Below are positions 1 to 64,000 of a DNA stretch of 64,000 nt, piece after piece. This DNA is from Membranipora membranacea. Lineage: Eukaryota; Bryozoa; Gymnolaemata; Cheilostomatida; Membraniporidae. The notes beneath the pieces are model-generated. The model was not told the origin of the DNA and did not search any database. It was given only the letters and a program-made list of their open reading frames with translations. Location of the stretch: contig OU612065.1 in assembly GCA_914767715.1 (NCBI GenBank), positions 14,074,001 to 14,138,000 on the forward strand, given 5' to 3'. How positions within the stretch are numbered: the first letter of the stretch is position 1; each line of letters opens with the position of its first letter. Made by a program: the position numbers and the translations under genes.

Positions 1-478
1 AAATTAGGTGGGGGCATACTTTGTGTGGAATGTATTTTTCATCTGTACCTTGTTTTAGAAAAATTGCCATAACTTTAATGTTTAGGGCAGTTTTGATAGG
101 TTTGATTGGTTAGGAATTGCAAGTTATTGCTAAGACACCCAACAGTACATGTACAAAATCATGTTTTTGAATAGGTAATTACAATCTCCACCTTATCTGT
201 CAAACAACACAGATAACATTTCATTATTAATTTCCATTTAAAACTCAAATAAATAGATTTTGATTTTGGTTTGTTAATGTCAATAGTCACTGTCACATGG
301 TCATTAGATAAACAAAAAACCGATTATATTTAAATGATTATTTTTACATGCTGATGAGTCAGTTGCTAACCCAAAACTGAATAAATGAGACTAGGCGTGC
401 CTTCCCGCCTGGTGATTATGCATCATTATACAAGTTAAGGTAAGGCAAGGATGGAATTACGCACCAAACATAGAATTA
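1..478. other. gene-free flank upstream of acidic gene A
   Basis: AT-rich sequence with no ORF or splice-compatible exon that I can support. It is the 5' flank of the first acidic-protein gene. Nothing else is recognised in it. Confidence 0.5.
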
Positions 479-520
479 CACGCCCTTCCAGTTAATTGCC
501 AATTAACATTGCCCTATATC
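479..520 (+). promoter_or_regulatory. core promoter of acidic gene A
   Basis: A CTATATC TATA-like box begins at about 514, 61 nt before the ATG at 576. A CACGCCC motif lies at 479-485. This is the same order as in the three paralogues (CACACCC box, then TATA box, then ATG about 60 nt later), but the sequence is more diverged. The role is inferred from position only. Confidence 0.45.
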
Positions 521-575
521 AAGTCTGCTGTAATGGTGAAATGTACAGATTCAAAATCAACTCCATCAGACAAAC

Positions 576-2476
576 ATGTATTTCCTAGCTACTTCTCTCC
601 TCATCACATTCACTGCAGTTAATGCTGCTCCACTTGTATCTAACGGCACTGAGTACTATGTCTTCACAGCAACAGACAGCAATGTAACAACACAAGACCT
701 TACAACTGATTCAATGGTAGCTACCACCTCAACCTACAATCTGAATGATATGCCATTGCCTGACATTACCGCTGGGCTTAACCTTGGAGAACTTACACAT
801 CCCCAACATGATGTCGAGCAGGATCACTCACATTCTCATGATGATACACATGATGGGTCAGCACCGTCAGATGAAGTTGCAGATGCAACGGTTACAGAAA
901 CAGTACTTATACTGGTGCCTGTAGCTGGCAATGACACAGCTGGAAATGAAACAAAAGGTAAGATAATGATGACTAGTTGCGCAGCAAGTGACTGATTAGC
1001 CAGGTTTATAAATCGTTGATCTAGTAAATGCAATGTTGCATTCTACAAAACTTGTAATAGTTAGCTGGCACTTCTATTGCAGTGAGTGCGATTGTTTATG
1101 CTTGAATTTTTGGTTTTGTACGAAAAAAATGACATTAATGACAAAAACTGTTTCTATTTATTGCTCACACAATCAATTCCATTGTAAAACATCAACCGAC
1201 TCTGCAGGCAGCATATTGAATGTTATTGGGAATCACATATCTCATTTTTTTTGGCATAGGTATATTCGGAGTCAGCACCATGAATAACACTGAGTCAAGT
1301 GATTCGGATGAGTCATCAGAAAGCGAATCATCATCCTCGTTTGACATTAGTGATTATTATGACGATATCAGTATCAGTAACTTTTATGATTTGGAATCAA
1401 ACAGTTCTAGCAGCATGGACGACTCCAACAGCACAATGTCATCTGAGTTCTCTATAGAATCAGGTCAGTTTTTCTTCATACATCATAATGAATTAAATAT
1501 ATTGGAATTGTTGGTTTGACAGTGTTTGCCAAGTTTTTGACAATGTTTTTTAAAACCAACATCCACTGACCATAAGTAAATGCAGGCTGTCTAAGGTCAT
1601 GTAGGTATGGTTGAAATATCAACACATATCTTATCTTGGGCCAATTTGGTGCCAATCATGGATGTGAAAGTATCCCAAAAATGATTGAACCCTACTCAGA
1701 GTCCCAAGAAACTGGTACTGACTAAATGTTTGCATCACAGGCGCCCTACTCCAATGATGTCCTCAAAAACGTGTTTGGCTTTCTGATTACCTTTTGATTC
1801 AAATTTTATTTTCTTACAGACGATGAATCACACGACCACAGCCATGAAGACGATGGAAGTGAAAGTTCTGACGAAGATGGCAGCAAGAGTGAAGAGAACA
1901 GTCAGGAAAACTCGTCTGGTAAGTTTTATTACTTGATGACAGCCAGTGTAATCAGACTCGCATGCCAAGGCCTTCTCATTCCTACTATTTGTTTGCCACC
2001 ACTAATTCAGAGTAATGTTAAAATGGTGGTCTTTAAAATGTTATGAACTGGATACGCTCGACATCACCATTTGTTAGAAAATCTACATTTGATAATGCCA
2101 ATCTGGGGGCACTTTCTTTATTAGGATTGCTTGCGTCAAACCTCAGGAAAATGGCGGTAGACAGGATATCGTCAATCTTTTGTTCCTACAAATACTTCTC
2201 TATTAACGATTCATCTTATTTTTATCTATCTTATCTTGTACTCTGTATTTTGCAGATACATCTGATGATCATTCTGGGTCCAGCTTGAACAGTGATGAAA
2301 AAGAAATCAAACGAAATGAATATCTGGAAAAGGGTATTGACCATTTTAATGATGACATTCATAAAATATTGAACACTGTTGGCAGAGGGCAAATGTTTGG
2401 GAACGCTGCTGTATCCTCACACGCCATCGCTCCGATACTGCTGGCTGTCTGCTCAGTGGTGCTTCGCTTCTTGTAG
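576..2476 (+). CDS. acidic secreted, predicted GPI-anchored protein A (4 exons)
   Basis: Four exons join in one frame, all introns phase 1: 576-957, 1260-1463, 1820-1918 and 2256-2476, giving 301 codons. The donors are GTAAGA, GTCAGT and GTAAGT and the acceptors end in TAG or CAG. The protein starts with a signal peptide (MYFLATSLLITFTAVNAAP). Next comes a Thr/Asp-rich part with two His/Asp clusters (DHSHSHDDTHD in exon 1, DDESHDHSHEDD in exon 3), which are plausible divalent-metal ligands. Exon 2 is a Ser/Asp/Glu tract. The C-terminus has a short amphipathic segment (DDIHKILNTVG) and then a hydrophobic tail (IAPILLAVCSVVLRFL) that ends at the stop, like a GPI-anchor signal. It is the most diverged of the four tandem genes; relatedness rests on architecture, promoter layout and intron phase. 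No known family is recognised and the function is unknown. Confidence 0.72.
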
Positions 2477-2912
2477 TACTTCAATATTTTCCCTCCTTTT
2501 CAAGATACGCTATTTTTCTAGTCAGCTTTCAGATATCTACTCAATAACAGAGTTTCTGCTATTACTCTGAGAAACATGTTTGTGCATTGCCAAGCGATAG
2601 AGTTTTAGGGTAATGTGTAAAGTATGTATGAACCGTTCTATGTAATGTCTTCTGATCACATTCATCCAAATCCATCAGCATCAGCTAGACTAACCCAAGT
2701 GCCATAAATTCCTACTCTGCCACATATATGTTAACGAGCGAGTGTTATACCAAAGAAAAGTTGTCATATTTTTGGGCAATTTATAATTTATAGTGAATGG
2801 CTGGTCCTAACACTTTTTTTTAAATCATTATAAAGTCTCGGCTGGTACTAAGCTTGTTTTTTTATGCATTTTTGAATTTGTAATTTATGAATTTATTATA
2901 CTATTTTGAATT

Positions 2913-2918
2913 AATAAA
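2913..2918 (+). terminator. candidate polyadenylation signal, gene A
   Basis: An AATAAA hexamer about 440 nt after the gene A stop, in a very AT-rich stretch. It may be used, but the hexamer is common in such DNA. Confidence 0.3.
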
Positions 2919-5900
2919 ATAATAATGTTTATGTTAACACACACAATGTGGCAATAAGGGAAATTTATTCATGAATTGTTTAGTAAAGACATAACCATTT
3001 ATAAATAGTTGTTTATGTGGTTATGAGCAAAAAAGTAAGATGAAAACCTGTACATAATACTGTATGTACCCACCAATGTAGGCCATACCCCATCAGTGTC
3101 TTGACTTGTCTTATTCATCTCACCATTGTTATTTCATTGTGTATAATTAAGATGATACTAAAAACTTCATGAGTTACAAAGTCTAAACATTCCTGCCACA
3201 CCCAAAATGATAGTGTGTTAGACCATTGGTCACATTTCAAGTATTGGTTTTGTTTTCAGGTAGCCTGTAAATGACTCTTCTGACGGGAATATTTAGGATA
3301 GCTCATGAGAGGCCCCTTATTCCCCCCCCCCCCCCCCGATTTAAACTGTGGTTGTTGTTCTATGAGTAAAGAATTAGCGTAAAAATAGCTTCATAGAGAT
3401 TACAAATTGTCTTTGAAAACTATAATATATCGACTGAAAGAGTTTGAAAAGACTTTGAGGTATGTCAATCCAGCAGAGCATCTTATGTTACTTATGTAAC
3501 ATAGCAAAGATAACAAATCTGGTCACTAAGCTAGCTACAAAAACGAATTTTGTTGTGACCTAGTATGACATGACATGACCATGTCCAAGGAGAGTCCTTG
3601 TTCTTTTTACGGTATATACACAGTGAAAGTGTTCAGCACGTGAAGCAAATAAAATTCGGAATGGCTCATCATTTACTGTAGCGAGGAAGCGTCTAATGCA
3701 AACAAGCTGGCCAAACATTCTATTTCTACTGATAATTTATGATCTCTGGTATGACAGCTTTCCTGTTGAGGGTGTAACTCCAAATTCAAGTGACATATGG
3801 ACCTTCCTCAATATTTAAAAAAAACTTTTCTCTGCTTATTTTATAGCTACGATGACATTTTCCTTCGCTGCGAACAATATTCCTGAGATTGATGAAACAC
3901 AAAGACAAGAATGTTTATCCAACTTTGAACAAAATATCATGAAAATCCAGTACAAATATTTTCTTTGATGACTTGCATTCGCGTGTTCGTCAATTGTTAC
4001 CGATTTTATCCTAATATTTCGGTGGTTTTTAAGATCTGGTTCAATATTTGAGATTTGAAATGTTTGCTAGACACCCTCCATACAAATAATTACGTTCTAA
4101 TGTCATTCAAATTCTGGATGGTGCGACTTAGCAAGATGAGCAAAACATCATATTTATAATAACGGTTTATGTATCAATATTAATTTTATTATCATTATTA
4201 TTGTTGTTGTACTGCTATCTCACAAGTCATGCTGGCATTCATTCAGCTAACTGAGTCCAGTTCTGATAATGTTTTCTGATGATTTCGTTGGATTTATCAA
4301 ACCTCTCCTAGTTAATGTAGTTAGTCCCTTCTATTCACTAAGACAGTCTCCGTTGGCACCACCCACTATTGGTATAACACTGGCTATGTATTTCACATTC
4401 TGTCCACTTCTCTGACAGCATTATTGTTGTGGACATTAATTTTAGTTTTAGTTCAAACAAATAGATTTGATATAACGTGACACCACAGGGTTGTTTGAAA
4501 AACAAGCCTATTATTAATTTTGGCGTGCGTCCATCTACCTTTCACCTGCAGTCAGGAAAGGAATAAACAGAACCTGCACAGCCGCTGATCACAATCTGTG
4601 GTTGCATATGAAATCATGGGCGATTTTTATTTACGGTGCATTTTAAGGGCAGTTTTTTACATCCTCTTTGTGGGCTGGCTTGGCTTATCCAATGTAAAAA
4701 GTCTTAGCAGCATGTTTTCAAGAGCTAACAAATTGATGTTAAATAGCTATCAAATTATCTTAATAGAACAAACAGAACACAACTTGATGTGCTAGTTTGC
4801 CTCCTCAGATCAAAAGGTTTGAATTTGTTGAGCTCTGCATATTTATTCAGAAATATTGACCTCTCGTTTCACATTCCCAGCAATCACTGCTGGGTCACTC
4901 TGAGAAGAAAATTTGGCAAATTGCTTTGGTGACTCACAATAAAAACCTTGTTTGTTTCGGGTGGAGCTGGGAGAGCAACTAATAATTCTCACAAATTGAT
5001 GTATACTGTCACATCTGTGGCCTTCAACCCTGTAGATGATTTGATCAAAGGATTAATTTGATGTTACTGCGGATTAAAATTATGGCAATAAACATCAAAA
5101 ATAGAATTGGCACAAACAAAAAACTTTATAAATGTGCGTGCTATGAATTCTGAAATAAGTAACACACCCACCCTAATTCACATGAGAAAAGGAAATAATG
5201 TGAAGGAGCTGTGTGCCAAAGCATCTATCATCTATCTGTCAATAAAATGATATCTGATCACGTTTTTGAACATGTTGTGGATTCAATTTGAGAAACACTA
5301 TGCTGTGTAGTTTTTTAATTGTGCGTGCCTTGAACCAGACCAGCCTGACCGACTATTTGACCATTCACTGAAAGATTTAGAAAGACAGACAACATGCCTA
5401 GACGATTGGCCCTTAATCTATTCAGGGGCCTCCTCCCTATTGCCACACGTCATTGAATTAGGTCAGGTCAATGATCCCTTTCATTACAAAATTTAAATTC
5501 TCTGAATCTTTCCAAAAATAACAGACACCCGAAGGTGTGGCATCCTCATGTCATTTATGAGAACAATGAAGGGAGGGTCCCTTATACCACTATAATGAAG
5601 AATCACTACGTTCCCAAGGTTCGATTTTGTAAGGATTTCGGGAGTAATCGCCCCATGGAAATGGCATTAAAATCAAATTCCGATTGTGACGAATGACTTT
5701 TTGGATGCGAATATCCATACCGTGTTTATTCAACCTATTTCCTAATTGGCGCTGTGGCTAACGCGTGCTTGCACACAATGCCTTCAAAATCAAAGCATGG
5801 GACCATAGTGTTAGTGTGTGTAATACTGACCAACATATTTCTTTTACAAATTTCTCGTTTTTGTCTCATACTATGGTAAATAAGTTTTAAATAAAGACAG

Positions 5901-7111
5901 ACTAAGCTAGTTTTGGCCCAAGCAAGTTTTTGAAACTTAAATTTTAATGCCATGCTGTTTTTATCAAACCAAAGTAATTAATTGTAAACATACAACATTT
6001 TTGATAATGTGACATTATCAGCTAGCCTGTAAAAGGTGCAATAATAGACCTAAAATATTATTTAGACTATGGGTGCACCCTTGATTATTTAAAAAAACAA
6101 ATATCTTTTCCCGTGAGTTTTATCCAATTCTTAGCCTTTTATCAGGCTGCATGGGAGATTGATGTGACCATAACGCATAGGTGAGATTAACCAGCCATAA
6201 GACGATAATAGTAATGGAGTGATGTAGATGGAGTTCAAGTGCGGATTTATTTATTGATCATATCCTCATGGGGATTGTTGAAGGGACGGTTTGATGTCTG
6301 GATTATGAGAAAGTTAAGTATCATAATACATGCAGCAAAGGGGGTCCAGACCCCTGAACAAAAAGGCTGATGGGTGTGGAATGACTCTCGAAAGATTATA
6401 AAGAGGTGCATATTGCCAATGCCTCAAAAGTCCACGCCTAAGGGTGTTTGGTATTTCACTGCAAATACTTTGTTTAGATATTTGGCAATTTTAAAAAATT
6501 TCATCTAAATAACATTGTAAGCATTTTTTCGGGCTCCACAGTCCTGTTTATGCATCCACAAACAGGGTGGAACACATTTTATTACCTTGAGATGATATTA
6601 GCATAAATAATTTGTATTGAGGTACATTAAATCATGAACTTAACATTTAAAACAAAGGGGGATGTCAAAGGGCACTCTGATTGATAGCTCTTGATTGATG
6701 GATTTGATTTTTTAGCAGATGACAACAGATTTCAGGCCTAACTTGGTAACAATTTTAAGCTTGGCAAAGCTCTTTTTTGCTAATACATCACTAAAATGTC
6801 TCATCGATTTCAAAATCAATCAATATAGGTGGATGCTTATGCATTTTGACATGTTGCATTTCGCTGCCAAGTTTTGCTTCCAAACATCCTTGATCAAATG
6901 AAACCATAATCAAAACAAAGCCGATATTATAGCTGTGGTTCCAGCTAAGATAAAAGTTATGTAATATGGCTACACATCTAACTTGTGGTAGAGCTGCATT
7001 TATACCACAGACTTTTGGCGAGTCTTTACGATAGATCATATAATAGAAAACCTGATCAATTAATCAAGACAGAAAAATTGTCCAAAGAATCTGCAGGATA
7101 AAACTTGCAGT

Positions 7112-7496
7112 TTAAAGGGCAACCAAGGTTTCAAACAGCTTCTCATTGATGGCCATTGATTAATAGCAGATTGCACCATCTGCATGGGGAAAAAGACAAA
7201 ATATAATTCGGATGATTATTCAGCCAGAATTCTTGTGAAACATTTCTTCCATCAGGCACTCAAACTCAGCTAAAAGAGAATACCACATAGCAGTTTCCTG
7301 TTCCTGTTATTATTTAGCCTGTGCTCTATAATTATTACAGCAAAGTCTTGGAACCTCCCCTAAACTGAAGTGTTACCCAGCTTAGAGTCAGCAACTACTT
7401 TGAGTTTTGCATCGCGTAATGCACAAAGCTGATGCTGCCCAGCACATTATTTCCTACCCATTAATGCATTGCTGCGAAACCTTGGTTGCCCTTTAA
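7112..7496 (+). mobile_element. TTAA-flanked MITE, copy 1
   Basis: A 385-bp element, counting the TTAA at each end. The termini are inverted repeats reading AGGGCAACCAAGGTTTC on the left and its complement on the right. It has no ORF. Copies 2-5 elsewhere in the window are close to identical, so the family moved recently. The TTAA target duplication suggests mobilisation by a piggyBac-type transposase; this is inferred, as no transposase gene is present. Confidence 0.88.
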
Positions 7497-8354
7497 GGTA
7501 TAATAATGCCTATAAAAATGTTGTCCGATTTAGCTGATTGTGACCATCTAGGAAGGAGAATTTTTCTGAGGGGATTGAGGACGTCATGACCAAATGAAAA
7601 TCACATATTATTCTGAAATGGGAACTTTGTAGAATAGAGCTTGAATTGGTTTTCTTTTTAGGTCTCCTGTCAAGTCAGATCGCATGACTAATTATTTCTG
7701 ATAACTTTGATATTAACTGCCTAGCTCTGTCTCACTTCACTTCAATGTATTTTGCGGTAGAGGAATAACTAATTCTCATGTAACATGCCATTATACATAA
7801 TTATAAAACTTGCAGCAATGACTATTTAGTATTTAGTATCTCTGAGTATTTTAGTATCTTTGCTTACAGGAACGAAAATGAGACATTCCTATCGGTACTG
7901 TTACTCATAATGAATTCATGGGCGTAAGCAAAATGAAGTTCTTGTCACCATGGAATTGACCGAATGGATTGCAGGGAGATAAGTGAGAAATACCACAAAA
8001 TAACACAGCAGATGTGCCAATATTGCAAACAAGATTCTGATTGGCTCAAATGTTGATACTAAAAATAAATCAAACCTTCTGTGCCATGGAACTATCCCAA
8101 CTCCATGACATATGACTTTTTTAAAACAAATTTTCCTGATTTCTTACTAACATTAATCTTGTCTAAAATGAAGTTGATTAATTAAGATGGAAATGTATGT
8201 TCAGACACACAACTATAACACATACATAAATTTAGAAGCTCAAATTTTCTCTGCAAGTATAATAGCCAGGACTACCTCTCAGATATCTCTTTTTATGCAC
8301 ATATTAAGACTTTTAATCAGCTGACAGCATACATTGCCAAGTGTACATCATGCC

Positions 8355-8392
8355 CATAGATTTAAAAAACAGTACTGTTTTTTAAATCTATG
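8355..8392. repeat. 38-bp perfect palindrome between 9-bp direct repeats
   Basis: Two 19-nt arms are exactly complementary with no loop (centre AGTACT). The 9-bp word ATCATGCCC occurs on both sides, which looks like a target-site duplication around a tiny palindromic insert. The outer C and G of the palindrome overlap the repeats. The origin is unknown. Confidence 0.8.
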
Positions 8393-10268
8393 ATCATGCC
8401 CTATTTACAAATATAATACTCAAGTCTCGATGTCTCCATGGAACTCTATGTATGACCTTCTGAAATTACATATGTCCACCTTTTTTGGAAAATATGAAAA
8501 GACCTTAGTGGCTTTAGGGTATTTTGTAATACATAACCAATAAATGTTACTAACCTTGTGAATTAATTTCAACTATTTGAGAAGTGTCAGGTTTTTAAAT
8601 GGTTCAATTCAGTTTATATATTGGTAATGACGTCAGGAAAATATTGTACAACAATTGAAAACTCGGGATATTACAACATCAAATATTTTAACTAGAACTT
8701 ATGACTTGATCTGATAAGCCTATTTTCCCATGTCTTGTGAATGAAATGTGTCTAGCCATGACTTCCATAAAGCGATGTTTTAGGTGGTTGCAGGGTGAGG
8801 TTTATGGGTAGGCTATCGACCATGTGTTATTTTGTGTTTTCTAAATTATTATTTCACTACATTATATCTCACAAGGAATGAGGGTGAAATCGCATTCCGT
8901 TGTATAAATTGAACACAAAGTTGATTTGACACAAATCTTACTGAGGAATAAACTAAGTTACCGTGACGAAACACTATTACAATACAACATGAACATATTC
9001 TATCTCCACAATGTTCTAAAAATAAAGATAAAAATAGGCAAGGCTATATAATTACATTGATGGCTCAACGGTTTTCTGCAGAATCAAATTAAAATTCTAT
9101 GAATGGTATATCAAAGAAAAATCACCATGCAGCCTTCGCTGGCTGGGGCAAAAACAATGCCTAATCAGACACCAGGTCTGCAACTGCAGTTAATAGATCA
9201 TGTAATAGGTAAAAAATTCAACATCGCATATAAACATGTATGATGACATCTCCGTTGTTGGGAAATAATGAACTTTACCAAGCCAAACCTAGATGTCAAA
9301 AGTAATGGGGCAGTCGAATCAATTTTTTGCAGTTTCCTACAATAAATTGAACTTCTTAAAGTCCATCATCATCCCGTCAATGACAACTCTCCTTTATATG
9401 AGAAAAAGTGAATTAAATGTTTACATTATAGATTCATTGGATTCATGCCAGGAGAGATCATTATGTATGAATAGGATAATAAATGATAAGATTGGATAAG
9501 ACTGATTTATTAGCAATTTCTTCATAAATTGAGCAGAATGAAATATTAAATATGCACCCGGAGATCTAAAACTGACAACTTTCTATTCATCTTTTACACA
9601 AATAGATGACACTTCAGGTCACTATTCACTAAAAGTGCATTGTATTTAAATAACCTAGCTGTCCTTGAACCATGAAGAAACATCTGAAAACGCATAAAAC
9701 CAGAAATTACTTCACTTGCATAATACTTATTTAGCTTTAATACAGCACTCTAATAATTATAATCACGAATGTTAATATTACTCTTTTGCAGCGAAACAAA
9801 TAATTCAATATGGTACAAATTCTGGCTGCTGGCTGGTATGTTCTATCAGCCTTTCCAGATCAAAACCTGCAGCGATCAAGTCAAACTGGAGATGGTGCTT
9901 TTCTCCGAAGTCAGAAATAAATTTAATGCATAGTTGTGTTACCAGATATACCGATACAAGCAAAAAGCTACGGTACAGTCATGCGGAAAATTTACATGGA
10001 AGGCAGGAAGAGAGGTTTGCCAAATTATAATAATTACATAACCAAACACAAGAATTTCTCTGTTTACATCAAAAAACAGAAAAATTAGCATACAAAATAT
10101 CTTGCAGTTTGCACTGTAATAACACCAAGTACGTTAAATGAATGTGGACCTGGAGCTAGACTCCAAAGGTGTGTCTGATTAGCATAACCAACAGCATATC
10201 TGCCCACCAACCATTGTAAAACATGTGTAATGACACACAATCTCCAAGGGATACCTCAGTACGACATA

Positions 10269-10302
10269 CACACCCCCTTTTGTTTGAACAGTGAATAAAA
10301 GT
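10269..10302 (+). promoter_or_regulatory. core promoter of acidic gene B
   Basis: CACACCC at 10269-10275, then a TATA-like AATAAAAG near 10294, about 61 nt before the ATG at 10355. The 5' leader just before the ATG (GCAGGCAGGTCA) is nearly identical to that of gene C, which supports recent duplication of the promoter and first exon together. Confidence 0.6.
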
Positions 10303-10354
10303 CATAGAAATATCCAGAAATGATCATAAACGCTTCAACTGCAGGCAGGTCAAC

Positions 10355-13300
10355 ATGAAGCTCACAATTCTAGCTCTATTTGCTCTCTTGGCATTAACTG
10401 CAGCAGCCCCATATGGATCCACCGAGGATGCTGGTGATGATGAAGCTGCACCAAAAGTAGCTACATGGGAGGAAGCCGGTAGTGCAGGCGCCGCTGGTGA
10501 TACCGAAAATGAAGGTGAGGACGCTGCAGGCGCTGATGCTGCAGGTGTTGAGGAAGGTAAAGGTGATGAAGATGATACTGAAAATCATGTGGATATAGAT
10601 AGCGATGCTGGCACTGATGATAATGTTGATGCCGGTGATGTTAGTAACGATAATGCTGTCACTAATGATGTTGCTGACAATAATGCCGACACTGATGCCG
10701 GCGCTGCTGGTTACGATAATGCTGACACTGATGCCGACACTGATGTTGGCGCTGTTGATAATGATGTTGCTGACACTGATGCAGGCGCGGTTGATGATGA
10801 TGTTGCTGACACTGATGCTGACACTGGTGTTGATGACATCGTTGCTGACACTGATGACGGCGCTGTTGGTTACGATAATTACGACACTGATGCCGGCGCT
10901 GTTGATGAAGATGTTGCTGACACTGATGATGGCGCTGTTGATGATGATGTTGCTGACACTGATGCCGGCGCTGTTGATGAAGATGTTGCTGACACTGATG
11001 ATGGCGCTGTTGGTTACAATAATTACGTCACTGATGCCGCCGCTGTTGATGAAGATGTTGCTGACACTGATGCCGGCGCTGTTGATGAAGATGTTGCTGA
11101 CACTGATGATGGCGCTGTTGATGATGATGTGGCTGACACTGATGATGGCGCTGTTGGTTACAATAATTACGTCACCGATGCTGCCGCTGTTGATGAAGAT
11201 GTTGCTGACACTGATGCCGGCGCTGTTGATGAAGATGTTGCTGACACTGATGTTGATGATGATGTTGCTGACACTGATGATGGCGCTGTTGATGATGATG
11301 TTGCTGACACTGATGATGGCGCTGTTGATGATGATGTTGCTGACACTGATGATGGCACTGTTGATGAAGATGATACAGTCACTGATGATGCTGAGACTGA
11401 TGCAGGTGCTGCTGATGATGATGTTGCTGATGATGATGTTCGTGACAATTATGCTGACACCGATGGTGGTGATGATGCAGGTGGATATGGGGAAGGTAAG
11501 TGTTTATTGTTATATATCAATATTATCAAATTTAATTGTTTCCCTTCAATTATAAAATTATTATGTAGCAGATTGACGTTGCAATACGAAATCATTTTAG
11601 CAAAATGCAAAAGTGCAAGGCAATATAGCAATTTTAGGGGTATAAAAAATAACCTGCAAAATCACTTTTGAGATCGCAATTCATTACGATACTGTTGGCT
11701 AGCAATGCACCAAAAACTCAGAGAGATAAGAATACTTTCCCCATTCTTTTTTTTAAAACTTTATTAGCATAACTTTCAGTTAATTAAAGTATTTTGTTCA
11801 AAATTAGCCACGGAGAAAAGAGAAACAAAATATAAAAGATAAATTTATCCATTCAAGATAGAGACTATTATTTGGCATGTTATGGAGTTAATGAAATACT
11901 AAATACATGAACCTCCCAACCACTCCCCTACTTGATGTCAATGTTGAGAATGAGAGTATTATTTCGAGAATTTAGGGATATTAGATGCTAGAAATTAGCT
12001 TCACAGCATTGCATAAAGGTGAATTTGAATTGCAAGATAATTGTCTGAGAGCTTTGACTGGCAGCTTTTTCTGGCACATTCGTCTGTACTTTTAACAATG
12101 CAATAAATTTTTACGTTCAATGATAACTTACATCATTAAAAAAGATCCATCAGACAGTACACTAATATTAATTTGCAATATAAAGTCGCCTTTTTTAAGC
12201 AAGTTTTAACTCAATTATCTTGTGCAGTTACAGACGATGCCTCTGATGATGTTGAATATGGAGGTGATGAAGGGGACAACAATGGAGATCAAGATGGGGA
12301 TGAATACAATGTTGATGATGCAGTAGATGACTCTAACGCTGATGACTCCGTAACTGGTTCAGTAGATGGTTCTGACACCGCTGATGGATATGAAGGTCAA
12401 GGTGGAGATGAATCTACTGGTGATGTTTCGCTAGATAGCGCTGACGCTGTTGACCCAAAAGATGTATCAGAAAGTGATGACTATCAAAGTGCATCAGAAG
12501 CAGATGATACTGACGATGCGACTGATGGAAATGATGGCCCTGATGGAGGTGATGGCTATGGAGTTCGAGAAGATGAATCAGTAGATGGATCTGACGGAGG
12601 AGATGGTTATGGAGGACAAGGCGGAGATAAATCTACTGGTGATGACCCAGTAGAAGGCTCTGATGCTGATGAGTCAGTCGCTGATGTTGATGATGTTGAT
12701 GATGTCTCTGGTGGAGCTGATATCTTTGATGGAGCTGATGTCTCTGATGGAGTTGATGGCTATGGAGGACAAGACGGAGATAAATCTACTGGTGATGACC
12801 CAGTAGAAGGCTCTGATGATGATGTTTCAGTAGATGGCTCTGACGCTGGTGAGTCGGTCGCTGATGCTAATGATGTCTCTGATGGAGCTGATGGAATTGA
12901 TGGCTATGGAGGACAAGATGGAGATGAATCTACTGGTGATGAGTCAGAAGAAGGCTCTGACGCTGATGTTTCAGTAGATGGCTCTGACGCTGATGAGTCA
13001 GTCGCTGATGTTAATGATGTCTCTGATGGAGCTGATGGAGCTGATGGAGTTGATGGCTATGGAGGACAAGACGGAGATGAATCTACTGGTGATGAGTCAG
13101 AAGAAGGCTCTGACGCTGATGTTTCAGTAGATGGCTCTGACGCTGATGAGTCAGTCGCTGATGTTAATGATGTCTCTGATGGAGCTGATGGAGCTGATGG
13201 AGTTGATGGCTATGGAGGACAAGACGGAGATGAATCTACTGGTGATGAGTCAGAAGAAGGCTCTGACGCTGATGTTTCAGTAGATGGCTCTGATGCTGAT

Positions 13301-15387
13301 GAGTCAGTAGATGGCTCTGATGCTGATGAGTCAGTCGCTGATGTTGATGATGTTGATGATGGAGCTGATGTCTCTGATGGAGTTGATGCCTATGGAGGAC
13401 AAGACGGAGGTGAATCTACTGGTGATGACCCAGTAGAGGGTTCTGATGATGATGTTTCAGTAGATGGCTCTGACGCTGATGAGTCAGTCGCTGATGTTGA
13501 TGATGTCTCTGATGGAGTTGATGCCTATGGAGGACAAGACGGAGATGAATCTACTGGTGATGACTCCGTAGAACGCTCTGATGATGATGTTTCAATAGAT
13601 GGCTCTGACGCTGATGAGTCAGTCGCTGATGTTGATGATGTCTCTGATGAAGCTGATGTATCTGATGGAGCTGATGTCTCTGATGGAGTTGATGGCTATG
13701 GAGGACAAGACGGAGATGAATCTACTGGTGATGAATCAGTAGAAGGCTCTGATGATGATGTTTCAGTAGTTGGGTATGATGCTGATGAGTCAGTCGCTGA
13801 TGTTGATGATGTCTCTGATGAAGCTGATGTCTCTGATGGAGCTGATGTCTCTGATGGAGTTGATGGCTATGGAGGACAAGACAGAGATGAATCTACTGGT
13901 GATGACTCAGTAGAAGGCTCTGATGATGATGTTTCAATAGATGGCTCTGACGCTGATGAGTCAGTCGCTGATGTTGATGATGGCTCTGATGGAACTGATG
14001 TCTCTGATGGAGTTGATGGCCATGGAGGACATGACGGAGATGAATCTACTGGTGATTACTCAGTAGAAGGCTCTGATGATGATGTTTCAGTAGATGGCTC
14101 TGACGCTGATGAGTCAGTCGCTGATGTTGATGATGTCTCTGATGGAACTGATGTCTCTGATGGAGCTGATGTCTCTGATGGAGTTGATGGCTACAGAGGA
14201 CAAGGCGGAGATGGATCTACTGGGGATGTTTCAGTAGATAGCTCTGATGCTGATGAGTCAGTCGCTGATGTTGATGATGTCTCTGATGTATCTGATGGTG
14301 TTGATGGCTACGGAGGACTAGGAGGCTCTGATGCTGATGATTCAGTAGGTGGCCCTGATGCTGATGACTCAGAAGATGGCTCTAGTGCTGATGAAGGATC
14401 AGAAGGTGTTGAATCAGAAGATGAATCTAATGCTGATGACTCTGGAGAAGACAGTGCTGGCATAGATGGGTATGGAGACAATGGGGATGATGATTCAGTC
14501 TCAGGTGAACACTCAAGTTATAGATCAGATTCTGATGATGACTCCACAAATCGATCCGATGATGGTGATCATTCTGGCTCAGATGATAGATCAGGCTCTG
14601 TTGATGATTTGGGATCTCAAGATTCAGATAATAACTCGGCCACTGACTCAGGCGCTGATTCTGGCAATGAATCAGATGACAACTCTGCCGCTGAATCTGC
14701 TGCTGACTCTGGCGATGACTCTAACTCAATTGAGATGAACGACAGTAGCCATGAGGGTGACAGCTATGGCAGTGTTGAAGAAAGTGATGGTGGTAGTGAC
14801 AGCGGAGGTAAAGGAGACAGTGGAAGTGAAGGGTCTGATTCAGATTACAGCTCAACAGAACACAAAGACGGAGAGGACAGACATGATGATGGTGTGAAAT
14901 ATGAAAATGGAGGCAGTGATGAAGGTACAGATGGCAATGAAGGACCTGATGAAGGTAAAATATTGAACAGTATGAACGATCAATCATATCCCCTCAGTTA
15001 AACAGCTGAAACTTGTTTTGATGAGAAAAGAGAAGATGTTACCTAACATATATGAGTACATGAGAGTATCAGAGTATTTGATGGAAATAACTGTAAAATT
15101 GGTTTGTGCAGTGACAGTCTTGGCAGGTTATCTTAAATGTATAGTTACTGAGCAAAATTGTTTGATTTTGTTATTTACCCAGTGCTTTCTCTTTTCTAGA
15201 TGATCTTAGCAGAGTCCTGTCTAAGTTTGGCGTACAATTAGAGGGAAAAGCTGATTCAGAGCTTAAGAAAATACTGAGTGATGCTGGAGTAGGCAGCCTT
15301 GCAGATTTATATGGTAGCTCAGCATCCTCTCTCAGCGGATTATTCTCAATGATTGTGGTCTCTCTTGCAGCAAGATTCATGCTGTAG
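10355..15387 (+). CDS. very large Asp-rich secreted, predicted GPI-anchored protein B (3 exons)
   Basis: Exons 10355-11495, 12228-14954 and 15200-15387 give 1352 codons including stop, both introns phase 1. The second exon may start 6 nt later, because there are two tandem AG acceptors. The signal peptide is MKLTILALFALLALTAAAPYG. Exon 1 encodes Asp/Ala/Val/Gly repeats of about 12 residues (core DVADTDDGAVDE). Exon 2 encodes about 11 copies of a Ser/Asp/Gly unit of about 51 residues (cores GYGGQDGDESTGD and SDADESVADV), then a Ser/Asp-rich region. Exon 3 encodes the shared C-terminal module (LSKFGVQLEG, LKKILSDAGV, YGSSASS) and the hydrophobic tail FSMIVVSLAARFML. The body has almost no Cys or aromatic residues apart from Tyr in GYGG. 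The polyanionic, repetitive make-up is typical of Ca-binding or mineral-matrix proteins, but that role is inference. Its closest relative is gene C. Confidence 0.85.
10750..11370 (+). repeat. 36-nt coding repeat array in exon 1 of gene B
   Basis: A tandem array of units of about 36 nt encoding variants of DVADTDDGAVDE, with occasional GYNNY-type inserts. Neighbouring units are nearly identical at the DNA level, so the array is likely length-polymorphic. The other two frames are also open over long stretches because of the repeat, giving spurious Leu/Met-rich and Ser-rich ORFs. Confidence 0.8.
12601..14330 (+). repeat. about 153-bp coding repeat array in exon 2 of gene B
   Basis: About 11 tandem units of roughly 153 bp (51 codons), each starting near GGAGGACAAGACGGAGATGA. 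Adjacent units near 12900-13260 are almost identical, pointing to recent unequal exchange. Unit lengths vary by blocks encoding DVSDGA or DGSDADES. Assembly collapse here is a risk. Confidence 0.82.
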
Positions 15388-15979
15388 ACAACTTCTTTTT
15401 TGAGCCTTGAATCCTTTTTTTCGCAGCAAAATTGATATTATCAATTGAGCACAAGGAGTTGACATTTCTGCCTTATTTATGAAAGACATTTGGTGCATGA
15501 CAAATTTTCCACAAAGTCAATCAGGAAGATTTTGATAACATATGTAATATCTTTCATTTAAATTGGAATCATTTATGTGATCTTCTACTGTATCAAGCTT
15601 TTAATTTTGCATGCAGCCTTTTCAATGCATTTATGATGTATATTTCTGTACATGCATAATATTGTGTAGATACAATCATATGGTACTAATTATTTGGTTT
15701 GACTTTCATGTTCGGCGTTAATCTTTTCACTTTTTTTACTTTTCAAATCTAGAATTATAAATCATTCCAAGATTTGAAGATTCATGATGAAGGCTTCAAA
15801 GTTTCCGGAATCATTTTTCGTATACTTTTCATTCATTATTAACAAAAATATGTAAATATTGAAAATATTGTTGAGATGTAATAGATGATAATCTATCTAA
15901 TAATGTCACAGCTGTTAGCGTATAAGAAGCCCTTATCAACATGGGTTATAGAATACATCAGTCATCGACAATTTCGCAT

Positions 15980-16260
15980 CTAATTGGCTGTTGTCCTGTT
16001 CGGGTGGCTGTTCTGCAGGCTTCCCAACTCAATCAGTGAGTGCCATCGTACTCTATGGTAAACGTCACTCCTGTCTTGAGGTCAGATTTGATGGTGTTCC
16101 TCCACTTCTGCTTTGGCCTCCCTCATTTTCTTCTTCCAGCAATCTTGAGATCAGCTATCTTTCTAAGTTTGGTTTCACATTTGCTTCGTACAAGATAAAT
16201 GGTGCTACCAGTTGCCTCCAACATCTCAATATTCCTTCACCATCACAAGTCTGACAGCAT
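15980..16260 (-). mobile_element. decayed retroposon-like coding fragment
   Basis: Read on the - strand, one frame gives DLKIAGRRK, a stop, then GRPKQKWRNTIKSDLKTGV. The GRPKxxW pattern resembles the end of many non-LTR retrotransposon polyproteins in invertebrates. The in-frame stop and short length mark it as a relic. The assignment rests on this motif alone. Confidence 0.4.
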
Positions 16261-18554
16261 TTCTGGTTTCTGATTTTTATTTTATATACTTACATAACAG
16301 AAGAATTCAAGTGCCTAATGTTGTTTTGTGGGGTAGGTTGCATCTCATCAGAATGGGTGAAAATAAATGCAAGCACAAACATGTTATAAATGTCAAGGTA
16401 ACAAAAACTACTGAGACATTTTTCGATCTGCTTATCCAACTTATGACGCACTCTTGTTGTTAGTATGAAAAACATGCAAAGGACTCCCTCACTAGTTTTC
16501 AAGTTAAAAAAAGGTTATTTATTCACTTTATTGATGTTATGGCTTTCCATAATTATAACTTGGACCGTCTCTCTATTCTCGATTGTCGAATATTGCCACA
16601 TGTGACTTTGACCGACATAAACTCACCTTCACGATGACATCGGCATCGGGTCGTCTCTACTTTTGGAAGAAACTTAATTTCAACTTCAACCAAACAAAAC
16701 AATCCCGGAGAGTATAACACTCGTGCATATGCAAATGTAATATTGAAATTATATGACAAGGCAATCCATCCATCAAATCATGTTTGCTTATTGTATATGC
16801 TGTGAGGCTGTCTGGGTGGGTGGGCTACAACTGTGATGCCAAGGTGGTTATGGTAATTCAGGTCAGAGCAAAGTATTTGTCCAAATTTTCACCTTTGGAA
16901 ACAGGATGTTGACCAGTTTTTGCTAGTACCATGGTAAGGTAATGAGATTATTATTCCATGAAGCATGACAGCCTGATTTTGGTGGTTGGTTTAGGTGGTA
17001 ACGAGATGTTTCCAAAATCGATGGTCTTTACTTGAAAGCTATCTAAAGAGTCACACTTTTTTTGGTATTTGTATAAAAATTCACCCCAGTTTTCTCTCAT
17101 TGACTCAATGTCCTTTTTACTTCAATCCATCTGGCTACGTCCTTTCTCCAAGGACAGCATGTTCAGTTTTACAAACCTATCTTGCTCCGATCTTGTCAGA
17201 AATTGTAACAAACAAATGGATTTGGAAACAAAAATACACAAACAATGCTAAGGAGAATTCCTCTAATATATCACAGTCTGATATAGAGTGTGACACCACC
17301 TATCTTTGAGGCATAAGTGGTAAATAAACACTTCATATGCAATTCTGCATTATGAACAGTGAAATTGATTACAAATAGGCCCGTAGATCTAGTTGCTAGA
17401 ATGCTTAATAAAGTGGCCTTAACACTATAATTGAAAAGTCAAATTCAGAATTAGCTCATTTATGACCTACAGCACTCGACCAAATGTGATCTTAAATGAT
17501 GTTCGCCTCCCTTATCATTTTCTTCTGAACTACGGCCCTGACAATAGAAATTAAAAACTATATAATAAAGCTAGGAATAAGAGAAATCTCAAAAAACTGT
17601 CGATGTGAGATATTTAGAATAAGCTTAATTTTTTATTTTTACCTTCAGACCCTCAGCAATCCTATGACATCTTTGACATTGTCTTTGTCTTTGGTTTAAA
17701 TTTAGTTTGAAATAATGAGCCCGGAACAATGCGCACACTTTTTGCTTTGTCAGCTTTGGTCATATTATGACTTTTTATCAGGGGGAAAAATTTTGATCGT
17801 CTTATAGCATAATAATCTGTAATGATGGTATGTTAAGTAACTGAAATTCAAAATGTCTTTACATCCTGTGATGCTTTTAATATGTAATAATTTTTACAAC
17901 TATGATGGAACTTGGCTGGATATCTGGATCAATTATTCTTTCAAAGTAAAAAACAAGCATTCAGTGTCCATGCTTTCTCATGTAGTAATAATGTTCCTCC
18001 CAAGCAGCTCATCATGCTTTGCATAGATATTGTTGCTGGATGAGGTATGGCCAATCAGAGCAAAGAAATTGGCCAGGTGGCATACTGCTGTTGCTGACGT
18101 ACTGTTATGAGTGACGTCATGCCTCATACTTTCAAATATTCAAACAGAAGGCAGCAGTTATTCGCTTTACTCACAAAGAGAACGATGAGAATAGAAGAAA
18201 GGCTAGCTGAAGTGGCAAGCATGCTTTCTACACTATCCTGTTAGGAAATGCTATTACAGAAGCTTGCTTCAATGCCGTAGTGTTGTGGATGAGGTGAGTT
18301 GTGAGTGGTGAGTCCTCATTCAAAGACTTTCAATATCAATATATCAATTTCTTGGAGATGCCAGCACGCCATGCAATTGGATAGACTTTGTGGTAATGGA
18401 TACACTGAACAGAGTAAGAAACAGCTAAGGCGTTAGAAGCAGACCCCATTACCTCATGTGTTTAAACAATGTCTGTAACACTAAGTAATTCAGATCGCAC
18501 TGCAACAGCAATCAGTGAAGAACACCAAAATATGGATTTGCATTCATCCATAGA

Positions 18555-18928
18555 CCAAGGTTTCAAACAACTTCTCATTGATGGCCATTGATTAATAGCA
18601 GATTGCACCTTCTGCATGGGAAAAAAGACCAAATATAATTTGGATGATTATTCAGCCAGAATTCCTGTGAAACATTTCTTCCATCAGGTACTCAAACTCA
18701 GCTAAAAGAGAATACCACATAGCAGTTTCCTGTTCCTGTTATTATTTAGCCTGTGCTCTATAATTATTACAGCAAAGTCTTGGAACCTCCCCTAAACTGA
18801 AGTGTTACCCAGCTTAGAGTCAGCAATTACTTTGAGTTTTGCATCGCGTAATGCACAAAGCTGATGCTCCCCAGCACATTATTAGCTACCCATTAATGCA
18901 TTGCTGCGAAACCTTGGTTGCCCTTTAA
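18555..18928 (+). mobile_element. TTAA-flanked MITE, copy 2 (5' end truncated)
   Basis: Same orientation as copy 1. The right end is intact (GGTTGCCCTTTAA), but the left end starts at CCAAGGTTTC and lacks the first AAAGGGCAA. Otherwise it is nearly identical to copies 1 and 3. Confidence 0.85.
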
Positions 18929-21827
18929 TAATAAATTTATGAATAGGTACTTTCAGGAAATACCATAATGATCTGACATTGGCTCTCACCCCAACTCAAC
19001 CAATCACAGCCAATACATTGGCAGGCCTTCATATTTCAATAAATTCTATATATATAAGATGCTGTCATTATTGTTCTATATTTTAAAACTAGCCATTTAA
19101 AAAATGATCATATTCTTAAGATATTTTTTTGCAGGTTCTGAGGAAACGAATATTCACACCTATCTCCGCTCTGTCCTGTTCGGGTATCGGGTGTCCGTCG
19201 GAGGCCTAGCCTGAGGAACGTATATGATGGTATTAAAAAGAAATGATTTCAAAGAACTGAATCTACTCATTAATGGATTTCTACTTGTATATTTTTTCTG
19301 CACCCTAAAAACACCCTCATCACACCTGGCGCCGAGTCGTGCATGTTTTAGGGCTATAGTAGCTTTTATCTTCACACACAAAACACAATGCTGTTTGACA
19401 TCCAAAGCTATATCACTCGCTCACAGCATCAAGATTGGAACCGCCTCTTTATGGATTTCTGCATATCACAATGTTGTTCAAGTGCGCTTAGTATCCAAGA
19501 CTTATCCGAAGGTTTTCTACACTAAATATTGTACCGATAAAAAACAAAAGAAATCAGAGAAGAAAAAGGCAACTGCGTTCATAATCATAGACATAATAAA
19601 CATTTATCAGCTCATTTTATGAACTTTTCGTACATATTTTCTCTTGCACAAACCACGATGTTGTTGTCGCTCCTCAGCATCTAAAGCATACGCCAATGTT
19701 TCAATGTTCAGGTCGTATAGGTCGGCACCAAACAGAACATTGATGCAAAACCATGTCCGTATTTACAAACAGACAAAAATTTGATCAAAGAGTCAGTCTT
19801 AGTCTTAGTCAGTTTTAGAAAGAATATTGTTAGTTCCTTTTGTGCAAGTTTTATTCACCATTAGTGACCTCTGAACAACTCCATCTGCCGCCTCTGCTCT
19901 ACTGCGGCTGTTATCTGCACGGGTTTCACCTTCATATGTATCCTTACTCCTCGTCTTGCACCTCCTCAATGAGATAGTAAAGTACATTCTCGCTGTCAAC
20001 GTGGATATGATCATACAATCATCAAACTACATGAGAGGACATGGTTGCATAGAAGAAGATTTAATAAAGGTGACAGGTCTTGGTACTGTGACCTTGCTGG
20101 TTGCCATTTTCACAAACAGATATTGAATGCTGGGTTGTGGTACCGACAGCATCAGAAAGTCTCTCCTGTACCGTAACTGCGCCAAACAGATTATCATTTA
20201 AGAAACATAACTAGAATAACGCACAAGCATAAAGATGTTAAAACGAGCAATTATCCGCGATTTATTCAACATTCATCGCTAGTTGATTGACAGATATAGA
20301 TCAGACGACTGAATTGTATGGTTGCTGTTTTCTGACATCGACGACTGTTGGCTGGTTCTTTTTTCAATAACAGATACCCACAAACCTTCGATAATTGTTG
20401 TGCACAATAATGTATCATGTATTGCATCTGTATAGTTGTCATCAACACCATCCTTTGGAATATTATTAAATATTTGATCATCATTAGCACTATTAGATTA
20501 TGATAATGAATTGAATTAATAATAAATACTGTACTTTAATTTGAAACAAAAGGAGAACAATTTTTGAGCATGTTTTAATGATTGTACCATATCATTTGGT
20601 CATAATAATTTTTTTTATGTGAAATTGATAATATAATTTGTGTTTTTTATGTAGTAATAAAGGATTATAATTTAATACCCGCCTTTAACTAATTTTTGTA
20701 TATATTAATGATGTCGGACATTATGTAAATATCCTTTTCTCGGCTTTGTTGTAATATTTTTTCAATCAAAACTTTGGGGTTCAATGATAACACCTCTATG
20801 ACCCAGGTATATCTCACTTCCCTTTCTTTCTTTGGCAAGTTATGGTAAACATCCTACCAAGGATAAAATTGTCTGCCAAATGAAATAAGTGTATAATAAC
20901 AATAATGATGGCATTTGGTATTGATCCCTGGTGACAATTCTCCTAAGAGTGATCTTATCTTACTTTCAGTGGTTCTCAGTGAGGTGGCTGTGTTCATTTA
21001 TAGTTTCAATTATTCTAAAACAGTTTTAGAGCCAAGTAAAATAGGCCCATAGCTCCAGTTATGCTTTATAATGCTAAATTTAGTGCCCTAAAAACACTGT
21101 AAATGAATAATCCAAGTAACAATCAGCTCATTTGAGACTTTTTTCTTATATATAAACCTGCTTTGAGGTCCGAATCTTTGCCCAAGACCCCACAGGAGGA
21201 GCTAACATCACCCCACCTAGTGTGACATGGCGCCCTAGAAGATTTTTGACTCCTCTTCCTTCTAAACAACGACACTGTAACAGTACTCTATTTTTTCTCA
21301 TCGTGATTGGTGACTTAGCATGACCTAACTTGACATATCAGCTATCTTTTATATTGTATTTGTTATCAGGTCTTATAGTCAATCTCACAATTCAAATTTC
21401 TCAAATATTTTACACTGGGTCACAGTGACCTCTGAAAGTACAGTTTTCAAATCGGGCCCTCTAGGTAAGATTATTGAGGTAAATGGTTTGGCAGCTCATC
21501 ATATATAGGACACTTGGAACCAACTAGAGAAACAATGTTTTTGTAAAACTTCATTTTTAGGCCTCATGTCTTTAAGTCAAAGATTTTTGCAATAGCGATA
21601 AGTTTATTTCTGACCTCTCATGCGATGCGACGCTTTTGCCATAGGAGAGTTAGTTCGGAAATATTTCTACTCAATGCTCAACAACATACCAAAAAAAAGC
21701 GAACCATTGTTGTACATAACTAGACATCAAATACAACAGAGATTTTCATCACACTTCTGCATAGGGCAATTTACTGCTTCGCTTTGTCCATTGCTGCCTA
21801 TATGTTTCAGTCCAATTTCGTTAATGA

Positions 21828-22212
21828 TTAAAGGGCAACCAAGGTTTCAAACAACTTCTCATTGATGGCCATTGATTAATAGCAGATTGCACCTTCTGCA
21901 TGGGGAAAAAGACATAATATAATTCGGATGATTATTCAGCCAGAATTCTTGTGAAACATTTCTTCCATCAGGTACTCAAACTCAGCTAAAAGAGAATACC
22001 ACATAGCAGTTTCCTGTTCCTGTGATTATTTAGCCTGTGCTCTATAATTATTACAGCAAAGTCTTGGAACCTCCCCTAAACTGAAGTGTTACCCAGCTTA
22101 GAGTCAGCAACTACTTTGAGTTTTGCGTCGCGTAATGCACAAAGCTGATGCTGCCCAGCACATTATTTGCTACCCATTAATGCATTGCTGCGAAACCTTG
22201 GTTGCCCTTTAA
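21828..22212 (+). mobile_element. TTAA-flanked MITE, copy 3
   Basis: A full-length 385-bp copy with TTAA at both ends and intact inverted termini, in the same orientation as copy 1. Confidence 0.88.
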
Positions 22213-22427
22213 CGAGATTGAATCTCAGTCAGACCGCTACCTACCTGTCATGGAATGAATTCTTGAGGTGGGCCAGGTAGTTCCTGAGAAACAGCAGAAG
22301 TGGCGATATATGACGAATAAGATATGATGTCACAAACTTGTTGCAGTTATTTATTTTGCTCAACACCTGGCTTTATTGGAATAGAACTTCAGAAACAAGA
22401 ACAGAGAAATCCTTTAGGCCTCAGTTA

Positions 22428-22775
22428 TTAAAGGGCAACCAAAGTTTCGCAGCTATGCATAAATGGGCAGTAAAGAATTTGATAGGCAGCATTAGCTTTG
22501 TGCATGACGCAGCGCAAAACTCTATGTAGTTGCTGACTCTAAGTTGGGTAAAACTTCAGTTTAGGGGAGGTTCCAAGACATTGCTGGAAGAATGATAGAG
22601 CACAGGCTAAATAATAACAGGAACAGCTGGGTTAGAGTAGCTGATGGATGTAATGTTTCACAAGAATTCTGGCTGAATAATCGTCCGAATTATTTTTTTT
22701 ACTTTTTCCCTATGCAGAAGGTACAATCTGCTATTTATCAATGAGAAGTTGTTTGAAACCCTGGTTGCCCTTTAA
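22428..22775 (-). mobile_element. TTAA-flanked MITE, copy 4 (diverged, inverted)
   Basis: Lies only 215 bp from copy 3, in the opposite orientation, with TTAA at both ends. It is shorter (348 bp) and visibly more diverged than the other copies, so it is probably older. Confidence 0.85.
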
Positions 22776-23137
22776 GGCATGTAAATATCTAGAAGTAAAA
22801 TTGAATGAAATGTTTTAAATCTGATCATCACTCTCTTCCCCTGATCCTGAAAGTCAGAACCCCAAATTTTTCCTAGTGTTTTACATCAAATTGAACAGTA
22901 CTACAATTCTTCTGAATAAAAATACACATAATGAGGTTAACTGGTAAAAAAACTTGAGATATTAGCATGACAAATATTTTTTTAAGATCCCATCTGGAAT
23001 TATTAATACAGATATTTTGATCAAGCCCTAGGTGTGCCGCATTAGTAATGCAACTCTACACCAGCCCATAAAACGTTACTCACCACAAACTGAGAGGTAT
23101 GTCTAAAATTATGACGTTAACTTGGCAAAAATTGAAG

Positions 23138-23166
23138 CACACCCAACTGAAAGATAAATATAAAAC
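23138..23166 (+). promoter_or_regulatory. core promoter of acidic gene C
   Basis: CACACCC at 23138-23144 and a TATA box TATAAAAC at 23159-23166, 59 nt before the ATG at 23218. The arrangement and spacing match genes B and D. Confidence 0.65.
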
Positions 23167-23217
23167 AGGAACACTGCCAGATATTATCAGAAATATATCC
23201 GCTGCAGGCAGGTCAGG

Positions 23218-25157
23218 ATGAAGCTCACAATTCTAGCTCTTTTTGCTCTCTTGACAATCACTTCAGCAGCCCCATATGGATTCACTGAGGAAGCTGGTGA
23301 TGTTGCTGCACCACCAGTAGCTGGAGGGACACAGTCAGGTAGCGCAGGCTCTGCTGGAGAAAATGGAAACAAAGTTGATGAAGTTGCAGATGCTGCTGAG
23401 GGTAAAGGTGTCGAAGAAGATGTGACAGATGATATTGATACAAAAAGTGATGCTGATGCTGACAGTCTTGATTATGGTGTTGCTGATGGCAACGGTACGG
23501 CTGAAGATGATGACGTGATCGATGATGATGCTGGTGTTGATGCCACTGGTGGTGCCAACGGTGATGCTGTTAATACTTTTGCCAATAATACTGCTGCCGG
23601 TAGTGCTGATGACGCCAGCGGAGACAATGGTGCCAGCAGTGATGATATTGGAAATAAAGGTGAGAATTATATAAGAAATTATGAGTCAATCTGAGAAATA
23701 TTTGTTGTGATTTGTCAAAAGCTGTTTAACTCTTCCTATTTTGTTTTCACTAAAATTTACTTTTCATCAAATTATTAACATAGCAGTTTCGCTTCCATTA
23801 ATCGCTATTCTTTATGCCCATGGCGGTCCATGTACAGGTTTTGGCAAGCATATACTATTGACTATGAAAACTATTGACACAATTCAATATCGTTACAGTT
23901 GAGGGCGGCGATCAGTCAGATGGATCAAATGGCAAAAATTTAGGGCATGGTGGATCAGCTGGTGATTCGGATAACAAATTAACTGGTGATGATTCCATTA
24001 CTGATGTGCCTGATGGTGTCGATGACAAAGGTGATGATGGAGATGACTTTCAGAAAGACTCTGATGATGGTAACGGAGGCCAAGCAGGAGATGGATCAGA
24101 CAGTGATGTCTCTGGGAATGATGGAATCAACGGAACTGATGGCAGTGATGGCTATGAAGGTCAAGTAGGATACACTCCAGATGCTGACGACTCTGGCAAT
24201 GACAGCTCTGGCAATGACAGCTCCGACAGTGATGACTTTGGTGACGATGAGTCTAATGGCAATAATTCCTTGGATGATTCTGAAGAGGGAACTGAGGTTG
24301 GTGATGGTTATGGAGATCTCGATTCTGTAGACTCTGTGGATGGATCTGAATTGAAGGATGGATCTTACTTGGGAGACAGCTCTGCCGTGGGAGATGATTT
24401 CGATTCAGGAGAAGGATCAGAAACAGCAGATTACTCTGAGCCAGAGGATGGCTCTGTCTCAGGAGAGCATTCTGAGTCAGAACATGGACCAGACTCAGGG
24501 GAAGACTCTGTCTCAGGAGACCAGTCCGATTCAGGAGATGACTCTGTTAGCTATGAAAGTGATTCAGGAGATGACTCAAATGATGATTCCCACAATTCAA
24601 ACGAGGATAGTGATAGCAGCGATGGCAGTGAAAGTGGGGATGATAGTAGCGCCAATGAGAGCAACAGCGGAAGCAGCCAAGGTAGTGAAGATGGTGACAG
24701 TGATAGCGATGATAGTGATGATGACAGTGATGTTAGCAGCCATGATTCAAGTGGCAGTGATGGTGACAGCGACAGCAATGTCAGTGATTGTGATAACCAA
24801 AGTGACAGTGAAAACGATGGTGACAGTGGCAGCAATAGCGGAAGCCATGACAGCAGCAGAAGTGATAGTGGCAGCTCCAGTGAGGGGTCCAATTCTGATG
24901 ACAGCTCTGCAGAAAATGATGATAGTGTCGGTGAAGACGTTGAAGTGGGTGCTGCCAGAGAATATGGGGATGGTTTAAACAGTATTTTGTCTAAGTTTGG
25001 CCTCAAATTTGAGGGAACAGGCGAGAAAGAGCTACAAAAAATACTGAATGACGCTGGAGTTGCAAGCCTCACTGATCTGTATGGTAGCTCTGCATCCTCA
25101 GTTAGCGGATTTTTCTCACTCATTTGTGTTGCTCTGGCAGCAACATTTATGCTTTAG
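23218..25157 (+). CDS. Asp/Ser-rich secreted, predicted GPI-anchored protein C (2 exons)
   Basis: Exons 23218-23659 and 23899-25157 are joined by one phase-1 intron, giving 566 residues. The signal peptide MKLTILALFALLTITSAAPYG is almost the same as in gene B. Exon 1 is Asp/Ala/Gly-rich. Exon 2 begins Gly/Asp-rich, then turns into a Ser/Asp/Glu region (for example SGDDSNDDSHNSNEDSDSSD) resembling phosphophoryn-type sequences with many acidic-kinase sites. The C-terminus carries the shared module (LSKFGLKFEG, LQKILNDAGV, LYGSSASS) and the tail FFSLICVALAATFML, consistent with GPI attachment near SSASS. Unlike genes B and D, the acidic region and the C-terminal module lie in one exon, so an intron was lost here or gained in the others. 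The function is unknown; Ca binding is inferred from composition. Confidence 0.85.
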
Positions 25158-25550
25158 ACGGCACAACAATTTGTTTACCCTTAATTTTATCATTTTTGTC
25201 ACACTCGTATCTTAGATAAGCAGAGGCTGAATTGAACGGACAGATCTTTCACCCTGTCAAGCCATATGGGTTGCCTCTGTCGGTCACAAGGACCAGTATT
25301 ATTGATAAGTTATCTTATTGATAGATTTTCAAGAAAAGTCACCCGGATATGCAATCACATTGATAATTATATCAGCTCTAATCAATTCACGACATCATTA
25401 GTTGACATTATATTGTATTGTTATATTCCATCTTCATTTAGAATTGTTACAGTATTGTCTACTAACAGTTGTTTCATACCATGTAATGGTTTCATTCCAA
25501 CAGTATTTCTTCAAATTGAAACCTGACTAGTTTTTTTTCAAATTACATAC

Positions 25551-25556
25551 AATAAA
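25551..25556 (+). terminator. candidate polyadenylation signal, gene C
   Basis: AATAAA about 395 nt after the stop codon of gene C. Position is the only evidence. Confidence 0.35.
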
Positions 25557-26671
25557 TTGTATCAGTAAAGTATTAAATCAAACTGTATATATAAATATGT
25601 ATCCTCAATGCACTCAATGCATTGTCTGTCGGGGCTGTTGAAAATACTGATATTCATATCAGTTTGACACAAACAATCAAACAAGTTGGCGATATACAAT
25701 GTAAAAAGTGCAAGAAATGAATTTAAATATATCATTGTTATGTGTGGCATGAATCACATTGAGTGCCAGCCACATTAGTTTTCCCCCTCATGCGCAAGCA
25801 GAAGACAAATTAAATATTACTATAAAGCGCCTAGTCCTAAATCTAAATTATACCTATATGTATTGAGTTATCCAGTAATAGTATTCGGGTTGAGTTGAGA
25901 GGTTACAAGAGCCATTTGGGGAACTCGCCATACTGAGTTTGACATGAGATGTATCAGCAGTATGCACGTATAAACTATTGATGAGAGGGTTAGCGCATTG
26001 CTACATAAATAGATTGAAATTAACTCAAATCATATTATGAAAGAGTAGCAGGGCATTTATCTTGAAAAGAAATACTGAAATTTGGTGGACATGTTCTAAA
26101 TGAGGTGAAATTGCCGATTCAATCATCAATTTTGTATCCAACTGTCCAAACAAGTGAAAAACTGAGGGAACTTCCTCACAGTCCTCTAAATCCTAGATAT
26201 TGCAATCATGCACAAGGTTACAAATACGGTTAATTATTCATTTGTCCGAAAGATTCAACACCAACGGATGCTCAATCAAATGACACATGACCCCTTGACC
26301 TGCCTCTAATTTGACTGAGTAATTATGTTATATACTCTAGTAGTCAATGCATAAATCAGGGTAAGAAAGAAAGAAATCTATCTTTTTTCTTTCTTATAAC
26401 TCAAAAAATTATTGGAAAAAGATATGGTGTGCTTCACGCATTTATAACCGAAAGTGACCATCAATGCCGTTGTAATAATTATATTGTTTGGCAGACAAGG
26501 TACTTACCATGCATAAGATATTGTTAATCTGGTGCAGAATTGACAAACAAAACTGTATTTATTTTCAGTGAAAACCATAGACTTAATAAAAAGTCTTTGG
26601 CGAAAACAGAAAATTGTCTAACTGTTTAAAAGCTTTAGAAGGGATGGCGGGTTTCGGATTAATATATATAT

Positions 26672-26707
26672 ATTCTTACTAAGAAGAGAAACAATCTTAG
26701 TAAGAAT
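26672..26707. repeat. 12-bp arm hairpin
   Basis: ATTCTTACTAAG and its exact complement are separated by 12 nt. It lies between genes C and D with no T-run or gene end next to it, so there is no reason to call it a terminator. Confidence 0.6.
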
Positions 26708-27388
26708 GCTCTTTCTCTCATAGGTTCTTGAATCTACCATGACCGCCCAACCTCCCATGGGCTATTGTAAGCTCCTCTTGTGGAGTATGGGGTTAATCCC
26801 TGCCTCCAATGCGTTTTAATGATAAATAAATAGCATATATAAGTCCCTAATGAGCTGATTCTGACATAGAATATTAAATTATAGAATTTTTAGGCCATTC
26901 TATTGTGCATTCTAGGGGAGGCAGAGTGTCCCTGCCTCCCCTAGAACTACGGGCCTGTAATGGGATTTTAACTGAAAACTTATTTTTCTGTATCATGTTT
27001 AGAGTTTGCCATTTTTTTTTTGGCTTTTATTATCTCACTATAGATTTATGGGTGTGTTTGTGAATAAATAATTCAACCAAAATAACCAGATAATTCCATG
27101 CCAAATCCAGGTTGCTAGTACCACTTATAGGAGATAAATAACATACTTATAACTAAGGTTACTTAGGTAACTTAAGCCACAATTATTAACATTGCTAACG
27201 AAATGGATTAATTGCAGTACAAAGATCTTTTGGCCCTTTCAACTGCCACAATTATTCATGATTGTGTTGCAAATCTGTAGTGGCCTATCATAGTGGTTTT
27301 TTCATGACTAATAGTGATTGGTAGGGAACCTAATTATCATAAAAATATGCGCACACATGCTCCATTGCGTCAAGGCAGTCATGGTGTA

Positions 27389-27421
27389 CACACCCATTTG
27401 GTTTTTAGCCGTCTATAAAAG
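27389..27421 (+). promoter_or_regulatory. core promoter of acidic gene D
   Basis: CACACCC at 27389-27395 and a canonical TATAAAAG at 27414-27421, 58 nt before the ATG. This is the clearest TATA box of the four paralogues. Confidence 0.7.
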
Positions 27422-27471
27422 CAGGGAACAATAAACAGCATGCACACAAGTCAAACAGCAGTACAGCCAAG

Positions 27472-29717
27472 ATGAAGTTTGTGATTGTAGCTTTTTTTGC
27501 TCTTGTGGCGCTAGTTTGCACAGCTCCCTATGGAGATAGCCCAGTGGATAATACTCAAACAGCGGACCTAGGGCGTCAGGCTGATTCTAATGGTGCAGAA
27601 GATGGAAATGACCATCAAGATATTGATACAGCAGATATGGAAGAGCAAGATGGAGGTAATCCTGAGGTTGACACGGAAGATATTACAGAGCCAACCACTG
27701 CACAAGTTGCAGAGGCAACCACTGTACAAGTTATAGAGGCAACCACTGCTCAAGTTGCTGATACAACCGATATGGAAGAGCTAGATAGTGGTAATCATGA
27801 AGTTGATACAGAAGATGCTATAGAAGCAACCACTGTACAAGTTGCAGAGACAACCACTGCACAAGTTACTGAGGCAACCACTGCACAAGTTACCACTGTA
27901 CAAGTTACCGAGGCAACCACTGTACAAGTGACAGAGGCAACCACTGCAGAAGTTGCTGATACAGCTGACATGGAAGAGCTAGATAGTGATAACCATGAGG
28001 TTGATACAGAAGATGTTATAGAGTCAACCACTGCACAAGTTGCGGAGGCAACCACAGCACAAGGTAATTTTAACAGGAAAAAAATTAGCTCTGTTCAGGA
28101 GGGAGCTGTTATGCAACATTATATCATTTCAAACCCCTTACTATCATTTCTGAAGCATATTTGTGACCAAGATAATTCCTTTTTTTCAGATACTATCTAT
28201 GTTACTGATGCAACGGGTGGACATGATGCCGATAAAAATGATGAAATGGATCAGGACGAAGGTGCAGAAACTCAAGATATATATTTGACTGATGAAGAGG
28301 AGGAAACCAAACCATCAACAAATATGCCTGATGATACTGACAACATATCTACAGAGGACTTCAATGACACCATATCATCAATTGCATCAAGTGAACTAAG
28401 AGATGACGATGCATCCAGTGTCCAAGATGAGTCAGCTACTAGTACAGATGGAGAGATTGATGACAGCGTTGAGAGAGGAGAAGATAGCAAGGATGGTGAT
28501 GCTTCCAATGATGGCTTCAATCCAACAAGTGAATCAGTTGATGAAACAGATTCTGCAGAAAATCCTGATGACGTCTCATCTGGTATTTTAGATGATGGAC
28601 CTAAAGAGTCTGACAGCAGCTATGATTCAGTGGAAAGCACCAATATCGATGAGGAAGCAGACAATGAGGGAGATGATTCTCATGAATCTGATGTCAGCAG
28701 CATTGATGGAGACAGCGATGATAATTCAGAGGATGATATCGACTCAGATGATGATATCAATTCAGATGATGACATTGACTCCGTTGGTGATATCGATTCA
28801 GAAGGTACCAGTGATGCAGATGAAAGTGATGGCAGTGAGAGCAAAGAAGAGAGTGATAGCAAGAGTGACTCTGCAGACAACAGTAACTCCGCTGATGACA
28901 GCAACTCCGCCGATGGCAGTAACTCCGCCGATGAAAGTAATTCTGCCGATGACAGTAACTCTGTCGATGACAGTAACTCTGCCGATGAAAGTAATTCTGC
29001 CGATGACAGTAACTCTGTCGGTGACAGTAACTCTGCCGATGAAAGTATCTCCGCCGATGACAGCTACTCCGTTGATGATAGTAGTTCTGCTGATGACAGC
29101 AACTCAGCAGATCGCAGTTACTCTGCCGATGAAAGTACCTCCCAAGATGATAGCAATTCCCAAGATGATAGTGACTCCCAAGATGATAATGACTCCGCAG
29201 AGAACAGCAGCTCAGAAGATGACAGTGATAGTGAAAGTGATGGTGATTCAGACAGTCAAGAGAGTAATGAGGCTCAAACTTATTACAATGTTGCAGCAGA
29301 ATCTAGCAAAGAAGGTTTGTTTCATAAATTATTGAAGTGTGATAACTTACCTCAAAAATATTTTTCATCACATTTGACATGGAACAATTCTCTACCATTT
29401 GCAGTTTCTAATCGAAATAATTGTTATCAAAATACAGCTGATGTTGATGATGCTGTTCATAGATTCACTGGTGATTAGATTTGAACCCTCATTGTAAATC
29501 ATGTCTTGCATTCATGAGTTAAAAAATTTCCATTACAGATGAACTGAGAGTGCTGCTGAACAAATATGGACTAGATCTTGCTGGCTCAGAAGAAGATCAT
29601 CTACAGAGAATACTTGATCAAGCAGGCGCAGGAGGACTTGGCTACAACTCTGCCTCCTCCATTACTGCAATGTCCTTGCTGATGATGACAGCTATTGTTA
29701 TCAGATTTATATTTTAG
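27472..29717 (+). CDS. Thr-rich and Ser/Asp-repeat secreted, predicted GPI-anchored protein D (3 exons)
   Basis: Exons 27472-28063, 28190-29314 and 29539-29717 give 631 residues, both introns phase 1. An extra 33-nt in-frame exon at about 29440-29472 is possible but unproven. The signal peptide is MKFVIVAFFALVALVCTAPYG. Exon 1 encodes Thr-rich heptads (EATTAQV/EATTVQV) set in a longer repeat with DMEELDSGNHEVDTED, resembling an O-glycosylated stalk. Exon 2 is acidic and ends in about 15 Ser/Asp hexapeptides (DDSNSA type), then QDDSDS runs. Exon 3 encodes the shared C-terminal module (LNKYGLDLAG, LQRILDQAGA, YNSASS) and the tail MSLLMMTAIVIRFIF. It has the same layout as B and C but a different body. 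The composition suggests a phosphorylated, glycosylated polyanion at the cell surface; this is inference. Confidence 0.83.
27700..28063 (+). repeat. Thr-rich heptad coding repeats in gene D
   Basis: Repeats of about 21 nt encode EATTAQV-like heptads, grouped in blocks separated by DMEELDSGNHEVDTED. They look like mucin-type O-glycosylation sites. Confidence 0.7.
28876..29130 (+). repeat. 18-nt Ser/Asp coding repeats in gene D
   Basis: About 15 units of 18 nt encode DDSNSA-like hexapeptides. The pattern recalls dentin-phosphophoryn-style Ser/Asp repeats by convergence, not homology. Confidence 0.75.
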
Positions 29718-29787
29718 GCCCATTTTTCTCATATATAGGCAGCTTTGCCTCAGGTGCTATCATCCTATCTAGTCGCAAAACAGCTCG

Positions 29788-29880
29788 ATGTCAGCAATTT
29801 TAAAAAAGCTGAAAGCCATGTCGGCAGTAATGACGGCTGTTGTTATGACCAGTGTCTTATATTATTTGTGTATCTGGTCT
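29788..29880 (+). pseudogene. possible duplicated C-terminal tail of gene D
   Basis: About 70 nt after the gene D stop, the frame starting at 29788 reads AMSAVMTAVVMTSVLYYL. This resembles the gene D tail (AMSLLMMTAIVIRF) in both protein and DNA. It has no upstream acidic exon of its own. It could be a relic of a partial duplication or an alternative last exon. The evidence is short and weak. Confidence 0.3.
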
Positions 29881-30169
29881 AGTCACTCAGGTAATTTCCT
29901 ATTTACACCTACAGTATTTTTTTGTAGCTATTCATGTTATTCCATAAATTGCACATATTTCATTAAAACACATTTTTCGGTTGTTTTGAAAACGTAAACC
30001 AAACTCCATGTATATTTTGTATCAAGTGTAAATACTTTTTTTCACTTCTTTTGTAATCACAAATCCAGTAGATACAAGTTTAAATTCTTATATTTTTCCT
30101 AAGGTTTTTAAATTCAAAACTTCATTAAACCAAATTTATAACAATATAATATTATTTTTATTTGCACAA

Positions 30170-30175
30170 AATAAA
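30170..30175 (+). terminator. candidate polyadenylation signal, gene D
   Basis: AATAAA about 450 nt after the gene D stop, in AT-rich DNA. The distance is like that of genes A and C. Confidence 0.3.
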
Positions 30176-30659
30176 CTGATAAAAATTAATAAATTGTAAT
30201 ATATTATTTTTGATTCAAAAGAAGAAAAAAATAATATTGATTTCTAAATAACGATTGTGGCAGTTAGTATACTACAACTCTACAGTTTTTGATTTTTTTG
30301 ATGGTTAAAAATAATTCTCTTAGTACATGCACATGCATTTTGCAGCGGTCCTCAAAGAAGATACACTCAATAATGTTAAAAATAGAATTTAATTTCACAA
30401 TGTTCAAGGCTAAAGCCTATGATTGCATAACGTACGTATTCAAGCACCTCTGATGGAATGACTTGGGCAGTTTATGAGCATCTGATCACAGAACATCAGT
30501 TAGTTGCTTCGACAGTTTTTCTGTGATTCAAAGATCTGGCACTCACTAAAAAGAAATGAAATAGTCAGCTTTTTCCAACCCAACTGTTTTATTTGCATGC
30601 GAGAAGGGCTTGATTTTTTTATATTAAATCATAAGTGACTGTGAAAAAATCAGGTATTA

Positions 30660-30911
30660 GGTATCATTCTAGAGGTCTAAACTAGAATACTGCTCAAAGT
30701 TCATAAAAGCCTGTGGCCTCGAACTAAGTTTCAATTCGTTTCACTCGAAGTTGAGATGAGAAGGTACTAAAGATATTATTTCTATGATTTATACAGAACA
30801 GTATATTTTTAGTACCTCAAATTTGAGTGAAAATCAGTGAAACTGGGCAACAGGCTGTTAATAAACCTATAGCAGTATTCTAAATCAGACTGAGAACTTT
30901 AGAATGATACC
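30660..30911. mobile_element. 252-bp foldback element
   Basis: Two arms of about 115 bp are imperfect inverted copies. The left arm starts GGTATCATTCTAGAGG and the right arm ends AGAATGATACC. There is no ORF and no clear target-site duplication. It lies in the roughly 2.2-kb convergent gap between gene D and FAN1, where nothing else is seen. Probably an old MITE or foldback element. Confidence 0.6.
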
Positions 30912-31927
30912 AAAGACCCGATTCTTTCCCAATCACGATCAAAAGCTCAACTGAATAAGGAGCCAGCATTGTGTTGGTACAAAACCAAGTGATTTAGGTC
31001 GAAGACCAATGATACTGAGATGATATTCTAATAGGTTTCAAAAACACAAGTACTCAAGTACTTAGCACACAAGGGAGAAAGGATAGGCTGATTCATCTTA
31101 GAACTTAATGGCAGTCATTGTATATATTCATATTCTCGTTGATAGTGGTACATAAATGTAAATTTCCCCTTACTCATGCGTCATATTCCGTCAGCCTCGT
31201 GAAAGCTCCACCCTTACTGTTCGGGAAAACTGTACCAACATTCATTGTCACAAATGAGCTTTTCTAGAAATTTTATCCAAGTTTTGTTTTTTGCATGTAG
31301 ATTTGAGGTTCTGTGTTTGGAAATGATTTTGATCTTTTGCCTTTTTGCACTTGCTTAAAAATAGAGAAATTTATGGCTGGCTTACAGTAACTAAACCTCA
31401 TAATGTTATATAAACCTAGTAAACCTTGGTGCTAGCTAAAATTAAGTCACCCTAATACTAAACTCTAGCCAATATGCACTGATAGCGCTAGGTAAATTAA
31501 CTTTCAATATGATATATAATACCGGGGAATATGACATGTCCAATCGTTGTCAGCTACTTTATCACCTGTTTTAAGATCTAGTAAGTCAAAAAACCTCCCT
31601 ATCAGCGGTTAAACTTGGTAAAACAATCAAGAACTTTCGGATACATCTATTTATCTTGATAAATTATCATTCAGATTTGAGACACGCATTTCGACAAGAC
31701 CTCAAACAGTGCAATTTACAGCTCGTGCCCAATAATGCTGAAGTTTGGATCAATACTTTTCTTTGCAAGCAGAAAAATCAAAGCTAGATAACCCCCCTCC
31801 CTTGCCTGATCTGGATCTTATCCAGTTCTTTTAGAAAAACGGATTATACGAAAAGTTCATGTCTGGAGATATTAATTATGGCTGACTTTGAAATATATGA
31901 AATGCAGATGCAGCGCAGAAAACTTAC

Positions 31928-34900
31928 CCTTGACATAACAAACTTCAACCTGTGCTCCCCTTCTCATGAAGAAATCTAACCATAATATCTGCTTAGTGGA
32001 TAGCTTATCGTTCGGTCCCTTGACTTCTACAATCTGAAATTCATCCTCCTTTTGTCATACTCATCAACAAAAATTATAAAACAATCGATTCCTAAACATG
32101 TAAATCTAGGGCATCTAGTCTTTTTTGTTGTTTTTATTACAGATTACATCAGTTTACACATAATAACATAAATTGTTATAATTAATGTATTAATTATGTA
32201 TGTATAAATAACTTTTGTGCAGAAAGGGAAACGCGGCTTCTTCTAAATTTGTTTGTATTTTTAAAATTGACATTGATTTTATTTGGAAGTTTTTTTGTAA
32301 AATTTTTGCTGGCATATTCATAGTTAATAACGTATCATCAATACGAAATACAAATATAAGTACAAGAAATCAGAATAACAATTTTCCCATATGTACGGCT
32401 AGGGTTGTGAGGGAAGTGGTCTACCCAGACAATTAAGAGATAAGGTGCTTAATTCTCATAAGTGGCTTAGTTATTCTTGAGGAATAATTTCATCATTTTT
32501 GACCATTCATAAATCCAGATGTTGTTAGTTCATAACGGAAATCCTAGAGCTTATACCTTATAATCCTTTGTGTCAGCATTCCACATGGTGAGGTCAGGCA
32601 TTCCGCTTCGACAGAATCTGTAACCTCGGATAAATCTCTCACACATATCGGCCACAACATTTACACCCATACACAGGATCAAACCCTACAATGTGTAATG
32701 CGCTATCAAGTGTGTTGTAAGTGCTTCTTGCAATCATCAATAACAAACAGCTGGACAGGATCCAACAGAAATATCGCAAGAGTTTGTTTTATAATAGGGA
32801 GGGAAAAATACACAACCATAACTTGGCACAATCATTATGGTCACTGAGGAATTATGACCAGCGGTTACGATGAATATTAATCTATGATAATCATAGGGCA
32901 CATCAAATAATAGGGTTTCTCTAATTTTTTATAAGCCTGTAATACTACCACAGCATCCTCGGGCGAGCTGAATATATTCCAGGACACGCATACAGAGCAG
33001 ACATCATAGTGAGTACTCCATACACCATCAATAAGGGAGAGCAGATCCTGAAAATAAAGACATGAAAAAAGAATAAATTCATGCTGGTTTTCTACATTTG
33101 ATTCTCCAAGCATACACCAAATTTTAAAATGGTTTGCACTTGTTGGGCCAGGATATCTAGTGTAGTTAAGTCAATGCAAGCAACTAATTGCCATTTACAT
33201 TGGATGAAAACATTTTCTGGTATGACTGCAGTGAAGGGTGGCAAGGAAATCCGTTCTGCAGGCAAAATTAGATGTTCATTGCCTCAAAAAATGAGTCTTT
33301 GATAACCATAGATCAAAGCGACATAGCTTGGTTACTTGAATCATACTTCGAATGAGGATGTAGGGAGGTGGGGCACATCATTTTAATCACCTAGCTAACC
33401 ATAATATTAACAGCTACTCAATTTCATTAATTAGTTAATTAAAAGAACAAATATTTAATTGATCAATGTGAACTTTCAGCCAGTGAATTAAAGTGTGCCC
33501 TTGCACTAAGCTGGCTTATCCAACTGAGTGCATTGTCCTCTTGACAGTGAGATTAATTATAGTTATTTATTGTCTGAATTGCCAGTAATTTCATCAAAAC
33601 CAAAACATTCTCACCGTTTACCATTATGTAAATCTGTGTGAGCAACGCCCCAGGTGTCATAGATTATAAAATACTGAGTCACGGTGGCTATGTTGACAGG
33701 CTCGGCTCATTCTTAAATCTGATTGGTTGCCCATACAGATCTATTTTTAGCTCACGGTATACACCAAGTGTGCCATGTGACAGCATACCTCTGCAGGGTT
33801 AGCAGTTTTGTCTCTGGATTTCCTCCACACATGCAAATGGCACATGGCACATGACAGATGAATGAATTCATAAATAACAAACGTATTGATTGTTATAAAA
33901 CTGAATAATTATTACCTCAAATCAAAGGGTCTATATTTTTTTCATCTTATGCTACATATCACCATCCCATATTCTTTATCGTTCCATAAATACACATTCA
34001 TGTGCCGAGCAACTTACTCGATGCATATCTAAGCCAACTGGCATATTATATTTTAGATGGCAATCTGTGCATTCATTTTGCAAGAACTTATGATAGTAAT
34101 TTGAAATTTGGTTGAGAGACAGAGAGCATGTTTCTAATGAGTTTTATTGTAGGAAATTGGATGGAAGATATGATTTTCCAATTTTCAGACCGGACACAGA
34201 GTTGAAAGATATTGCCTTTGCAACATATTAATTTACAGCAGATTTTTGCTTTTTTTTTGGTGTGTGGATGTAAATGAGTTTACCTCCTCGGATGAATTTC
34301 TGAGTACATTAAGCTGTTTGTCGAGCATTTCACGCCTTCGCTCATAGAACAGATCGGTCTGGAAGTCCAGTGGTTGGTACTGGTGTAGGTTATAGAATGT
34401 ATCGGGTATATCCGGCATGTAGATAACATCCCAGAATAACAAACCATATATAGTAGTGAATACTGAACTCTCTGCATGCAAACCTAAAAGAAAAAAAGCA
34501 GATGAGCTTTTGGACTCGGGAGGAAAGGTATTTGGGCCAGCAAAAAACGAGAAACTCCATTAACTGCTACAACATTTTGCAAATTTAAATGATTGCATTT
34601 CTATGAATACGATTTCGCAGTGTGGTCAATTTGCTAAATGAGATTAAATAGTTGAGGATGCCAGTGTTGGGAGGGTTGATTTTGTTTTGGTGTGGTGCCA
34701 GGATGTGATCAATCTTACTATTGATTTATTGATGAATATGGGTCCTTGTTTTTGACACATGGCTACACTGCACATGGCTACACTGCACATGGCTACACTG
34801 CACATGGCTACACTGCACATGGCTACACTACACGTTTTTTCTGTCACAACAGAGTAACATTCCTGTGTCAAAGTAACAATTCATTTAAAAAACGTGAGAA

Positions 34901-37900
34901 ATAATATCAGAAATACATCAACCCAAATTCTGTACATTAATTGGAATGTTGTACCCATTCATCCTACGCACATGTAATGCATATCAATTTTAACATAGCA
35001 GCCTAACGGGTGAAAAATAAGACAGAAATGACATCATTAGGGGAAGCTACTAGAACCCACCAAATATACCTTGGTCTTGTAGTTCTTAAAATAATGAAAT
35101 AAAGTTATATTTCAACACGACCTACTAGCACACAGAATTAAGATTTCTAAAAAATCATTATCATTTTTTGTTTATTTTTCATTTCGAATAACTGAAAATC
35201 TTTAATTATACCATCTTTGCATAACAAATTATAAATTTTCTAGATTGCTTTGAAAATTTTTATCGCCCAAAAAAGCTATAGATTATATCACAATAACCTA
35301 GATTATTGTTTGAGAATGGGTGGGATAACAAAAAAATTTCTGGAAACAATACAATTAGCACATCAGTTTCTCACTGCTCACCTGTTTGTGGAAATGAGGG
35401 AAATCATTATTGTAAATTACCTTTTTCATATAATAAGACAGGTTCATCTCTTTTATCATTGACAAGATTACCTCAATTCACCCTCAATACTTTCCTACTT
35501 TGATGAAAGATTACAAATTATCAAAACAGCTAGACACCGGCACATTATAGATCATTCCTAATTCAAAATTGAAAAATAATAACATTGCAAGCAGGCGTAT
35601 CCAGGCAACACCCTTAATAAGATGCGGCTAGTGGAAATTTTTTTTAGCCTGCCATTAATCTACAGAAGTTAGAGAAAGAGATACAATAGGACGGCTAAAT
35701 ATCTACCGATGAAGGACCCAGTCATCCTGTTTAGTCAATGAACAGAAATAGAAAGTTATACAGACCAAAATAGCACTGATAACAATAATATGCAGATCAA
35801 CCTAGTTTTAGTTCAGTGGAAATGGCATTTTGTTATCATGACACTGAAATGACACTACCACTACTTCAAAAAAGTTCAAAGGTCCATCAGTAGTCCAGGT
35901 ACATTTGGCAGCTAACCAATAATTTATGCGAGATTGGCATCAAACCAATAATTCAAATGAGATAATCATCTGTTAAAAACTCCTGTTCTACCCATCATAT
36001 ACCATAATGTTATCTATGTGGATACTTTAACATTGAAAACCATTACGTCAGCAAGGAGGAAAATCAAACTCCCTAATGGTGCAATGGGGCGGGCATTTTT
36101 ATAACATTCATAACCATCAAGATCAGTGTGGGCGTATACATTTCAATTTTCATGTTATCCTGGAAGCAAACCCCTGGAACGGGGCAGGTGCGTTCTGTTA
36201 TTTCACAGCTAGAATGGAATCCGGGACCTCAATCTGGGACCTCTCTTCCACATGGGGAATGATAAAATTTTACCTCGATGCCCGAAGTCAGGCCCTGCTC
36301 AAAGTTATCATATATTGAGGGCGTTAGTGCTGAGTTGTTGATTTTTAATTAATCCAATTTCTGTTTGATTTTTGTATTTGTCTGGACATTAATGTCTTTA
36401 GCTGAGTAGTTTTCAAGTGGATGTTAGAGTTCACCACTTGCCTCTGGAGTGCACTCAGATATGATGTAAACAGTTTGCTAGTTGTAAAAAGTTTGGTACA
36501 AGCCACTTGAGAAATGCATCTAAGAACCTCACTCCAAAGAGTAATTTGCATTTCAAAACCTGATTTAAGCAGCACATAAAATAACCCCAACTAACAAACC
36601 ACTGGAATTCACTGCTGGTGTGCAATTAATGAAATATTCATAATAAAAAGTTTTTCATAACTTATGGGTAGGAAGAATTTGCATGAGAATGAAGAACTAA
36701 CTGTTAGTTTCCTCAAGAGCTATTAAGATTATACATAACTTCCAGTAACAATTTATTGATGAAGAAAAAGTACCAACTACTGAAATCCTCTGTACACCAT
36801 GTGACACTGCTTCTAGATTTATTAGATTGTGCTGTTTTTAATGGACTTGTTTCAAAGACAAAAGATAATTCTTTAGTATTTTTAGGCATGAAAATCTTCA
36901 AAAAAGGAGTTTTATAAAGATGTTAGTGCCCCTGATGGTATTGACTCGCTAGGGATATTAAAACATCGGCAAGTTCAATGATACACATTGTACCAAATTA
37001 TTTAAATAAGACTTAATTCCACATATAAGAATTCCAGCCTATCTTTGAAAAAAATGAAACAGTCTTTGGTAGGAATCTTAAAGCTAGCCATTATAATGTT
37101 TTGTTCATAAAACACTCTTTTTTGTACCCTGGGCTTTTGTTTTTCTTTATACTAGGTATTTTATGTTCTGGCAAGTAACGAAACACTAACCTCTGTTGAG
37201 TTGATATTTAGACATGTAATGTTGTAGCGCCACAGTCTCCACACTGCATTGAGATATACTACCATCACATGACGTGGTGACAAACACGTTAACTCTGTCA
37301 GAATCTGGTATCTTCCTGTCAAGCGTCGCACCACTGATTTCATACTGCAGAGAGATATCAAGTCAGAATCAATGTTAAACCAACGAAGAAAGTTGAGTGA
37401 CTCAGCCTCACATTTCAATCATGCTTGCTCAGCAACAATATACTTCATATCGTATCAATTATCATACAAACTACTCAGTTCTGTAGTCTGTAAAACTACC
37501 AACAAAGACATGCTTGTCATGAGCTATTCTAGCCTATAGTAAAGCACCACGAGCACGAAAAGTTAATTCTAAGTTTATAGCTGTCTTGGTTAACATATAA
37601 CTGATAGGAACTATAAGGATTTGCTATTTCAGATTGTTATCCTCTCTCTGAACTTATGTTCAATGAGAGGATAACTCGAAAATGACATGCTAATATTAAT
37701 AATCTTTTTATACAAGCTGGAGAAATCATTAACAATCATTAGATGAAAAAAAATGTAGTCTCCACCTTATTCAACAGATTAATTTCTGCTTGAACTATCA
37801 TAATTATTTCATATAACATGCTCTGGCTATAAACTACAGACTGCCGCATTAGTCACGAAGAGAAAATATATATCGTGAGGTCTTACATTTGGAGCAGGGA

Positions 37901-40900
37901 TGATCTCCGCATGTTCTAGGTCATTCATGTCCAGAGTGAGTTTCTTAGTAGTCTGACTTTTCCTAAGCTTCTCTAATCGCTGATATATACTCAGTCTGTA
38001 CCCAACTCTTACATTATCATCTGACAAAGCACGCCGAATGGCACCCAATGCCTGAAAGAAAATAAAATAAAATCTAGCTTTGCTGTCTGAGAGATGAATT
38101 TACTGTAGAGGCAGAGGTAGGTGAGATGTAGCTGGTAGCGCGTTAACAACGCTAAAACATAATATTTATCATTGCTTTTTTATTTTAAAGAGGCAATATT
38201 TCATGCTTTCGAATACAAATTCAGTATTGAAAGTGTCTTGCAACATAGCCATGTATCAGATTTAATGCTTGAGCAGTTCTGCAACATTCACTGTAATTTT
38301 GGGATCGTTGTTCGTAAATAAGTTGCAGAATGTAAAAGATCTAATTGAAAACATTTTGTACAGTCAGACTTGTGAGACTAAAGATATTTTAGTATCACTG
38401 AGATTTTAATGGCTCAGGTTTTCAGAACAGTTGGTAATAGCAAATCTTGAAAACTTTCTATGAGTGAATCAGGCTTTCAGGTTGAGATGTGGTAACCAAA
38501 ATACAGAATTTTCCAGCTAAATCCTGAGCTGCTACTCAGTATAAGTGAGATCCCCACATTCAAGAAGAGAACACAACTTTGAATGAGAGTAAATAGCACC
38601 TTCTTTTGCTAAATATAGAACTTTTCATTCAGTCTAAATAAACTAACAAGCCCAAATGAAAGCACAAGCTCGGTTGTTGCTGCATCACATTCGTATTTCC
38701 ATATGACATTGCAGCTGCGGGTTCCCCTTTTGTATTTCATACTTAAGAACTTTTTGGTTTAATGAATGGCGGTAGGTTTTTGTTTCAACCCACTATGGGC
38801 CTCTCTTAACCCTGTGACAAGCAGATCAAAGTCTGAAATCTGATCTACAGTCAAAAATCTAGTATCAAAACCCCTGGACAACATATATCTTATTATAAGC
38901 ATATTATTGCAAGAACAGTACCTTATCTTTGGCTTTGATATGGAAGTCGTATATGAGAGCCAGTCGATCATACCAATAGCCTCTTTTACTCAGAGAATAT
39001 ATATCCTGTGAGAGCAATGTTTCTATAAGGTCAGCTGCTTTCTGCCACTGTTTCACTTTCTGCAGGACTTCCGTAGCATAACCAAGGCAACGTATAATCT
39101 GAGCTGTACAGGTGTACCGCCTCAGATAAGGTGGCAATGCTTTATCATGTCTGTAAGAATAAATAATATATATAAAAAAAACACAGTCATTCCATTTGAC
39201 AACAAGCGGGAATTACTCAGGGTTTAGCTGTATAAGCACCACTCACTCCTAGTGGGGATCATGGAAAATTTTAATCAAGGGTGATGGCACTTAGAATGAA
39301 AGAAAAACAGATAATTCATTTATTTTTTACCTATTTCACCATTATAATATGCCTCTCTAGTGATGGCTTGGGTTGTCAGCTCACTCTTATCACAATAACT
39401 TTCATATAACATTACTGACTTACTCCAGGCTTGTATGCAACATCATATATAAAAAGAAAACAATACTGATGTCTTCAAGGGAAGCATTTAGGTTTTTCAT
39501 TCATCAAGGAATAAACATATTGATGAATCAAATCATATATACTTAGGGTGTGGTAGCTCAGTTCAATAGTATACATACTCAATGAGAGATTCATCTGCCA
39601 TCCACAGTTTGTACAGATCCTTTGCTTTATCACAGTATGGCAGGGCGTCATCAAATGCCTTCCTACTCAGGTGGCTTTCTAATCTTTCTTCAAGGTCTTC
39701 ACCTTTCCGTCTCCTAAGAAAAGTTCAAGTGTTTGTACATGATTATTTTCACTGCAAAAAATGCATATTAGCAAAATTTCATACTCATTAACTACGGGAC
39801 GAAGATATGCAAAACATTAAACTGGCTTAAAATCTAAGAAAACATATAGGTGAATCATGGTTACTAAACATCAATATACTCTAGAGGGGTAAAATATTTG
39901 CACTGGAGGTTTAGGAATTTAAACTCCGGAGAAACTGTCTGTCGAATATATGCAGGAATTGTCCATTGATAATACTGATCCATGAGGGTACAACTTCAAA
40001 ATACACAAAGTGTGAATAAGTCAGCTAACATTTATTCCCCCTCTTTACTTGAAGAGAGTCCGTCCCCCAGCTAGTCAAGATTTAGTGCTAGCCAACATTA
40101 AGCAACTCCCAATCTAGCTATCTAAACTCCAGCTTACATTCACTCCTTTAGGGTGAAATAAAACCTGCAAAACCAGATTGTAGACACACTATGTAAATAC
40201 AGTCAAGTTACGGTTAAAAAGAACTACAGTCTTGAAAAGGAGAGTGGCCTATGCAATAGTTACCTGAGGACATGCTCCCTGTCGAGGAATATCACAGATT
40301 GTCTGTTTGAAGGCACAAGAGGATATCGTATCTGCCCCATCGTTTCTCTCAGCATAGTGTAGCTGTTGTAAATAGTATCAATGCTAAAATTATAGTTATA
40401 TAAACAACAGGTACATACAGCATACATACCAACTGGTTAACCTAACACAAAAGATAGTGAGCGATACAATAAACCTGACACAGCATATCATTTTGACTAG
40501 GATACGGCTGAATCTCAGGGGCAACTTCACAAAAGCTCTTATTGTTGATTCTTATTCACACGGGCAAGGGAACCAAGATGGCTACAGCGACGGTTACAGT
40601 GTCTTTTCCTATTACAATTATAACAAACAAGGCTCCTAAAATGAAACCATCAAACTTAAAATCATGAAATCACATTGATTTGATGGCTAAAACAGTCTAA
40701 ATTTTGAAACTCTACATACATGAGCTGAGAACTTGTCTTATCTTTCTGGGTATGCTGAACCTCAAACACCAGAGCATATAACATAAGTATTCTCAGGAAG
40801 ACATCTCTTGGTCGATCTGTTAGCTTATAACACATTGGGAGTTCCTTTCTTACTCTAAATACATGATAATATAACTATATCAATCATCCATGTCAGATAA

Positions 40901-43900
40901 TCCGCAGTAAACAGCAACAGCAAGTTCAGTTCATACAATGCTTGATTCCATTGAAAAAACTTATTGCACAACCTTTGTACAGTAACTTCAAAAGATAAGT
41001 TTTCCAATGATTTAATAGACTCAATCTCAAAATAGTAAGTTATCTTCCCTGTCTGTTTGGATACACAACTCCAGAACTCCTATCATCTAATTGCCCACTA
41101 ATTGGATATGAGCTAATGGTAATTTTCCCATTATGCTGTTATGATTTTCCCCAAACCCAGGTCTTGAAACAAAAGTTACGCCTCTCTTTGTTTTCAACTG
41201 CAGGGTCAAGTACAATTAGTTCAACTGCTGTTGGCTGTGCTCTTAAGATCAAGGTACTCAAGTGGGAGCAATTTGTTATTTTTTTAAATTGCAGCAATCT
41301 TTGGCAAGCTAGGTTTTATGTTTAGGATCATGTGTGATACCATTCAGCTTCCAAATAGACTTATCTCAGTGGCCCCATTTTGATATGGGCAGATGTGATA
41401 AGACTACTCTGAGGACAATTCAACCAACAGTGGATCGAACTCCAACTTGGTAAAGGCTACCTTTTAATCATAACTTGTTCCGTAGACCAGCTACTCTTCA
41501 GCATGCTACTGACTGTCTGCTGTGATGCATGTTTGAGCATGGCTCTGATCAGCTCTGTACGATTTGGTTTCACAGTAATCTTCATTTCCATACATATCTT
41601 CTTCAGGCGAGGTACTGCCATCATATTCAGAAGTTCATGTAGAGATTCTTCACTGTTATCTAAAGAAAATGCACCATCAATACAAAATAACACAGTCTGT
41701 CTGTACTAGAAGTATGATCTTCTCAATACATCAACTACAAAATGATCAGCTCATCTAACTTCATTGTTATAACTCAGAGCATAGATACTTAAAACTCACA
41801 GTACCCAAGTACCAGGGGCGTTGTCAAAATATTTTTGCTTGTCATCAAAGAGATGTTTTGACAAACTGTCACATTTTTGCAACAACAAAAAATTCAAATC
41901 CACACAATAGTCTTACTGTCAACAATGAATCTTCTGTCGATGAGTTCTTTCAATGCTGTATTTATATCTCCCACTTCGGTGTAGTCCAATTTTGAGACAG
42001 GTATCCAGTCATATCTTCTAAAGAGCATTCTCATATATAACATTTGTGTCTCCTCTACAACATAGATGAACACTTGTAAGAGAGATATCCACTTAGCTTA
42101 GTCTTCATCAATCATAATTATGAAAATAGCCCATGAGAGTTTTCACACTAACAATATGATATTCATGACAAGACCAATACCATATAGTATGGTAACAAAT
42201 ATAAGTTTGCTCTGGAAAAAATTCATCCTTGTAGCCAGTGAAAATAGATTGTTATGCATTATCAAGAAAATTAAGATTGTAGTATTCCATTTCACACAAC
42301 TATTTAATTAAGAGGCAAACCTTCACAGCAGTGAAAAGCGGTAATAGTACTGTCATCCTCCATGTTGAAGTAGCGTTTATCGAACGGACTGTTTATGACT
42401 TCATTTACAGCGATACGGACATTAGCAAGGTAGTATGGTATTCTGACCTTACTTGGACTGTTCTTACTAGGCGAGTAAGTATTGGAGTGGTCAAGGGATA
42501 GCATTATATCTTCTAAATTCTCATCAGGAAAAATTCCACCGTCTTCAGTCGGTGTTGCGGCACCATCATGTAATTGTTTAGGATGTCTTGAGGAAGCACT
42601 TGCGGAACGTTCATCATTTGTAGCACCGAATTCATTGGTAATATCATTTCTAGGTTTCTTTTTATGGACTGGAGTTGAAGTAACTGATGGAGTCTTTGCA
42701 TCAGCATTGACTGTTTCAGTAGCACCACTGTGATTGCGTTTTCGCTGTAATTCTTTTAATGAACGAGCCTTGCGGGCACTTTTAGGACCCCAAGTTTTAG
42801 ACTTCTTTGAAGAACTACGCCTTGTTTTAGATGGCGATGAAAGACCCCTTGTTTTTGGTTTTTCGGCAGGTGAGATGTTCTTTGATTCTCTCTGTCCTTG
42901 ATCAGAGGATGGAGTTGGTGGGAACAGCTGTTTAGTGACATCAAGTCGATTGAGATCACTCTTAGCTTTACGTTTCTTTTTAGTAGAGGGAGTCGCTGTG
43001 CTTCTAGGCTCACATTTTGTAACTGAAAAAGATCAATTGATATCCTTTTATGTAGCAGGGAAATAAAAGGCTTTTGTATAAGAGAAATGCAGTGTCAACA
43101 AGTATCATTGTGAAGTTCTAGAAATGACATGACACTGTGGCATAATCTGTCCACAGCTATTCATTCATGAAAACCAACATGTTGGCAGATGAACTCGCTA
43201 GCTCTGAAGATACAAATTCATATCCTCATGTATATATAGCTAGAGTTTTTTCAAATAGTGATCAAGCACCTCAAAAACATACAGGCGACAGTCTAGACGC
43301 TAGGCAATAAAATGTGCGTTCAGTCAAGTTTTTCTCAGAGAGATGGGATAGTGTAGCTTACACTCTCATGTGAGATGAATTAAAGCAGGTACTAAATAGC
43401 AAAGATCATCTTTAGGAACACAAAATATGCTTCCTGAGGCCCATAGTCAGTGTAGAAAGGCAGGAAGGAAAGCAATTACAAAAAATGTGTAACGCTTTTA
43501 ATTAGTCCTATGAAGAATGGAAATAGTGTGACAGCCTATATGTATGTATGTACATTGTATTATTGGTATGATGAAATCACTCGCTGTGTTGAGCACTCTG
43601 TTGTGGAAAGTTAAATATACAAATTAGAATTCTAAAATGTCAACTTAAATATCTCGTTTAAAAAAGATACAGCTTGGTGCCTGAAACACCCCTTTGACAA
43701 ATTATTTTGTTGAGGCGATCAGGCATTACACTTCGGAACAAGCATGCTGGTTAATTTCCCTGGACTTTTTTTCTGCCTCCTTACCAAAGACAGCTGTTAC
43801 TGCAGGCACTATCGGTACCCAATAAAACATCCGAAAAATACCCCACCAGCGGCTTTGTTGTCAAAACAGAGGAAGCCCAGTTGTCTGAAGGATAAATGTG

Positions 43901-45582
43901 TATGATGTTTAGGCCTTTCCTTCCCTTCCCTTATCAAAGACAGCCTGCCACATATTTTATTTAAATATGCGTCATTCATTGGTGACAGTACCTGCTTGCA
44001 AAATGATTGCTCACTTACCTGACTTAGCTGTAAGAATGCATGTATTCTGCGAGTGAGTTTTCTCTGTCTCATCCTCAGAAGATGAAGACAGTATTATAAC
44101 ATCACAAGCACTCTGTTTAACAGGCGTGGCGGAAGTGCAGGGGGACAATAAACTCGGGTCGATACTCAGAGGTTGTGAGCTCGGGGACTCATCTTCAGAC
44201 AACTGATCATCAACAACCTGGGACAATAATAGGGAAGAGTAAGCAAGCCCACCTCATAAACTTCCTCATTTGCACACAGTAGCTCGAATATCAAAATCTG
44301 TTAGAATTGTGTCTTGCAGATACTGCCTTATGGATGAGGAAAATTTACGCTTACTCCCACCACAAAGATTACCAACATGCAAACACCTCATCACACAAGT
44401 TCCCTTTTCTGGTTGTCTTTGTTTATGGTGATCAACATTTTTCAGCACAATGCAGACAATGATAAAGAAGTGGTCTTAGAAAACTTACAGGTGTTGTTCC
44501 ATCATCATTAGCTACTTTTTCCGTCTCGCTATCACTATCCGGTATGGAGTAGCCACTCAGGGTCTCCTTGAAATCAGATTAAAAATTAAACGTAAAACAT
44601 CAGAATATTTGTGTGATCGTTGTCACAACACATCTTTCTGTACAGCCAATTGATTTAGCTCAGTCTATTGGTCTGTGTTATTTGAGCCATCCTTCATCCA
44701 TAGATTAAACTTGGGGTCATATTTAAGTCAATTGTCAAAGCAACCACATATTCTACTAGTACATACCTCTAGATGAGTAAGACAAGCATTATGGCTGAAC
44801 AAAATGTAGTAGAATGGAAACAAAATAGCACAATTAAACCTCTTCAAAGTCTTGGTAAAAATGTGACATGAGAATCCATGAAGTGATATATATCATAGTA
44901 GACTTACAGGGTCAGGAGGACCTTTTGGTTGATTTTTACTGTCTGGGGCAGAGCTATACTCTTGACTATCTAATATCTTAAGAGAGAATACAGGCATTGG
45001 TTCATCCTCTCCGTCACTCTTATTATAGCCATCTTCATTCTCTCCATCAGTAATACTTTCGCCGCAGTCCATAACATCTGTATCTGAGGCTCTATCACTG
45101 ACTACATCTTTAGATAGAGATTTTGCCGGTGATTTGTAAGCTGCTCGTTTACGTGTGAGAGGTGGAGAGCTAGGTGAACTGGTAGGAGTAACAGGATGCA
45201 TATCCATGGCCTCATCATCATCCGAGGAGATTACAAGGTCTGCTTGTGGTTTGCTCACAATAGGCGGTTTGTGAGCAGTTGTCTTGGTCTTTGGTGTGAG
45301 ACTTTTTCTCTTTGCACGCCTTCTCAACACATCCCTCAGTCTGGGGCTTTTGCCATTATTTTGTGTTTTCTTAAAGGATGAACTACGGATTTCATTGTTT
45401 TCAGCCAATTCAGGATCATCTTGCTTCTTACCCCTTGGTGTAGGTGCTTTTATCTCTTTCAAGAAAACAATACTGTCATCAGATGCCTTAGCCTCTGCTT
45501 TGGCCTTAGCATTGGCAAAGAAAAAGTGTAAATTATTCTGTTTCTTTGGAGTGAGAGAGTCATCTTTGGTCTTCTTTTCCAT
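31928..45582 (-). CDS. FAN1: FAN1 structure-specific nuclease (16 coding exons found)
   Basis: FAN1 is a VRR-NUC family nuclease of interstrand-crosslink and repeat-instability repair, acting in the nucleus with FANCD2/FANCI and MutL. Exons, high to low: 45582-44908, 44566-44489, 44217-44019, 43022-42321, 42054-41917, 41659-41461, 40854-40720, 40362-40264, 39713-39579, 39150-38922, 38051-37887, 37344-37191, 34483-34284, 33047-32937, 32685-32557, 32033-31928; about 1151 codons, all frames compatible. The ATG follows a CAG acceptor directly, so a 5'UTR exon lies upstream. Recognisable parts: IPYYL segment (exon 5), SAP-like region (exon 7), TPR-like helices with YWYDRLAL (exon 11), [11 protein letters not shown] (exon 14), and VRR-NUC with GMPDLTMWN and IVEVKGPND (exons 16-17). 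The catalytic E (HAESS), D (MPDL), E and K (EVK) are kept. Oddities: no UBZ finger seen, a PIP box near the start, and a likely GC donor at exon 15. The short last exon was not found; without splicing the frame stops at 31872. Confidence 0.93.
34756..34830. repeat. 15-bp minisatellite, five copies
   Basis: Five tandem units of CACATGGCTACACTG, only the last one diverged. It lies in the 2.7-kb FAN1 intron between exons at 34483 and 37191, which otherwise shows nothing of note. It is not CRISPR: there are no spacers. Confidence 0.9.
37636..37675. repeat. 11-bp arm hairpin in a FAN1 intron
   Basis: GTTATCCTCTC and its exact complement are separated by 18 nt, within a FAN1 intron. No function is evident. 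Confidence 0.55.
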
Positions 45583-46143
45583 CCTGAAATAGGGATATTT
45601 TAAATTCATGGGTTTCAACAGCTCTCTTTAAAGTGAACATACAACAGCACACTGTGTACACAAACTATTCATCTCACGTCAAAGCACAAAAGCTGTTGAT
45701 GTAGGAATACTACAGCTGCTCCTCAAGATGTAACATCTGAAATTTATAATAGATTTTTTGAATGAAGATCAACCTAATTGAACAATATTTGACATGAGGA
45801 CGACTAGAGTCTGGATGCCAAATAGACCAGTGACCATGACCACACACAGCTTTATCAATGGCCGGGCCACAAACCTTCCTAATTGTTTAGAGTATCTGTG
45901 AGATGAGTGAAGATGACACCTCTACATTTTGACTGTAAGAATCTCGAAGGCTTCGTTGCAAGTCATGGTATTTCAAGACTAGGGAATGTGGCAAAAATGA
46001 CAAGGAGCTCTGAAAGTGCGTGGTTATGCCATTATGGTATGGTTTTAAAATTATTGAACAGCTAAAAAAACAAAACACTGGAAACTATTGGTTTGAGAGC
46101 ACCCATTCACAGTGGGTTACTTGCATAGAGACCAGGCCTGCAC

Positions 46144-46590
46144 CATGGGCCCCTGGGACGTACATGTCTTTACTTTGCCAATGTCCACTATCAACCACCC
46201 AAAAAACACAAAACAGGGTAAGACACAAAAATTTTTTTTTTACAACCTACCTTGAAATCTCTCACACTAACTCACACCTCCTTCCTCTTTCATTTGCTTC
46301 AGGTTTGAAGGTTCTAGCACAAACAGGTTCTAGCTCTACATTTCTGCCTTTCAGGTTTTTGTTAATTTTGTAGAGGCATCTTTTTTCTCTGGTCCATAAA
46401 GTCAGCTCTGTTTGTGCTAGAACCTTCAAACCTGAAGCAAATGAAAGAGAAAGGAGGTGTGAGTTAGTGTGAGAGATTTCAAGGTAGGTTGTAAAAAAAA
46501 AATGTTGTGTCTTATCCTGTTTGGTGTTTTTTCGGGTGGTTGATAGTGGACATTGGCAAAGTAAAGACATGTAAGTCCCAGGGGCCCATG
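46144..46590. mobile_element. hAT-like MITE with 8-bp target duplication
   Basis: A 447-bp element that is almost all inverted repeat, with arms of roughly 190 bp around a short centre. The ends read CATGGGCCCCTGGGAC and the complement. It is flanked on both sides by GCCTGCAC (46136-46143 and 46591-46598), an 8-bp duplication as made by hAT transposases. ORFs crossing both arms are artefacts of the symmetry. Confidence 0.85.
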
Positions 46591-46859
46591 GCCTGCACAT
46601 AATGATATCAATTGACAATTATTAGTTAGCATTGACAATCTTGTTATCTGGGCCAACGCATTGTTGTGCTGACTGCTTATGCATAATAACTGTACAATGA
46701 ACTCTTTGATATTGAATAAAGATGTATACCCATATAATTGTTACACAACCAATTAGACCAATGACTAATGAGAGGGAGTTCATTGATTAGATGAGGTGTT
46801 CAAGCGAATTGAGTCAATTAGTCCAGAACTAAGACACCTAGCTATAAGAGCTCAAAAAA

Positions 46860-47165
46860 AGGTGTTTACTTTAACGAAATGGGGGCAATATGGAATTAAA
46901 TTTTTCTAGCTCAGAATTTTATGCTGATTTCAAATATTTGGTTTCTACACCTCTCAGTCTGCCAGTTAGAAAGTTATCAAGGGTTATAGTCCTGAATTAA
47001 CGAAAAGCTATCGTTCAGTTCATTATAACTGAAGTGGGCAACAATTTGGCAGCATTTATATGTGAAGATAGGTTGTGTCAATATTATGCCTCAATTCTAC
47101 ACCTCTAAGCTTGTCAGTTAAAGAGAAATTAAATTTTTAAACTTAAGAAAAAATGGAGGGGATAA
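46860..47165. repeat. two tandem units of a diverged repeat of about 160 bp
   Basis: Two successive units share the pattern TGGGGGCAA or TGGGCAAC ... TTCTACACCTCT ... GTCAGTTA. A third unit lies inverted near 50210-50360. They are diverged and match no class I recognise. Confidence 0.45.
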
Positions 47166-47346
47166 CTCTATTTATTGCTATATAATCCCATTGTTTTGCC
47201 TGTTGTGTAATGTCTGACTTGAAACCTCACCGTTCGAGCCTTGATATTATAATATACATACTGTATATACTGTATATATATACACTGTATATATACTGTA
47301 TATATACCTAGATACTATATATATTGCTTTGTTTAAAAACCACTAC

Positions 47347-47462
47347 GGCGTGCATCCAACCAATTTCTATCAGCTCGCACAATATAAATTAGATGGGGCT
47401 GATTGGCGTGCATCCAACCAATTTCTATCAGCTCGCACAATATAAATTAGATGGGGCTGATT
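47347..47462. repeat. perfect 58-bp tandem duplication
   Basis: Two identical 58-bp units (47347-47404 and 47405-47462), each starting GGCGTGCATCCAACC. With no differences between copies, it is very recent, or possibly an assembly artefact. Confidence 0.92.
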
Positions 47463-47949
47463 GCCTCTGACAACCGTGTTGAACAAAGCTCAGAGAAGAT
47501 TTTGTAGCTTAACTTAGAGACAGTGGATATAATGTATTCAATGACATTGGCTAATGTCTGAACAGAAGAGAAGAATCAGAATGAGTCAAATGGTAGTACC
47601 ATACCGTAACTTTGTCTTCCCTAAGAAGTTTTATAATATCACCAAGAAGGAAAATTAGAGAAAGATTTTATTATGTATGGTAGACCTGAATAGCATTTGT
47701 TTTGATTTGAAATTATACTAATCACATCCAGTCTCTCTCTATTCATATTATAAAAATTGTTTCCCTTCTGGGTGACGTCTTTTGAATAATAAGCGCAGGG
47801 CTCTGATAGTTCTCGCGGTCTCAGACTATTAGCCGCTCTGACTTATTCTGTAAATATTTAGACCAGAGAAATAGGCTAATAAACCTGATAAACTGGACAA
47901 CTAATGAATGATAGTGTGAAGGTCTCATTGACATGTTTATGCGTAGATA

Positions 47950-48236
47950 GTGTTAGAATTTAGGGGAGATGTAAGGGGACGGTGTCCCCCTTCCTACGTT
48001 GTCTCGGGGGATGCATCCCCCTTTATATCATAACCCAGGTAACCACCAGCTGGTAAGTACATCAATATGAGTTTTCCAAAATATGGCTAAATTTGATGCA
48101 TTTTCAATTGTAATCACCACAGGGCTCCGGAGGCTGGGAATCCGCCTACGACCCAGCCGGGGGCATAGGCGGCCGCCTGGACCCCCGGCCTGGTTGGCAT
48201 CCCCCTACCTCATATTTCCACTTCTAACACTGTGCG
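47950..48236. mobile_element. GC-rich insertion with imperfect terminal inverted repeats
   Basis: The left end AGTGTTAGAA and its complement TTCTAACACT bound about 290 bp whose interior is far richer in G+C than its surroundings. It contains an imperfect hairpin around GGCGGCCGCC (about 48156-48189). This suggests a non-autonomous DNA element, but no clear target duplication was seen. Confidence 0.45.
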
Positions 48237-49219
48237 TAGATATCCCATCCTCAACCAGGTGTATTATCTGAACTAGAATACATTGTTGGCCTTTGAATCT
48301 CAATCACATGAAACAGCTGCTGGAGCAGATTTGCTACCTAAGAAATGATCAATACTAGAATCTCAGCTATATATATTAAATTCATGTCTGTGAAATTTAC
48401 AGTTGCCTCCCCTACACCCCAGTTGCCATCACTATCGGATGGTCATCCCCACACAAAAACGTGTACCCATCACAATGGATTATTTCTCATGAAAAGGCAA
48501 TGTGTCAAGTCCTCAAAATCAGGTGGGGGGGGGGGGGGGAGGGTGGCTTGTCAAGACAGGCTAAAAAACACCAATCACAGCAGCTGTGCAAATATAATAT
48601 CGTGCAGAGCCTGCATGCAGTCTTGAGGCACTGCGACGGCTTTTGAGATGTTACGAGCCGGTATTGGGTAACTTTGGGTCTTGAGAAGCAGCCATGTGGC
48701 CTAGTTCATAGCCTCAGATCATCAGACAGAACAGAATGATTAGGTCAATACCGATACAAATAACATTACCAACAGATTTTGATAACCACTGGGTTATTTT
48801 GCCAGCTATAAGTTGAATGAGTTATGTCTGCAAGTGGTGAATGTGGTGGTTTCATTATAACCAAGGAGTAATGCAAGTGGTTGAAAGTTTTACCCTTGAA
48901 GCTCCAGTAGCTGCTTCTTCCTTTGCAGCTTCTCTCAATTCAGCCCTCTCACAAACCAAACTGCGAACTCTTATAGCAATGGTTGATTAAGAGGTCATAT
49001 CATATACACTATAATTCCCTCTATTGGATTGAATTTGGTGGCTGCAGCCTTTTAAACTCTTTCTAAGATGCACTCACATCTCTCTGGATATATATTCGCT
49101 GACTTACACTTACACACTATTCCAATTCACCCGTTTGGTGGCGAGCACTATATGGAACGGTGATCGTATTAGTTCGTCACCGCTCCTTGTCTGTAGATAT
49201 AACTGACTTTTAGTCATAA

Positions 49220-50071
49220 TTGTACCAATGAACTAAACCTCCAGGAAGAACAACTGCAGTCACATGACCAATTGAGGTGTGTGCAGTTGGTTCAGAGTTG
49301 TCCTCTCAAAAACACACTAAATTGGAAACATAACTCCATGATAGCCCAAGTTCTTTTGTAGCAATTAGGGGTGGGTTACACTGAATACACTGACTCACTA
49401 GAAAATAACCGCAATTCTGTGAATATGCTTAGTGATGAGGCTTGATGGCCATGGTGTTGACACCAAATATTCTCATAACTGATGGTTTATTTCACTAAAC
49501 TGAGACATGGAACTATAGAGAAGATGCTCATTGACAGTTGAGGTGCCATCCTTTGCAGATATACAATGCTTAAACCTCAAAAATAATGCAGAGAAAAGTC
49601 ATTAAAATGTTAATTTTTCACTCTATAAATCCTGGAATCTCTATGCAGAACCCATAATTGATCAATCTAAAAACATGTGGCTATGGGCTATATTGCAAAG
49701 AACATATATACCTTGCAGGTAAATACATTGAACATTCACATTTTGATTGTAAAATGATGAAAAACTCATTAAAATCAGCATATACAAGCAAGATATGCTG
49801 AGGAATGTGTCATCTGACTCTAAATCATGGAATTTTGGACAGGCAGTTGAAGGTATGAGTCCTGTTATCCCTCATAACCATGTTTCATCATAAACAATTA
49901 CTCCTAGTGATAGCAATTTCGTTTTTTACTGATCACTCTCTAATTTCGAGTGACCATTATTTATGCATGCACATCATTTTTCAATTTTTCGGAATTAGCC
50001 AATCAGCAGCCAGCTTAACTATGGGTTGTTCTTCCTGGAGGTTTAGTTCATTGATTGTACCATGTCTCATA
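49220..50071. repeat. inverted repeat pair of about 35 bp, 850 bp apart
   Basis: The left copy contains ATGAACTAAACCTCCAGGAA, and its complement occurs near 50024-50071. The intervening sequence has no ORF of note. It could be the termini of an old DNA transposon. Confidence 0.5.
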
Positions 50072-50209
50072 ACATTTCACCCTGCAGTAACATTTAAAAT
50101 CTTGCTCCAATTCCTTTTAAACTGAGCTTAAAATGGATTAAATGGGAATATTTTGGTATTCTAAGGCAAAATAATGGGATTCCATGGGCAATTATTAGGA
50201 TTTATCTCC

Positions 50210-50360
50210 TCCCACATTTTTTAGTTAAAAAACGGATTTTCTCCCAAACCGGCAAACTGAAAGGTGTAGAAACTATGACATAGTATTTAGACAACCTATC
50301 TACATGTGTAAAAACTGTCAAATTCTTGCCCCCAAGCCGTTAAAGTAAACTGAAAGCTAA
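50210..50360. repeat. third, inverted unit of the 160-bp repeat
   Basis: Its reverse complement shows the same landmarks (TTAACGGCTTGGGGGCAA, TTTCTACACC, GCCGGTTT) as the units at 46860-47165. Confidence 0.4.
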
Positions 50361-51999
50361 CTGTTGGTGTTTTCTGGACTAAATCCCATTCACCACCTAG
50401 CTTAAGATCTGGTTTGGAATTGCCCTCGGATGCTTTGATCCAAGTCCAATGACACACATGTATTCAACCTGTATGAAGTGCATAATCATAATTAAATTAA
50501 AACCTAAAATACTAGTAATCTCCTTTAAAATTACAGAGTTTCTATTCTCTCTGAAGACATAGTCCCAATGGTCCATTAATAGGGAACATATGTGATTAAG
50601 AGTATACAATGCAGTTATTACCTGCCCCCATCATGAATGAACAATAAGATAGTCTCAGCTTCTTTATTTATATAGATGTGGATTAAAACCACAGCACCCA
50701 AAATATCACAAAATTAGCTGGGGCTATGCACATCCGTTTCACTAGGTACAGCTGTCGCAAATTACCCAGATAGTTGAGTTTTTTTTCATATTTCACCATT
50801 TTTTGTCCCTGTTAGAGCTTCAACCAAGGAGTTTTCCTTGATTAACCCATGTCATAAATTACTCATTCATTCCTGGTCTAAAGTAAATTGAAGGTTGGTT
50901 GAGATTTTACCATTCCAAGTGTCTGCCAGCTGCCAATCAATCTCACCAAAAAACTAATAATTATTTTTTTCTTAGTCTAAAATGAGTTATTAATTAGTAT
51001 TTTTGCATTGATTGTTGCATAAGTGGTATTAAAACCTGGGTATAGGTATGATTGGTGATGTTGAGGTGGAGAATAACATATTATAAGATAGGTAGAGATA
51101 GAAATCAATACATTTTGGCTTGATATTCCATCCATGGCTAAGAATTGATAAAAAATGCTCTAGGACTAGGTGTAATAGAAACACACAACGCCACAACAAT
51201 CTATGTACATATTATAGTGACAGTCAGCAGGTCCCCTCTTTCAACTCATCATGATTAGTTAGTACCCAAAGTTTTGGCAAAACCTAAATATCTTCCATAA
51301 GACCAAAATTATTACACTGACTGGCAGAAGCCAAGTGAGAGACTACATACATTGGACATAATGATTTTTGTGTTGGCAAAGAAATTCATGGCCGGTAAGG
51401 GAAAATTTTGGTTTTCTGAATTTGACCTGATTGGCAGTTTAAAATATGTCCCGTAATACCTCCAGTGATTGATGGGGTCTGTTGGAAAAAACTGACATAT
51501 CAAAATTGATTGTCATAGATTCAACTCAACATGTTCCTCTTTTATCAAGGTAAGACTTTTTTTCCCAAATAATTCAAATCGCTAGTCTAGTCTTGAGCGT
51601 ATGGTTGAAGTCAAAGTGTGTTCGGAACATTGAACAGCTGATACCACACCGGGCATGTCAGGCCTTCTTAATATACAATTGAGTGTCAAGAAATTAGCAA
51701 ACTGCCTGGACAACAACGGTTCTCAGTGTCATTTCTGTATTAACAAGCGCCATGATGTATTCATCCCTGCATACAAATGAAAAGGTATCAGCCATCATAC
51801 TTCCATTCACCACTGGCAATACTTTCTCTTTATTGCAGTAAACCCACTTTAGATTTGGACTGAGGTAGAGTCTGTCTGTGTTTGATTATTGCCATCACGG
51901 GACACTCTCAGTTCTTTGAATGTCAAAAGTATGCTATCATCCTGACTTATTTAGAAGTTAAAGATTATCTGCCCGTTACTCAAATACACCGTCAGTGCC

Positions 52000-54900
52000 A
52001 TGGCTACAAACACAGATGATTGTTACTTTTATTACTACTCTTCATGCACTAAGGTGAGTAGAGGTAGTATAGAGACTTTTTGCTCAATTGACAATCCCCT
52101 AGCTTTAAGAAGCATCTGTTAGTGGCTGATACAGAAGGATAATAATGATATGCTGTTTTTTACACTTCAATGTTCACTGTGAATAGTAAAAAGTAATCTG
52201 ATCAGAGCTTTGAAAGATTTGCGGGCTTGTGATTCAAGCAATGGTATATCTAAAAGAAGGAAGTTGTTTGCCTACTGACTTTTTATAAACTGTTCAGACA
52301 ACTCCACATCTGGCCATGTGGTCGTTTGTAATGAGGATAGACATTGATGGTTTATTTAGTCTTTACCCATTACCTATGTATGATTGTTGCCGATGAACTC
52401 ATGAGTAACAAGGAATTGTTTTTGTACCAATTATACCAATTAATATAATTTAACTAATTAATTTTTTGTAAACTATTTGATGTCTGATTCATCTAGGTGA
52501 AACATATTTTTCATTGTAAACGATGACGTTGATTGTCCTCTTAAATAACAATGGAGCATACTGTGTAGAATAATTTTGACTGGCGACCTCAACTTCTCTA
52601 TCAAAGCAATGACATCATGAATTTTGATAATCATTACATACCTATATGACATTAATCTTTTTCAAGTACTTCAATTTATATTTAACATAATCAAATCCCG
52701 GGGTCAACTATTTCTGTCATTAGGTTTAATATATTCATTATAACTGTTGACTTTGACACTTTGAAGGTTTGCTGTCACCAGAGTATATCATATACAGACT
52801 AAGCCGTGTGTAGCAGTAGAAGTTTTTTGTATAAATTAATATCACTCAGTACCATTTATAAAATGCTAATTAAGGCTTTAGTGAAGCGAAAGGTCCCATT
52901 ACAATATTACCGAGGGTATAAATTCTGTCTTACAAGCAAATTATTTATTCGGGTGTGGTGGACCCGCCCAACGCTTTGCAACATATATTAGCAGAATATT
53001 TGGCAACATATAGCTTCGGTTGTTTATGATACGCAAAAGAATTGAATAAATGATATTAATTATGTTGGCAGCAGTGCATCTTTTGTTGACAAAATTGCTA
53101 ATGGTTTGAATGTCACATCAAAAAAACAACAATTATCTGGATGCTTATGCAAATTGCCAAAAAGGCGCATACTTGGCTGATAATGTTTATTATAATCCGA
53201 TCGAAATTTCTTGTCTGTCTGACCTGGTATAAAGACATCTCTATTGTTCACTTTCAGGGAGATACTTGTCCCTTTCGTCATGAGCCATCTGCAAGAGGAA
53301 CAGAAGAAATGTGTGAAGAATGGGCTCACGGGAAATGTGTTGATGAATCGTGTTCTCTACGTCATATGCAGATCAATGTTCGTATCACATAAGTTTTTTG
53401 GCGGTTTTTTTAGTTAGCCGGCATAATACTAATTGACATGATCTTCTCTCTAGGTCATATGCAGATTAGTGTTAAGATCACATAACCTGTTGTGCCATTT
53501 TAACAGACATAATATTAACGGTTGCCCGAGCCATAGACATGTGATATCAAATCTTCTCATTCATGAGAAGATTTGATATCACGAGTGAATAACTGTGTTT
53601 GGTCAGCTCAAGTTGTTCTCACACATGAAACGTTGAATAGTCTTTTATTTCTCACTTGAAGGTCCAAAGAAACAACATTCAGTGTTACTGGGAGAAGCAG
53701 CCTTCCGGTTGTCAGAAACCTCATTGTATGTTCAGACACAACAAATCAAGGCACCACAACACTGCGTCAAACACTGGATCAGCGGGTGTTAGAGGTATGG
53801 TGCCATGTAAGACTCTTCTGTAAAATAATAAATTTACTGCCAAAATTGGGACTTGCCAGAAGAAGAAAAAACGAAATTGATTAATGTGTCTGGTGAGGTC
53901 CTGAGATTAGCAAATATTGGCGTTATGAGCTTTTTTTCTCAAAAACATCCTTGATTCCGTCCTGATCCAATGCAGATTTAATCCTCTATGAGTAAAAAGC
54001 TGTCATCTGACTGTAATGTTATGCCAACAATGTACTATTATTCTTTCAGCGAACAGCAAACTAGGTCTAGACACGTCTCCGCAAGTTCCTAGTCCCAAGG
54101 TAGAACAGATACTGATACATATAGAGGACACAGATAATGGTAAATAAATATATGGAATGTATGCCTGCTTATGTAAGATTAATTTATTAATTAAACTAAA
54201 TCATGTGATGGGTAAAGCTAGAATATTTAACAGGCCATGTTCACCCCAACATATTATGCTTACTGTCAAATGTTTGGATTGTGATCAACTTGATTCCAAC
54301 TATAAATCAGGCTACCATTGAGCTTTTACAGATTCCATTCACCTCATCAATCATTGACGTCCAGATCGATGTTACTGCCCACCAATATTCTGTTTTATAA
54401 ACAAAAGATTCCATCACACCTGAGAATTACACACGCAGGCGCACGTTTTGCATGTCACTTGCATTAGATTAATGGCCTCTCGTGCGGCAAACAAAAATGC
54501 AGGTCGTCAAAATTCGTGTACCTGGTATTCAACAATGTCTGGCAGCTGTATCTCTGTGCAATGCATCTTAAATTATTTATTATCATCTCGTTTTCAGAAG
54601 ATTCTCCTCAAAAGCCTGCAATGCGTATAAAGCCAGTAGTATGTAGAGAAACGCTCATAACGAAAATCAATCTCAATAGCACACAGAAAACAAATGGTAT
54701 GCGATCCTCATTATTCACTGTGCGATTCAATGATACCCATGACATCAGTATAAACGTCCTCTTTTCACATATGTCAATGAACTCGGGGATGGTTGCTACC
54801 TGGAAAATGAAAAAAAATATGCAGATCTTGGAATACGTAGGTTGAAATAACTATTGCGAATTTTGAATTAGGCAATCTCACTTTGTTCATGTCAAGTATT

Positions 54901-57900
54901 TATTTTGAGTAAAAAAATTTTTTTAAATCGTTTTTATAGAGGCGGAAGTGAATAAATATACAAAACTCAGCAACTCAAACAATTTACAAATCATGAAAAA
55001 AGGTAAGTGCACAAACACTAACACATTCTTCGGCGGAAATCTGAGTCATGGGTGTCTGAAGTTTGTAAATAGGTAAATTTCATATTTGATAGGACACAGA
55101 CAGACCAATTAACGTAGAAACATTAACCCAGCAGAAACATTAACCCAGCGCAAACATGCCCATTGGCAACCATCACATAAGTAATTAGAAGCTTTGGCAA
55201 AGAAAGCCATGCTATTGACATTTCAAGTGTCCTAGAGAACCCAGACGCCATGCTCTAGATTGCTCATTCACTATCAAATAATAAGTGGACAGCACACATT
55301 ATTGAGCAATGGATGTGCTCATTTGAGGAGCCATTCTTACAGCCGGATTTTCCTTTACATAATGACTATACTAGTGCCAAAGTCATTGACATGTAATCCT
55401 GGATTTCAAAGGTTAATGTGGCTAGAGACATAGATCTGCTGGCAGTGGATGATGTTTATACGTCAATGAGTTCAATTGTTGATTTATAGGTATAAGAGCA
55501 GCGTTGGACTCAACGCTATCATCAAATGTCGACAAATCAAGTGCCCCTGTGCAGAAAAAATCACTCAAAGAATTGAAGAGAGAAAAAATCCTCAAAGCAC
55601 GACTTGAGTATGAGAAGAAAAAACTTTTGGCTGCTCAGGAAAATAACTATACCCGTAAGTGACTCTAACTGTAATATCTATCATGATTATGAGAGTCCTG
55701 TAATTCGCTGTCGTAACCAATGAACTCCTTCTACTTCATCGCTGACACCCAGATCAATTATTTTCAATAACCTAATGGACACTTAAATTACAGAAAAGCT
55801 GTCGACATCTTGATCTTTTCGTAACTCACCTTCCGAACATTTCCTTAGGTGTTACCAAAGCAATTATGAAGAGTGAATAGTAAGGTCTTTTTAATGAGAG
55901 GAGGGTTTCCTTGATCAATTTGTCAGCCACAAAATTGATCGCACTCTTTAATTCTGGTATTGAGGCAATAAATAAGCGTCACTGCTTGACATTAGCTGGT
56001 GGTTTATCCCCCAACCTTTCTCTGTTGACCTCCGCAGATATCTTAAGTTTACAGCTGTTCTCTGACTTTTACCAGAACCAGAATCTACTGTCAACCGAGA
56101 GAAACAAGCTACAGATAATCACCATCCACAATCCGAACATCCACAGTCCGTAGTTGTCAAGAAAAGTGGAGTTACTATAATTAAACCTGTACTTGCCAAG
56201 AAGAGGCAGCTGTACAAAAAGACTGAACCAGGCAATTCATCGCCAATCAAAGGTTTGTTTGCTAAACACTTACAGAAATCATTATTGGAATTTAATTAAT
56301 GATAATGCAGTTTTGTGGATGAATAATTACAAATTAATAATCATAAACTTTTTTGTCTTGGTAAGACAGAGTGAAATGTAATAGATGCCAGATATGTTTA
56401 TATATGTTGCGAAACAAACCAACAAAAGTATAAGTAATTTTGCACAATTACTTGATCCCCCTTATATCATTGTATAAATAAAACATGGAAGTAAACGCTT
56501 ATTCATTCTCCTACGCAGCATACTAACAACAATTATAAGTGGCAAGTGCCCCTAACAACCCTCGCTTCCTACAATCAAGGATGTTGCCAATCCACCTGGA
56601 GAAGCATTTAATAATTATCATATAATCCTGTCCTGATTTTTTTACATTTACATTCACTTTAAACTAAATGGAATTGCTGTATGTAGGAGGAACAACTCTT
56701 ATGGTGTTCATGTTATTATTGACGCGCTGGATAGGCTCAAGAGTTCAGAGAGTTCTAACCACTCGTTCGGTCTGTAGACATACATGACCTCTTCAACAAT
56801 AATTTACAGGTTGTCATAACAGAAACCACGGTATTACAATATGTCGGTTAGGTTATCTTGCAGCATTTGTATAAGTGCTGTTCATTATGTTCAACAATAC
56901 TCCACTGTTGTTTTTTTCAGAACAAGACAAAACATCCCCTGTGAGCCAGCAATGTGGAGCGCTAAGCATGTCACACCAGGTATTGTGTCATTTTCAATTT
57001 TGAGAAATTATCATTTTTATTGGCACATCTGTACCAAGGAGTGATAATAATAGCTGCGCTGTGTATGAAATTTACATTTTGGAAGTCATCACTTTAACAA
57101 AAATTTGGGATGTTCCGAATAATTGTTATTCTAGGGGGCATATCATTAATTTAAGTTTCATATAGCACCCCTCCCCCTATGTTTCGGTAGTCTAGTAACC
57201 ATTATAATTGTCCTGTTCCAGGAAAATATACTGGGCACAGACAGACTGTGAAATTCTAACCTGCGCCAACACGGGCATTTGTTTTTGCCAAGGCAGAAAA
57301 TCTGTCAATGGAATTAGGCTTCAATCTTCAACGATCCGAGCATCACTGTTAAATGTAACTATCTTCTTGTTGTTTGTAGAAGGCTGAACCAATGAAAAGT
57401 CAAATAAAAATTAAGACATTAGAGGAAATTCAAAATGAAAAGCGTCAGCGAAGCTTAGCTGCTAATGATTCTAACGCTAAATCACAGATATCAGAACAAG
57501 TGCAGACAAAAGTAGTCGAAAATAAACCAACTATAGCTCCAAGGAGAATCAAACTTAAACCAAATAAGTCTGTGGCTGTAATAAATAAAAGTCCAGTGAA
57601 GTTAAAACGGACATCAGCTCTCTTGGATGACTCAGGTAGGAATCAAAACAATCAATTACATAATTCTTCCTCACAAGTACTCATCAATATTCATTCTGTC
57701 TCAACTCAAAACCTAGCACCTCCGATTTTCATTTTTATTGGCTCGTTAAAAACAATAGTCAACTAGTGCTTGGTTTTTGTTTTTATTTTAATTGGATTTC
57801 GATGCTAAAATGTTAAGCAAATTCATAGATTCTGAATATCAATGACCTGCAGATTTTGGAGACTTCTTTTAATAACCCTGAATCCGGATATTGAATTTAT

Positions 57901-59163
57901 GCTAAACAAATAAATAATTGCAAATACTTGCTTCACCACCTACATGCGTGCACGTTTTGGGGTTGTTTGCCGTATAACTTATAACTATAACTTAGAGCAA
58001 CATTCCAGATAAAGCCTCACATTTTTTTGTGTCTGATAATGCCACCTTGTTATCATTACTGCATTACTAAGTGTTAATTTAGAATCATTCTCTTCATAAT
58101 TTAGATATTCCTACGAAGAAACCCGCCAATGAAACAAAATCAGCTTTATCTGAACTCAGCAACGGTGCTCCAACAAGAGATGAATGTACGACTGAAACAA
58201 ACAACGAGGTCAAAACTCATAAAACTGAGGCCCTTCAAGCCACTGATCACTTGGTCCCTACAGAAAAAATCAGTTCAATAGAAGATTCTAGCAAGTAAGT
58301 AAAGCCGCATCTACTGAACAAAGAGCTACGTGAAAGTTTATGATTACCACTGACATACGTGACATCAAAAGTCATCTTCTCGGTGTTAATCAAGTCAAAC
58401 AAGATTTTAAATCGAAATTTCAGCAAATTGGTAATTTCAAAATTGAATATAGAATGAAAATTTTGGAATGAGACAATTTGGGTTAAAGAGCTATTTTATT
58501 AATTTATTATAATAAGCAGCTCTCAGGTGACTCTAAAGACATTGGATGGGTGTTCACCAATATCTTCACCCATTCAAACACTCATCAGTAATTAATAGAT
58601 CATTAACTTAATCAACCATGTATTCAAAGCATGGTCAATACATCTTTTATATTATATTGTGTCACTTGTCAGATTTCGTGTCGGAAGATTGTGATCTGAA
58701 ATCAACTCACAATAATTTCTCAATATGTATCATTCTTTTCCAATCCATTGACACATCATATGAAATGTATTTAGAACTATGACAGTTAATGAATTTACAG
58801 GCGTCTATTTTCAATTTTAAACAAAATAGTAGTCCCTACCACCACCTTGACCACCAATGCATACAAAACTCTTACACAAGAAACTTTTTGTGCGATATCA
58901 ATTATTTAGTTAGAAAAATCCTGGCCACATTTTAGACTGATGATCTTCCAGGAACGCTAAGTACAATTGATCGTTTGATGATTCACTGTTCTGTTAATGA
59001 TGTTTTATTGTTGACTTGTAGGGATTCCACAAGATTATCCAAATCTGAGTTTGATCTGCTTGACAGCTCAGCTCTTTTCTCTGAACATGAAAACGGAGAT
59101 TCGTCAGCCCTTGATATCGATGATGAAGAACTTATGAACGAAATGGAGGAGCTTCTCGCATAG
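52000..59163 (+). CDS. ZC3H11A: ZC3H11A-type CCCH zinc-finger protein (12 exons)
   Basis: Vertebrate ZC3H11A is a nuclear RNA-binding protein associated with TREX mRNA export. Exons: 52000-52053, 53258-53377, 53662-53794, 54050-54139, 54598-54696, 54940-55002, 55490-55654, 56076-56252, 56921-56979, 57380-57635, 58105-58294 and 59022-59163. All frames join, giving 515 residues. The start has a good context (GTGCCATGG). Three CCCH fingers lie at residues 8-26 (split by intron 1), 37-54 and 66-84. The linker between fingers 2 and 3 has the same length as I recall for the human protein. A Lys/Glu/Leu-rich probable coiled coil lies near residues 205-238, the family motif IKTLEEI near 331, and the acidic C-terminal helix (DDEELMNEMEELL) at the end, matching the family C-terminus. 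It is shorter than vertebrate ZC3H11A, with one clear IKTLEEI instead of several. It is divergent from FAN1. Introns carry hairpins and a small exon duplication. Confidence 0.93.
53353..53540 (+). repeat. 93-bp tandem duplication spanning the end of exon 2 of ZC3H11A
   Basis: The end of exon 2 plus the start of its intron (53353-53445) recurs, diverged, at 53446-53540. Both contain GTCATATGCAGAT, TATCACATAA or GATCACATAA, and a CATAATA(C/T)TAA stretch. The second copy brings its own TAG|GT acceptor-like and GTTAAG donor-like sites but is probably intronic. Confidence 0.7.
53541..53582. repeat. 20-bp arm near-perfect palindrome in a ZC3H11A intron
   Basis: GTGATATCAAATCTTCTCAT and its exact complement are separated by 2 nt, just after the exon-2 duplication. 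It would form a very stable intronic hairpin in the pre-mRNA. The role is unknown. Confidence 0.85.
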
Positions 59164-60327
59164 TTAATAATTCACGTACAGATCCTTGATTCTTACTCAC
59201 AGTGTTTTAGTCAATGTGACCCTCTCAGATAATTACACTTCAAACTCTTAACTTATTACTATGACAATTATATAGTAATATAATTTTACAAAACTGCTAA
59301 GAAAACCCTACTCTGAATCGATAGGTCAAATATGTAAGTTTTATTAGAAGCAAGAACATTAAGATTTTACTGCTGTGTTGTTTTCTACTACATAGTCATG
59401 ACTACAGCTATAATTTGTAAATTGCTCTCTGCCATATTTTGCTCATCTAAAATGACAGTAACAAATATATTGATGATGAACCATAGATATTTTGTTCACA
59501 ATTTATGTTTGGCTCTTTGGTAATGCAGGTATTTCTCTGTCACCCTTACTCCAGTGTGTATCACCTATGAATATTTGTATCCTTTGAACATCAGGCACAA
59601 TTTACTCATTAATCAGTTATTATAACCATTTGAAAGGTGTACTAAAAACAGGTCTTGTCACTCTACAAAAAATTTTGGTTTCCTATTTTGGTAACCATGA
59701 CCTAACGTAGAGCCGTGTCCGGCTGTCATAGCGAGATTAAGATATCAATCACCCTGGCATCTCTAATTCGCGCCACCCTTCCCTTTTACCTCAGTAATTT
59801 CATGCTTTGGTCATATTAAAGGCGCAATGCTGAATCATTTGGCAAATAAGCCAGCTGTCACCACATTTTTCTCATTAATTTTAACCATAATTTAGTATAT
59901 ACTTTAGCATTATTCAAGAGAGAACAATATGTAAATTTTAATGAATTTCTAATTATTTTAACGGTGGTACAGACCATGGCCAATGGCTGCAGGCCTCTTT
60001 GAAGCCTTTGGCTCCTCACAATTCTCATTCTTATCTGTTGTGACTTGCATATATTGTGATTCAGCTTCTGTATCCTTGGAGCTAAGGCTATAATCAATTG
60101 CCACCTGATGTTGCAAATCTGTGAGGATGATAATCAGTGGGGTATAAAAGAGATAACCATTATCTCGAGAGCATATTTGTTACACTTGATCCTCTTTGAA
60201 AGCACCATAAGCAACAAGACCTAAAACCAGCAATCATCACACAGATTCCTTCAGATCAAAGCTCAACAATATTTTACGGAGGTCAAAAAAAATTACTGGC
60301 TCAAGCTAACAAAGGGAGCCTGCTATC
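59164..60327. other. intergenic region between ZC3H11A and the voltage-sensor gene
   Basis: 3' flank of ZC3H11A and 5' flank of the next gene. No coding exon is recognised and no clear TATA box seen. Confidence 0.5.
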
Positions 60328-63300
60328 ATGAGCATGCCAAACGATCCAGTCCAAAGGAAACCACCTGCAAGAAAGAAAAAGTGAGTACCAAATTGCGGTT
60401 ATGATCTTATTCTGCTACCAAAAGCAATTTTTAGACCATGGAAATTTGGGTAGTGTTCAAGAAAAAATATTTCAAAGGTTTGTTATTAATTATATATAAT
60501 ATACATATTGAGTGTTATAGTGAGGCACTATAATTTAATTAAATTTAACACGCTTTAATTCTGCCTAAATAGTATTTTCTAATGCTGCTGGCAGACATTT
60601 CATATTCCCTTCTCCCTGGTTGGCTGTTTTTAATAATATAATTTGTTACGTTTTCAGGAGGCATGAGATATTGGCAGATTTCTGTCACAACCACAAGTTT
60701 ATGCTGTTTGTGTTGTTGGTTTCTGTTGGAGATGCTTTACTGGTTGCTACTGAACTGACGCTGGATATCCTGGCTATCAAAATACGTAAGCGATATAAAT
60801 AGATAATAAATAGTATTTTGTATTGAAAATAAAATGATTATCGTGCCATAACATGTCTTTTGGTGCCGTTGACACAAATTATTTTGCCATTACTAGCTCA
60901 CATTTTGATATTTCGTTGGGTTGCGTTCCATTGATACAAATTTAATAATATATATATATCAGTTATGCGTCCACATCAATATTTTTTTGTGTTTCTAGAG
61001 AAACAAGAAGTGTGTGATACAAAAGACATTCTACAATATTTGAGGAGCGAGCATGGTGGTGATCTTGATGCCATGTTTGCAAATAAAACTATAGACACGA
61101 TATTGAAGAAGGTGAAAACTCGATATGATCATCATTATCATCACAAGAGAAGTATTGATGCCATGGAGGAAACTTTGGACAGATTAAGGAGAGCAGCCGG
61201 GTACGAGAAGAAAGGCAACTACGACGATAAAGGAAACCCGCTCTCTTATGACAACCAAGTTATCACCTCTGTCTTCCTCTTCGAGTTTGCTCACGCTTGC
61301 AGATATGGCAGTATAGCACTGCTCAGCTGCATGTTTTTAATTGTAAGTTAAATTAATCGATTGCCGATCGCGACTTCAGTGTATTTTTAATGCGCATCAA
61401 ATTCTATTTGAAATCCAAATATGTTTATTTACGAATAATATGTTTACCATTTATTCCACCCATTATTAATTGTCATTCCACATCCTCATTAACCATGTCT
61501 AGCTTCTTCTAGCTTGCGGTTGCACTTTTGTGAACATTCTTAAAGGGCAACCAAGGTTTCGCAGCAATGCATTAATGGGTAGCAAATAATGTGCTGGGCA
61601 GCATCAGCTTTGTGCATTACGCGATGCAAAACTCTAAGTAGTTGCTGACTCTAAGCTGGGTAACACTTCAGTTTAGGGGAGGTTCCAAGACTTTGCTGTA
61701 ATAATTATAGAGCACAGGCTAAATAATAACAGGAACAGGAAACTGCTATGTGGTATTCTCTTTTAGCTGAGTTTGAGTACCTGATGGAAGAAATGTTTCA
61801 CAAGAATTCTGGCTGAATAATCATCCGAATTATATTTTGTTTTCTTCCCCATGCAGAAGGTGCAATCTGCTAGTAATCAATGGCCATCAATGAGAAGTTG
61901 TTTGAAACCTTGGTTGCCCTTTAATCAACCCCTGATTATTACGTCACTAAGCTAGCTATACATATTTAATATTCTACCTATTCTATATTATATGTATGTC
62001 CTGTTTTAGAATATATTCAGAATTTATGCTATGAGGTCACATTTCTTCCATTCAAAACTACAGGTAATTTTACAGCTCATTACAGGTCCATGTTAAAACT
62101 CATAATGTTTGAATCAATTAGTATTCAAAAAGTGTTTTCCTTTGTTAAACTTGTCTGTATTTTTTCATTATTGTATGTGTCTGTATGTTTTGGTTGATCT
62201 CTAATCACTTTTTTGTATGGATTGGCACACTAGCTTTATTGATATTTTATATAATATTTGTTGTAGACGTTGGACGCCATTGTTGTTATCATCTCTTTGT
62301 TGGTGGATGTCATATTTCTGCCTCAGATCTGGAGTTTTACCGATGCTACTCTGACAGCTATTCCAATTATCATTGGTCTCTCATGGAGGGTAGTGAGAGT
62401 TGTCAATAGTAAGTAGTATTAGGATAAGTGTCTGAGGCTATTGCTAGGAAGATGAAAGGTAGTACTTAGTATACCGCTCTATTTTAGGGGAAAGGACATA
62501 ATTTCTAATGGCTCATGTATTTACATAATGCATAATTAATTTACAGTGTTGCCAAGCCCTGAAAATTTACATAAAAATACAGCATTAACAACAATCTATC
62601 ACATACATTGAGTTGAATTTGCATTTTACAATGTCAAAAATATATGACTCGAAATAAAATAATGATGTCTTCGTTGTTGAACTTTTTTAGATTCCTTGAT
62701 TAACTTGCATGAAAAAGACAAGATTCTACTGTCAAGAGAAACAGCGTTGCTGAAAGACTCAGAGAAGAGGAATAGACGCAAAAAGGTGAGCTTCAGTCAT
62801 ACATTATCCACATCCACATAACTCTGGAGCATGAAATTTATTCATATGATCCACACCCAAAACCAACATGAGTTTTGTTTGGTCCTTTTCCTTGAATATT
62901 TTGTGGAACTGTAATGCTCATTTTATGGAAAACTACCACTTATGATGATATCCAAATCAGCTGAGCCTGCAACACAAACAAATCATCAGTCAATGTTTCC
63001 TCAAGTATGTGTCACAATAAAACCAATTATTAAATGTTTTTGTTGCATAGCATGAGATATACAACCTGAGGGGACTGTGCAGGAAGCTCGGAGCTGAAGA
63101 GACAGATATCACTGCCTGTGCCAAACTAGGTCAGTATAAACACAAAACAAACAATGCAAATTATTCTTTTAACTGCTCTCTTATCTTTAGCAACAATGTA
63201 TGAAATTTGAAAACAAATATGAAACTATTTTTTACTGCCTTGAACGGAATACTGTTACTGATGTGTTGAGAGTTTATCTTTGATTATCAATTTTGTTCAT

Positions 63301-63582
63301 ATAGTGAAAGAAATCAAGAAGAAGAGATTCAGTAAGATGTCGATAGTCAGCGGTATCATGTCAGTCAATAATCTGGCCTTCATGGGAACCTTATCAAGGT
63401 CAGAGAAGCAGCCACATGAGCCTAATCTCGATAGAGTAGATAGCTTCAATGCTTCTGATGATAAGGATGCTGAAGATGGTAGCAACACCCTCCAAAGAGC
63501 AGGAGATTATGTCAGACGGAACAGACTAGGCTCAACTGTCAGCAACAAAAAGTGGTCCAGAACCAACGGCAATAGAAGGTAG
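60328..63582 (+). CDS. Hv1/TMEM266-type voltage-sensor domain protein
   Basis: Exons 60328-60380, 60658-60785, 60999-61342, 62267-62408, 62691-62785, 63051-63129 and 63305-63582 join in frame (372 residues if it ends at TAG 63580-63582). An AAG|GTAGGT donor at 63578 overlaps that stop, so the gene may continue past the window. S1 has VGDALLVATELTLDI, matching the Hv1 S1 with its selectivity Asp and two further acidic residues. A loop of about 87 residues follows, with YDHHYHHKR and an NKT sequon. S2 is VITSVFLFEF and onward, S3 is TLDAIVVIISLLVDVIFL with both conserved Asp, and S4 is IIIGLSWRVVRVVN. The S4 keeps R2, R3 and the Asn of the Hv1 signature RxWRxxRxxN but has Leu in place of R1. 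A Lys/Glu-rich probable coiled coil follows, as in Hv1 dimers. It could be a diverged proton channel or a TMEM266-like non-conducting sensor. Confidence 0.82.
61540..61924 (-). mobile_element. TTAA-flanked MITE, copy 5, in an intron
   Basis: A full-length 385-bp copy in inverted orientation with TTAA at both ends, inside the third intron (61343-62266) of the voltage-sensor gene. It is nearly identical to copies 1 and 3. Confidence 0.88.
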
Positions 63583-64000
63583 GTGTCTGAGAAATAGATT
63601 GTTTTGCAGTCAAAATGTACTGAAGGGTATTGTTTGGTTGTGCGTTTACTGTTTTGCACTTTTTGAGAGTTTTATTAAAATTAGGTGAATGGGTAATAAA
63701 TACCAATCTGTCTGTTGTTATGAATAAACAAAACTTCAATGGGAAAATCCAGTAAGGCAGATAGTTCAGTTCCAAAGGTCACCCACAGAAAACACTTTTG
63801 GAGACCGTGGTCATTCAGTCGCCCCTTGATCTACATCTGAAGGAGTGGAAGGCCCACTCCAAGAGATTTGAATAGCGCAATGAAGTGATTTTAAGCGGGC
63901 TTCAACACAATATACCATGATATCAATTTCACCATCATCAGATAAGTTTGGTGTCCTTGAATGCCAACATGCAGTTGGTGTCCTTTATATTGCTCCCTAA
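63583..64000. other. 3' flank or intron of the voltage-sensor gene
   Basis: Either 3'UTR and flank, or the start of an intron if the donor at 63578 is used. No further exon can be recognised before the window ends. Confidence 0.45.

Follow-up and report, generated by a model that had tools for sequence, protein, structure and literature searches.

The mollusc shell proteins Aspein and Asprich have an extreme Asp content and are not known to have a membrane tail, and in sea urchins MSP130 is a GPI-anchored surface protein of the skeletogenic cells. In the coral Acropora millepora, GPI anchors have been predicted for the skeletal proteins SAARP1, acidic SOMP and SAP1, with SAARP1 comprising 386 amino acids at 20.4% Asp and a pI of 3.92 (PMC4043741). 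An earlier note on the DNA analyzed here had suggested that membrane tethering of acidic proteins would make a distinct system, a claim that, in view of these coral proteins, is not supported in that form. Reeler proteins have been reported from the shell matrix of a gastropod (CfSMP1) and, as cited by the same paper, from a mussel larval shell proteome (PMC9365450); they are also described in the red-coral skeletome and in the galaxin-like Cal16 of a calcareous sponge. The zooid walls of the bryozoan Membranipora membranacea are calcified (PMC10290214). The phoronid-bryozoan stem has been argued to have lost mineralization, with some bryozoan subclades regaining it (Wernstrom et al. 2022, PMC9484238), and a 2026 Flustra genome paper lists the genetics behind calcification in bryozoans among the questions still to be investigated (PMC13326412). 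Within the accessible text of the open-licence literature, we came across no bryozoan skeletal protein described as acidic or GPI-anchored.

We analyzed a window of 64,000 nucleotides on chromosome 1 of M. membranacea (C1:14,074,001-14,138,000). Four genes, A to D, lie here in tandem on the + strand at 576-29717, from the ATG of A at 576 to the end of the stop codon of D at 29717. Our models were made from genomic sequence alone, with exon borders picked by eye from consensus and reading frame, and give 301 amino acids in 4 exons for A (576-2476), 1351 in 3 exons for B (10355-15387), 566 in 2 exons for C (23218-25157) and 631 in 3 exons for D (27472-29717). The features are, in order along the window:

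515..519, + strand: TATA-like motif 61 bp upstream of the gene A ATG
576..957, + strand: gene A exon 1, coding for the signal peptide, a Thr/Asn-rich part and a His/Asp stretch (spliced model)
1260..1463, + strand: gene A exon 2, Ser/Asp-rich (spliced model)
1820..1918, + strand: gene A exon 3, Asp/Glu/Ser-rich (spliced model)
2256..2476, + strand: gene A exon 4, C-terminal module, hydrophobic GPI-type tail and stop (model, tail alignment, hydropathy)
10295..10300, + strand: TATA-like motif (ATAAAA) 60 bp upstream of the gene B ATG
10355..11495, + strand: gene B exon 1, coding for the signal peptide and for Ala/Asp/Val repeats in 36-bp units (model, repeats)
12228..14954, + strand: gene B exon 2, Ser/Asp/Gly repeats with periods of 135 to 180 bp (model, repeats)
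15200..15387, + strand: gene B exon 3, C-terminal module, hydrophobic GPI-type tail and stop (model, tail alignment, hydropathy)
23159..23163, + strand: TATA-like motif 59 bp upstream of the gene C ATG
23218..23659, + strand: gene C exon 1, coding for the signal peptide and an Ala/Asp-rich part (spliced model)
23899..25157, + strand: gene C exon 2, coding for the Ser/Asp/Gly body, the C-terminal module and the hydrophobic GPI-type tail, with the stop (model, tail alignment, hydropathy)
27414..27418, + strand: TATA-like motif 58 bp upstream of the gene D ATG
27472..28063, + strand: gene D exon 1, coding for the signal peptide and for Thr-rich repeats of TTAQV(A/T)EA (model, repeats)
28190..29314, + strand: gene D exon 2, coding for a Ser/Asp body whose SNSADD repeats have a pN/pS of 0.24-0.26 (model, repeat comparison)
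29539..29717, + strand: gene D exon 3, C-terminal module, hydrophobic GPI-type tail and stop (model, tail alignment, hydropathy)

The spliced translations are free of internal stops, and all eight introns of A-D are in phase 1 with GT-AG borders. The tandem set drawn in the earlier note is thus exact in its coordinates and open in its frames, and its phase-1 introns are borne out. So is the common promoter layout, a TATA-like motif lying 58-61 bp upstream of the ATG in each of A-D. With a motif set (TATA[AT] or ATAAAA) that is loose and was fixed after the sequence had been seen, the chance of a match is 0.0235 per 4-nt window and 3e-7 for all four genes at a preset offset, rising to ~1e-5 by our own estimate if the offset may be chosen freely. 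The common placement suggests that A-D may be co-regulated.

Tail queries against the flanks (100 kb upstream, 90 kb downstream) detected one extra tail copy, at window positions -1493 to -1260, with 45% identity to the A tail (E 2e-16). This gene, Z, lies about 1.3 kb outside the window, so that a family size of four is correct for the genes within the window, but a fifth member adjoins them. The 399-residue model of Z has a Reeler domain (Pfam PF02014; E = 6.1e-18, 66.1 bits, cut-off 21), followed by a moderately acidic linker, with a net charge per 100 residues of -13 over residues 169-325 and -20 over the last 55, and by an A-like GPI-type tail. Its TATA-like motifs lie at -109 and -19, with none near -60. 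Pfam scans of A, C, D and the three B exons, taken apart, returned no Reeler domain and no family at E <= 1, and the Reeler part of Z had seven matches among PDB sequences, none significant (best E 0.069). The five-gene cluster is flanked by an HROB-like gene (26.7 bits, under the cut-off of 30.8) and by FAN1. Genome-wide, there are 17 exon-level Reeler matches, 14 above cut-off, Z's included. The 3-kb loci of 12 of these 17, Z's not among them, gave no support for an acidic body at other Reeler genes, although bodies further away would have escaped this survey.

We compared the two ends of the proteins. A signal peptide is predicted at the N terminus of A-D and Z, judged by eye from the translations with small residues near -1/-3. 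The common signal peptide claimed previously holds as sequence likeness among B, C and D (tblastn; B-C 2e-12, B-D 1e-4, C-D 0.001), but the A signal peptide resembles these heads in type only. The C-terminal tail, likewise described as conserved, is strongly so within B/C/D and between A and D in Smith-Waterman comparisons against 1000 shuffles (z-scores of 28.5 for B-C, 10.9 for B-D, 10.4 for C-D and 7.9 for A-D), but weakly so for A-B (z = 3.9, score reached by 4 of 1000 shuffles) and A-C (z = 2.3, reached by 35 of 1000). Profile tests were similarly strong inside B/C/D and weak between this group and the others. We regard B, C and D as a single, secure family, to which A is linked via the D tail and the outside gene Z; taken alone, the tail link of A to B and C appears weak. 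The B and C tails differ with a dN of 0.206 and a dS of 0.813, and the resulting dN/dS of about 0.25 indicates that the tail is maintained by purifying selection.

Searches of the genome (339,339,785 bases in 18 contigs; the published tzMemMemb1.1 assembly has 339,374,674 bp in 21 scaffolds, PMC10290214) with the C, D and Z tails located no copy elsewhere, bar a chance-level match at E 2.8, by a seeded method that misses distant copies, the C and D queries both having failed to list A. The Z tail did recover A. Against a protein collection, neither the C tail (52 candidates) nor full-length Z (3759 candidates) gave a match at E <= 10, and since even a Reeler protein finds nothing there, we take this result to reflect a gap in the collection, which seems short of animal proteins of this type, and to be no sign of novelty. 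The tail alignment had two matches among PDB sequences, none significant (best E 0.35), and an AlphaFold model of the tail from five rows contained helices only, at a mean pLDDT of 57.7, and is given no weight here.

In all five proteins, A-D and Z, a 15-residue stretch with a mean hydropathy of 2.08-2.45 ends 0-3 residues from the stop. The interior contains no membrane-helix-like segment, with 19-residue hydropathy maxima of 0.25-1.26. Candidate small-residue omega sites with a spacer are present in all five by a permissive rule, and the GPI call combines hydropathy and omega-site rules that we set ourselves. Among 108 control open reading frames of at least 60 amino acids in 30001-64000, which are mostly non-coding and hence a loose control, a tail of this kind occurs in one, and no frame passes the tail and omega rules together. 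The GPI-type anchoring predicted in the earlier note is upheld by these simple rules, and A-D are likely to be anchored acidic surface proteins.

The bodies between these ends differ strongly, with compositions as previously given, and by net charge all are polyanionic (-20, -35, -26 and -30 per 100 residues in A, B, C and D, respectively). Asp accounts for 12.0% of A, 28.5% of B, 20.5% of C and 19.3% of D, and each of the four has a computed pI of 4.05, apparently the floor of the calculator. Each body has at most one Cys and at most one Trp, 4 to 9 N-glycosylation motifs, 8 to 17 S-x-E motifs and 15 to 86 [ST]-x-x-[DE] motifs. The latter two are read as substrate motifs of secretory-pathway kinases, and the Ser-rich acidic repeats of A-D could be substrates of such enzymes. 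Judged from a pN/pS of 0.26 (0.24 with no pair dropped), the Ser/Asp repeats of D are preserved by purifying selection. In the B repeats pN/pS is 0.70-0.78 and mismatches by codon position number 45/58/51, not concentrated at third positions; these values show little purifying selection on the B repeats and do not support their codon-by-codon selective upkeep. Alternative frames over the bodies of B, C and D are likewise long and open.

We propose a tandem cluster of no fewer than five related genes in this cheilostome bryozoan. Four of them would encode secreted polyanions that a GPI anchor keeps at the outer surface of the plasma membrane and that act at a calcifying epithelium. We give this reading as a whole about even chances, and lean slightly toward a role of A-D in the skeleton. 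The termini argue strongly that the signal peptide would route each protein into the secretory pathway and that the C-terminal tail would be cut off and a GPI put in place. The disordered, probably phosphorylated Asp/Ser body may then bind calcium and mineral precursors, within a dense brush of polyanions on the skeleton-secreting epithelium. The brush, or ectodomains shed by cutting of the anchor, would concentrate Ca2+ in the extrapallial space by the calcified wall, where mineral could be stabilized or limited. An anchored polyanion could retain amorphous precursors or prevent crystals from reaching the membrane. Cheilostome mineralization has been described as 'remote' from the epithelium, in an account whose accessible part does not name Membranipora, and direct nucleation at the membrane is thus less natural. 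Mineral nucleation by A-D is possible, and a surface coat that sequesters calcium or repels crystals would fit 'remote' mineralization about as well. Acidic low-complexity bodies are also found outside biomineralization, an observation that speaks against a mineral role.

The acidic members may derive from a Reeler-linker-GPI gene, still adjacent, and would then have lost the Reeler domain while the acidic linker expanded. We hypothesize a series in which Z represents domain, acidic linker and tail, A an acidic body with a related tail, and B to D a body much expanded. We hold the derivation of A-D from a Reeler-GPI gene tentatively: it is plausible and not more, since the A/Z and B/C/D tails are modestly linked and one genome does not reveal in which direction the change went. 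The occurrence of Reeler proteins in biomineral studies makes Z a suggestive neighbor, but Reeler is a general extracellular domain. The moderate acidity of the Z linker and its missing -60 motif, the weak tail link of A to B and C, and the little purifying selection on the B repeats are points against our overall reading. That skeletal polyanions were newly born from a Reeler-GPI protein, with the linker amplified, the Reeler domain dropped and the copies multiplied into a cheilostome-specific anchored calcification coat, is a more doubtful proposition.

The same tail logic would apply to a GPI-anchored polyanionic glycocalyx with no mineral role, and the sequence holds no proof of mineral binding. 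Such a mucin-like, anti-adhesive or hydrating coat, covering the tentacles, the gut or the surface of the larva, could act by repelling like charges and binding water; the N-glycosylation motifs of all four bodies fit it, and the Thr-rich repeats of D could be O-glycosylated. However, overall Thr is just 4.2% in B and 3.5% in C, the selected Ser/Asp repeats of D would resemble a phosphoprotein more than a mucin, and the host calcifies and has a Reeler gene adjoining the set. We consider this alternative rather unlikely. Less probable still are secreted matrix or adhesive proteins in which the tail is a plain C-terminal transmembrane helix and the ectodomain is shed into skeleton, cuticle or larval adhesive. 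The tail is indeed hydrophobic up to, or almost to, the stop, and coral matrix proteins have been proposed to shed from the membrane (PMC4043741). Yet the stretch is short, at ~15 residues, and lacks a cytoplasmic basic cluster, and in A, B and D an Arg stands near its end; these features would fit a GPI signal better than a transmembrane helix. A calcium-buffering or metal-binding surface protein for ion handling rather than for the skeleton would suit the His/Asp-rich A, with its 13 His including HPQHDVEQDHSHSHDDTHDG, but His richness is confined to A, the longer B, C and D having 6 to 8, and we regard this as very improbable. That GAT-rich tandem DNA is open by chance, as the open alternative frames and the codon positions of the B differences would allow, is extremely improbable: the proteins have signal peptides and tails, the genes have splice sites, introns in phase 1 and a regular TATA spacing, and the B/C tails and D repeats are under purifying selection.

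The locus supplies named, testable candidates together with a possible source gene, and the C-terminal module provides a probe independent of low-complexity sequence. A-D are promising candidates for the control of skeleton building in M. membranacea. If the proposed origin is true, the birth of skeletal polyanions from a Reeler-GPI protein would be visible in one chromosomal neighborhood, in a phylum for which a loss and a regain of mineralization have been argued.

Among known systems, MSP130 is likewise GPI-anchored on mineral-forming cells, but it belongs to a different protein family. Gene Z, with its Reeler domain and low-complexity acidic stretch, resembles the Crepidula shell matrix proteins CfSMP1/CaSMP1, of which CfSMP1 combines Reeler with a disordered end (PMC9365450, PMC11401363). 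The disordered part of CfSMP1 is mainly Gly/Gln, whereas Z has an acidic linker and a GPI tail, neither mentioned for CfSMP1 in the accessible parts of these reports, and A-D, unlike the Crepidula Reeler shell proteins, have no Reeler match. A likeness in layout, not in homology, exists to coral SAARP1 and acidic SOMP, which have a signal peptide and Asp-rich regions: A-D are Asp-rich, with a signal peptide, a predicted GPI anchor and a pI near 4. SAARP1, acidic SOMP and SAP1 were found in the skeleton. The bryozoan genes differ from the coral set in standing in tandem beside a Reeler gene and in the greater length of B, C and D (566-1351 residues versus 386 in SAARP1). The combination of acidic body and GPI anchor is thus of a known kind, probably reached independently in corals and here, and what is new is its bryozoan host, the tandem array, the common C-terminal module and the hypothesis of a source gene.

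Between genes B and C, silent divergence is uneven. Silent sites are near-identical in the signal peptide (10355-10420 in B versus 23218-23283 in C), with a dS of 0.09 that rests on 1.5 differences in 18 sites, but not in the tail (dS 0.81). The pair looks as if its 5' part had undergone a recent conversion or exchange.

The following features lie in or next to the window:

-3442 to -1257 (L011:6558-8743, upstream flanking DNA), a short way beyond the window edge: gene Z, a Reeler-domain gene
34756-34833: repeat of a 15-bp unit, 5.2 copies, 98%
37827-42097, - strand: FAN1-like nuclease gene, Pfam matches
47347-47463: perfect 58-bp duplication
53102-53392, + strand: exon with a CCCH zinc finger

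The gene Z product combines a Reeler domain with a linker of moderate acidity and a tail resembling that of gene A. Elsewhere in the genome, four exon-level Reeler matches fall inside 12 kb (contig C6, 28176423-28188385), possibly another tandem Reeler cluster. Farther upstream of the window, at about -22250 to -12440, there is a tandem-repetitive stretch of ~9 kb, in which several frames are open on both strands and which looks like a satellite.

In the FAN1-like gene, the Pfam families matched are FAN1_TPR, at 62.5 bits with a further fragment that scores 21.3 and stays below its cut-off, and FAN1_HTH, at 34.9 bits. Long - strand ORFs reaching 45627 may be part of this gene. The CCCH zinc-finger exon, which scores 54.7 bits against Pfam zf-CCCH_3, we take to be ZC3H11A-like.
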